NCBI GenBank assembly: GCA_963965975.1
Contig: OZ014411.1
Location: 8,371,501 to 8,435,500, forward strand
DNA length: 64,000 bases
DNA from: Xestospongia bergquistia
Taxonomy: Eukaryota > Porifera > Demospongiae > Haplosclerida > Petrosiidae
Direction: 5' to 3'
In this document: piece by piece, positions 1 through 64,000 of the stretch
Numbering within the stretch: position 1 is the stretch's first letter
How the letters are laid out: each line of letters opens with the position of its first letter
Position numbers and translations under genes: made by a program
Notes under the pieces: model-generated
Database searches by the model: none
What the model was told of the DNA's origin: nothing
What the model saw: only the letters and a program-made list of their open reading frames with translations

Positions 1-832
1 AATGTTATAACTTTAATAATACATAAGATAAGACCTTTAATAGGCATATAATTTTATTTAAAGTGAAGAGGATTATGAATCATGCTGTCTATATATATGA
101 TAGAATACACTAAGCATAGTTATCATTAGAAAGACAAATTCTTTAAATAAAATTTATACCATGTGAAGAGTTATAAAAACATTTGCACAGCTGTGGCACA
201 GGTTTGGTAATGTACTATTATATTATTAATATAGTCAGTTTCCTGGAATTGTTTATCTTAGACTATAGAATGCACACAACCATACTCTGTGTTATCATAA
301 GGATATAGTTCCAATTTAAATGTAATTTAAATTTTCTTGGAAAAGTATTGGAGAGTTTATATTACACAATGTAATAAAGTGATATGATTTGTTTTTCTCA
401 TTGTGTCAACATCATTTATAATGAAGGTATTAAGGCTGTGATTGTTGCACTTAAAGAACATACTGCTGCATGTCTTTATCTTCTGATGGCCTAAGATCTA
501 GATATAATTATATTATAGAAGTTCATTATGTCTGATGTATGTGTTTGCAGCTGCTTTGGATCATCAAGAGAAATGTTATTGTAGCTATTAGAATAAGGAT
601 AGCAATTTCCTATCACCACGACCAAATTCTGGCTATTGTTAAAAGTCACAATGTCATTTACACTTTTTTATGAATGTTACCATAGAGCTCATGTGCTTGA
701 GCCACTTGCTAAAGTAAACAGACCAAAGGGCTCTACTCATAAGTCAACAACAAGTCAATCCAGACACTCTTATGCTAATGGAAATGATTATCTATGGTTG
801 GTGATTACATTTATTCCGTTATCAAGATGATT
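1..832. other. AT-rich sequence with no recognised gene
   Basis: No reading frame here resembles a protein I recognise. A 64-codon frame at 636-830 has no supporting homology or splice signals that I can see. The stretch may hold decayed upstream parts of the relic described at 833-965. Confidence 0.4.
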
Positions 833-965
833 ACGAGCATATCATTGGAAATATGCTGCATACAGTGAAGGAATACTTAAATGCTTCTTATCTCTTCTTA
901 GGATATGTCAGATAACCTGTTGAAGCAGTCTTTACACCAAAAGGAACAATGCAAAGTATAGGATG
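833..965 (+). pseudogene. possible relic of a MIEAP-like middle exon
   Basis: The frame reading YEHIIGNMLHTVKEYLN, followed after a frame change by QKEQCKV, resembles the middle exons of the MIEAP-like genes here. Those read YDQCIDVVLDGMKDKLREFL and KEQYKSYG in the 35.4 kb gene, and KEQYKIYG in the 1.4 kb gene. Stops interrupt the frame, and no adjoining coil or C-terminal domain was found. The resemblance is short and could be chance. If real, it is a fifth family locus upstream of the intact 1.4 kb gene. Confidence 0.3.
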
Positions 966-1448
966 TTCCATTAAATGGTTTTAAAATTAAAAAAGCCCAG
1001 ATTAACACTAATTTATGGAATGTATTATTATAAATTTTCCCAATTTGCAGTAACATATTAATATTCTTTAATATTTAAAGAAATTTACAGATGTCATCAC
1101 TTTGTATACAAAATGTATCGTTATTAAAATATCACTTTATTATTAAATTATATTTATAATTATTTTTATTTTATCTATAGAGAAGAATACCAAAAATATG
1201 TTTATGTAATTTAAGAATAATTAATTTATTTGAGTTAAAATTTATAGCTGTATACATTATAGTACTTGATATAATATTTTTACTAATAAGCTATCTTAAA
1301 AATTTAATATTCGTAAAACGTGATCCGGCTCGTGACATTATCAACAATAAAAATTCCGACTCATGACATTATTAACAATAACAATAACTGAAGAGTTTGT
1401 TAACGCTAGAGCAATATATTCTGGTACGGTGATTGATACTAGATCGTC

Positions 1449-3276
1449 ATGTCTAAGAAATATAAAACAGTCAAGAAGTAAGCTAATGTGTTTTCTAACT
1501 GTGTGTTGTCATTATTTGTTGAAAGGTTCGATTATGAGAATTTATTCGACCAACTTGAAAGCGAAAGGCAGTAAGCTTGTTGGCCGTTTCTACGCCTTAA
1601 ATTTATATCTCCTTGATTTACTTATAGAGTCATTGGTGGAGAAATTGACGAAGCTCGTGTGAACTGTCAAATCTGGAAGCAGTATGTCATTACCATTATA
1701 ATACACGTAAATCTACTTTTATTCATCAAACAAGCATGACTAGACACTAACTAACTTACACTAATTCTAATACATATGAATGATACTTTCCCAATCTATG
1801 GTGCATACTATGCAAGTACATATATGTCCTTCAAAATAACTTTTCATTCTATGCACTGATTCTCATATACATTTCCCTTATTTTTGTATAGACAAAATGA
1901 AGAATTACTACGAATCAATAGTGAACACCAGCAGTAAGAGTACTAAACTCTGATATATGAGCAACCTAATTATATACATTTTTATATAGGGACATTGATA
2001 TACTAATTGAAGAAAAAAAAGCTTTACGAAAAAGGTTTCATATTTTAAATGGAGATATAATAATGATCTCAGTGTTGTTGTTTTTAGACTAGAAAGCCAA
2101 AGCTTTACTTTGTCTGATGAACTTGTTAAAAGGCGTTTGGCATATTCGTCACACCATGGCAAAACGATCTTGAAAGTAAACCCTTTCTGTTACAATATAT
2201 GATTGATATTTTTCAATGAGGATACACATCGTCAACTTGTGAGAAAGATTATTCAAAGAGTTGGTGCCCACATTCAAAGTGTACTTCAGGTTCCTAAGGA
2301 GTCAGTTGTATCAATTGAAAATCACAAGGAGCAGTATAAAATATATGGTATACTACTTAGTGCATGTGTTTTAAAGCAACACAGATTAAAAGAAAGGAGT
2401 TCTAGCATTATAGATAAAGTAATAACATTTAAATCTAAACTACATTAGCAATAAGTACGTTATTCAGGTCTTGGAAACGGTATCTATTTCACACAAAGAG
2501 ATTATTAGACCTCATGTTATCAAAGCTGTTGAAATGACCCAGAAGATGTTGTTAATACTACCACCATTGATTATATGGAAACCACCAGAATACAACGAAC
2601 ATCTAGTAGATACCAATCGATTAACTTGGGATGAAACGACAAGAGATGGAGTATGTCTGAAATATTACCGTCCTGTTCTATTGTATGGAAACAATCTCCA
2701 TGTTGCAGTTAAAGGTTTGGTAGGAAACAAAGAATATAAAGCATTAGATGGAGAATCAGTAGATGAACTTACACACTCAACCAATGTCACATCTCAAGAA
2801 ATGGTCATTCATTCCCAAGGTTAGTCAAGCCCTCCATGATTGAATCATGATGTCACAGCCTTTACAATAGGCAAATGAGAAATAATAATGCGTGCAAGTA
2901 GCTTTAGTAGTTAAATAACTATAGATTTATATGATATTTTGGATTTGTCATTATCACCAGAACAAAGACATGATAACTCTTCAAGTTCTCTTGACAAAAA
3001 TGCGACTGGGATGCATAGAAATTCGGGACACCTAACTAGATCATTTTCATCTGGTTATGGTGAGTATTTGTTACTGTGTATTTTGCAAAAACCAACACAT
3101 ATGATAGCAATTATAATATAATTTCATAATTAGGACAACACAGTAACAGTCCATGTGCAAACAATTGTTATAAAGATCAACACAAACCAGATGTACGTAA
3201 TACAAAAATTTATGATCCTTGTTTATTAATAATTATTATCTAGGTGGAAAAAGTCACAAATCCAGGTTACCAGTGA
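1449..3276 (+). CDS. coiled-coil protein with MIEAP C-terminal-like domain (family copy 1)
   Basis: Eleven exons sum to 1044 bases (347 residues) with consistent phases. The start ATG at 1449 is preceded by an in-frame TAG three codons upstream. Residues 1 to about 100 are a charged coiled coil encoded by mini-exons of 45, 54, 42 and 45 bases, all phase 2. The middle exon (2221-2418) carries KEQYKIYGILLSAC. The exon 2468-2819 holds the conserved domain, with LLILPPLI, then YYRPVLLYG and VAVKGLVGN. That pattern (Pro-Pro after a helix, then a YxPVLxY strand and a VxxKGxV strand) is what I recall of the C-terminal domain of mitochondria-eating protein (MIEAP/SPATA18), which acts in mitochondrial quality control in vertebrates; the function here is inferred. 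A short Ser/Asn-rich tail ends at 3276. The last introns (3193-3243) are tiny, so the tail is the least certain part. The LIM gene follows 600 bases downstream on the same strand. Confidence 0.72.
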
Positions 3277-3878
3277 AGCCCTATACTTTGCAACAGGACT
3301 TATTAAAAATACTGCTATGGTTATATTAAATAATATTGTGCTATATTTTAATTTTAATTATAGTGAAGATTCCTTCTTCAGCACAGTGTTATATTTTGAT
3401 TAAATATATGGTTATTAAAAAAATTCAGTTGTCATTTCCTGTTCATGCATAAAATGTCAAGTCCATATGTGCATTCTTGAAACATACAAACAACAATCAC
3501 CTGCTTTTGTTTAACATTATAAACAACAAACTACTATTATTAAATTTGTCCTATAATTCATCGTTATACTGTGAAGCATTTGAATGAATAATATATGTTA
3601 TAATAATTGTATATGTAAGTATGAGTCTCATCAAAGTTTATAGTGGTTGTTTGACCTCGACGCTGTATGAAGTATTAGCTTACCTTATATGGTCATTGTA
3701 TATGGAACTGCAACACTAAAGTTCATTCCAAGAACTATGAATATTATTGAGTTGTGGACGTGCCTAAGGTATTAAAATTCGTAGAAACGTCTATGGTTCG
3801 GAGAACTAATTAAAGGCATTCATGAGTTTTAAAAATTGTCATTGCTTTGCTGTCGCTCGTATTTTATGAGAGAAGAGG
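3277..3878. other. spacer between two same-strand family genes
   Basis: About 600 AT-rich bases separate the stop of the MIEAP-like gene from the ATG of the LIM gene. They must hold the first gene's 3' end and the second gene's promoter. I recognise no specific element. Confidence 0.5.
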
Positions 3879-5465
3879 ATGGCTGCTGCTGCGAAATTGA
3901 AACTAGATGAAGCGCGAGAAGAATTTCGAAGGATATCTCAAGTCAAAGAACAGGAACAAAGGTTAGTTGTTCTTAACCACTTTTATGCTTGATTTCTGCC
4001 GCCCTAGACTTTTGAGAGAATATTATGAGCATAATAAAGACCTGAAAAGGTATTGTAAACTCACAGTGTCATTAATTGGTATAAACATTCTTCTTTCTAA
4101 TTTTAGACACAACAAGGTCTTAGCTAAACAAGCTTCTGCTCTAAAAAAGTATTGTAATTATTTATATTACTATTTTACTATATCTTTTAGAGAAGTTGCT
4201 GAACTCAAGCAAAAAGTAGAGGAGCAAGAAAGGCATGTAATTGATATGTGACATGTTCAGTTACTGAATCGAACTAACCATGCATAGATTTGACAGCTCT
4301 TCTCGAGATGCACGGAAAATGTATGGTGATATGATACCTGGAGGCATTACTCATCAAGATGTCACCTTACAATATACTAATCACTTTAAGGATGCTTTTC
4401 GTAACATACCTAAAGATCTGCCAAATGCCAAAAAGTATGAAGTATGGCAGATGTGTGCTGATATAATAGAAGTGAATTAATAATATAGTTTTTAAGATTT
4501 ATCTTATCCATACATTACAGGAAAGCTTTAAACAAAACAAAGAACTTATAATCACCAACATTGTTGAATCTCTTGAAGAAGCATTGTTGGACTCAAAAGA
4601 CACACTTGATGAAGACACAAATGATCTTCATCGTGCTTTTAAAATGTTTGTAGAGACAATGAAAGAAACCAAACAGTTGGAAGAAATTAAGCATCAGGTT
4701 ATTATTATTATTCATTTGTACATATTTATTATTATTGATTTTTTCCAATGAATTTACCAATGTGATTATCATTTTCACAGATGATTTGTCAAGGAGTGTA
4801 TGATGAAGCCACTTTAAATCTGGCAATGGACATCATTACAGAGCTAGACCCAGATGACTATCTATACTTTATTGAGACTGGGAAAAAAAGAAATCGAAGT
4901 GTTCAATCACAGCAATGCCAGTCAGAAATAAAACCTACAAAAGGTACACTGCATGCACAAACAAGTACAATTAATAACTTATACTAAGACTGTTTGCTTG
5001 TTTTTCAGCATTAAAAGATGAAATGGTTTGTGCAGCTTGTAAGAAGCATTTAAAGGAGAGGTATACTATATGCAGCATACAGTGTCTTATATATGATTGG
5101 TTTTACTATACTTAGGGAAAATCCTACCTATCACTTAGGCCAATACTGGCATACTATGCATTCATATTGTGGGATTTGTCGTAGAATGGTTGATGAGGGT
5201 TTTAAGTTTCATCAGAAAACTACATATTGCAGCAGTTGTTTATGTGTTAAATGTGAAAAGCCCATAAATGATGAGGTAAGGTTCATGATCTGAGAATTAT
5301 TGAGTGCATTAATTGTAACAGGTTATGGCAACAGACAATGGAAATTATCATCGTCAGTGTTTGTCTTGTTGTCACTGTGATAAACTAAAACGTGACATGC
5401 TGATAATAAATGAGAAATTTGTGTGCAAGTCTTGCTCACAGCGTTATTATACTATAATCAACTAA
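3879..5465 (+). CDS. coiled-coil protein with two C-terminal LIM domains
   Basis: Ten exons sum to 1089 bases (362 residues). After MAAAAKLKLDEAR the coil is encoded by three successive 42-base exons (4008-4049, 4107-4148, 4191-4232), all phase 2. Exon 5 (184 bases) carries the family signature ARKMYGDMIPGGITHQDV, and the 22.6 kb gene has an exon of identical length with the same signature. Instead of the MIEAP-like domain, the C terminus has two LIM zinc-binding domains. LIM1 starts CAAC, continues HSYCGIC and ends YCSSC. LIM2 runs CVKC, HRQCLSCCHC and ends VCKSC. LIM2 has all eight ligands, but in LIM1 the Cys expected three residues after HSYCGIC is Met. LIM domains bind proteins, often at the cytoskeleton or in nuclear complexes; no partner can be named. 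The intron at 4233 starts GC rather than GT. A broken copy lies at 10.15-11.75 kb. Confidence 0.82.
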
Positions 5466-7695
5466 ACTTTTAGTTAATTTAATTTTTGTTATTTAATTTA
5501 CCACACAATACTCAAATTATCATGCTTTGCCTTTAGTTATTAAATAAACAAGTTATTAAATATTTAATATATAAATATTTAATTTACTTTCAATTATGTA
5601 TTGTACTTGCATACATATATGTATTAAGTATTAAATATGATATTATATTTTCTATTGCTAAATGCAAGTACTTGAATTCTTAATTCTCTACTACTTAGAT
5701 TTCTTAATTATTCAAATTTATTAAAAGTTTAAGAACTGTATACTCAAATCTTCAGTCATCAAACTAGCTATCTACTAGACTAGAACACATAGATAGTCCT
5801 GCTAAAATATTATAAAGAAATGATATAAGTATATCATTCCTATACTAATGATGTGTATACATAAAAGTCTTCTTTTAGTCTGACAAATTATCGTTTCCTT
5901 TCACTTTAATTGCATCCCAACCTCACCATGGTGTGCACTCAAATGTGATCACATTATATCATGAGGAGATTGACAATAAGTCTAAACCTATTCATAAAGT
6001 TTGGTTATTAAAAATTAAGATCAGGAGCCCATAGCCTTGTAAAGAAGGAAAGACTGCCACTCAAAGCCGATCACAAATGCAGCATTAGGCAACCACAATT
6101 GTCTGTTTATTACCATATTTGGAATTTTAAGTACTTTTAAATAATGAACATGTTTAACTCACTATGAATAATAATTACATAATCATTTATATATGGCTAT
6201 TTACAAACAGTATGTTTGCATGATATTTCATTACATACTTGCACACTCCTTTCTCTTTTGTGGGACAATTGGCTCCTGTTAAGATACATATAAAGCTTTA
6301 ATTAATGACATATAGCATACGAGTTAAACATACTACTTTATTTTAATGATATCTGTTGAATTTTTCACACTAAATCTCTAGATATAATAAAGAGAAACTC
6401 TGAAGCTTGTGGATAACTTTTCAGTCAGAATGAAGTTTAGAACTTGACAATCCATTATCCTTTACTAGTGAAATTGGGACCTATCATTAAGGCAAGTACT
6501 ACCATATTACTACCATATAGATGTCACGTTATATGTCGTAACTCTGCAGCAAATTGATTGAATTATACAGCTGGAAGTTTACAATGTCTAAGACATATTG
6601 TTTTTCTTGTTTATGTATAACATGTGGACATCCCTTGGGTAATAGAAAGATATGTAGATATATTAGCACATCACTGTAAAAATTATTTATGTGTACAGGA
6701 CACAAAAACAGGTGTCCTAAACTTGTCTCAGTATACACATCCTTCTAGGCACACCTCTTCTGGAAGTAGTTAGTATCACACTTTAAAATTTTGTAAAACA
6801 CACTAAACTGTATATAATAGCAAAGGTGCGTAAAACACACACAACAGTAAAAGAAGTATAAGTGAAAAATGAGTAAATGAACAATCAATTTCTTCAAACT
6901 GAGTTAAGGTTGCTGAGAAGATGCCTCACAGTAGGTGATAGTTTCTTACTTATTGGACTTTCCAAAAAGAAAATCTCAAGAAATCGGTAGAGATTTTTGA
7001 ATCCTTTTGGATAGCATATGATATAGATGAAGTATGCTCCCAGTAATGTTAGTGGAGGACTTTGCTTCACTTCCATGACTATTTGACAGTCAACAGCTAA
7101 GTCAGTTTGGGCAGTGGCTGTTTAAACATGAGTGTGATAATTCATGGAAATAGCTATTCCTAGGAAAATGTCGCAGAATCATTTTCATTACTCATACATT
7201 GTGACTTTTCTAGGAATTACAATTCCCAGAATTATTGTAACAGCTATTACACCTCTCAAATTCCTCTTGATACAATTTATAGTGTAAGCTATAACTTTGA
7301 CTGTTGTTATAAGCAATTGTGTAAACATTCTTGGAAATGTTGCTGTATCTAGAAACAAGATGTTCTTAGAATCAACAATTTCCTTCTTTACAACTTCCTT
7401 CCAGGAATTGAGAGTAGTTGAATAAGCAGAATTATCAAGTTTATTTCTTATAGGCAAAAATTATTCAAAAATAATATTAGATGATGTAATAGTGCACAAC
7501 ACATACTAAAAGATATAGTTACATTAACAAACAATGACAATATGGACAAAATTTAATATATTATGTACATTTCTACTCTCAACTTTAATGACATTGTTAA
7601 TTTCTCTTCTATCTAGTTAGTAAAACTTAACTTTGTGTGCTATAGTAAGATGAACCAATAATTACAGTGAATTCTAAAACATGAACAAGATTGGT
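5466..7695. other. 2.2 kb intergenic stretch without a supported gene
   Basis: The LIM gene ends at the left and the minus-strand Hsp70 ends at the right, so this is a convergent intergenic region. A 60-codon minus-strand frame at 6894-7076 (with NLYRFLEIFFLESPISKKLS) looks protein-like in composition, and so does one at 7188-7457. I recognise neither, and neither has clear splice sites or a neighbour it would join. They may be relics of mobile elements. Confidence 0.35.
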
Positions 7696-10017
7696 TTATT
7701 GCTGTGCAGAAAGAAAGTCACACACAGTCTTCACTTCTTTCCCAGTTACACAATATTTTGCTTTAGCTTGTATTTCTGTGCCACTGAAATCCATTGATAT
7801 GTCAACACATCGCTGTTCTCTTGAAAGCTTGTTAGGATTTGGTATATCAATAACCAACTCACCTATTTTAGTAACAAGTGTGTCAGCTGTGTATTGGACT
7901 CCCAGCCGTGGAGTTGAATATAATGTGATGGTCATAGTTGTACTGTCGTCAATAGGCATCATGTCCATTGTGAATATTTCATTTGCATTTGCAATTTCTC
8001 CTTTTTGTAGGAAAACACAAAATATTTTGTTACAACGATATTCATCATGTTCCTTTATATAAAATCGATACTGCTGATCATGCTTGCTTTCATCAAAAGG
8101 CAAAGACACTGCTATTCCATAGGTTGCATCAGCACGTCTGGCTTTTATAACTTCAGGATGTTTTCTCCAAAGAACTGCTCCTTGTGCTACAGCAAGACTT
8201 GGTGAGGTTGGTATGATAATCTCGCACTGTAATTTCTTAGAAGAGTACAGTTCAGTTATTGGTTGCTTAATCTTTTCATAGACGTATTTGCAACCTCCAA
8301 ATCCACCAACTAGGTATATTGTATCAATCTGATACTCAATGTCGTTAAGTGCTTCAAGTGTTATATCAACAATTCCCTTCAAGGCAGGACCAAACAATTT
8401 ATTTTCTACTACTTCTTTCTCAATATACAATGTATCATTATCAAAATCAATCCCCTGTAATTTCTTCACAGCTTCTTCAATTTTTGCTTCTTTATAAAAA
8501 GATATGAATTTGTTTGGTAATCCAATTGCCATTTCAATTGCCTTCCCCTCTCCGAATAAAACTTTTTGATCCTCAAATTCTTTGAAAAGCAATTTATTTA
8601 AAATTGCCAATTGTTGTGAGTAATCTCCAGTTGTGATAAAAGAACTAAAACCTTTATCACCAACTATATCTTGAAGAATTATAGAGAACTGTTCATTTAC
8701 TTTTGTTCCACCCCATGAATTACCAGTTGGAATACTAATAACCTTGACACCACCGAGGACTTCAACATGAGCTGTAACATCAACTGTTCCGCCTCCAATG
8801 TCTAAAACCATGTACCGTGTCTTTGGAGGGATTAAAGACACAGATTTTGCATCTACTACTTCTTGACTTGTCATCTTTTGGCTGTAAATAGCTGCAGCTT
8901 CAGGCTCAAGAGCAAGGCATAATTTGTCTGGATTTTTCTCAATTGGATGTGGTAACTTATGACATGACACAGGAGTAAATTGTGTTATTCCACTTTCATT
9001 AGTTAACAGCCCTGCCTAAAAATTCATGAAGAATTTAAAATGTAAGCCAATAGATAAAATTATTACCAGATAAGCAGCTTCTCTCATCATTCTCTTTCCT
9101 CGTGCATCCCATATAGCAGGTACAGTAATAACCCAGTCAAAGTCAGTTGTCTTGAGAGGTTTAGTTCCTCGAGAGAGATGATCGATGAGAGTGACTTTTA
9201 AAACCTTCAATATGAAAGCAATAACTTCAACCAAATAAAACTTTCTTCCAGAGAATGACTTCACTATTGTTTGACGGTTGATTGTCTGTTTTGTAAGATA
9301 ATAATTAATTTGCTATTATAAATATAACTACAGATGTCTAAAAGCATGCAACAAACTGCTATCACATGCATTTACATTTAATAATCTTTGTAGAATGTCA
9401 ACATACTGTTGTATACATTTACAAATATTCTATATATATTACACCCACTTCTAAGCCAGCCAGCACTATGTACTCAAACGTGACATGATCAACCTCAGAA
9501 TAGAAACCATATATCTAACATGTATGGTTTGTAAAGTTCAAAATAGTGTGGTTTAAGCTAATTGTGGTTAATGCTTCTAAAAGAGGATGTTATCAGATTC
9601 AGTAAGTTGACTACTGAACATGCAACAAGCTAATGAAATTGTAATTACCTGATCTCTTTTCATCAACATCTTGATACGTTCAAAATAAATGTGTTTGGAA
9701 TAATTTTCTTGCTGCATTCTCATATAGCTAGTTTGGGCAGTTCCACCAATTGCAACAACTTCCAACGATTGGTCGTTGTCACGAAGAAGAATGGCATTTG
9801 CAACACGAGCAGACTTCGTGTCTGAATCCAACATTAGAGTGTTAGCTCCATGTTCGAGCTTATCTCCTCCTGTTATATAGGCCAAAGAAACGGATGTCGT
9901 GCCAAAGTCGATTGCAGCAATGTTGCCTTCACTAACTGGACACCCTGAGTCAGTTCGAGCAATTTTCGTTGCTCTTGTGAATGGTTCCTTGGACTCCGCT
10001 CCTACCACCAGAGTCAT
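7696..10017 (-). CDS. HSPA12-like Hsp70 family protein
   Basis: Three exons (9649-10017, 9067-9285, 7696-9015) give 635 residues, close to the 670-690 of vertebrate HSPA12A/B. The actin-like ATPase fold is visible: phosphate loop 1 AAIDFGTTSVSLAY near residue 35, WVITVPAIWDARGKRMMREA near 170, phosphate loop 2 VLDIGGGTVDVTAHV near 255, and VGGFGGCKYVYEK near 415. HSPA12 proteins are Hsp70 relatives with the nucleotide-binding domain but without the usual substrate-binding C-terminal domain. This one likewise ends soon after the ATPase region, with DFSGTEIQAKAKY. The substrate and cell compartment are unknown. Unlike the two relatives at 27-32 kb, this copy is uninterrupted and is the best reference for the subfamily in this window. 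The start ATG is the only Met upstream of the first loop in exon 1. Confidence 0.9.
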
Positions 10018-10149
10018 ACTAACAGAACAAATCGGTCAAATTGCTGAAATGTTATCAAGTATGGTTTACAATACAAAGTCACGTGAATAAGTGCTATAAT
10101 ATACGTTTGTACAGTGACACTTTAATTTCTCTGACGGTATAATTATGTT

Positions 10150-11745
10150 TCTGCTACACTAGAAAATGTGGAGCAAGAGATGCAAAAGCAGATCATGGAG
10201 GTTCACAAAGCTAATGAGTTAGATGTTCTAATAGAACATCATACTACATTACCTGCATGATATGTAGTCAGATAAGGTTCTCAAAAAGGAAGAAGGAGAC
10301 CACATGTACAAAGGTAAGAGATAATATATATGTTATATAATAGTGTCATTCGCCATTTAACGAGCAAAGAAAATGGACTGAAGAGACCAATGATTTGTAG
10401 AGATATATACATGCCTAAAGCTTAAGTAGTAATTGGTCATATTATTTTTTGGCATTAGTGAGATACAAAAGCTTGAAGAAGTCGAGATCCAAAACATTAA
10501 TACTTTAATGATTATTTCCACATATATTTTTAAAAGTATAGACTGACCAGTGCGCCTCAACATCCACATAAAATGTATGGTGATATGACACCAGAGATAT
10601 TACTCATCAAGATGTCACCTTAATATACCAAGTACTTTAAAGATACTTTCTGTAACATGCCCAAAGCTTTGTAACATAAAGACAAGTATAAATTTTGGCA
10701 AAAGTGTGCCATAGTACAGGTGAAGTTAGCTAAATAAGCCACACTTCAAAATATTACTTGACGATGAAAGGGATTGACTAATAATTAAATCATGTATATT
10801 TAAGTATAAAATATGTAACTCAGTTATGATTAATATTCATAGCCTTTTCCAGGAAGCCACAACTATAAATAAAGACAATATCATAACTTGTTGTCTTCAC
10901 ATAGAAGAAAACAGAGAGATGGTCATCTCTACTATGGTAAATTGTCATCAGAAAGTACTTACTGATAAATCTGACTATCTCAGTGAAGAAATAACAGATC
11001 TACATGGAGCCTTCAAAATGTTAATCAATGATATAAAAACGAAGACTCTGGCAAGTAACCAAAAGTCATATGTTTTAAAGTAAAATGTATACATGTGCTT
11101 GAAATTATACACTATTCAGGTGGCTGCAGATCATGAGATGTCTGTTCCTGATGATGTATGTAACTAGATAATTGATGTTATAATGAATCTAGATCCTAGT
11201 GATTACATTCACTTTATTAAAACTAGGAAGACAATAAAAGAAAGTACAACTGCCGAGAACTGACTATAAGCAAATGCTTGCTAGTAATGAATAATTATTA
11301 CTTTAAAATCATTACTTCTTAATAGCTGAAAGTGTTAAAAATATATGTGTCCTGCTTGTAAAAGGAAGGTCAAGGAAAAGTAAACTTATATACTACAAAA
11401 TAAAATATATTAATTTCCCATGGCTCATAGATCTCGAGATGAAGTACCTCAGTATCACTTAGGGGAATATTGACGTAGATAACGTATGTATTATGCTACT
11501 TGGATGTGGTGGAAAGGTTCAAAATCTTGATCTGTTCAGTTTGTATTTTGATCATACATATTGTGTGAATTCTTTATCCAAAGCTTCTGGCAAACCTATT
11601 GAAAAAGAGGTAAAATGGTTTACAAATCCATACATGAATTTTTCTTTGCAGTGATGACTGAAATAGGCAAACTCCATTTGCCATACTTTCAATGCCACAG
11701 ACGTCATCATTATGATAAAAAATTGATGATAATAAATAACATGTT
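10150..11745 (+). pseudogene. broken copy of the LIM coiled-coil gene
   Basis: Pieces match the intact gene at 3.9-5.5 kb in order. A charged coil lies near 10165. A KMYGDMTPE signature lies at about 10572. A DLHGAFKMLINDI stretch near 11000 matches DLHRAFKMFVETM. Then come a stretch ending in DPSDYIHFIKTRK (original DPDDYLYFIETGK), CPACKRKVKEK near 11350 (original CAACKKHLKER), and a decayed LIM pair to about 11745 with DKKLMIIN (original KRDMLIIN). Stops and frame changes occur in most exons, several LIM cysteines are lost, and the coil is only partly recognisable. Exon order and intron positions are kept, so it arose by DNA-level duplication and not by retroposition. Confidence 0.8.
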
Positions 11746-12690
11746 TTTACATGTGTTATCATTGCTACAAACCTTATTAAGCTATTAACAGGTAAGCAAA
11801 AAAAAGATGTTATATTCATTACAAAGATAAACTATTATTTGCATAGATCTACATACAAGGAAAATTATATTTGTCTATGCACACTCTTAAAATTGATTGG
11901 TTAATTTAACTAATACATGGTTATACAGGTTACATATGCAAAATTAAACATTTTACTATTTTGATTACTAATGTATTATGAAATTGATAGCTATGTAGCT
12001 ATATAAACAGTAGTATATAGTAATGAAAACAATATTATGATTACTTTTTGACAAACATAACTTTGCAATGGAAACCTATATAACCAACTTATCATTAAAT
12101 CAACACTAAATTTGTTCAATGTAGAACATGACTTTTTAAAAGTTGAAATGCAATTGATAATCACATAACATAACAAGTAATGTTGTGGATTTTAGCAAGC
12201 AACTTAATTCAATATTAATGAACTGCGTTAACGTTTAATTACATTCAAGTGTAATTCAAGTGGAAATAATGCATTTCTGTCATTGTTGTTTTGTCAATAA
12301 GACTTTGTAACATGATAAATGTATTTATGTCATACTGTGGTTTTAGCTTGATTAAGATTCAATTCTTTCAAATAGTGTTTTGGTGAGAGGGATTATGTTT
12401 TTATTATGTATCTAGTTCTCATGTTGATCACCATTATTTACTTAAGACAGTTTAGGAACTTCACTAGGCAATGAATAAACTACCCACCTACTTTGGAGAT
12501 GACTATTCCTGAAATCAGTTCAACTTCTCTGCCAACTAGAATCAGTTCTTCATTTTCCCAACTTAATCATTGTTACTAGGCAAGGGATGAAGAGAAGTTT
12601 TATTTCTAGTAATTATTGTTACTAATAAGATCTCTCATATTTCCTCCAACAAAATTCATAGCTTTTTAATGCATAATATCAAGTTCTACA
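11746..12690. other. AT-rich sequence with an old trace of a dispersed repeat
   Basis: At about 11920-12000 the sequence reads like a diverged copy of part of the repeat found at 19.8-20.6 and 29.3-30.2 kb: both contain ACTATTTTGATTACTAATGT-like text followed by a TATGxAATTGA segment. No coding potential is seen. Confidence 0.35.
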
Positions 12691-12699
12691 TGTATTTTA

Positions 12700-13420
12700 G
12701 GATAGAGAAGGTACCCACACATGATCTTCAGCATTGAATAGCCAAAACTGATGTCTGTTGTAAATACAATAAGTGGACATCATTTTCAAATGATATGCAG
12801 ATCAAAGTATACAGATAAAACCCAACAAATTGTTAATGAGGATGATGATGATTACTTCTTAAGACTTACACAAGATCAAAAGCAAGAGTATCAAAAATCC
12901 TTGAAAATTACTTTGAAACTCAATGGTGTATTAGTTGATTTCCAAATTGACACTGAAGCTAATATAACAATCATATCACCAGCTACTCACATAAAGATTG
13001 GTAACCCTCCTTAACACAAGTCTGAATGGCCCAAGCTGTCATAGCCTTTCTGTTAAAGATGTTTTAGAGCCAATGTCATTGAAAAGACTTGTAGTCTAAA
13101 AATTAAACAAGATTTGTATGTTGTTGATGAGCTAGCAAGCTCTCAAGCCACTAGAATTAGTACAGACAGTCGGTAGAGTTAGTGACATGTCTCAGACTCT
13201 ACTTCAAGAGTTTCCTAAGCTTTCTATGGAATAGGCAATGCTGATGGGATGCATACAATTCAATTACATGGAAGTGCTTGTCAATACATACTTATTATAC
13301 CATGTCATGTTGCTATTCCATTAGTAAAGTTGATCAAATTAAACCTACACTGTATGGAAGAGTTAGGTGTAATAGTACATATTGATGAGCCAACAGATTA
13401 AAGATACTAGTAAATATTTT
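12700..13420 (+). mobile_element. Ty3/Gypsy LTR retroelement fossil (protease to RT start)
   Basis: A retropepsin-like stretch (VLVDFQIDTEANITIIS) around 12930-12990 is followed by text like the beginning of a Gypsy reverse transcriptase (MEELGVIVHIDEPTD) near 13355-13400. The family assignment rests on these two motifs. The element is a short internal fragment and clearly broken, with no LTRs recognised. It looks old. Confidence 0.6.
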
Positions 13421-14029
13421 TACAAATCAATGTACTTATATCTACGTGACATAGATATTGCTGATCTTAAATGTTATATTAACTTTAAATTATGATGATG
13501 ACTCTTGTTCTACTAATACATATACATGTAAATTAATAAATTTATTAGTTGCTTGCATGTATACTTTAACATGTAGTGAGGCCTCCCATGTTTGATATTT
13601 TTAAAATAGGAGATTCAAGTTTTAACTACTACTAGAGTAATACCTTATTTGCAAATAAGTTCAGTATTTATTTGAGCGGGAGAAAGGTAAACAACTTTAT
13701 AAAATATAAGTTGTAGTATTTAACCTACTTGATACATGTAAGTAGCAATAATATTACTCATATAAGATTTAGTTATCCTTTTCTCTCCCCTTAAGTAGTT
13801 CTCTTTTCCCTATGATAGTTTGACAAGTAGTCATAAAGGTGGTAAAGCATTTAATATTCTCCTAAAATGTTGTTAAGATAATAATGATGATGGTATCTAA
13901 ACATAATTTTTATAATTTTGGTCATGGACCTTTTTGTACAAAAACTTTATTTCGACTTTATGCCATTACATACACATTTGTTGCCAACATGTATTATTTG
14001 GTCCTTTAGCCTTCATCTGCTGTGTCCAC

Positions 14030-14910
14030 TAGTGAGCTAATCAAACCACATTCTCCAATGACACTTGTAGGTGGCAATCGCATATATTGCTATCCTCATT
14101 AAGTCATCTTGCGTGATGCCCTCTTGTGAGTGAATTTTTTCCACATCTATGGATATGTCTATGTCATTGCAATGTGTATTGATGAAAAAAGTAGCTATTG
14201 AAGGGCAGCGACATTGTATATTCCTTAAAGCCACTTGACAATTAAAAAAATTGAATGCATTTGACACATCAACAAAGATGAGTCTATAGCTATCAGCTTT
14301 TTGTGAGTGGTAGACATCATGGATGGTAGGTACTGCTGTCTCACAGCGAGTTTCAAGACGAGGTTGCTAATTGTAAAGAACCAGTGGCTTCCATAATATC
14401 TGGTTTCAGTATTATCTGAATTACTTTTCAAACAATACATTGTGCTGCTTCTCCAATTCCTATGGGCCTAATTCCTGGGCATTTGTCAAGGGCTATTAAC
14501 TGACAGGCTACAAAGGATGAGATGCCTTTCTGGTCTATGTTTTCTGTTCAGAGTCTTTTGGGAACTGAAGTAAGTAAAGTAAGTAAAAGATAAGTAAAAG
14601 ATACACACAGGCATTTCCAACCAGAGGCATCAACTCGTTAGGTTCCTGCAGAACCATCCATTCAATGAGGTCAATTTGTCTGATTAGTGAGGCGTCTAAC
14701 TGTCATACATTATAGGGTGTATTTCTGGTGGAGATAACTCCAGTGATCGTATTGCAGACGGAATGATAGGTTTGGGTGGTGGTGCTTGTTCTGTAATACT
14801 TGTTTAATCGTCTCACTAGTGCCATCTCCATTGGATACAGAATTAACAACAAGAGAGTAAATTGCCCTTTTCTTGGTTAAAGATTCTTCTGAGGGCAGTT
14901 TTAACAAGTA
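14030..14910 (-). mobile_element. reverse-transcriptase fragment, probably non-LTR
   Basis: On the minus strand VDVSNAFNFFNCQVALRNIQ, then INTHCNDIDISIDVEKI and SQEGITQDD, match in order the RT core of a retroelement family common in sponges and cnidarians (typical text VDASNAFNSLNR, NTY, SQEGTTQGDP). The GTTQGDP box is degraded to GITQDD. Upstream, at 14710-14907, a frame with SEESLTKKRAIYSLV fits the region before the RT. Stops and frame changes are present, and the ends are not defined. I lean to a LINE-type element but cannot name the clade. Confidence 0.55.
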
Positions 14911-16388
14911 ACTTTCTCCATCATCTTATTGAATGAATGAGCCACATTGCCCTGTTCAGTACTGGTACTTGACTTTGAGTTCTGACCAAAAACTCTCTGA
15001 ATTGCATGTCCCTCCAGAAAACGTTTGTCAATTTTTCCTTTTTTTCTGGAGCTTCAAACAACATTCTAAATGTCCTATATGACATCTTGGTTCGAGGTTT
15101 TACTAGCCTTTTGGAGCAATATGATTGGCATTACCATGACAGCTTTTAGGGCAATGCTTAAAATTGTTATATCTTCTTGCTTCCTTCAATATTGTTGACC
15201 TCCTTGTAGCAACTGATTTCCTGTAGGTTTGTTTCAATCATGGGTAGTAACTCATGTAAATATATCTGAAAATGTGAATAAGTTCATTAGCCTTATGACT
15301 TATTTTATCATGAATAGTAATACACTGGCAATATTTATATATATATTTTAATGTCCTATAGTCAATGTCTACATGATTATAGAACAATGCTTTGAGTATG
15401 AGTACATTCAACTTCCTGAAGTTGTTGTTCTGTCCAGTATGCTGGAGAAGCAATGAAACTAGGCTAGTCCTTCCTTTTCTGTTTTTATTGTAATGACTTT
15501 TTCACATACATGCTGTTCTCCAAATGCCAGTTTGAGGGCTCTCTGCTATGGATGTTCTATTATCAAAATTGTATGAAGCACATTCCCAGTTTGAAATTTT
15601 CCTTCTTTTACTTAAGCTCATCCATCTCTTTACTAATATATACTTGACATTTGTAAGTATCAATTCCATTTGCTATGACATCATCTATACCCACACAATC
15701 ATAATGATACCATAATCATAAAAAGACACTTTGAAAGATATCTCACATTAGAAATGACAAAATACAACTAAATTTAGTCCTACTTTTAAGTATCAGAAGC
15801 TAATTTTATTTATAGATATCTTCCCCACCCAGTAATAAGACTATTTGATCAATTTTTAGGACATTTCCTCTTATTGTTGGCTTATTGAGTCCATTTCTCG
15901 TGAATTGCTGTAATAATGTATATTCAATAGTAGCACACATTAAATGATAACACTTTGTATGTGGTAAGGCATTAAGATTATGTATTTGCACATGTATATG
16001 CTTACAATAATCTATGTTTAGTTTGTTTTTTTAGAATGGAACACAACATGATCTAATGTAAGGAATTAAGGAGAATTTTACTGAAGGCCAGGGACTACTA
16101 GTTTCTAGATTATTATTTATGCTAACAATTTCAAGCTGAAAATGCTGTTATATAGGAAAAAAGGAAGAGTGATATATGAAATTTATAAAGCAAAGTTTTT
16201 GAAAATGAATTGGCTATCATTTATAATATATCAACTAAATCGATGGAATGTTCTGTCTAACACACAATGTTGTTAAATCTTCAATACACAGCTTCTACCC
16301 TATCAAAAATTTTTTGAGCCACAAGTATTTAATAAGGCGTGGTTTATTTGTTGGTGCTGCTACAGAGTACTCTAACGTCCTCTCTCTA
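14911..16388. other. probable further retroelement debris and spacer
   Basis: The first few hundred bases may continue the minus-strand retroelement upstream of its RT. The remainder is AT-rich without a recognised frame. A run of short minus-strand open frames (15238-15453, 15806-15991) has low-complexity translations and no known motif. Confidence 0.3.
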
Positions 16389-18520
16389 ATGGCTAGTGAC
16401 TACTTTCTTCTTCGTTTAGAGGAGACAGGGAGAGCATTAGGACGAGATGCTTATGGGGAAGTAGTAGAAATGTCATTGCATGGTGCTAAGGTAGCTGGAA
16501 AGAAGATTGGCTTTAAAGACAGAGAAACAAGTCACGTATATATCAATGTCAATATATTATATCAAGTAACAGGTCAGTATAGCTACAATTTGTATGAGTT
16601 ACTCTATGCTCAGAGTTATATGTATTGTGAAAGATAATTTATTGTGATATGCATGATTTTGATTGGCTAGTTGGATTGACATAGTCTAACATTCCGAGGG
16701 ACATCAGTACTAATTTAATAAAATTTTAAGTTTTCACTAATAACCAGTATCATAGCAAGCACTTCAAATACAGGAACATGTCAACACTCTCAACACCCAA
16801 CAAGCATTAAGTGTCTCTAGTGTCTCCTTTGTCTCTAGTGTTTTTTCCAATGTGAAGGTAATTTCATTTCAACTTTGGAATAATTAAAGGAGCTCTGTCT
16901 ACTGTATAGCTTTGTTTTCAATATCCTAACATACATAATTAGCATAGGTTGTATTGAATAAACTTCTGAGTATTTATTATTATTACAAACAACATTGTCA
17001 GCAGATCTCACTAAAATAGAAAAATCAGGGTGCTATTGCAATGAAAATTTGTAGCAACAATACATACAAACATGAAACAAAATAGCTAAAAAATGAGCTA
17101 AGAACTAAACTTTACACCTTCAGTGAACTAAGATCCACACCCTCAAAAAAATGCCTTTATAGGAAAACGATGGCCATACCTTCTCAATCACACTTCAAGT
17201 CCAGGCTATACCCAGCAAGAAAAATAGCGGACATTCAAAAGGGTCCAAAACAGTTATAGAATTTTTTCTCGCTTAAAAAAGTATTTTTCAGTTAGAGCAT
17301 AACACATATATACATAACTCTGATGCATGCATAATATATTATTATTAGTCGTTATAAAATTAATATTATTCTACAAATTCCCTTTTGTATAATAAAGAAA
17401 TCACATCATTAATATATGTTAACTAATTTATAATTCAAATAAAAATAACATAAATAAGTAGATAAAAATTTCTTTAAAATTCAATAAATGTAATGATGAT
17501 GATAAAAACATTTCAAGCAAGTCCAAAGTAGGAATGTTAGTATGGAATTTCCTAGAATAATGACCTGAACATAATTTTTATATTTAAAAGGTACTGCACT
17601 GTTAAGTACAATTATTAAACAAATTCCTCATTTTCTATCTAAGTGAAGAGTTTTTACTTAGGATTATTTACCTCATACACTGTTTCAAGAAAACAATGTT
17701 CCCTTGATATTATGGCTACTATGTAATGATGTCCATACTGCCATTCCTACTTTTGAACTTGTTTGAAATGTTTTAATGCCATTCCTATGTTTAACACAGA
17801 AATTAATTCTTTATTTACTTTATTGTTGGAAAATCTCCCCTGCCTATTCCCATATCTGACCAGCCACACTGTATTGTAAATGCAATGCTAACACTGTGTG
17901 ATATAATGTAACAACCCTTGGGCATGCAGTCCTAGGTTTTGTTTATGTCACAGCACACTATGTTTTTAAAACAGCCCTTACAGTTAATGTTTGGCTATAA
18001 GTGATTATAAGATCAGTGGTCATATCTTTCCTTGTATAGACTATCCAAACTTTGGCATCCTAATCTTGTCTAGTTTTTTGGAGTCCACTATAGTCAGGAT
18101 CTGATATTCCTATTCTAGTAATGGAGTGTCTACCAATATCACTAACTCAGTGTCTGGACCAGTACAAGGTGATTCCAAATCAACTCAATATTACTGGATG
18201 TATCTCTTGGTCTACTCTATCTACATAAACAAATTCCACCTATAGTTCATCGTGACCTTACTGCTAACAATGTACTACTTACCTTAGGTATGAAAGCGAA
18301 AATCTCTGATGTTGGAATAGTTTCAATTATTGGGTTTCACATAATGAAGCAGTACATTTTAATGATGTCATATCCTAGTATTCAATCTTACTGACCTCCT
18401 GAAGTACAAAGACAGAGTGTAACAATATCTCCTGATATTGATATCTTCTCATTTGGTAATCTGAGATTGGTATTTTAAGAGAGCTACTGTATAAAAGGAA
18501 GACAGTGTCACATCTGAAGA
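16389..18520 (+). pseudogene. protein kinase pseudogene (N-lobe and C-lobe pieces)
   Basis: At 16389 a frame starting MASDYFLLRL contains ALGRDAYGEVVEM and VAGKKI. This is a kinase glycine loop, with Asp where the second Gly usually stands, plus the ATP-binding Lys. About 1.6 kb later, at 18185-18480, a second piece reads LLDVSLGLLYLHKQIPPIV, then HRDLTANNVLLT with an intact catalytic HRD, then KISDVG (DFG changed to DVG), PPEV and DIDIFSFG. A TGA lies just before PPEV, a frame change precedes SILLD, and the segments between and beyond are missing. The wording resembles the tyrosine-kinase-like families expanded in sponges. A MITE sits between the two pieces. Confidence 0.75.
17504..17777. 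mobile_element. MITE-like element with ~41-bp terminal inverted repeats
   Basis: The left end, AAAACATTTCAAGCAAGTCC onward to a GTATGG, is repeated inverted at the right end (CCATACTGCCATTCCTAC to AAATGTTTT) with a few mismatches. The element is about 270 bases, has no coding capacity, and lies within the kinase pseudogene. A plain non-autonomous DNA transposon is the simplest reading; target duplications were not resolved. Confidence 0.6.
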
Positions 18521-18560
18521 AGGCTGAAGAAGGTATGTTGTGATTGTCTATTGGTCTCAC

Positions 18561-19792
18561 TCAAAGTATGCCTGCTAGTTGTAATATGTTCCTATTCAGT
18601 ATATATCAGAAGATTAACTAGATTATAGATACATATCTTACCTTATAAACTGTCTATGTAGGGATGGAATGTTTTTTCTTTCATCTTTCTTCTTACATTA
18701 CAGTAGTTCCAAAACTAGTATGTTAAGTTAAATAAAAATGACTCATAAGAAAGAAAGATGGTAAAATGCATGTAGTTATCTGTTAACAGATAGGTAGATA
18801 ACGACAGTCAATTTTCAATTTACTCCCTGTTGTCACATGGTAGCACACATACACACACTAAAAAGCATGTCATCTTCCTTTATATGTATTTATATTAAAG
18901 ACAAACAAACAAACAAACAAAATATTTTGAAAATTCATGAAATGTGGAGATACCATTTCAAACATTACAGAAAGAATGGCAGTATAATTATATTATACAG
19001 TAGTAGCTTCCAATAGTACTGACCTTTTATTGCTAAATGGTGATATTTCTTTTATTAAATATCATAACAATTGCAAAAACAGTATTGACCTCTTAGTGCT
19101 ACTATGTAGAGATTTTCATACTGCTATTGCTACTATGGTCTTGTGGATTTGCTGTTGAGCTCCTCTTAAAGGTTTCCAATCTTAAGCTTGTTTACTGAGA
19201 TTTTAAACCACATTTAGCTTCCAAGAGCAAGCAACTTCAATAAGTAGGATAATAATAAATCACAGCAAGAACGTACTTCTATGTTGTAACCATGTCACTA
19301 CTCTTCACTTGGAAATAATTTTTACTTAATTGAACTCATGGGGATTCTGTTCTTTGAAATTTAGTTACCCAATCATAAGAATGCATAATTAAATTATTAC
19401 AGTAGTTGCTTGAGTAATCATGAATTTGAAATTTGTAACTTTTTTTACAATAGACCTGTAAAGTAAGAATTGTGAACTTTTTATTACATAAACAACATGG
19501 CAACTAGTGTAACTAGGATTGTAGAGCTTTAATCATTATGCGTTGTTTTCATAGGATCAACAGAAAACTGTGAGCCAGATTAACTACAGAAAATGCTAAT
19601 GACAGTAAGGCTATATGTGTAATATGAAAATATTTAGTTAGATAATACAGCTTGAAGAATTCAGTAGTTGCTTTTTCAAATAATTATGACTCTTATTACT
19701 TAGTCCTCATGATGTTTATCATAAACACTAGCCTACAACATGTCATGTCTTGTAAGTATTAATGTCAATATGATTTGTCTTTGAATATATGC
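18561..19792. other. non-coding AT-rich spacer
   Basis: I see no gene. A short AAAC repeat lies at about 18901-18920. Around 18960-19140 a few phrases (AATGGCAGTAT, ATACTGCTATTGCTACTATGG) echo the ends of the MITE at 17.5 kb and may be a decayed relative. Confidence 0.35.
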
Positions 19793-20611
19793 TATTTTCG
19801 AATAACGGTTATGTGTAATAATTAGAAATTAGTAAGTCATTATTTGAATGAAATTGACAGTATGATTGGACATTATAGTTATTGCATCTATTAATAACAT
19901 GTAGGTCGTATAATATCCAAGGAAAATTTTGTAAATGCTATATATGTTTTTTTAATTAATGTTTTTATGCTTATGCTTATTATCAGTCAATCATTACAGA
20001 TTATAAACTACTATCAAAAAATTATTAATGCCTCTTTAAATGATTAATATTAGCTAAGTTACAATTAAGTTCAAGTTGATTGAAAACTTTTTCAACCTCA
20101 AAATACAATGGGCTTTTATTTACTGAGTGAAGAAATACAAGCAATGTTTGCTAACAGATTTGGCTTCATGTTGAACAATCTATGAGCCTGGTCAATTCTA
20201 TTGTAGTCTTGAAATTTGTGCTTTCTGAGATCTCAGAAAGCACTTAATATCCATAAATTCATTTAGTATTGTTATCGTTGTAAAAGTTAATTAACCAATA
20301 TATGCTTATACGGATTGCATGATAGTAGCAAATTACAAATTAGTGAACTTAATACTGTTTTGATTACTAATGTACTATGGAATTTGACTGTTTAGGTAAT
20401 TGTTAGAACTATGATGACTTGTTTATTTTAGACAGGGATATTACTATATGAGATTCATACATGCACTTTTCAAGATATTTGTAGGAATACATGGTATGGA
20501 ATTACTCAAACCAATTTATATAATAGTGGACTATGTGTTACTTGTGTGTGTATATTGTGCACAAACATATGTACGTGTAACACATGGTCCAAAACAATCT
20601 TAGGTCTGCCC
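19793..20611. repeat. ~820-bp dispersed repeat, copy A
   Basis: From GCTATTTTCGAATAA to CCAAAACAATCTTAGGT this block matches 29335-30155 at roughly 94-96 percent by eye. Copy B lies directly upstream of the second tandem Hsp70 copy. Fragments of its right end recur near 49.56 kb (CCAAAACAATCTTAGG), and a diverged piece lies near 11.92 kb, so it is a dispersed repeat rather than a simple tandem duplication. No protein is encoded, and no clear terminal repeats were found. Confidence 0.75.
20218..20243. repeat. 26-bp perfect palindrome inside the dispersed repeat
   Basis: GTGCTTTCTGAGA is immediately followed by its exact reverse complement, so there is no loop. In copy B (near 29767) one base of the right arm differs. 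It could extrude a cruciform or mark the centre of an ancient palindromic element. Confidence 0.85.
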
Positions 20612-20800
20612 TGCATACATAGTGGGCCAGGCAAAAGAGGTTGTACTTACATAATACAGTACAAAGAACTGGATAAAAATGACTCATACTAAAATACTTT
20701 CTATCAAGTATACTTAAGCTATTTAGGTTGGAATTAATGATATGAAGTTTCAGTAAATAGAATAATCTTGTTTCCACAAAATTTCATGTTTCATTGACAA

Positions 20801-20810
20801 TCTCTCTCTG

Positions 20811-20845
<35 letters not shown>

Positions 20846-20862
20846 TTCTTTCTCTCTCTCTA

Positions 20863-20893
<31 letters not shown>
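20801..20893. repeat. (CT)n microsatellite
   Basis: About 93 bases of CT/TCTG/TTTC-interrupted pyrimidine dinucleotide repeat. It sits just before the MIEAP-like relic. Confidence 0.95.
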
Positions 20894-20936
20894 AATTATA
20901 TGTGTTAAAGGTTTGGTAGACAGTGTATACAGTGAG

Positions 20937-21060
20937 GTGTTATACGGAGAATCAGTAGATGACTTACACGTTCAGCCAATGTCATATCTCAAGAATCAGT
21001 CATTAATTCCCATGACCACTCAAACCTTTGATGGATGAATGATGGCACCACATCCTTTAT
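20937..21060 (+). pseudogene. fragment of a MIEAP-like gene
   Basis: The bases following TGTTATACGGAGAATCAGTAG closely match those at 2745-2860 in the intact 1.4 kb gene (GGAGAATCAGTAGATGA, CATCTCAAGAA, CATTCCCA). They continue past that gene's splice donor into its intron, with the shared text TGATG...CACCACATCC/CACAGCC. It is therefore a genomic duplicate of one exon end and its intron. Frame is lost and the rest of the gene is absent. Confidence 0.7.
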
Positions 21061-22606
21061 AAAAGGTAAACACGAATTAATGATAACAAATAGTTATATA
21101 CAATTGTGCAAAGTAGTATAGCCTTAGTAGTTAAATTTACTTGTTTTGGAATCCTCACTATCTGGAAGTTAATTCATGACATGACCTTTACAAGTTTTCT
21201 TTACAACCATGTTACTGAGATATTTAGAATTTCATGGAATAAACTGCGTGATTTTAATGTGGGTCTTTGACAATGCTACTGTATTATGCACCAATCCAAC
21301 TCTGATGCATTATGACAATTATAAACTTTTTCCTGGTAGGAGAGCATGGTATCAGTCATGTAGTCATATGGGTCATGTAAGCTGACCAATGTGTCCTTAG
21401 CCAATAATGGAAAGTTTACATGGATCGTGCCTGAGAACTGACATCTTATTGCTGGTAAACATATTATAAATCAATCTTATCAATGTATTATAGCTAGTCT
21501 ATAGCAGTTTGCATTTTGTGAACATTGCAGAGACACCTTTAGACAGGAAGATGGAAATTTAATTAACCACACAGATAGTTGTAGCACCACAGAAAAGGTA
21601 ATTAAATTCATTGTTTGTCATGGGCATTGACCATTATTGTATTTATTGATTTATTCATTGCTTTATTGTGGCATACAATGATAAGTTTAAAAATTGTGCT
21701 TGGACACACATACACGAATTAATAGTTTAATTTTAATTCTGTTTGATAGCAGTGACAACCTTTTGTCTTCTAGGTGTTGGTGCTTGATACAGTGATCATT
21801 GTTGTTACATTGTATCTGATGTGAAACTAGAGACAATTTTACTAAAGTTAATATTGACCTAGTGTGTTGAAAATGTTTGTCTTTTTATTATGAAAAATAA
21901 TGTAGTTAATACAACAAAGACTAAAGTAGAAGCTAGGTATACAGAAATTATGGTACAAATGTTAAAGTTCACTTTATCCTGAATAGACAATGAGGTCAAA
22001 GCCACATTTGTTAATAAATCTAGTCTATTACCACATGAGGGAAACCCTGTGTATCCACATATTTCTATTTTCTTAGATATGTTAATTCTTAGAAAAATTA
22101 TCTACTACTATATAAGTTTACAATGAACTATAAATTCTATACTACATATTAATTCTTGGGATTGTAACCACTAAAGATTACTATTAACTATTAATGTATA
22201 TTGAACATGTACAGGATGTAGATGATGAAATAAGTGATCTGATTTAATTTTAATTTATAACATAAATTTTAGAAAGACACAGAGGAAGAAAGAGAAAGGG
22301 CATTAATATAAATTTACACAGCTGTAATTATTGGTTTTTTCAAAGTTGTCAAAGTTTGTAAAATTGAATTAATTGAATCAGATGCAAATTGCCATAGAAA
22401 CTACGATTGTAAATTACTAGTGCAAACAAAGCAATACCTGTTTCTTGAAAAACTACACTTAACAATTGATATAGATACTATGGCTTTTAAACAGAAGAAA
22501 ATTTACTTTAATCTTGCCGCTTACAACAATATTCATTTTTATCGACACACCTTATAATAACTTCTCGTGATATTAATAACCACACGAATACGTTTGTCGC
22601 ACGATT
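21061..22606. other. spacer upstream of the second MIEAP-like gene
   Basis: The first few hundred bases may be further decayed intron of the duplicated fragment. Nothing else is recognised. The promoter of the 22.6 kb gene must lie at the right end. Confidence 0.35.
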
Positions 22607-22746
22607 ATGGGTAACTACCTTGGATCAGGTGAATGGACCTTGGAAGACGTTGACAGAGAAGTAAAAGAGGCTGTAGGGGCAATTTCTAAAGAAATACAAC
22701 GTGTGCTTCAAGAAAATGTGGATAAATCCTTTAAAAAGTAAGTGCT

Positions 22747-22778
<32 letters not shown>

Positions 22779-25361
22779 ATGATTCATAGCCATACATTTT
22801 GAATGGGAGGGTCAGTTCTATATAACACGTATAGACCTCATAGCTGGTTAATATTTAAAATGTTGTACTTGACACCTTAAATATCTAGTTCCTTCTTCAT
22901 AAACAACATACTGGCAGGCTTATATGTACCTTGTATTGTGACAAGCTTTATCAGTTCTATCATTATTCACTGTCTATAAGCATTCCAAACTTGCCAACAT
23001 GAGAATTTAATAGACTGCTCAAAGGTCACATGCTATGTTATTAGCCTGACATTGTTGACCCTTCACTAAGAGAGTATGACACAAGGCAGGGCAAGTTAGC
23101 TAAAGACAGTCTGTGCTTCTATTTGAAAGGTCATCACCACAACCAGCACATATCATAACAGCCATTTTGCGTTTTCACTCTCTTTATAACAAGGGTTCAG
23201 GTCTAAGAATTCTCTACCCACATCTCCATTCCTGGTGTCGAGACCTATATTCACTTGTCTCAAGACACTTTTTCTCTTAGTGAGGGGTTAGCAATACCAG
23301 ACCATTATATTATGGAGCAATATATATTGCCGAGTTAGTATGAACGTCATGATAAGTTATATCAGATATTCCATGGTTAATTGATCTATATGTGTTATAT
23401 AAACCTGCCATAATTTTTTGGAAAAGATATCACCCTCAATTCTACAGTACTCAGGTAATAAATATCTTACAAATTTTCATGTTAGCAGGTTTACATAACA
23501 TAGATTCACCTCTGTATTTGATATATATTATACATATGAACATAATGTTATATATAATGCAATTATACATTCTAAAAAAACGTATCTATTAAAGGGCCTA
23601 TTCCAAACTTCAAGAGAACTGGAGAAAAAAGGAAGAAGAGCTTAAAAGGTATGAACAACTAATAGAAGTAGCATCACTGACTTGCATGAGTATCCCAATT
23701 AGTATACTTGTCTTCACTATATATCCTATCATTTCATAGAGAGAATGATAGTCTCAAATCTCAAATGGCTGAGTAAGTGTACAGAATATTGTTAGAATTT
23801 CAATCCATCACTTTAAATTTTTTAGCTTAGAAAAGACATTAAAACATGAAAAGGAAACACTTCAAAAGTAAGTAAATATACTTTTTGTTTATTCATATAT
23901 TTTTGAAAACAGAGAAAGAGAGGAACTGGAAAAGGAGAAAGACGAAGTTTTAAAGTAAAAAAATTGATAAAATTTGAAATGTTACTAACTTTTACATAAT
24001 TATTAAGACTTAGTTCACCATCATATCAAACACGAAAAATGTATGGTGACGTAACTCCTGGTAAAAAGACTCATGAAGATGTAAGTGGTGATTTTGACCA
24101 GTTCTTTAAGCGTTGGTTGCGCCATCTACCAAAAGAAAACAAAGATGCTGACAGTGACAGCATCCAACAAGCACTGTCTCCATTGTTTCTGGTAGAATGA
24201 TAATTGCTTTGTATTAGTATTAATTTACTGTTTTCTAGGACACATATAACAAAACATGTGACAAAGTTATTAACATTTTGTCTGATCAAATGAGAGAGTT
24301 GTTTCAAGATCCATCTAATGATGTTCAAGAGGAAGTACAAGTTGATATCTCAGTTCAAGAAAGACGTAGAGATATCTCTACAGCTTTTTCTTTGCTTCTC
24401 TGTCATGCCAAAATAAATCTTGAAGAGTTTAACCAAAATTTGCTTGAAAAGGTAAGCTTTGTAGCTGTACCAATCTATCTTTATAATAATAACTTAATTT
24501 GAAATGTACTATATGCATCTTATTCTTTACATGTAGCCTAGTACCTTAGATTCGGTACATATGGAAGCTGGAGAAAACAAGATTTATGTGCCAAAAGAAG
24601 CTCTCAAACAGTTGTCACGAATTACCTTAAGTATGGTTACACAAGTCCCACCTATGATATGCAGTGAGCCTATAAAATTTAATGAAAAAATCCATGATAT
24701 TAAAGAGTGCAAATGGCAAGAGAGTATCAGTCATTATGAACTAGTTTATTATCGACCAGTCCTTTTTTACAGTATACACGGAGCTGTGGCTGCTCGAGGT
24801 CAAGTTGGAAATCGTGCATATCCTATAGAGACAATGACTACTTTTCAGCGAACAGCAGTTGAATCCAAGTTTGAAAATGAGCAAGATAAAAGTTTATCCG
24901 ATGAAACAAACTTGTCAAACCAAGCTAATGAAGTAATTGCTACAACAGAGCTAAATGTTGAAAATACATTAGAAGGAATAAATGAAGTTTGCCTGCGGGA
25001 AAAGAAAGAGTCTCATAAAGATAGGAGAGAAAAAGGAATTAGCAATAATACAAGTAGTGAGAAGTCACAGAATAGTTATCAATTTAATGAAGAAGATGAA
25101 GAGCAATTACCAGAACATGATAAGACAAGTGAAGGATCGTTGAATAACATCAACGAAAACAGTCAGTTAGAAGAAGACAAAAATGATATTCGATTATTAA
25201 AACTACCAGAAGTCAGTGATGATGACAAAGCAAAGACTAAAACCAAAAGCATTGAAATAGAATTACTTGATATAACTGACATTGATGACCAAAAAGCTAA
25301 TCATGTTAACAAATTCACAAAGAATGACAAAGAAGCAGTGGATGACAACCATTTTATATAA
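22607..25361 (+). CDS. coiled-coil protein with MIEAP C-terminal-like domain (family copy 2)
   Basis: Eight exons sum to 1524 bases (507 residues). The N terminus MGNYLGSGEW offers a Gly at position 2, so N-myristoylation is possible, though Ser lies at position 7 and not the favoured 6. Coil exons of 54, 33, 42 and 42 bases, all phase 2, follow. The 184-base exon 6 (24008-24191) carries TRKMYGDVTPGKKTHEDV, shared with the LIM gene. Exon 7 is an alpha-helical middle region. The last exon (24537-25361) holds the MIEAP-like domain (SMVTQVPPMICSEPIKF, then YYRPVLFYS and VAARGQVGN), followed by about 180 very acidic and lysine-rich residues of probable disorder. The MVxQVPPM wording is the closest in this window to what I remember of MIEAP. 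Mitochondrial quality control is a family-based inference only. Confidence 0.82.
22751..22778. repeat. (TG)n microsatellite
   Basis: About 14 TG units lie in the first intron of the 22.6 kb gene, 13 bases after the splice donor. Confidence 0.95.
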
Positions 25362-25866
25362 TGTGTTGTTTTTATTATGCTTCATAAAATAACTATAATT
25401 TAAAAATTTGTGATAGTAATTTTTTTCAATTACAATTTAGAGATTTACTATATTAGTAAGTTATAAGGTTTTGTATTTACATGCACTATTTGGTATTGTT
25501 GATTTTTAAATTGAAAAATACAAAAGATAAATGGTTTATTTTTCAAGTAGAGGTGTTCTTTCAAAACAAAACTAACACCAAAATATTTCCATGCATTGCT
25601 TTTGCTTTTTCATTCTCATTCTTCATTTACATGTTTTCTTGTCTTGACAGGTTTGCTACTGATGGTCCAGTACAAATGCATGCTACCTTACTTATGTTGA
25701 AGTAGTAGAGGTTCCAAGAGGAGAAAGGTTAGATGGCACAGTTATCCCAAGGTTTCGGTGGGACTTGTGTTCTAATATGTTCTGTGTGTTGATTATATAA
25801 TTGTATGAAGATCTTTTAAGTTAGAGAAAATGAAATGTATTGATTATACTCATTACAAGACAGATT

Positions 25867-26160
25867 CCTTAGTTGCCTGATTTGTTAATCACATGCAAGT
25901 CTTGTTGAAGACCAGTGCAATCAGAGAGGAGATCTGCTTTAGGCACTTTATCTAACCAGCAACGAGCAATAGAGTTAAGTAAGCAATGAAAAGAGGGAGA
26001 TTGTTGACAAATATAAGAAAGAACACTGGACCAAAGATATATCCCTGAGGTACACCAGAAAAAACAGGTAGTAGTTGACATATCTTTCCAGAGATTGAAA
26101 CACACTTCACGTTCAACATAAGTAATCTTGAAACCACTTCCACAGGCTATCAGTAATACC
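25867..26160 (-). mobile_element. LINE reverse-transcriptase fragment
   Basis: On the minus strand SGVPQGYIFGPVFFLIFVNN followed by LPLFI is the RT motif usually written [20 protein letters not shown], and GLQQDLHVI downstream is the LQxDLxxL segment of such RTs. Only about 300 bases remain. The catalytic YADD box between these segments is missing, and a frame change separates them. Confidence 0.75.
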
Positions 26161-27147
26161 AATGACACAATGTTACATATTATGACATTTGGATAATAGG
26201 AAGTCATGTTATTTTATTGATGTAATTAACCATTACTTTTAAAAAATTAATAGTGAAGGCTATTATATAACAATAATGACACATAATTAAAAGTAAACAT
26301 ATACTGAGTAGTTTCTATAACAACTGTTATCAGGTCAAAATTACTATGTACAATTTAATTGACAGAGCAATTATGATAACAATCATAAGTGACAACAACT
26401 AGAAAGTTGTAACAATCATTTATTCATTTATTCTGGGAACCTCAATTTTAAGCATTAACTACCCTGCACTTTTGTTGGGATTATGTATACTTTCTTTCAA
26501 AATATATGAAGTAACCACACCTTTTTAATACTGCTGTTTTAGATGTGTTGTATAAAGAACCAATTGTCATTATTTCATTTGATAGTACAAAAGACTGGAG
26601 TTCAAGTGATGGTTAATGGTTAATAAAGTTACTAATACATTTAATTTAAACTGCTCAGCAAAAGCATATCAAGTTTTGTGAGAGCAATTCAGCTTTTGAA
26701 TCAAATATTTGGGAACTTTTAAGTGTTGTGCACATAAAAATTTGATTAATAATTCATATCAGTATAGTTTATTAAGGAAGAGGTGAAGTGTGGTTGGGTC
26801 AGTGTGGTTGTGCATGGTTCTATTTGTAAAGATTGTGGTGCAGTGTATGCTTCCTTGGTTCCATCAAGCCTTTCTCTGATGTCTCCCTTTTAATCATCAT
26901 TGACACGTCTAGCCGAATATATATTAAATACATACAGTAACAGTACAGCAACATAAAAAGGAAGTTGATGGCTTACATCAAAACATGCTTTTTCTATGAA
27001 GAAAATTCTAATCGGGATGAACGCCTCTCGTAAAACATAACATATTTTCTCTAAGCAGTTTGTTAAATTGTGTAAGTGAGGGCTAATAATATCTAGCTAT
27101 TTACTATATAACAATTATTAATATTAGCATCACATGACTCTACATTC
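26161..27147. other. region upstream of the first tandem Hsp70 copy
   Basis: AT-rich and non-coding. It contains a weak heat-shock-element-like site (described separately) and presumably the promoter of the 27.1 kb copy. Confidence 0.4.
27001..27008. promoter_or_regulatory. weak heat-shock-element-like site
   Basis: GAAAATTC is a two-unit GAAnnTTC arrangement about 140 bases before the Hsp70 ATG, preceded by TTCTATGAA with non-ideal spacing. A functional element normally has three or more units, so this is only a hint. The second Hsp70 copy lacks it because its upstream sequence is the dispersed repeat. Confidence 0.2.
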
Positions 27148-29245
27148 ATGACCCGGAGAGATTTATTTACTGTGGCACTTTTTAAAATGGCCAGTGGAGG
27201 ACCTATTGACATACAGCAGTTACGCCTAGTTAGTCTGACGGGAGTCTATGTTAAACCAAAGGAGCCTCTATCAAGAGCTAGTAAAGTAACTCGATCTGTC
27301 TCGGGATATAGAACAACCAATAACAACATAGCGGCGATTGACTTTGGGACTACTTCTGTGACGTTGTCTTACACTACTCTTAGGGACAAAGAAGTTAGTA
27401 GTCTGACATTAGACGAGGCGAATAAAGATACACGAGTCCCAAACTCAATTTTACTCCATAAAAACGACAAAATATTTTCAATAGCTTCGTTTGGTAACAA
27501 CGCTAGAGAAATGTACACAAGGATGCGTGCCACTGACAAAGAAAAGTACGTGTACTTTGAAAGGATCAAGATGCTTATGAAGAAAGAACAGGTATAACAA
27601 ATGTAAAATAAATTATATGCATTTTTGTATACATTTTATAGACAATTGATCGTCAAAGTGTAGTTGAGTCGTTCACAGGAGAAAAATTTTACCTTTTAGA
27701 AGTAATTGCTTTTATCTTAAAGCATCTACGAGACTGTTTAATTGACCACTTTGCTCGAACTGTTAAACCACTCAAGACCTCAGACTTTGACTGGGTCATC
27801 ACTGTACCTGCTATATGGGATGCACGAGGGAAGAGAATGATGAGAGAAGCTGCTTACCTGGTAAGACCTCTTACTTTTATCAAATTAAAGTTTTATTGGG
27901 TAATTAAACACAGGCTGGACTATTAGCAGAATCTTTAGGAATAACTCAACTAACACAAGTGGGTTGTAAGCTACCTTGTCCAAACGAAGTTAATCCTGAT
28001 AAGTTATCACTTGCTCTTGAGCCTGAAGTAGCAGCTATTTACAGTCAGCAGGTAACTGAAAAAGAAGTAGTTGAAGCAGGAACATCATTTGAAAAGCCAA
28101 AAGGGAATTATATGGTTCTTGACATTGGTGGTGGAACAGTTGATATAACTGCTCAAAGTGTGGTAGATGGTAGTATTGAAGTTCTTACTATTCCTGTGGG
28201 AAATGATTGGGGAGGTACTCGAGTAAATGAACAATTTTCTACTTTTTTGGCTAAACTTGTACAAGATCCAAATTTTTCTTCTTTTCTCTCTTCTGCTAAT
28301 CAAATACAACATAGAGCTGTTCTAAACAAGCTTCTTTACCATGAGTTTGAATTGCAGTAATATCAATTTGGCAATGGAAACCTGCATGATGATGAAATGA
28401 TTATAGACATTCCTAATGATCTCATTAAGTTTTACAATGCAAGCAAATTGAGGGAGGGAGCAGAGTCTGTTCCTGGTGTTGAATTTGACAATGACAGTCT
28501 TTACATTAAAAAAGAAGTCGTTGAGGAAACATTGTTTGGTCCACCAGTAAACGGAATTGTTAGCTTCATGATGGCTATCCTGGACAATTTTGACCATCAT
28601 ATTGACACAATATATCTTGTAGGTGGATTTGGAGGTTGTAAATATCTTTATGAAACATTGAGAAATGAAATTCATAAAAAATTTAGCAGAACCAGCTGTA
28701 GTATTATTGTACCAACATCACCTAAATTAGCTGTTGCTGTAGGAGCTGTGATGTGGAGGAAAAATCCAGATCTCATTAAAGCCCGAAGAGTTGATGCTAC
28801 CTATGGCATTGGTATTTCAACTTCATTTAATGATGACATACATGATCACCACTATCGTTTCTACAATGAAGAGCAGCAATGCTATAGATGTAACAATGTT
28901 TTTAATGTTTTTGTACAAAAGGGTGAAAGAGTACAATCTGATGAGGTGTTCACGACAGATATAACACCAGCTTATCAATTTAGAACTAAAATGAAAGTTG
29001 ATATCTGGTCTACACCATTTCTAGGTGTTGAATATACAAAAGATAAAGATGGAAAAAGGAATGTTACAAAGATTGGTGAACTTGTTATTGATATTCCAAA
29101 TCCAGACAACCTTCCTCGAGAGAAACGAGTTGTTGGTGTTACTATGGACTTCAGTGGTACTGAGATACAAGCCAAAGCAAAGTATCGTGTTAATGGAAAT
29201 GAAGTTAAAACTGTTTGTGACTTTTTGTCTGCACAAACAGAATGA
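27148..29245 (+). pseudogene. HSPA12-like Hsp70, tandem copy 1, one in-frame stop
   Basis: The exon plan is that of the 7.7 kb gene: exon 1 27148-27591, exon 2 27642-27860 (219 bases in both genes), exon 3 27914-29245. Motifs AAIDFGTTSVTLSY, WVITVPAIWDARGKRMMREA, VLDIGGGTVDITAQ and VGGFGGCKYLYE are all present. A TAA at 28358-28360, after HEFELQ, interrupts exon 3 at the site matching the Lys of EDQKVLFGEG in the 7.7 kb gene. The frame is open on both sides, so the stop is a point change. No intron that would remove it is apparent. Translation would end after the first half of the ATPase domain. Read-through or a truncated product is possible, but a recent pseudogene is the plainest view. Both ATG 27148 and ATG 27187 are possible starts. 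Confidence 0.82.
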
Positions 29246-29334
29246 TTGCTTGTTTGTTTTTGTATGTGTACATTAACATTTTGTTTCCTTACCCTTAGGT
29301 TAGAGCTCTTTTATTCAAAAGCTGAATGTTTATC

Positions 29335-30155
29335 ATGCTATTTTCGAATAAAGGTTGTGTGTAATAATTAGAAATTAGTAAGTCATTATTTGAATGAAAT
29401 TGGCAGTATGATTGGACATTATAGTCACTGCATCTCTTAATAACATGTAGGTCATATAATATCCAAGGAAATTTTTGTAAGTGCTATATGTTTTTTTTTT
29501 GAATTAATGTTTTTATGCTTATGCTTATTATCAGTCAATCATTACAGATTATAAACTACTATTAAAAGATTATTAATGCCTCTTTAAATGATTAATATTA
29601 GCTAAGTTAAAATTAAGTTCAAGTTGATTGAAAACTTTTTCAACCTCAAAATACAATGGGCTTTTATTTACTGAGTGAAGAAATACAAGCAATGTTTGCT
29701 AACAGATTTGGCTTCATGTTGAACAATCTATGAGCCTGGTCAATTCTATTGTAGTCTTGAAATTTGTGCTTTCTGAGATCTCAGAAACCACTTAATATCT
29801 ATAAATTCATTTAGTATTGTTATTGTTGTAAAAGTTAATTAACCAATATATGCTTATACAGATTGCATGATAGTAGCAACTTACAAATTAGTGAACTTAA
29901 TACTGTTTTGATTACTAATGTACTATGGAATTTGACTGTTTAGGTAATTGTTAGAACTATGATGACTTGTTTATTTTAGACAGGGTTATTACTATATGAG
30001 ATTCATACATGCACTCTTCAAGGTATTTGTAGGAATACATGCTATGGAATTACTCAAAACCATTTATATAATAGTGGACTATGTGTTACTTGTGTGTGTA
30101 TATTGTGCACACACATATATACATGTAACACATGGTCCAAAACAATCTTAGGTTT
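29335..30155. repeat. ~820-bp dispersed repeat, copy B
   Basis: It matches 19793-20611. It begins right after the shared 3' flank of Hsp70 copy 1 (which diverges from copy 2's flank near 29327) and stops right where homology to copy 1's 5' flank begins (TGACTCTACATTCATGACCC). It therefore exactly bridges the two tandem copies. Confidence 0.8.
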
Positions 30156-30167
30156 GACTCTACATTC

Positions 30168-32246
30168 ATGACCCGGAGAGATTTATTTACTGTGGCACTT
30201 TTTAAAATGGCCAGTGGAGGACCTATTGACATACAGCAGTTACGCCTAGTTAGTCTGACGGGAGTCTATGTTAAACCAAAGGAGCCTCTATCAAGAGCTA
30301 GTAAAGTAAATCGATCTGTCTCGGGATATAGAACAACCAGCAACAACATAGCGGCGATTGACTTTGGGACTACTTCTGTGACGTTGTCTTACACTACTCT
30401 TAGGGACAAAGAAGTTAGTAGTCTGACATTAGACGAGGCGAATAAAGATACACGAGTCCCAAACTCAATTTTACTCCATAAAAACGACAAAATATTTACA
30501 ATAGCTTCGTTTGGTAACAACGCTAGAGAAATGTACACAAGGATGCGTGCCACTTACAAAGAAAAGTACATTTACTTTGAAAGGATCAAGATGCTTATGA
30601 AGAAAGAACAGGTATAACAAATGTAAAATAAATTATAAGCATTTATGTATACATGTTATAGACAATTGATCGTCAAAGTGTAGTTGAGTCATTCACAGGA
30701 GAAAAATTTTACCTTTAGAAGTAATCTACGAGACTGTTTAATTGACCACTTTGTTCGAACTGTTAAACCACTCAAGACCTCAGACTTTGACTGGGTCATC
30801 ACTGTACCTGCTATATGGGATGCACGAGGGAAGAGAATGATGAGAGAAGCTGCTTACCTGGTAAGACCTCTTACTTTTATCAAATTAAAGTTTTATTGGG
30901 TAATTAAACATAGGCTGGACTATTAGCAGAATCTTTAGGAATAACTCAACTAACACAAGTGGGTTGTAAGCTACCTTGTCCAAACGAAGTTAATCCTGAT
31001 AAGTTATCACTTGCTCTTGAGCCTGAAGTAGCAGCTATTTACAGTCAGCAGGTAACAGAAAAAGAAGTAGTTGAAGCAGGAACATCATTTCAAAAGCCAA
31101 AAGGGAATTATATGGTTCTTGACATTGGTGGTGGAACAGTTGATATAACTGCTCAAAGTGCGGTAGATGGTAGTATTGAAGTTCTTACTATTCCTGTGGG
31201 AAATGATTGGGGAGGTACTCGAGTGAATGAACAATTTTCTACTTTTTTGGCTAAACTTGTACAAGATCCAAATTTTTCTTCTTTTCTCTCTTCTGCTAAT
31301 CAAATACAACATAGAGCTGTTCTAAACAAGCTTCTTTACCATGAGTTTGAATTGCAGTAATATCAATTTGGCAATGGAAACCTGCATGATGATGAAATGA
31401 TTATAGACATTCCTAATGATCTCATTAAGTTTTACAATGCAAGCAAATTGAGGGAGGGAGCAGAGTCTGTTCCTGGTGTTGAATTTGACAATGACAGTCT
31501 TTACGTTAAAAAAAGAAGTCGTTGAGGAAACATTGTTTGGTCCACCAGTAAACGGAATTGTTAGCTTCATGATGGCTATCCTGGACAATTTTGACCATCA
31601 TATTGACACAATATATCTTGTAGGTGGATTTGGAGGTTGTAAATATCTTTATGAAACATTGAGAAATGAAATTCATAAAAAATTTAGCAGAACCAGCTGT
31701 AGTATTATTGTACCAACATCACCTAAATTAGCTGTTGCTGTAGGAGCTGTGATGTGGAGGAAAAATCCAGATCTCATTAAAGCCCGAAGAGTTGATGCTA
31801 CCTATGGCATTAGTGTTTCAATTCCATTTAATGATGACAAACATGATCACCACTATCGTTTCTACGATGAAGAGCAGCAATACTATAAATGTAACAATGT
31901 TTTTAATGTTTTTGTACAAAAGGGTGAAAGAGTACGATCTGATGAGGTGTTCACAACAGATATAAGACCATGCTATCAATCTAAAACTAAAATGAAAATT
32001 GATATTTGGTCTACGTCATTTCTAGGTGTTGAATATACAAAAGATAAAGATGGAAAAAGGAATGTTACAAAGATCGGTGAACTTGTTATTGATATTCCAA
32101 ATCCAGACAACCTTCCTCGAGAGAAACGAGTTGTTAATGTTACTATGGACTTCAGTGGTACTGAGATACAAGCCAAAGCAAAGTGTCATGTTAACGGGAA
32201 TGAAGTTAAAACCGTTTGTGACTTTTTGTCTGCTCAAACAGAATGA
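30168..32246 (+). pseudogene. HSPA12-like Hsp70, tandem copy 2, several lesions
   Basis: This copy is about 98-99 percent identical to copy 1 over most of its length, with exons at matching places. It shares the TAA after HEFELQ (31358-31360). In addition, exon 2 lacks about 20 bases near 30717-30727 compared with copy 1, which breaks the frame, and an extra A near 31511 shifts the frame of the second half. Its native upstream region is replaced by the dispersed repeat. It is a pseudogene. The shared stop shows that the stop arose before the tandem duplication, while the other lesions are younger. Confidence 0.88.
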
Positions 32247-32744
32247 TTGCTTGTTTATTTTTGTATGTGTACATTAACATTTTGTTTCCTTACCCTTAGG
32301 TTAGAGCTCTTTTATTCAAAAGCTGGATGTTTAACCAATGTAATTTGTATAGCATCAATTTTTGGTTGAGACTATTGTTTATTAGGAATAAAATGAACTA
32401 AGACATGTGTCTGAACTCATAATAAGTAGCTGTGTTTGACTTACCAGTTAAATCAATTAACCATGAATGAAAGTATCTTTCAAATCCCTATAGTGTTGTT
32501 AACATGTATACAACTTGTTAACACACTTATTGCATAGACACATGCATGATTTTGTAAGTCCTCAAATGCTTTTTCATACAGTAAATGTATGTGATGAAGC
32601 ACACTGATGATCTTTATACATACAAGTATCCTATAAATCTAACAATTGTCTACGTATTCTCAGGACCTCATGTTCATTGTAGATACTCACAAAATCTAAC
32701 AACAACCCTTTAAGCTATGTATCTTTTTATTCAATTATTTCGAT

Positions 32745-33690
32745 GATTTGTTTATGTCTAAATGTCACATCTTTAACTATCTGTACGAATTTTGTTCTGC
32801 TCACGACATCCTTTCCAATTGCCAGTTTGGTTTCTGAGCAAGATTTTCATTTTCAACTGAAACTGCTCTATTATCCATTGTCAAATCATGGTTTTCTTCA
32901 CTGGATCTCAAAAATGCAGTCTGTGCAGTTTTCTTCTATCTCACTAAAGCATTTGACTCTGTCCCTCACAAGCCCTTACTAGACTCCTTATCTTCACTTG
33001 ACCTTCCTCCTCATCTTTTATCTTGGCTCTATAGTTATCTGCAAGGCTGTACTCAACAACTAATCATAAATGGTTCTCTAACTTCTAAATCTCAAGTCAC
33101 CACTGGTGTGCTCAATGTTCCATTCTCAGGCCCTTCATTATCTACGTAAATGACATTGCTAAACTGCTCCTCCTCTCTTCAGCCATCCTCACTTTTTATG
33201 CTGATAACATTCTTCTCTCGCAAGAAATTTCTTCTCCAACTTCAATGTCCACTGTTCAATCCAACATCAATCTTAGTTCATCATTGGATTACCTCTCCTC
33301 ATCTCACCATCAACTCTAAAAAAAACAAATACATGATTGTCTCTCATAAGTCTCCCTCTTTTCTAACATCCCTCTCTTTTATTTCTTAAAAGGTTCTCAA
33401 CTCGAATGAGTCAATTCATTTAAATATCTTGGTGTTATTATCACCTCTCATCTCTATAAAATCACTAACGACCTCCTCTATTTTCCTTCTAATATTTTCA
33501 TTCACCAAGTTATGTTTTTCATCACTTTGATCCTTTCACCTTTACCATCCCATTTTCTCACTCATCTACTTCACAAAACTCAATTTGTCCCTTCTGTTCT
33601 CTCTCTGTGGAATTCACTTCCTTATCATGTGAAATCTAGCTCATCTCTAATCACTTTTAAATCTAAACTAAATGTGTTTCTTTACTAAAA
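32745..33690 (+). mobile_element. 5'-truncated LINE with RT and C-terminal end
   Basis: In order: LTKAFDSVPHKPLLDSLSSL, LYSYLQG, a degraded GxxQGSxLGP region, FYADNILLS (catalytic FADD box with the second Asp as Asn), SFKYLGVII, and the typical end LWNSLPYHVKSSSSLITFKS to KLNVFLY and a stop near 33690. Several frame changes break the ORF and the 5' end is missing. The family looks like a CR1/L2/jockey-type LINE. It lies next to, or inside, duplicated Hsp70 3' flank. Confidence 0.8.
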
Positions 33691-33717
33691 CTGTTAATTA
33701 AATAATTTACTAAGTTA

Positions 33718-34680
33718 AAAATGTTTGTGACTTTTTGTCTGCTCAAACAAAATTAGTTGCTTGTTTATTTTTGTATGTGCACATTAGTATTTTATTTCCT
33801 TACCCTTAGGTTAGAGGTCATTTATTCAAAAGCTGGCTATATAAGTAATGTAGTTTGTATAGCATCAATTTTTTTGATGAGACTATAGGAATGAAATGAA
33901 CTAAAAAATATGTCCAAACTCCTAATAACAAGTAGCTGCATTTGAGTTGCTGATTCAATCAATTAATCACAAATAAAAGTACCTTTCAAAAATTTTATCT
34001 TCTCCAAAACATAAAAGGATATTTTTTTACTCACACATACTATACTCCTAGAAAAAAAAATATAATTGTATCACTGTGAAATCTACCACTTTGTACATAC
34101 ACTTGAGAAATTGTATAGATTCTTTGCTCTGTAGCTCTGTATTAAAACCTTTTACCATTTATAGTCCCTATAGTGTTGTTTACATGTATACAACTTGTTA
34201 ACACACTTATTGGACACATGCATTAAAAGTTAACATACACACTGATGAAAGATTAGATTCAATTATTGGTATGCTTGCTTGTTGTCTTCATTCTTCAGTC
34301 TCATAACTGAAAGGAGATTTAAAACTTAAACTGTTGTTGTGTGCTATGCATCATGAAGTTCTCATATAGGACTATAGAAAATAATAGTTACCTTCATGAT
34401 GCAAAAATGCCAAGTTTATCATTGCACTATTAAATTTGTTGCACTGACTTTTGTAGTTAAGATTTTCTAACTTCTCAAATGCTTTTCATATAGTCAATGC
34501 AAGTGATGATGTACACTGACCATCTCTATAAATACCAGTATCCTATAAATCTAACAATCATCTAAGTACTCTCAAGACCTCCCATTCACTACAGATATTC
34601 ATAAAATCTAACAACAACCTTTCAGCTATGTATTTTCTTAGTCAATTATTTCAAATAATTGTTTATGTCTAAGTGATTTC
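33718..34680 (+). repeat. third copy of the Hsp70 3' end and flank
   Basis: From TGTGACTTTTTGTCTGCTCA (the last codons of the Hsp70) onward this block follows the sequence after copy 2 (32214-32740), with more divergence and some inserted text. Examples are TACCCTTAGGTTAGAG, TGTAGTTTGTATAGCATC and the TATAGTGTTGTTxACATG phrase. The body of the gene is missing. The tandem array once had at least a third unit, or the LINE lies at the seam of a flank duplication. Confidence 0.75.
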
Positions 34681-35389
34681 TAAGAATTGTTTACTTCTCA
34701 CTCATGAGAATTGTATACTATGAATATTTTTATCAAGTATACAGTATTAAGTATGATTAAGTACTCCTAGCTACTAAAGGAAGAATAAACACCACATTTT
34801 ATGCCATTCTAAAAATAGTGCTCCTAATATTATCTTCATATAGAATGTGTTTTACTTTAGAGCTCATCAAACAGCATTCATTGTACACAACATTATCACC
34901 TTTGCCAGCATACTAACAACTTAATAGAACTACTGATTATGTTTAGAAAACTCAGAGTTGGCAGGTAAGAAGGAATACTAATTTCTTCTTAAGATCTAGT
35001 GATCACATCAACAAATCAAATGACATAAATATTTAGGCTAATTAATATAGAATTCTAATGACATGATGACGTGCAGAAAAGACTATCCTGACTGTACTTC
35101 TCTATATGGTTCATACACAGACAATTCAGAATGTTTAACATTATTGTTATCTCCCATATTCCCATAGTATACACATCAGTCAGATTATATTATGATATAT
35201 TATACATTGTATGTGTTAAGCAATAAAACAGGAAATATTCATAAATACCTCAGCCACGCCTCTCACTCAACTTTCAAATTTACGGTTAACTGGAAGCACC
35301 GAAGCAGCTGGGTTAAGAACTCTTTTAAGGAAGCTAATATATTATCAACTGACTTACGATATTTTAGGATAACTCTTCAGAAGATAGTC
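34681..35389. other. spacer before the third MIEAP-like gene
   Basis: AT-rich, with no separate gene recognised. The last ~200 bases may include upstream coding sequence of the next gene: a frame open from 35192 runs into its ATG at 35390. Confidence 0.4.
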
Positions 35390-38300
35390 ATGGAAACGAA
35401 AAAGTAAGTCAATTAGTGAAGTAGTCACTTAATAGTACACTGTCCTGTACTTTACCCCAGTTTAGTGTATTAATGTTAATCTGGTATTATGCTATATATA
35501 TATATATATATATATCACTGAAAGCTACCTAGATAAGCATAGTTTATTTTAAGACAACATCCTCAATGTCATTTAAAGAAGGAGGAACTTGCTAAACCAA
35601 GAAAAATGTTGTGTGTGCACACATTTCATGACTGAATATCATAATATACTCTATTGTAGCTAATCTAACTATGTGTGACTGTGCATACTGTATTTTTAGA
35701 ACATAATGGACAATATATATAGACCAGGACAAAGTGTATCAAAGTAAATTTTTAACAAATAACAAACTTGACAGACCACACCTACTATATCAATATGTCT
35801 GCAATCTGTCATCAGTCCAGTATATTCCATGTAAAAGTGGTACAGACCATTATAGGACACTGCCTAGTTCTGACTTGTTTTGACTCTGTGCGTAAATGTA
35901 GGGCAAATAACAATTTGACATTTGCTATGGACCTGATAAATTTCATAATTCATAAATGTATCTTTCTCGAGTATTGTTTTCAAAAAGCTTCTAGCCTTAA
36001 GTTTAAAGAAACATGACAATTTGTTGTTACATTACATTGAGGAACTAAACAATTAACTCATAATGCCTCATTTTAAGAAGGTTTGAGTAGTAATTGTTCA
36101 GTCTGTGATTCTCTAGACTACTGTGATAAGAGGCCTAGCTACAATAATATTTGTTTATTCTGTGACATTGCAATCTGGAATTTAGTATGGTCATTGACAA
36201 CAACACTATAGCAATAATGTCATGATGAACTAAGTAATGACAATAAATTGGATTAAATATGGTTGCTTATTAAATTCAAACTTCGTTTTTTCAAACTATT
36301 ATTGTCAATCATACAGTATATATATGTCTGTTTATACAGAAAACATTTAATGAAGTGATTTTATATGTATTTTAGTCATGTAAAGAACTTCATGTATGTT
36401 AATCCTTGATCTTGTATTAGCTAGTCACTGTATTATTAGCTTGGAAGACAAGGATATGATTCTCACACATTAATTAACGTTTTTGATAGTTAAATTTCAG
36501 TTGTACTCGTTTGTTATTGTATAGGTCTTCTTTTCTGACTAGGAAAATTGATGATCTTAAAGTAATGAAAAGAGTTTTAGAAGAGAGAGTGAATCACAAG
36601 TAGGTTTAGATAATACATAGTTCCACCAATAGTGTGATTGTAACCAGATGATTACTTGTTGTGGTAATAATAATACAATCTAGTACATTTATGAGACTTA
36701 GTCCATTAATGTATAATAATTTCATGTTACAGATCTTGTCCAGTATCTTGTAATCAAGTCAACGACCGCAGTAATCCATTATATAAAATATTGTCAAAAA
36801 AATCTTCAATAACATCCAAACAAAATGGCCTTTCTGATTTACAGGTACTTGTGTTCATTTTATAATTATAATGACAATTTTGTAATCAAGAATGATAGCC
36901 AATTGTTATACTTAATACATTTAATTGAGTACATATTATGTACATTTAGTTTATAGGAAAAATGTTACTAATGAAAAGCACTAAAATGTAGGATCCTTTG
37001 CTGCTTGAGTAGCTATTGAATTTATCTCATGGACATAAATTGTCTTTTACTTTCTCATTTCCAAACATTCAGTTGTTTTTGATAAATATGAATACATGCA
37101 AGCAAATCACATGATCCACATCTTAGTCAAGTAGGTGTGGCCTCAATGATCATTTGCTAAAACTGAAACAAACTAAGAAAATCGTTATAACTTCTAAAAG
37201 AAACGTTTTTATGAAGCTTCTTATGTTGAATTTAATTGTATTTTATAGACACAGGAATTTTATTAGAGTGATTGATACTTTTATCTTGACTGTGCTTTTT
37301 AAATCTTTTCAAGCATCAGAGTTCTTCAACAACCTTTTAACTAGAATGAATCCAGAAGTCTGTACATTTGATGTTTGTCTGTGTGCATTTAAACCAGTAC
37401 ACTGTTGTTGCTAAGTGAAAGTGTTCATTGGCCAAAAGAGGGGAGGTTTAGTAGTGTACTTGTTTTGTTTACATGCTACTATAATTGGTATTGTTAATGT
37501 TATAAAAAGTCTTAAGTTCTTGTAATTTATATACATATATATATATATATATATACTTGTAGAGGGCATATGATCAGTGTATTGATGTTGTACTGGATGG
37601 TATGAAGGACAAACTAAGAGAATTTCTGACTGGACCAGATGATATTGATACCAGTGGTAATACTACATCTGAAACTAAACAAAAGGAACAATACAAATCA
37701 TATGGACTACTATTGAGTGCTTGTAAAATTAGGGACAAAAAAGAAACTGCTGTGGATAAAGTAAAGAAAAAGGTCAGTAGACAGTTGGTATATGTAGCAA
37801 AAATTAACTTATGACAAACTAGTTGACCCAAAAAACTTGAGCAAAATAAATTATAGCCTTGTGCTTTGTGATGGCACCCTTCACATCTACACATATGTAT
37901 TATATAACTAACTTCAATATTATGCATGTTCCTATAATACAGTGTGTTGATCTATCAAAAGACACCAAATAGCATTTACACAGTATCAACCACAATATGC
38001 AACATAAAAGACATACCAGTGAAATCAGTTATAAACAAGTATAGCTTGACAATTTTAAAAATTTTATCCTCCAATATTATTCAAGGTGTGGTAGTAGTAG
38101 GTGGAGCAAGTGGTGAGTATACTTTTCACATTGTTTTTAGCTGTCTTTACAAATATTTTATAAGAACAGTAAAGTTTCTGAAATCTTTTGTCTGATGTTA
38201 TAACAATTATAATCCGAAATAGTCAGTTGTTAGCTTCTGTAGTCTCACTTACAAGATCAAAGATGTTACCCCTCCTTACAGTGTATGATGTGTAGTTTCC

Positions 38301-41144
38301 TTTCTGTGAAATGAACAAAATCTGTTTAGTCTGTGCTCAATTTCAGAGCATCAAAATGAGGTTACAAAGGTTCACCTTGTTGTTTTTATTTTTGGTAGTA
38401 TTCCTGGAGTGGATTTCATTTGTTAATACAATGAAGTAATACACTTTGAAACTTAGTAGATAATAGTTTCATCATAAATGTCCATACATTTTATTGGGAT
38501 ATTGAGAAAAAGGAATTGTTATAGTCTCCATGGACAATACTGGATATGTTCAATCCATTCTTACCAATTAAATTTTGACCCACAAAGCAATAAAGGTTAT
38601 TATTTTTAGATTATGTTTTCACTCTTTAATGCCATTTTGAAATCATTAATCATTATTACTAGTAAAAGTAATTCCCTAAAATAACATTCTTTGTTCGTAT
38701 TAATGTTACACTGAGTGTTGGTGACATTACATAATTACATACCATAAGTTGCTATAATTCATTTTGACTGAATTAGTATCAATGAATTAATAATAATAAC
38801 TTATTATTTCTATGTATATATATATTTTGTTCTTTTGTAGGTCCTGACAGATATGATGGGAAAATATTCTTTGTCTCCTACTAGTCAGGATACTGTTCAT
38901 GAATATGTCTTGAAAGCAGTAAAATTAACACAAACAATGCTCACATTATTACCACCTACAGTGGTTGTTATACCTCAGTCTTATGATGACTTGTTACAAG
39001 ATACTAATCGTGCTACTTGGAATGAAAAGAAAGTAGGACCTCATGTTAAAATAACTCATTATCGTCCTGTCTTGCTCTATGGCAATCATGCTCATGTGGC
39101 TGTGAAAGGATTGGTTGGCAATGACAAACTAAGGAACGAAGGGACAAGTTGTAATACTTCATTACCTACTACTAGTGCCACTGCTTCTAAAGTTGAAGGA
39201 GCTGAACCTCAAACAAAATCAGATATACTTGTTACAAGTCACAAACCACTCTCACCAATATCTGCATTACCAGTTACAGCACAAGCTTCAATTAAACAAT
39301 CTAAACAAGAAACTCCACATTGTTCTACATTCTCTGCAGATTTTCATGGGAAACAAACACCAACTCATTATTCAATCAGCAGAACCTTGCCAACTAATAG
39401 AGAGTTAGTGAATAAGACACACCCTTCCAAGACACGCACTTCTAAAGTTGAAGATCCTAAACGTCATACAAAATCAGATGCACTTGTTACAAGTCATAAA
39501 CCACCCTCACCAATACATGCATTACCAGATACAACACAAACCTCAAATAGGCAATCTAAACAAGAAACTCCACATTGTTCCACGTACTCTGCAGATTTTC
39601 ATGGGAAACAAGTCCCAACTCATACAATCAGCAGAACCTTTCCAACTAATAGAGAGTTAGTGAATAAGACACAGCCTCCCAAGACACACACTTCTAAAGT
39701 TGAAGATCCTAAACGTCGTACAAAATCAGATGCACTTGTTACAAGTCATAAACCACCCTCACCAATACATGCATTACCAGATACAACACAAACCTCAAAA
39801 AATAGGCAATCTAAACAAGAAACTCCACATTGTTCCATGTACTCTGCAGATTTTCATGGGAAACAAGTCCCAACTCATACAATCAGCAGAACCTTTCCAA
39901 CTAATAGAGAGTTAGTGAACAAGACATCACAGAGTTTAAGTCTTCCATGCCCACCTATTTCAAACAATCTGGTACCCTCAGTTACATCACAACTTTCATA
40001 CCAAGTTACTAATGTAATATCATCAAATAAATCACAGCAAGTACATGAAAGTTGTCCATTGACAACTAACTCACCTATATCCTCACTACAAGTAAGCCAA
40101 AATGATGATAGCGTTCTACATCATGCAAATACCAGTATTGCATCTATACCTCTTCCATCATCAAAGCGTCCAGATGTTGACTCTGTGAGAACAAGATGTT
40201 ACAGGATATCTTTAAGTCAATCTCCACCATCTCCTCACAAAAAATCACCCATGACGAAAGAAGTATTAAGTCCGACACAAGATGACAGCATAATTCTCAG
40301 TACTCCTGTCATTAAAGAGTCTCCATCTCCCAGGATGCCTGCCTTGTATAAAGAAATTCTGCCTAATCCTCAAGCCCAAAAGCATACAAATTCTAAAACC
40401 ATTAGCCCTGAGATTAAGCCATTCTTAACAACTGATTATCCTAGAAAAGCAACAAATACTTCTTCAAGCGTTACTCATGCTACTCAAAGTATTTCTACTA
40501 AGTATGTGCCATCCACACCAAGATCATCGAATAAAAAAACTAAAATATCAGTTTGTCCTGCTGTTTCTCAAGAAATTTTACCTAGTATACCATATGTAAA
40601 TCTCCATTCTAGCACAAGGCAGAACCAAAAAACACCACCTACCAGACAAAGACAATCTCAATCACAACGTCAAAGAATAAATCAACAACAATCTGTTACA
40701 AACAATCCATCACGACGTCATCCAATGAAACTGAGATCTAAGAAAAATATGCCAGCTTCATCTCCAAATTCAAAAGGTAGGATTATTTTAATTGCATAAC
40801 TGTTTAAATAAAGGCTTAAATGTAAAAGACACACACACACATATATATAAACTTTTCTGTATATAGTCTGACCACATAAAAAATCAAGAATTATAAAGAT
40901 GACTTTATGAAAGTATAGGAAGTTTCTAATGTCATCATTACTGTCTTTTTTGTTTAATTTATGCTACTTTGATTGAGTGTTAAGGAAATTGTTACTTCAC
41001 CAAAAATGACATTTATTACAAGTATACAATGATTATTTGTAATCATGTGGTCATAGTTAGCAACATGTACAACATATTTTATCCTTTTATTTTGTCTATT
41101 TAGAGCGAGTTCATCAATCATCACATGGAGAATATCGTACGTGA
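35390..41144 (+). CDS. coiled-coil protein with MIEAP-like domain and long Ser/Pro/Thr tail (family copy 3)
   Basis: From ATG 35390, six exons (35390-35403, 36525-36599, 36733-36844, 37563-37772, 38841-40776, 41104-41144) sum to 2388 bases (795 residues). The frame is open upstream to 35192, so additional N-terminal coil exons are likely and the start is uncertain. A short coil (KIDDLKVMKRVLEERVNHK) precedes the middle exon with KEQYKSYGLLLSACKI. The MIEAP-like domain opens the long exon: LLPPTVVVI, then HYRPVLLYG and VAVKGLVGND. It is followed by about 550 residues rich in Ser, Pro, Thr, Lys and Gln, surely disordered, including three 84-residue repeats. Basic runs near the end (RRHPMKLRSKKN) could serve as a nuclear signal. 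If the last intron were kept, the protein would end a few codons later at 40799. The function is unknown beyond the family inference. Confidence 0.75.
35493..35515. repeat. (TA)n microsatellite
   Basis: About 11 TA units in the intron following 35403. A similar run lies at 37537-37555, just before the 37563 acceptor. Confidence 0.9.
39184..39940 (+). repeat. three in-frame ~252-bp tandem repeats in the tail exon
   Basis: Units begin at CTTCTAAAGTTGAAG at 39184, 39439 and 39691 (spacing 255 and 252), so each encodes 84-85 residues. Recurring peptides include TKSDALVTSHKPPSPIHALP, KQETPHCS, YSADFHGKQ and PTNRELVNKT. Units 2 and 3 are nearly identical and unit 1 is older. The third carries one extra Lys codon. 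Length polymorphism between individuals is expected. Confidence 0.95.
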
Positions 41145-41459
41145 AGAATAATGCATTTGTATAATACAATTACTGTATGTATAAAGATTAACTTTACTTT
41201 ATTAATAGTCACATTTAATTATGAGTAATGTTTTGTTATAATGTTACATTTTGATAAAAGAAACATGTTTTGATTATGTCCATGTCCGTTATATAACCAG
41301 CTATAAAATCAAAAAAACGTACGATCACTAAAATTCATATTTGAAACCAAACGCACTTTTCAATTATTTTTACACTGAGTTATCTTGATTGAATGACTTT
41401 CTCAGTACTCTTGTCACTAAAGAATCTCATTCCCTCAAGATTAATGTAGTTTTTAAAGA

Positions 41460-42066
41460 ATGTTGTTGAACTACAAAGTTTAACTATTCCACACCCATCT
41501 ATTTCAACCAATATGATGCCATCAGTTATTTCACAACCTCCATACCAAGTTACTAATGTAATATTATCAAATAAATCACAACAAGTACATGCAAGTCATC
41601 CATTGACACCTAACTTACCTATATCCTCACTACAAGTCAGACAAAATGTTGACAGTGCTCTATATCATGCAAGTATTAACATTACACCTATACTTCCTCT
41701 ACCCTTAGGTTCAAAGTGTCCAGATTTTAGTGAGTCAGGGAGAACAAAACATTATAAGAAATCTTCAAGTCAATCTCCACCATCTCCTCACAAAAAATCA
41801 CCCATGACGAAAGAAGTATTAAGTCCGACACAAGCTGACAGCATAATTCTCAGTACTCCTATCATTAAAGAGTCTCCATCTCCCAGGATACATGCCTTGT
41901 ATAAAGAAATTCTGTCTAATCCTCAAGCCCAAAAGCATACAAATTAGTTAGTGTGACTTACAACATCTTAAAAAATTATTTATTATTTAAATTATTTTAT
42001 CTTTCTTCTATATTTCTATTTAGAGCAAGTTTATCATTCATCACATGGAACATATTATACATAAAG
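41460..42066 (+). pseudogene. duplicate of the Ser/Pro tail and last exon of the 35.4 kb gene
   Basis: An open stretch at 41513-41947 parallels the intact tail (SPPSPHKKSPMTKEVLSPTQ, SPSPRIHALYKEIL) and ends at a TAG at the point where the intact gene reads on. The block at 42022 copies the terminal exon (AGAGCAAGTTTATCATTCATC). No MIEAP-like domain or promoter accompanies it, so it is unlikely to be expressed as a gene of its own. Confidence 0.75.
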
Positions 42067-42744
42067 AATAATGCACTTATATAATACAATTACTGTATTG
42101 ATAAAGTTTAACTTTAATTAATTAATAGTTATGTATAATTATAAGCAATGTTTTTGTATTAATGTGACTTATTGGTAAAAGAAATTTAATATGCTTTGAT
42201 TATATCCTTGTCTGTCATATAACCAGCTCTAATATCAAAAATGTAATAATAAAATTCATATTTGAAACCAAACACACCTCTACATTATTATTTTTACGCT
42301 GGCTTGTCTTTGATAGTTTGCATTCCCAGTATAATTATCTAGGTATGAGATATGTCAATGCAGTTATTAGAATTACTGGTATCTACATCAGCAATACTAA
42401 TGTCATCTCATACTTGTGATATCATAATCATTAATTTTGTTCTAAAGTTGAAAAGACTAAACACCAGTTGTCTGGTACCATAGCTGACCTTTTAAAGACA
42501 GTTGATCTGTAACCACAATAACTTAGAGGGAACTCATTGAGAATATCTTGACACTAAGTACATAATGGCTATTCTACTATTCTGAGGGTACAAAGACACG
42601 TGTTTATGGGCTACTGGATGGGTTCAATTAGAGAGTCGCCATATAGGACGGCACAGGCTTATATACTACTTGTGACACTCAGCTACAATAGTTATTGTGA
42701 GTGGGCGTGTTTTAAAATCAATTATAGATAGGAGGAGCTCATCC

Positions 42745-43211
42745 ATGTGTGTAAATTGGCATTCCTTGTTCTATTGTTTGTATTAGCGAGATCGAGATTG
42801 ATATATGTGTTGTTGTTCGTTACTTTAATATATGTACTATGTATGGTGTTTGGTGTAGAGTGGACTTATAAAGAGAAGCTAAAACAAGATAATAGAGTGA
42901 GAGGTCTTTCTGATAGGACACAGTCGTCGTGTGAACTGGTCCAACATTGTTGTACAAACTAAAGCAAATTTTGATTCTCAAAAAATAGCAAAACATTAAC
43001 TAATAGCAAAACATCCTTTTTAGAACAACTCGAATCTCATTTCTATAGATCACATCTGTACAAGGTATTAAGAAGTAGGAAGATCAAAGAGCTTCGTGTG
43101 ACAAACGTATGAGAGAGTTATGGTGGTATTCTCGTAAACGTATGGAGATATTGAAGGAACATTTATATAAAGGTAATGATATTATAAATGATACTCTGAG
43201 GACAATAAGAG
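42745..43211 (+). pseudogene. truncated copy of the FUT8 first exon
   Basis: LIYVLLFVTLIYVLCMVFG, the membrane anchor, and the following WTYKEKLKQD match FUT8 at 46127 onward. A short deletion after LSDRT shifts the frame. At 43212 the match breaks off inside exon 1 (ATAAGAGAAAG here, ATAAGAGAACATT in FUT8) and switches to Ser/Pro-tail sequence. The promoter region (42.3-42.7 kb) was duplicated with it. Confidence 0.88.
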
Positions 43212-44050
43212 AAAGTGTCCAGATTTTCGTGATTCAGGGAGACTAAAACGTTACAGGAAATCTTTAAGTCAATCTCCACCTAATAAACAATTACCAATGG
43301 TTTAAGAAGTGTTAAGTCCACCACAAGCTGACAGTAAAATGAATGACTTTCTCAGTACTCCTGTCACTAAAGAATCTCATTCTTTCAAGATTAATGCTGT
43401 TTCTGTTTCTAAAGAATGTTGTTCTAATCCTGAACATCCATTGACACCTAACTAACCTATCAGACAAATTGTTGACAGTGCTCTACATCATGCAAATATT
43501 AACATTACGCCTATACTTCCTCCACCCTTAGGTTCAAAGTGTCCAGATTTTAGTGAGTCAGGGAGAACAAAACGTTACAGGAAATCTTCAAGTCAATCTC
43601 CACCATCTCCTAACAAAAAATCACCAATGACGAAAGAATTGTTAAGTCCACAACAAGCTGACAACAAAATGAATGACTTTCTTAGTACTCCTGTCACTAA
43701 AAAAATTCATTCCCCTAAGATGAATGCTGTTTCTAAAGAACGTTTTTCTAATCTTGAACTACAAAAACAAATGAGTGAAATTTCTCCTGTTTCTAGACAA
43801 ATTTTACCTAGCAAACAACATCTCCATTCTATCACAAGGCTGAACCAAAAAATCATCTACAAAACAAAGAGTATCTCAATCACAGTTTCAAACTATAAAT
43901 CAACAACAATCTGTTAGTAACAATTCATCACAAGGTCATCCAAGTTCTACAGTAGAGAGAACCCATCGTATGATACTGAGATCTACAAGTAAGAAAAAAA
44001 CACCACCTTCATCTCCATATCAAAAAGATAAGATTATTATAATCGCATAA
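43212..44050 (+). pseudogene. further decayed copies of the Ser/Pro tail
   Basis: The text starting TGTCCAGATTTTCGTG repeats that at 41718. A second start of the same text occurs at 43538, so the tail is present here in at least two partial copies. An open run at 43627-43917 (MTKELLSPQQAD, SKQHLHSITRLNQK) corresponds to 40250-40640 of the intact gene. The final phrase (AAGATAAGATTATTATAATC) matches the exon end and donor region of the intact gene. Frames are interrupted. Confidence 0.75.
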
Positions 44051-44090
44051 ATGTTTAAGAAAGGACTTTACTATAAAAGGTTAACATTTT

Positions 44091-44580
44091 AACACTATTT
44101 TAATGCAATTTTAACACAATTTTAATGCCATTTTTACACAATCTCAATGCAATTTTAACACCATTTTAATGCTTTTTTTAACATAATCTTAACGCAATTT
44201 TAATGGAATTTTAACGCAATTTTAATGCAATTTTAACACAATTTTAATGCAAATTTAATTCAATTTTAATGCAATTTTAACACAATCTTAACGCAATTTT
44301 AATGCAATTTTAACACAATCTTAACGCAATTTTAACACAATTTTAATGCAATTTTAACACAATCTTAACGCAATTTTAATGCAAATTTAATTCAATTTTA
44401 ATGCAATTTTAACACATTTTTAACACAATTTTAATGCAAATTTAATTCAATTTTAATGCAATTTTAACACAATCTTAATGCAATTTTAACACAATTTTAA
44501 TGCAATTTTAACACAATCTTAACGCAATTTTAATGCAATTTTAACACTATTTTAATTCAATTTTAACGCAATTTTAATGC
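44091..44580. repeat. 11-bp minisatellite, unit ATTTTAAYRCA
   Basis: Roughly 44 tandem units of 11 bases alternate among ATTTTAACACA, ATTTTAATGCA, ATCTTAACGCA and similar forms, with higher-order groupings of three to five units. Each unit holds one AATTTT-type A-tract. At 11 bases per unit these tracts recur about once per helical turn, which predicts curved DNA. Confidence 0.95.
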
Positions 44581-44826
44581 TTAAAAGAAGTAAGATTATT
44601 ATAATTGCATAAATGTTTAAGAAAGTACTTTACTATAAAAGACATATAGTATATGAACAAATTGTCCATGTGTAGTCTGACCACCTAAAGATTAAGATCT
44701 CTTAGCAAAATTACAGATTATTTTAATGTCATCATTGGTCTCTTTTTTATTGTTTTCTCAAATGTTAGGGAAATAGTTATTTGACATGAAAAAACATTTT
44801 ATAACAAGTATACAGTGATTGTTAAC

Positions 44827-45284
44827 AGGTTTGGGGACAATTACAATCAATTAAATTTTTTTGCTGTAATTACATTCATAACCATAATCAACTTTCCAGA
44901 AACAGTATAATCAGTAATTGTAATTATAATCAGACAAAGTAATTGCTGTAATCACAAGTGATTACAGGCAGCAATTACAGTACACTTTACAAGTAGTAAT
45001 GGAACAAGTACATGTTGCCTGTGTTAGCATCTGCTGATGTAAATTTATGAAATGATGCATGAAAGAACATGTCATTAGACTGATTAATCTTGCTTATTTG
45101 TAGCTGACTATAAAAAGCCTGTCATTTTTAGACTGTAATCTGTAGTCGTAATTGTAATTGTAATCATGGCTCTGTAATCGTAATCATAATCGTAATCATG
45201 TTTTTTCTCTATAATCGTAATTGTAATCACTTTTCGTAATCACTGCGTAATTGTAATCATTTTCATGTGATTGACCCCAACCCT
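44827..45284. mobile_element. MITE with an empty paralogous site in the same window
   Basis: The left end AGGTTTGGGGACAATTACAA pairs with the right end (inverted: AGGGTTGGGGTCAATCA). The interior consists of TAATCGTAATCATAATCGTA-type text that is partly self-complementary. The paralogous stretch at 41021-41060 (AGTATACAATGATT then ATGTGGTCATAGTTAG) lacks the insert, which defines both boundaries. It encodes no protein. Confidence 0.8.
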
Positions 45285-46126
45285 GATCATTAATAATTAT
45301 GTGGTCATAGTTAGTATGGCTTGTAACATCTTAAAAAATTATTTATTATTTAAATTATTTTACTTTCTTCTTTATTTCTATTTAGAGCAATTTCATCATT
45401 CATCACATGGAACATATTATACATAAAGAATAATGCACTTATATAATACAATTACTGTATTGATAAAGTTTAACTTTAATTTATTAATAGTTATGTATAA
45501 TTATGAGCAATGTTTTTGTATTAATGTGACTTATTGGTAAAAGAAATTTAATATGCTTTGATTATATCCTTGTCTGTCATATAACCAGCTCTAATATCAA
45601 AAATGTAATAGTAAAAATTCATATTTGAAACCAAACACACTTATATATTATTTTTACACTGGCTTATCTTAGATATTTTGTACTCCCAGTATAATTATCT
45701 AGATATGCAGTTATTAGAATTACTGGTATCTACATCAGCAATACTAATGTCATATCATACATGTGATATTATGATCATTAATTTTGTTCTAAAGTTGAAA
45801 AGACTAAACACCAGTTGTCTGGTACCATAGCTGACCTTTTAAAGACAGTTGATCTGTAACCACAATAACTTAGAGGGAACTCATTGAGAATATCTTGACA
45901 CTAAGTACATAATGGCTATTCTACTATTCTGAGGACATAAAGACACGTGTTTATGAGCTACATTTAATTCTAGATGTTTCAATTAAAGAGTCGCCAACAT
46001 AGACTTACTCATTTACAATAGTTAATATGTGAGTGGGCGTGTTTTAAAATCAATTATAGATTATGGATAGGAGGAGCTCATCCATGTGTTTAATTGTCAT
46101 TCCTTGTTCTATTGTTTCTATTAGTG

Positions 46127-49100
46127 ATGGCTAGGCGATCGAGATTGATATATGTGTTGTTGTTCGTTACTTTAATATATGTACTATGTATGGTGTTTGG
46201 TGTAGAGTGGACTTATAAAGAGAAGCTAAAACAAGATGATAGAGTGAGAGGTCTTTCTGATAGGACATTTTTACACAGTCGTCGTCTGAACTGGTCCAAC
46301 GTTGTTGTACAAACTAAAGCAAATTTTGATTCTCAGAAATTAGACAAAACATTAACTAATAGCAAAACATCCTTTTTAGAAGAACAACTCAAATCTCATT
46401 TCAATAGATCACATCTGTACAAGGTATTAAGAAGTAGGAAGATCAAAGAGCTTCGTGTGGACAAAAGTATGAGAGAGTTATGGTGGTATTCTCGTAAACG
46501 TATGGAGATATTGAAGGAACATTTATATAAAGGTAATGATATTATAAATGATACTTTGAGTACAATAAGAGAACATTATATTGCTTTGAGATGGAGACAC
46601 GATCAGCTACAAGACAGTGATGAGTTGTCCTTGAAATTTAATTCTACAAAAAACTTGAAACCATTGCAATTGAACTGGAAGTATTGGCAGCACAATATAT
46701 CAGTAGAACTGACTAAGTTAATGGAAAAAAGATTGACATATTTACAAAATCCAAGTAACTGTCAAACAGCAAAGAAATTGTTATGTGAAGTCGGAAAGTA
46801 TTGTGGGTTTGGTTGTGAGATACATCATGTTGCATACTGTTTTATTATGGCTTATGCTACTAAACGTGTTTTAGTTTTGGACTCTAAACATTGGCAGTAC
46901 ACAAATGAAGGCTGGAGTGCTGTCTTTCAACCTGTCAGTTCTACATGTACACCAAATGTTACAAGTAAGTAATATGACAATAAATTGGTAAATATTACAA
47001 CTGTTTCCCAGGGATGTTAGTTATCTTCTAAAAGTTAGCACACAATTATAATAAATGGATAAATTAATTTGCTTATAGCATTCAACACTAGTGTCTTCTT
47101 TGTTTTTATTGGCATATAAATTTTCTATGATGATGGTGATAAAGTATTGATTCCTTTAAGTTTGTGGAATCATTGTAATTTAAAATATGCCTTATCAGGA
47201 TGCTCATAGATTTATGTCTCATTCTTAAAATAGAAATGGTAAGTCAACTATTTTGTGATGTTTTTAACTCTTATTCTACCTTGATTTACTTTTTTATTTT
47301 CTCTTCTAGACTCTACCCTTTTTAGAATAGACTCTAGGGATGATACCATTTTCCTTCCTGTAATAGATAACTTCTTTTTAAAACCTGTTCAAGCACCCAT
47401 GGCTGTACCACGTGACCTTGCTGATAGGTATGTACATAATATAAAAACAAGGATCTTATATTGTACATTTTAAAGAAAGGTATATTATAACCAGGTTACC
47501 AGCAATATCATTTGATATTTAATGATTATGATTTTAATAACTATAATATAACTATAATAATAAGTAATATAATTATAGTTATTGCAATGAAGCAATAAAA
47601 TCTGTACTTTTAAACAATGCAATCTCTCTATGTTTTGGAAAATGACCAATTAAATTAAACCTCATACTTCAACTGTTAGTTCGCATAACTTACTAAGACT
47701 CTACTATGAGGACCATAATTTTATATTGTAGATATGACATTATATTAAGGATGGGCAATATTTTAATTATTATGATAATTGTCGTTAAAAGTCCTCATGA
47801 CAATGGCATTGTCCTAGTATTGTCATATTATGATCACAATACTGATGATGTATTTTGGACCATAAATTATGTTTTTAGCATTGTTCACTCAAACAAATAA
47901 AGATAATGATACAGTTAGTTTGAACAAAGCATATAGTTGAATGAAATTTACATAGGCAGATAATAATTACAATTACCATGATATCAGCATTGACAATAAT
48001 TGTCAACTTAGATTATCATAATCATCCGTTCCTGCTATTCATGCTTCTTTATTTTTCTTGCCTCATGAATTGCAGCCATTGAAGTTATTTATGAATAGAG
48101 ACTTACACGTGAGCTGTTTCACTTTTAATATGCTTTTAGTAACATAATGGTTTTATTATAATTAGCATGGCTCATCAATTATATGTAATAATATTTACTG
48201 CTTCATCTATTTGTACATAATACTCAAACTTAACATAATGGAGTAGATTGTATAAAGTTTAAAGATGTTTCACAATGTTGAGTTTGACATTTGTCTATCT
48301 CATGTAATTTTACCTTTCATTCTAATTATTGCCAAGCACCTTAGCACAATGCAATTAATATGAACAATACAGAGAAATTTCACCTTTGTTTCTGTATATA
48401 TCTATGTGTGTGTGTGGTTTGGCCAATTTAGGCATATGATAATTGCTTTACCAGAACCTATAACCACAGGTATCCATATGTATGTGATCATATGAAAATG
48501 TTAACTCAATATTTAGCAATGCAATAAACTTGATGTAAAGAAAAAGCAGGCATATTTTTAAAAAATTATAAGATATGTATATGATGTCTAGAGCAGTGTG
48601 AAGGTGAAAAGATCAGAGACTAAGTTAGAAGCTAGGTATTTATGCTATAAAAATGCTCAGTTTACTATTACTCTGAGATCAAAGCCATATTTGTCATTAA
48701 CTACCACTTCACAAGGCAACCTTACATATTCCTAGAAAACTTTAAATTCCATGAAGTCATACAATAATTTAGAAGTCATAAAAAAGAAAAGGTCATGAAA
48801 GATATGTCATGAAACCATAAATGGTTTACAAGGTCAAAGTTAATATAAATATATAGACACACCCAATACACTAACACTTAATGGTGTTATTTCTTGTAGG
48901 ATGATGTCTTTTCATGGCTACCCTTTTATTTGGTTTATTGCTCAGTTTCTAAAATATCTAATGAGACCTTCAACCAAGTTAAAGGAATATTTAACAGAAA
49001 AAAGAAAAGCTCTTGGAATTGTAGACAAAGATTCACCTATTATTGGGTAAGTTACTGTTAATATATACATCATATTTACCAAGTCATTAGATGATAGTAT

Positions 49101-52100
49101 ACAAGACCATATGTTATGATGTGCTTAAAATTAAGACTTGTTTAAGTAGTTAGTTGTATGACTTCAATAATCAAATATATTGCGTTATTGTGGACATTAC
49201 ATGTACATGTATTGCTATTGTTAGACTACCTGTTAATACATGTCCATATATGTTAATGTCTGTCTGTAATGTGTTATTTTAAAAGATGATGTTTACTGCT
49301 ACTTGTTTACTGTTGGTTTGTACATACTATTAACATTTGTAATGATGCTGTTTTGATCTTGCATTTTGTCAAATTATGTTAATATTGTACTTATATGTCA
49401 TACTCATACTTGTTGGCAGTAGCTATATGAAACAGTTTAAAGACTTTTCTGGAATTACAATGTAAAAAACTTAGAACCTTGGCATACTTCTTGATGTTCT
49501 TAATAAGAGTTATTGTGTTACATATAACATTGATGTCAGTGGATATACAAATATATTAATACTACATGGACCAAAACAATCTTAGGACTCTCTGGCATAC
49601 AAACGTTGCCAGGTGTAGCATACTATGAGGGAATTGTAGATGACTATTGAACATTAATAGATACCATAACATCTGTTCAATATTTCTTATAGTGTACATG
49701 TCCGACGTTCAGACAAGTCAGCTGAAGCCAGATATCATGACATCAAAGAGTATATGGAACAAGTAAGAATACATAAACTGGCTTATTATTAAGTTATTAG
49801 TTAAATATGTACTCATTATTAATTTTGGCTAATTTCAAAATGACCATGCTACACTACAGCTCATTTACAAGTTCATACACAGCTTATACAAGTTCATACA
49901 CAGCTCATACAAGTTCATACACAGCTCATACAAGTTCATACACAGCTGTATATTTATGTCACATTTTTAAGTTTGTCCTCTTTATCAAGTCAAGTTGACT
50001 GTTTTGGTGTTTGTATCACTTAATTTCTGTTTTGTATAATAAATACATGTATACAAGTTTTAAGATATTACATAAATGATTTAGATACTATTATTATTAT
50101 TACATAAATGATTTAGATACTATTATTACATGTTTTATATACTAATTCTTTATACTTGTACATTTCCTTATACTGTAGGTTGAAGAATGGTATGACTGGT
50201 ATGAATTGTCTAATGGTGTTCAAGGCAAAATAAAGAGAAAGATTTACATTGCCACTGATGAACCAAGTGTTGTAAAAGAAGCAAGATACAAGTAAGAATG
50301 TCATTCTTATAATCATCAATCACAAGACCATAGCTCAAGTATATAGGTTATCGGCATACTATTAACTACTGACCAAGCCAATCATTGAGATAGTTGTATG
50401 AGCAGGTACAAGCTGTAACTATTTGACCAGGTTACTTTGTCAATGTTTCAATCTTTCTAATATTTAGCAGTCAGAACTAAGGATGAAGGTATTATAGAAA
50501 TGAATGTAGTACTTAAAGAAAAGCTTCAACAATAACTAGTTTGTACATCTATCTAGACATTAGCATACTAGTCTATCTACATTAACTATACCTAATTATA
50601 TTATGCTTCAAGCTTTGTATGTATAAACTAGTTAGCTGAGGTTTAGTTAGTTTCAGGTAATTATAGTTAGTTAAAGTTAGTTTTGCTCTCTCAGCAGATA
50701 ATATTAGTTAGTTTTACCATCTGTCACAATAGTTAGTTATTGTTAGTTAACTAAAATATAACTATACTAATAGTTATTAATTGTTACTGTTAGTTAACTA
50801 TAACAACAATATTAAAAATTGTGATACCATTCCTCAACACAAAGTTTTATAAATTTAATTACACTGCTCTATATGAAACCGCCTACACATATTTTTGTGG
50901 TATGTTTTTATCATAAAGCAATATCGTACATATAAGCAGTTGTTTATGTGATATCTTGTCTTAGGCTCTTAGCATAATATCCTAATTCCTCATATTTGTA
51001 CCAATCTTTTCAGTGGAAGCTGGAGTTCAGAAAACATTAACGTTTAAGTGACAGAGAATATTTACATACAAAACCATCCAACTTTCTTTATCATGTATTG
51101 ATCAAACCTTTTCTCTTTATTTTATAGGTACCCTCACTATGGTATCTATAATGATCAAAGTGTTGCTTATACAGCCAATAGACTTAGTTCACGATACAGT
51201 CTACAGGGATTGTTTGGCTTGATATTTGACGTTACAATGCTTTCAGAATGTGACTTCATTGTATGCACATTTTCATCACAGGTATGTCTTCTAAATGAAA
51301 TAGTGTTATAACTTAAGCCAATAACTAAAATAAAAAACACATTTTTTAACTCTTTAGAATTAAGTTGTAGTATACATGTAACAAACATTTTTAGTAGGTT
51401 GGTTTTGGTTGGTTGGTTGTAGCACTGAATATTTTTGTTTAGTCTTTTCACAATTGTAGCATTTATCTTATATCTGGTGCTCTCTTAATAATATTATTAG
51501 TGTTAGTTTGTATTAATGTTCTTGAACTCTGAATAAGATACCTTTTGGCTTTAGTTCTAGTAGTACCAAAACAACACTAAATATTAAAGAATTAAACACA
51601 CAGCTAGATCCAGAAATAGCTTCTCCTAATGATCTGTCTCAACTCTTTTATTAGAATAATTAAGTGGCATAATACAATAACATTGACATATCTTATCAGA
51701 TCTAGTAACCTGTAATATTTACATAATTCGCTGGAAAAATTATGCATTTGTTTTTCTGCCTGGTACACTACATGAGTTTTACGATCATTTTGAACTGTGT
51801 GTTAATTGATGTGTATAGCAAACAATGAATTTTATTAATGTTAACCACAAGGATTACAACAATGGGTATGACTGATTGTACTTAAAAACATGTTGAACTT
51901 TAGAGTAATTAAGTGGTACAATAACATAATGCTACATAATTTGCTTTAATAATTATGTATTTGTTTGGTACACTACATGTGCCAGACAGTCATTTTGAAC
52001 TGTGTGTTAATTGTTTGTATAGCAAACAATGAATTCATTAATGTTAACCACGAGGATTACAACAATGGGTAATTGGGTATGACTGATTGTAATCTTGAAC

Positions 52101-52769
52101 TTCTTAGAATTCTACAACTATTAGTCTTCCTCAGACACGTCTACTAATTATCTGATATTGTAACTGTATTCATTATTAAGTCAGTACCTTCCAAAACAAT
52201 TATCAGAATTTTTTTAAAATTATAATCTTGTTAGGTTTACTATTATCTATTTCAAAGATAGTTAGTTTAACACTATGTTTTCTGTTCTAGTTGCTTTTAT
52301 AATATTGTACTTCTTAACAAAATATGTAGGCAGCTGTTATATAATCTTATAACATAATACAGCAATGTAATAAGTAATTCTATTTTTTTAATATTATTTT
52401 ATTTTTATTATGTATTTAAATTTCATCCAGGTATGTCGATTAGCATATGAATTAATGCAAAGTAATCACATAGATGCTTCAAGGAAGTTTTACAGTCTAG
52501 ATGATGTTTATTATTTCGGTGGACAACAGCCACACAATGTTGTGGCAATTCAAAGCCATAAATCTACAAAATCACAAAAACAATACTACGAAAAAGTACC
52601 TGATGTTAATTTTGAAGAAGGAGATCTCCTTGGTATCGCAGGCAATGAGAAAGATGGCTATAGTGTTGGTATACACAGAAAAAGTCAACAAAAAGGAAAG
52701 TATCCATCATATAAAGTGGAGGAACAGGTTCTTGTTGCTGACTTTCCTTCATTTGATGAAGTTAAATGA
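46127..52769 (+). CDS. FUT8: alpha-1,6-fucosyltransferase (FUT8)
   Basis: Seven exons (46127-46964, 47310-47427, 48900-49046, 49693-49762, 50179-50291, 51128-51281, 52431-52769) give 592 residues; human FUT8 has 575. The enzyme moves fucose from GDP-fucose to the innermost GlcNAc of N-glycans in the Golgi. Seen here: a type II membrane anchor right after MARRSR (LIYVLLFVTLIYVLCMVFG), a coiled stem, then KKLLCEVGKYCGFGCEIHHV, the donor-binding GVHVRRSDK motif split by the exon 3/4 junction, YIATDEPSV, DFIVCTFSSQVCRLAYELMQ, and a C-terminal SH3 domain (DLLGIAGNEKDGYSVGIHRK, YPSYKVEEQ). The human motif ATDDPS reads ATDEPS, a conservative change. ATG 46127 is the only ATG before the anchor. A partial 5' copy lies at 42.7 kb. 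Confidence 0.96.
49867..49948. repeat. 21-bp tandem repeat in a FUT8 intron
   Basis: Four units of ACAAGTTCATACACAGCTCA with one or two changes lie between exons 4 and 5. The equal spacing has no unique spacers, so it is an ordinary minisatellite. Confidence 0.95.
51652..52100. repeat. tandem ~210-bp duplication in a FUT8 intron
   Basis: Copy 1 (about 51652-51884) and copy 2 (about 51899-52100) share GTACACTACATG, TTTGAACTGTGTGTTAATTG, ATAGCAAACAATGAATT and GGATTACAACAATGGGTA in order. Divergence of about 15 percent by eye indicates an old event. It encodes nothing. Confidence 0.85.
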
Positions 52770-52949
52770 TTTCTAAACTAGTTTCTTTTTTTATGTTCAT
52801 TCTTTGCATTATATAATATAGCAGTTGAATTATGAGAATGTCAACTGTAAAATAAGATGATCAATGTGATTTAAAAAAGGAATTCCAATTAGTCTGCTAA
52901 ATCTATATTTAAATTCTTTATCCAATATGTTAATAAATTTCTATATATT

Positions 52950-53540
52950 AAACTGGCACTGAAAAACACTCAACTGCCCTGATTGTTTCTGGTTTTGGGC
53001 GAATGCCATCTTTGCAGATGACATGTCCCAGATTAGTGTACCTCAGGACATCCATCAGAATCTGTAGGCCATCAAACACTTGAGAGAGGTGATGGAAGGT
53101 TAATGGGGGTGTTACACAAGCTAAAAGGCATGACTTTAAACTGGTATGACAATGCAAAGGAGATCCACAACCATCACACAAGTCTGGAATGCAAAGCAAA
53201 GGCTTTTGTAGTGAATTGCAAGTAAATCACAAAACTCCTGAGCTAGTAACTTAAAGTGAGATTTGGTAATTGGTAAAACTGAGCCAAGATGACATCTTCA
53301 CATCTTTTTTACGTTGAATTGCTCACTGATATGGCTGATCAAATAGATTGAGAACATCGTCAAATTTTTCCCTGACCTTTAGTGCCTCAGCTTGCACATC
53401 AATTAAATACTCTGACATGGGTTTGAATCTCAAATACATCATTCGCTTTAATAGCTTGTACAACAGCATCAGAACCTTTCCTAAAAGTGTCAAAAGACAA
53501 ATAACATCTCTGTTGGGTTCATCACACCAAGGCCTCCCAT
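52950..53540 (-). mobile_element. Ty3/Gypsy LTR retroelement fossil (RT region)
   Basis: On the minus strand NLGHVICKDGIRPKPETIRA is the RT/RNase H junction motif of Ty3/Gypsy elements (usually LGHVVSxDGIxPDPxKxxA), and upstream text continues the RT domain. It is a short broken internal fragment without recognised LTRs, and looks old. It lies between the convergent ends of FUT8 and the 1440-residue gene. Confidence 0.75.
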
Positions 53541-53849
53541 TAAGATGGCAGACTAAAAGATAAATAAGTTAATAGGTTCTTGCATAAACCTTAGGCACCA
53601 TATACTGAGTTATACTGGCTCTAATAGAACATTGATTTTTTTATATTGGGATATGCAACTCCATTCATAATTACTGAAGACCATTACATGAATGTATTGT
53701 GTAAATATTTTATAAAGCAAACCATATACATTTTTTGCTTTGTAACTGATAAAGGTACAGACCTTTTTCAATATAAAATTAGTTAGTTCACACTAGTATT
53801 GTCATGTTAATATTTTGTATGCAATGAATAAAGTAAAACCACTCAACAC

Positions 53850-56800
53850 TTAAAACTCTACAGTTGCTAACAGTGTTTGTAGATTAGAATGACCACTCTT
53901 TTCCAATCCTAACAGAAGTAACTGCTGAACTATGTCAGATCCTCTAACGTTATCAATAGAGGCAATCGTATCAGCGTGGGTACAATACCATAACGGATCT
54001 CCAATTGAAAGGTCTAAGTTAACATAAAATGAAAGAATAGCATTTGCCTTCAAAGTTCGTATTTGAAGAACGGCATATGGCTTCATGTCAATGAGTTTAG
54101 AATCATTTTGAGAAACGCAGAGCTGAAGACAGAGCACAGTATTAGAGCTCATTTTAGTTGACAAAACTCTCGTAACCATAAGTAACATTTTCTCACTTTG
54201 TATACGTAGTTGTTTACAAAAAGCTTCTACTTGTACAGGTGTCTTATCTACATTATTAAAGTGGAGCTCCAGGCAACAATTACAGCAATGTTTATACAAA
54301 ACATCATCCACTCTTTTTGTCAGTCCAAGACTGGCAGGTTTCATGCAGTTATGACAACTATCTTTACAGTACCAGCAGTCATTAGTAGAACACTTGCGGT
54401 CGAAGGCCAGCCATTTCTTGTCATAACATTCTCTATATAACAGATATACAGTCAGTAAAATCTAATTAACTAATGCTAAGAAATTACCATCAAAAACTAA
54501 TCAGTACAAAGGACATCTTGGAACATGCTTTTTGTTAGTACTAAAGAAAGCCCACCTCCAATGCTTTGGTTGTTAATATATATATACAATATCTTAATAT
54601 GCTTTTCATAGGCATTGCATTACTCAACTAAACAATCATAACAAATGCAACAGATACATGATTTTCATATCACAAATTGCCATTTCTTACTGATTTGTCA
54701 TGACAAACCTGTTTAGTTTGACAAAATGATTCATTGTAGCCAAGTTATAAAATCTCTTTAGGCAAGACTCAATGAGCGGCTCGATTTCCTTCACAACTCC
54801 TTGTACGAAGGCAGACTTTGAATCCTTTACTGGAAATGGCATAAAGAACCGACTGACAGTATAGACGTTTGTGTCACAATTGATTTCTAAATGAAAGCCA
54901 TATATGAGATCACTAGTTTGCTTTCTTCTTTGACACACTAATCCATATATATCATAGCCATCATGCTTGAGACCAGAAACAAGAAACATAGCATTATCTT
55001 CACGGATCTCGTGGTTGAGAATTACATGTCTTGAAGGGATGACAATATTTTCTGAACCCAGTGTCTTGCTTATTTTGAATTGCCGTGGAAGTAAATTTAT
55101 AACATTTATAGACTCATCAATTAACTTGGTGAACAAGGCTTTTTGAACAGATACCAAGGTTGGTGAAAGTGCCTTTGAACTCTTTTCTTCGATTTCCATG
55201 TTGTAAGAAGGAGGCAACTGACTTCCTTTGTGTTTACCTGCTACAGAAACTTTACCCCAAAAAACTTCTGACAGTCTGGATTGCACTGTCAGAACACAAT
55301 CTTCCAATACTTTTGACATACCAGGCAAAATATCCTGCCATCTCTGTAATTCATCAGGAATATTAAACACTCCACCTTCAGGAAGTATTTGTATATAGCT
55401 TGGTGGAAGATCTTCTAATTTTTCGGCTTTGAACTTCACCAATATTGTGACTGTTCCAATAATCATTACTAAAAAGTATCCTGAAATAGAATATCCCATT
55501 TCACCATCACCTAAACGATACTTAGAAACTTGCACGATGAAATCACAAGTAAGCAAATCATTAAGAATCTCTTCTCGGGTCATTTGTGTAGAATAAAAGT
55601 TAGAAGGATTCATATAAAGGTAAAAATTCCATTTACTTATACACATTACAGGGTTGTTTATGTTACAGTCATTTTGTGTTTGATCCATGTTATTAAGGTA
55701 GTCTCGACATGCCTCATTGAATTGATATAATTCATCTGTGTTTGACAACTTTGAAATGTCAGTCAATGAAAGCACTCGAAAAGCGAGTCCTATGCAGAAC
55801 CTATACAGCATTTTGTCATAGGTAATGCATGATGACCTTATGCAAGGGTAGACTAAGCGAAAAAAATCTTTTATGAACTGCTGCTCACCATTGTTAGATA
55901 ACTTCTGCTCACACACTCCACAAAGCAACCATTTCACTTCTGTACCTGGAGTACGAACTGTATGTCTACCAGTGAATGTTGTGACTACTTGTGTTTCCTC
56001 AGGAGAAAAATTAACCTTAGCTATTTCTTTTAATACTGATTCTGGACATATATGACTTTTGCGTAATTCTCTCCACTTTAAGCACAGGTAGCATCGGTTA
56101 CACTCACTCAACCCACTTGTTTCTCTTACACAGTCCATAAGAGCCACCTTTAGCATCTCAGACCCTTGATGATCAATACAATTCCGATCTAGACACAAAC
56201 CTAAATAATTAATTGCTTTCTTTGCCTTTTGATAACATTTCTTTACCATCCCATCTCTTTTTAAATCTGACATTGTGAAATAATCAAGCTCTGAATCAAG
56301 TATCCTTTGTTCTCTTCGATATTGTTGTACTAATGCTTTTCCTAATAACAACTTGTTGTTCATGTCGTTAGGATCACATTGTTCCAGGATGAGAATACAC
56401 TTGTTGTAATGACCAAGTAGTAAACATGCATAGCAATACAAGTATAAAGAGACATCTAAAGTAAAGGTAATAAAACATTTCATGAGAAGTGCATTACAAT
56501 ATTGGTTATGTAATGTATAGAGGTTAACTTATATTAGTACATTTAATTTTTCAGTTTTGCCTTTTGTTCAATATGAGTTATGTACATTTCATTTAATACA
56601 TTGTCAAATCTAGTCACGTGTGAAACCATTCATTACACTGGACAGTATTCAATACAATATACTTATAATTTTAGTTAACTACATACCATCTTCAAAGTGT
56701 TGCCATTGATACTGTTGGAGAGCATGCTGTGCCAGAATGTAAGTAGTAGTACAAGGGCTTTGTTGAAGACATTTTAATACAAGGATAATATCTCGTTCGT

Positions 56801-59800
56801 AGCAAAATATTTTTTCACGAATTGTTGTGTTACTCAAGAACGATATGCAAAGCTCTAATGACATTCTCTGAATATTGTAGTCATCAGAGCACATCAATGC
56901 CTTTAATGCATCTATAATTCCACCATTATAAAAAGTCTGGAGGTTAACTGGAAGTTTAGCAAAGTTAATTATGCATGATAACAACTCATTGCTGGAATAT
57001 GTAAGAAATCCGATTTCTGACACACCTTTTTCAGATGCATTAGCAAGTAATGAAAGTAAGCTGTCACTCTCGTCATCTTTTAATTGGAGATATGGTGACT
57101 CATCATTATCAATAACTGCAGGTAATTGGGATAATACTGTCTTTAAACAAACACGATGTGCTAAATCTGGTAAATTAATGAGTGGTTGAAGAAACTTAAT
57201 AGGACCTTTGTAGCCAATTTTTGGTATTGTGGAATAAGGAGTTGGTACTATGGACTTGAAGAGTAGAGCAAGATGTCCACTTATGAGGTGTTCTGTTACC
57301 TGTACAATATCAATAAAACATATTATCATTAATGCAAACAATAATTCCAGTGACTGTATAATAATTATACTAAATATAATTTAGTAATTCCAACTCAGTA
57401 GGCATTCCTATTGTAAAATGCTTAGTTTAGTTATGACATAGTTTATAATTGAATTATGTAATTAAAAGCTTAACTTTTATTTGGCATTTGATTCATTCAA
57501 AAATTGATGAAGCTGCACTCACTATGTAGAGTCAATAATAGACTCACATAGCTTGAAGTTAAATTAATGACAGTGAATCATATAAATTTATTGTTAAAAT
57601 ACTACCATTGAAGAATTACATACAACAAGAATAAGACATAATATCTATAGAGAAAACTGCCATATATTTGTAACTATACAACTAGCAAAGGATCAAAACA
57701 ATTCACCTTATTAAATTCAGCATCATTTAATTTATTTATTTGAATTAATAAATGGAGTAAACCCCCCATATTTGAGAACTCTTTACAAAATTGTGCGCTT
57801 TTTCCAGCTAAAAGAACAAGAATTATTTCAAGAGACAGGGAGATCAGAATATCATAAGGTGGAACTGGAAGCTCTGAGTGATGACAAAAAAGGAGGGAAT
57901 AATTATTATTCAATCCACTATATAAATGTATTATGTGCATCCATATATAATTATGATCATGATAATGTCTTACTTCCTTTGGCCTGTAGAGTTAACAGCA
58001 ATGCTTCAAGTAATATATCCTGATTAGCAATGAAATTAGCAATATCATTGATTTCCCTGTCCTCACAAACTTGAATGGTACTCATGAGTACATTTATGAT
58101 TGTCTTAATAACATTTACATCATTGACAGAGAGAGATGCAAATTTTTTATTGTAGCTGTGAAAGATGTTGTCAATTGTTGTTAACAAGTCACTAACTACA
58201 AAAAAAGTACCATCTAAATCATCTGGCAGTGGTGACACAAAAGTGGGCAGGACATGCTTATGTATATGATCTATGTCAGAATAAGAATAAAGTAATATAG
58301 ATAAATGTTACTGTAAATAATAATTATTTACATGTATGTATTTGGGTATGCTATATTTAACTGGTTAGTGGGTTTATTGTGACAATGCGGCAGGCATCAC
58401 ATTTTACAAGATTTAAAGTACATGCATTTGGTAGAGGAATTGCTGTATGAATACACTTTAGAAGTTAACGCACATGCATCCAATAATAGGAAAAATTAAT
58501 GGTTGCTTAGACACAATACAATGTCTTTCCATTAAAAAACTTAGTGGAAATGGCAGCTGTGTAATAAGTGATAACAAAATCAATAATTGGTAAGTTAAAT
58601 ACAGAGTATTGTGGAGCAAGCCTGAGACTATAGTTTGGATATTTATTCCTTTTACTACTATGTAGTTCTTTGTTGCACACACACTGAATTTAATTAAAAT
58701 TAAATCTATAGGTAATGCAAATTAAAGTGAAAACAGACTTGCCACAAAAGTATTTGTTTTAGACTTTTGACATTTAAAATAGCATAATTCATAAACTCAA
58801 TATCAATTATGAGTTGCTATACCTAATGTGGTCTCTGTAGGACTTGATGATGGCAAGTTATACTCATGTATAAAATCTACAAGCTCTTCTTCAGTAACAA
58901 TGCTCAACTGTTCATAGATTTCTCTGTTTTTGATGACATTGAAAACCAACTCCTGAAAAATGTGTAATATATCTGATGTGTTCATGCCATTGTAATGTTG
59001 ACGAGATGATCCAGCTGTTTCCAAAATATATTCTGACAGTACCTCGAAGACATTATCATTAATAGGGACATCAACATTAGCTTGACATAAAATGGTTCTT
59101 GATATAAATGCCTTTGAAGCCAGTGACAGTATAGATACAAGTTGAATAGGTGAAGAAGAAAGATTGTCTAAAAGACTAACTAAGTTGTCAACATTGGGTA
59201 ACTCAAACATGTCTGTTGAGTAAATGTAATACCAGAAGAGGGATAGGAAAATTGTTTGCGCTTTACCTTCAACCTGTAAGGGAAATATCAATTATAAGGT
59301 ATCAGCATATCAATGGTAATATTTAGGAAGATATTAGTTATGCAACAAAGGGAGTTGATAGGTCATGTACCAGTATGATATATGGAAAAAACAATAGCTA
59401 TTACATATAATGGACAGTGAAGAGGTCACTCATTTCAACTGATAGACATTAAACAAGGAGTATGCATGTACTCCATAATACTTTATATCATACTATTATC
59501 ATATTAAGTTGAGTAAATGAGGATATTGAACTTGCTGCTTACCTCAGTGGGCTGGGTTATTGAAATAGAATTAAGTGATTGAAGAGATTCTAAAAAGAAA
59601 CTGATGGACCAGTTATGCAATAAGTACTTCCTCATAGGAGAACCACTCAGTATCCATGACATCTGAAACAGTTGAAGAATCTGAAGTGCTTGTGAGAGAT
59701 ATTCATCATGGATCAGACCTAAAATGTGAAAAATGACAAAGTATAATGTTAGTGCTAAAATGTTGGTTTTAGTTGATAGAAAATGTCACTGAATATTAGA

Positions 59801-60239
59801 GAGAAGTTCACTGGGTTCAATTGATAGCCTCAGCTAATGTATATTGACAGAGGTGTGACTAAAGACTTCTACCATATCACATCACTAGATCAAACTTTTT
59901 TTTACATTTTTACTCGGGTCTTCTATCAGAAGACTTGAATAAAAAGAAACAAAGGAAAGGAGGCACTAACTTGTATATAAAAGTTGTTTGTAAGTACGAG
60001 AGCATATACTTAAGACAATTAATTAACTGTACTGTAATTATTGTGTGCTGCTTTGTATATCAAAAGAACCTCTTTTATAATTCCTAGATTTTCACTGATT
60101 ATTTTAAATGTGAACAGTTGTACAACAAGTAATTCATTAAAAAACAATATCACTTTGAAAATAACTGTAAATAGCAAAATCAGTGAGCATGTTTTAAAAT
60201 GTTGAAAATACAATAATATTGTCATATAACATATATTAT

Positions 60240-60279
<40 letters not shown>

Positions 60280-60656
60280 TACGTAATTATTATAATAATC
60301 TAAGAACAAATACCTTGTAGAGCTGCTACATTAAGATCCATGCAAAGATGGAGGAATGAACTACTTTTAGCACAAAGTAGAGTCATTTCAAAACGAACTG
60401 AACTTGTAACATCATCTCGATGAACTAGTGAGCTAAACTCTTTTGTCACTTTAGCAAGTTTTTTTATTCTTGCCTCACTTGCATCTACGGCTTTATTTAA
60501 AATGGATCTCCATATGATGCCTGCATAATTGATATTACAAAGGAAAACAATACGTGTAGCATCAGCATTTGTAAATGTTTGATCAGAGGATGACTTGGTT
60601 GTAGAGATATTTGGGTGTGGATGAGAACCTGATGACACAGGCAGTGATTGAGCCAT
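53850..60656 (-). CDS. uncharacterised 1440-residue protein with helical repeats and Cys-rich C-terminal half
   Basis: Eight exons (60314-60656, 59543-59718, 58823-59273, 57974-58270, 57707-57807, 56693-57299, 54691-56455, 53850-54432) sum to exactly 1441 codons. I do not recognise the family. The first ~670 residues are Leu-rich helices of ARM/HEAT flavour (LALLFKSIV, LELCISFLSN, LAQHALQQYQW). A helical, TPR-like stretch (YCYACLLLGHYNKCILILEQ) is followed by Cys clusters: ECNRCYLCLKW and LLCGVCEQKL in exon 7, and in exon 8 C-x4-C-x2-C-x3-C-x2-C (KCSTNDCWYCKDSCHNC) and YKHCCNCCLEL, all likely zinc sites. No signal peptide or membrane span is evident. The last donor is CA|GTAAGA, so retaining that intron gives an immediate stop. 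A large adaptor or scaffold is the natural guess, without direct support. Confidence 0.82.
60244..60276. repeat. (TA)n microsatellite
   Basis: About 16 TA units in the first intron of the 1440-residue gene. Confidence 0.9.
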
Positions 60657-61193
60657 TTAATAGAATTACACTAACTAGAGAATAAATGAAAAATAATTGT
60701 ATGTGTATCATCATTATTATGCATGACGCAGCACAAGCTGAAATCTTTCACTGACAAGACAACAATCATAGGCCTAACAGAACTCATAATTAGGGTAACA
60801 TGTCATGATAAAGAAGACTTACACAGGAGAGAAGTATAAGGGAGTTTCCGTTAGCAGTCACGTGCCAGCTAGGCTTTTGATGACTGATAACTATAATAAA
60901 TATAACCACTTTTTAGTAGCTATTCGTGCCCTGATAGACAAAAGTCAAGGTATCTACCATAGTAGTTATTAAATTCAGTGACCAGGAGGAACGCATACAG
61001 TAATACGTACAAGTGCTTATCTAATTTAGTATATCATGACTCTTTAGACATGTTTGCTGTATATAAAAAATACTTCAAAACAAAATTTCAGTTATTGTAT
61101 ATTAAAGTAATGGAAGTTCATATTTCAGCATTACAAAATTGCAATAAAAAAGAGCTAGTTTATTCCATTAACCACAATATTGTTATATATTCC
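60657..61193. other. intergenic region between two minus-strand genes
   Basis: About 540 bases from the stop of the calpain-like gene to the ATG of the 1440-residue gene. It must contain the latter's promoter. I identify no specific motif. The plus-strand frame at 60978-61277 overlaps the calpain terminal exon and is not credible as a gene. Confidence 0.5.
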
Positions 61194-63956
61194 TTATGTT
61201 GCTGTCATATCAGAATGATGTTTAACAGTGAAAGTAATAGAGCCTTGAGTCTCAGCCTGATTCTGTCGTTCCATTAACCTCAATGTACGACGTTCTCCTG
61301 CACTATCAGCAGCAGGCAGTGTAGCTGAAGCTTGCCCCATAAAACGATTCCTCATCATACCATGATTGAAAACCTGGAGAATGATAATAATTATATATGT
61401 ACCAGATGATTTTAATAATTTCTAATGATTGTCACTATGGATATACCGTAAACGTCAAAATTTTCGAGGTATATAGTTATATTTTTGCAGTTGAGTGACA
61501 TTGCAAAAATTAGACTCACAAATAATTAGAGTAACTAATAACTCATCCATCACGTTGCTGCACGAGGATACAGAATATCTAAATATTCACGAAGTCAAAT
61601 TTTCGCGGTTGACACAAAACACAAAATTGTGAGTTCAGGAAAATTTTATGCACGAAAGTTTGAGTGGCGAAAATTTTGACATTTACAGTATAAAGCTAAC
61701 TGTATTATGAAGTATCAAGTATGATGTATTCTATATTTCCTAGTAAACCATTGCAATTTTTAATGTTAATAAACATCAAAATTGACTAAAGGAAATTATT
61801 TTGTTATCATTTCGTTATATATATTTCATCATATATATATATACTTGTATACCGTAAGGGTACAAATTTTCGAGGGCTTAAATTTTTGTGCTTTTAAAAT
61901 TTTCTTTATTATTTAAATTTCTTGAGTATTAACTTTCATGTTTAGTGGGTGTGAAGTATTAATTAATGGGTGTGGTATCGGGCACGTGTTGTGATCACAA
62001 GCGTGATTTTTGCGAAATATGGCTACCTATTCCTATAAATCCATGGTAAGAGGGTACCATATATACAAGAAAATCTTGGAGGCAGCTGACGAAGTACTTC
62101 ATTGTAAAAGAGAAAGAAGTAACCGACAGGATCCCTTTGCGTGATTATGCGTGGGTGGAGTAAAAGTTAAATTTTATGATAAAACAACAACCCACGAATA
62201 CAGCGAAATTAAATCCCCCACAAAAATTTATACCCTTACGGTAGCATATTACAAATTTAAAAAGAACTGACTTGAACTTTAATTTCAGCATCTTCAGGTT
62301 TCTTGACATAGAAAACAATATCATTGTCAAACTGTGGGTCTAGAGTATTTTGTCTCACTGGAGTGACTACACTTTTACCCTCACAAGTCACTTTACAGTA
62401 CGGATCAGCTCCTATCAACAACAAACAATAAAAATTTATAATTAACACAATACACTAAACGATCATTGGAATATTGGTCATTTCAATTAGTCAATAAACA
62501 TAAAATAGAAACAGATAATTTCAAAGGTATACTATATATATAATGGTGACACAAGTATTCTAGTTGACCCATTGCACATTGAACTGTGCTTTCTATCATT
62601 TCTGCTAAACAACATAGTACATTAGTACAAACTAGTTCTGTCTGTGTCAGTCATTTGTTTACAATATACTTTAATTTTTCTTGTGAAATACAATGTACAT
62701 ATAGAAGTGTTCAAATAATATCCAAGGAGTATCAAATTAACCAATGTTCTTGAATGGGTACTTCATTAATTTATATTGCCTTTAATTTATTAGACTTAAT
62801 ATTATTCATACACCATACATGTAACTACAAGACATGCTTGTATATATATTTATAAAGTGTAAGTGCATACCAACTCCAGTCATATCTTGTTTAGTTAATC
62901 CTTGGGCATTATGAAGCTGAACAACCACTTGTCCTCGATATGGCCCCACACAACAGCAGCATAGGTACCCACAACAACCACGAGTTGGATGATCCTTCTT
63001 TAACTCTCTATAGAAAAGAAACATATAAAACTCAAAATACATAAATAGGTATGCTTCATCCTTCTATCTGTTCATCTCTTCAACACTGTGCATGTTATTG
63101 TCTACACATCAACCATCAGCAGCTGTTCATCTATCCATTTAACCACACTTACTTTACATGAGCATTTCGTTCAGAAAAGACTTGTAAAAGGAACTCCCTT
63201 TCTTCATTAGGTTCAAAGGTAGATGGCACTAGAACATATCTGCCTTGTCCCAATGTAAAACGCCCAAATACACTACGTCTGTTAGTGTAGGTCACACTAC
63301 CAGCCTCTGGTCTGATTGTATGGATACGATACCTACGGTTCTCCTCAACCTACAAAAAATAGATTGTACAGACACTTAAATTATATTACAAATTAGGTAA
63401 TATTAAAAAAACGTTAAATGAAGACAAAATATTGGAAAGGTGGGTAGTGATTCAATGTGATACATTTAAAACTTAAACACCATAGACAAACTAAAAACAC
63501 AGATTACAAGTGAGGGTGAACCTATGTGGTAGGCAGGCTGAGACCTAAAATGTAGCAGAACCTGTTGTGTAGGAGAATTAAGAACTTTTTCTCACTTTGA
63601 ATGACTGGTTATTCAATTGACAGTACTAAAGAATCCCAGTACAGTTTTTTAATTGTCTGAAAACTTCACTGGTTCACTTCATGCACCCACATCTTACACT
63701 GTCATCTTGTAGCATGTATTTTTGTAAGTTTTAATCTGCATTTGCTTGTTAGAATCACTTAGAGTAGTTAACATACATGAGATTACAGCCACACTATATG
63801 TGTATGGATTACCTTCATAACCAGGAAACCAATAGAGAAGTTCTTTAGTGGTTCTTTAGTGGCTGTTCTTTGAGTTCGTCGTGATCGCGATGTACGAGGA
63901 TCTTTCTGCATCAAAGAAACCATGACTTCTTCTTCTTCTCCCAATACAAAGGAATA
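61194..63956 (-). CDS. calpain-5-like protease, C-terminal part (partial at window end)
   Basis: Five exons are visible: 63813-63956, 63153-63349, 62871-63007, 62272-62411, and a terminal exon 61194-61373 that ends in TAA. The upstream catalytic exons lie beyond the window. The first two encode the C2-like beta-sandwich (domain III) typical of calpains: NFSIGFLVMKVEENRRYRIH, FGRFTLGQGRYVLVPSTFEP and REFLLQVFSERN. A Cys-rich linker (CCGYLCCCCVGPYRGQ) leads into a true C2 domain (VVVQLHNAQGLTKQDMTG, ADPYCKVTCEGKSVVTPVRQ, NTLDPQFDN, FNHGMMRNRFMGQ). That order, domain III then C2 and no EF hands, marks the CAPN5/6 type. In the C2, the DxD of the third loop reads NHG, so calcium binding there is probably weak or absent. 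Whether the protease domain keeps its Cys/His/Asn triad cannot be judged here. Confidence 0.85.
61444..61690. mobile_element. palindromic MITE, TACCGTAAACGTC type
   Basis: TACCGTAAACGTCAAAATTT at the left is answered by its inverse ending GACATTTACAGTA at the right, flanked by TA dinucleotides as expected for Tc1/mariner-type insertion. The element is 247 bases long and non-coding, and lies in the last intron of the calpain-like gene. Confidence 0.88.
61850..62243. mobile_element. second MITE, TACCGTAAGGGTA type
   Basis: TACCGTAAGGGTACAAATTT at the left and its inverse (ATACCCTTACGGTA) at the right bound a 394-base non-coding element in the same intron as the previous one. The first eight terminal bases are shared between the two MITEs, but the rest differs, so they are sister families likely moved by the same transposase type. 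Confidence 0.88.
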
Positions 63957-64000
63957 CTAATAAAGAAATAACAAGACTATTGAACAAATTAATTTTAGTA

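Follow-up and report, generated by a model that had tools for sequence, protein, structure and literature searches.

MIEAP (SPATA18, Pfam family PF16026) is a mitochondrial quality-control protein. It is described, among the literature matches listed, mostly from mammals and as a p53-inducible mitochondrial protein. In the excerpted text of one study, mitochondrial condensates require the C-terminal half of vertebrate Mieap, and this half may be in contact with cardiolipin (PMC10845071). In the sections of a second study used here, a bivalve orthogroup annotated as Mieap (OG24) comprises 807 genes, with a mean of 53.1 per species in 15 bivalves versus 0.6 in 17 others, and this expansion is reported alongside a large HSP70 expansion; by contrast with the family described below, those sections do not mention a combination with LIM or kinase domains (PMC8382680). 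Among the literature matches listed, no description was found of MIEAP combined with a LIM or kinase domain, Mieap did not appear in work on HSP70 and gene family expansion, and no title concerned duplicated LIM genes of sponges; likewise, no paper naming PF16026 was found, and the sole match for the mitochondria-eating protein in the sponge genome literature concerned thyroid cancer.

The window analysed here is a stretch of 64,000 nucleotides from the sponge Xestospongia bergquistia that carries, on its plus strand, four genes called here A, B, C and D. The family to which they belong resembles MIEAP/SPATA18 in its coil, in the helical domain that comes next, in a C-terminal piece whose end lies near KG-x-V, and in its intron phases 2, 0 and 0. 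It is a clustered expansion that differs from MIEAP/SPATA18 by its strong divergence, by a MYGD motif at the start of the domain, by phase 2 symmetry of the coil exons, many of them 42 or 45 bases long, and by LIM or kinase-like additions. A preliminary description had claimed four intact genes, and the models, built by hand and without transcripts, agree with it, as an open reading frame is kept through splicing in 4/4 of them. Gene A (1449-3276; 11 exons, 347 aa) has coiled-coil exons at its front, a short phase 2-to-0 exon (2088-2175), a phase 0-to-0 exon just before the tail exon, termed hx (2221-2418), the MIEAP-like tail exon (2468-2819) and short 3' exons after it. Gene C (22607-25361; 8 exons, 507 aa) starts with an exon encoding the N-terminal MGNYLGS, followed by coil exons, the MYGD exon (24008-24191), the hx exon (24239-24451) and a MIEAP-like tail exon with an acidic 3' region (24537-25361). 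In gene D (35390-41144; 6 exons, 795 aa), a coil exon precedes the short phase 2-to-0 exon (36733-36844), the hx exon (37563-37772), a MIEAP-like tail exon with a long basic Ser/Thr/Pro-rich region (38841-40776) and the last exon (41104-41144); within the tail exon, a unit of 255 bases is repeated in tandem 2.9 times (39184-39926). The periodicity of the coils is weakly above that of shuffled sequences, the observed value being reached by 46 (A), 243 (B) and 115 (C) of 2000 shuffles.

Gene B (3879-5465; 10 exons, 359 aa, from the splice model and Pfam) is of the LIM type. It has coil exons at its front, and its MYGD exon (4288-4471) and hx exon (4521-4697) are followed by a tail exon that profile comparison identified as a truncated MIEAP-like tail retaining the first helix only (4781-4943), and then by three LIM exons (5009-5060, 5116-5275 and 5322-5465); a GC donor at 4233 is required for in-frame splicing of exon 4. 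The LIM part scores 40.4 bits against PF00412 (cut-off 22.9), and an NCBIfam search of gene B gave no match at E<=0.01. That the LIM exons form a separate gene was rejected, as 10/10 exons of gene B lie in one frame and a truncated tail exon followed by LIM exons is also found in the paralogues at C1:8.324 and C1:8.330 Mb.

The intron-phase plan common to the four splice models supports the earlier proposal of a common chassis: coil exons of 33-75 bases running from phase 2 to 2 lie between the first exon and the phase 2-to-0 exon, which is followed by the hx exon (0 to 0) and by the tail, starting in phase 0. The MYGD exon attributed to both B and C has indeed an identical length of 184 bases and the same phases (2 to 0) in the two genes, and its likeness is above chance, with 21/61 residues identical and a local score of 101 compared to a best of 48 in 20,000 shuffles. 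In a genome-wide search, the MYGD exon of gene C retrieved that of gene B with an E value of 2.4e-4. Regarding A and D, which had been described as lacking this exon, the motif is absent, but an exon of phase 2 to 0 does exist at the MYGD position, 88 bases long in A and 112 in D. The hx exons of B and C, compared pairwise, do not resemble each other more than expected by chance (a score at least equal arose in 10,031 of 20,000 shuffles), their homology being visible with profiles only.

The family had been presented as local. A genome search showed instead 22 tail loci within 533 kb on one contig and further loci on two other contigs. The diverged loci of this genome number about 30, and dN/dS was below 1 (0.16-0.59) in 8/8 sampled pairs. 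As proposed earlier, the members end differently, with LIM domains or with a MIEAP-like part, but no whole tail was exchanged: LIM-type genes retain the helical MIEAP-like part through the Leu-Pro-Pro (LPP) helix before the LIM exons, and their hx plus truncated tail scores 43.0 against hx plus tail, compared to 19.4 for the best of 200 column shuffles. The complete C-terminal part of the MIEAP domain is absent from LIM-type genes, B-type proteins ending this domain after the LPP helix. Two paralogues, L045 and L056, carry tail and LIM domains together, with PF00412 scores of 43.2 and 63.6 bits in the LIM parts and 36.2 and 55.4 bits in the spliced proteins (cut-off 22.9). L056 also encodes a kinase-like domain in the same reading frame. 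Its spliced protein matches PF07714 over the C-lobe only (28.7 bits, cut-off 23.1) and PF00069 with 28.7 bits, under the cut-off of 31.7, a single piece reaching 32.1. In unspliced L093 pieces read by eye, HHDLTANN stands in place of HRD and there is no clear beta-3 Lys; the kinase-like domain may be a pseudokinase. Like LIM kinases and LIM adaptors, the family includes a LIM pair passing PF00412 (gene B) and a kinase-like domain joined to LIM (L056); the order in L056 is kinase-like, MIEAP-like middle and LIM last, whereas in LIM kinases, in the excerpt of the source used here, LIM and PDZ precede a C-terminal kinase (PMC10730565).

Two explanations of these LIM combinations were weighed. The first, to which we give a chance just short of even, is that the duplicated chassis acquired LIM exons by repeated shuffling, in B-type genes, L045 and L056 independently of one another. 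It agrees with the three places that LIM genes occupy in the family, with the tail tree, on which L045 and L056 are not sisters (2 changes), with the position of the second LIM intron of B, which lies elsewhere when read by eye, and with a genome search at E<=1 in which the B-type LIM query did not return, among the best candidates, the LIM of L045 or L056. It is weakened by two intron positions and phases that, by eye, the LIM pairs of L045 and L056 have in common, by a local search that linked the LIM of B with that of L045 (E 0.018), and by the tail tree itself, much of which is weakly supported (8/27 inner branches starred). Moreover, a tree of 15 rows has a single split, with support of 100/99, between LIM-type genes and MYGD genes with a MIEAP tail; there was therefore no repeated tail exchange between those two groups, contrary to what had been suggested. 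The second explanation, to which we give a slightly lower chance, is that LIM was already joined to coil, MYGD and MIEAP-like domain in the ancestral cluster gene, and that it was later lost by most descendants, while B-type genes lost the end of the domain. The presence of a full tail with LIM in two separate branches fits such an ancestor, and the MYGD exon is probably old, as it occurs in genes of C8 and in both C-type and B-type genes. Loss of the end does occur, since three B-type paralogues stop after the truncated tail, with neither LIM nor MIEAP end. This explanation nevertheless requires that tail loci lost LIM several times separately, and B and L045 are not close in their LIM sequences.

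The relationship of the tail to MIEAP, put forward in the preliminary description, is supported by Pfam matches of paralogues, by the family profile and by intron phases. Three paralogues exceed the PF16026 curated cut-off of 27 bits (35.7, 30.4 and 29.0 bits) with matches spanning hx and tail, but the window's own proteins gave no match at E<=10 (A, B, C, and D to residue 318 only), nor did the core of gene C alone, and Pfam scans of single window exons gave no MIEAP match either. At this sequence level, membership of the window genes in the MIEAP family is read through their paralogues. PF16026 was matched at E<=10 by 11/22 family members, compared to one member each for 23 other Pfam families. 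The hx-tail part of L056 alone scored 13.9 bits (E 0.053), and the whole proteins of L045 and L056 gave no PF16026 match at E<=1. When the whole genome was searched with PF16026 at E<=10, 8 matches came up: 2 belong to a conventional MIEAP gene that the same genome retains on C13 (149.4 bits) and 5 of the other 6 to this cluster family, all five, as unspliced sequence, below the cut-off. The family HMM recognized C13 MIEAP with 25.4 bits, compared to 7.4 for the highest-scoring of 2000 shuffles, and hhalign did so with E values of 9.4e-7 and 3.1e-7. The intron phases 2, 0, 0, read by eye in C13 MIEAP, are those of the window genes. In both C13 MIEAP and the C1:8.339 Mb paralogue, the middle intron falls at profile position 44/45 and hx starts at 45 (residue 2 at 46), and their last introns lie, by extrapolation, within about 6-8 profile positions. 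Because the Pfam coordinates and this conserved intron place it there, the MYGD exon probably sits at the beginning of the MIEAP domain and is not the separate module proposed earlier; the motif itself and the first ~40 residues of the exon gave no direct profile match, and the best paralogue, reduced to MYGD and hx by removal of the tail, did not match PF16026. AlphaFold predictions of the tail were poor (8 sequences, mean pLDDT 44.5), a PDB profile search with the A1 profile gave two matches only, taken as chance (E 0.028 and 0.035), and two protein database queries gave 9 matches, one being the window's own tail exon and the others unnamed. That the PP, RPVL and KG likeness of the end is a convergent short helix-plus-hairpin motif in a family unrelated to MIEAP is very improbable and strongly disfavoured: tail identity to C13 MIEAP of about 21-23%, family HMM and hhalign matches falling in the tail only and the silence of the window proteins would agree with it, but the three members above the cut-off match through hx as well as tail, hx plus tail of the C1:8.339 Mb paralogue scores 33.2 bits, and intron position and phases are common with C13 MIEAP.

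Taken together, the observation from which this work started is confirmed, its interpretation is supported in part, and we find it fairly probable that A-D belong to a branch of the MIEAP family, diverged and clustered, in which the coil mediates self-association, a MIEAP-like part binds and the 3' end sets the output. The coiled coil would let each protein self-associate, and the MIEAP-like part would bind a partner or membrane lipid, in line with proposals for vertebrate Mieap. The output would then depend on the variable 3' end: the acidic tail of C or the basic Ser/Thr/Pro-rich tail of D could form condensate-like scaffolds, the LIM fingers of B could recruit protein partners, and one paralogue would use a kinase-like domain and LIM. 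By analogy with the bivalve Mieap expansions, we consider a role in responses to stress or damage the most likely. It is conceivable, though rather unlikely, that an ancient MIEAP-type scaffold that condenses lipid has become, within one cluster, a modular set of signalling proteins. One platform of coil and MIEAP-like part would then carry disordered tails, LIM adaptors or a kinase-like domain with LIM, or stay bare and truncated, and these forms would interact as sensors and adaptors during stress or in innate defence. About 30 diverged loci, some with LIM or kinase-like domains, suggest that the MIEAP domain is an evolvable platform; in the naturally truncated versions the helical part occurs apart from the C-terminal one, and the LIM and kinase-like combinations point to testable partners.

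HSP70-like genes are interleaved with the MIEAP-like cluster, which, as a large lineage expansion, resembles the bivalve case in the sections of PMC8382680 used here. Degenerate copies, all on the plus strand, accompany the window genes. The pseudogene reported near 10.15 kb is real: sequence comparison places a LIM-type copy with stops at about 10159-11771, related to gene B and nearer to the C1:8.330 Mb paralogue. The fragment noted at 20.9 kb likewise holds, as an A-type tail exon piece (20904-21044) with 75% DNA identity to gene A (E 6e-24), its match extending from the 3' part of the tail exon into the beginning of the following intron. A broken LIM exon remnant with stops lies downstream of gene B (6479-6643), and scattered partial duplicates of the 3' end of gene D occupy 41473-45432, the best piece being 86% identical (41473-41945).

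Genes A (1449-3276), B (3879-5465, the LIM type), C (22607-25361) and D (35390-41144), all on the plus strand, were reconstructed by hand, exon by exon and without transcripts, and in these models all four reading frames are open after splicing, gene B requiring one GC donor. The four genes share a plan of small phase-2 coil exons, often of 42 bases (two heptads) or 45 bases, followed by a phase 2-to-0 exon, a phase 0-to-0 exon (hx) and a tail exon that begins in phase 0, in agreement with the common front end of four intact genes proposed in the preliminary description. The MYGD exon, 184 bases long, occupies the 2-to-0 position in B and C; the exon at that position in A and D is shorter and devoid of the MYGD motif. 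The resemblance of the B and C MYGD exons, also proposed earlier, is well above chance (score of 101, where none of 20,000 shuffles exceeded 48); the likeness of their hx exons, compared pairwise, was not above that of shuffles. The 3' end of gene C encodes an acidic stretch (183 residues, net -20), and its protein starts with MGNYLGS, which we take to be compatible with an N-myristoylation pattern. In gene D, the tail domain is followed by a basic Ser/Thr/Pro-rich stretch (551 residues, net +38). Within this gene, 39184-39926 (+) consists of 2.9 copies of a repeat whose unit length, 255 bases, is divisible by three, and several decayed copies of the gene's 3' end lie downstream, to about 45.4 kb.

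The MIEAP-likeness ascribed to the tails was recovered by Pfam scans in other family members but not in the window proteins themselves. The Pfam MIEAP profile PF16026 matched 11 of 22 scanned family members at E<=10 (best 1.2e-8), whereas 23 other Pfam families matched one member each. When ten of the 22 were rescanned, seven matched and three passed the 27-bit cut-off; window gene C was among the three members without a match. PF16026 gave no match in the window proteins A, B, C and D (D scanned to residue 318 only). Eight matches were obtained in a whole-genome scan at E<=10: two are exons of the conventional MIEAP gene on contig C13, and five fall in the cluster family, at 16.8-22.3 bits and thus under the cut-off. 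The remaining one, also sub-threshold (22.8 bits), lies at C1:19616630-19617073 (-), at a large distance from the cluster, within an open frame of 804 residues. The family HMM matched the C13 MIEAP within the tail with 25.4 bits, compared to 7.4 for the best of 2000 shuffles. Exon-wise scans placed the start of hx at profile position 45, in phase 0, both in the C13 MIEAP and in the C1:8.339 Mb paralogue, whose MYGD and hx exons gave no PF16026 match without the tail. The intron upstream of the exon preceding hx is in phase 2 in the C13 gene (by eye) and in the window genes. Because of these profile matches and of the shared intron position and phases, we regard the cluster family as a branch of MIEAP that has diverged, in which the domain probably begins with the MYGD exon, the motif itself having no direct profile match.

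The preliminary description opposed LIM and MIEAP-like endings on one chassis. The LIM endings stand, but LIM-type genes are themselves MIEAP-like further than this contrast implied. A profile of the LIM-type hx and next exon (6 sequences) aligned with that of hx and tail from 13 other members with E 5.3e-7 and a score of 43.0, against a maximum of 19.4 in 200 column shuffles. As this alignment spans the intron and runs to the LPP helix, sequence comparison indicates that LIM-type genes are MIEAP-like as far as that helix. In a tree of MYGD and hx exons (15 rows, one with MYGD only; one near-copy, the LIM-type pseudogene at 10159-11771 and two C8 exons excluded), LIM-type genes split from MIEAP-tailed genes once (100/99). 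LIM exons are present in window gene B as well as in two further genes of its type, at C1:8.324 and 8.330 Mb; matches at C1:7.957 and 7.964 Mb are weak (E 0.012 and 0.041). In the B-type genes at C1:8.183, 8.205 and 8.302 Mb, a truncated tail exon runs into a stop codon, at or near which the conserved DNA block shared by this trio ends; no LIM was found downstream (1.3 kb for 8.183 Mb, more for the others). LIM-like matches at C1:7887226-7887453 and 7894943-7895194 (-) (E 0.002 and 0.26), between two cluster tail loci, are possibly further LIM members.

Two C1 paralogues, whose tails were assigned through family searches of the genome, combine a full tail with LIM. In the spliced L045 protein (C1:8.333 Mb, 376 aa), hx and a full tail are joined by a linker to two LIM domains. 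In that of L056 (C1:7.877 Mb, 696 aa), a kinase C-lobe precedes the coil exons (45 and 42 bases), after which come a 2-to-0 exon, hx and a full tail, and lastly several LIM domains. Pfam detected LIM in both and kinase in L056; Pfam MIEAP matched neither whole protein at E<=1 and gave 13.9 bits on the isolated hx-tail part of L056. Kinase N-lobe sequence, whose catalytic residues may be absent, lies upstream of L056. L045 and L056 are not sisters on the tail tree, so that LIM may have been either gained or lost. Among the matches listed, no description of MIEAP combined with LIM or kinase was found in the open-licence literature. Within the window, protein kinase pieces at 16239-18394 (+) appear on visual inspection to be relatives of the L056 kinase-like part, and an A-type tail fragment (20904-21044) lies 2.5 kb downstream of them.

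The genome (146 Mb, 21 contigs) was searched with C, D and B queries and the best candidates scored, so that counts are lower bounds. By hand count, tail loci number at least 22 on C1 (7.877-8.411 Mb; a weak match at 8.024 Mb, E 0.32, excluded), at least 3 on C8 and at least 10, weaker, on C7 (E 1.8e-5 to 0.8). MYGD exons number at least 17 on C1, including that of the window pseudogene, and at least 2 on C8. With at least 8 LIM-type loci lacking a full tail, C1 carries at least about 30 loci, pseudogene not counted. The intron phases of the window genes also suit the paralogues: both splice signals exceeded the set thresholds in 18 of 18 stop-free MYGD exons, and of 31 hx exons free of stops (one from the window pseudogene) 28 did so too, a consistency check only, as the script picking exon ends presupposed these phases. 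Point estimates of dN/dS by the Nei-Gojobori method (own script) were 0.16-0.17 in two pairs within the tail-less trio; three C-type pairs gave 0.19-0.24, B and its 8.330 Mb paralogue, compared over MYGD and hx alone, 0.33, and two A-type pairs 0.41 and 0.59.

Three HSP70-like genes, presumably HSPA12-like, are interleaved with the MIEAP-like genes at 7696-10035 (-), 27112-29245 (+) and 30129-32246 (+), and relatives adjoin other cluster members at C1:8.316 and 8.336 Mb. Pfam HSP70 gave no match at E<=0.01 in three scanned pieces; one piece weakly matched an actin-like ATPase family. A Mieap orthogroup (OG24) of 807 genes is reported to be expanded in bivalves alongside an HSP70 orthogroup (OG10) of 1,096 genes; 15 bivalve species average 53.1 Mieap genes each, and 17 other species 0.6 (PMC8382680). 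The Mieap Pfam term is described as over-represented in mussel gills (PMC5549309). By analogy with these joint expansions, and because HSP70-like genes are here interspersed in the cluster, a stress role could be envisaged. In vertebrates, Mieap gives rise to condensates in mitochondria; its hydrophobic C-terminal half has been proposed to bind cardiolipin-related lipids, and its coil region to contact enzymes (PMC10845071). The cluster proteins would be coiled-coil scaffolds whose variable ends select the output. Beyond gene D, an open frame at 46094-46972 (+) matches the alpha-1,6-fucosyltransferase FUT8 (PF19745, 154 bits), with a partial copy, seen by eye, near 42.73-42.96 kb.
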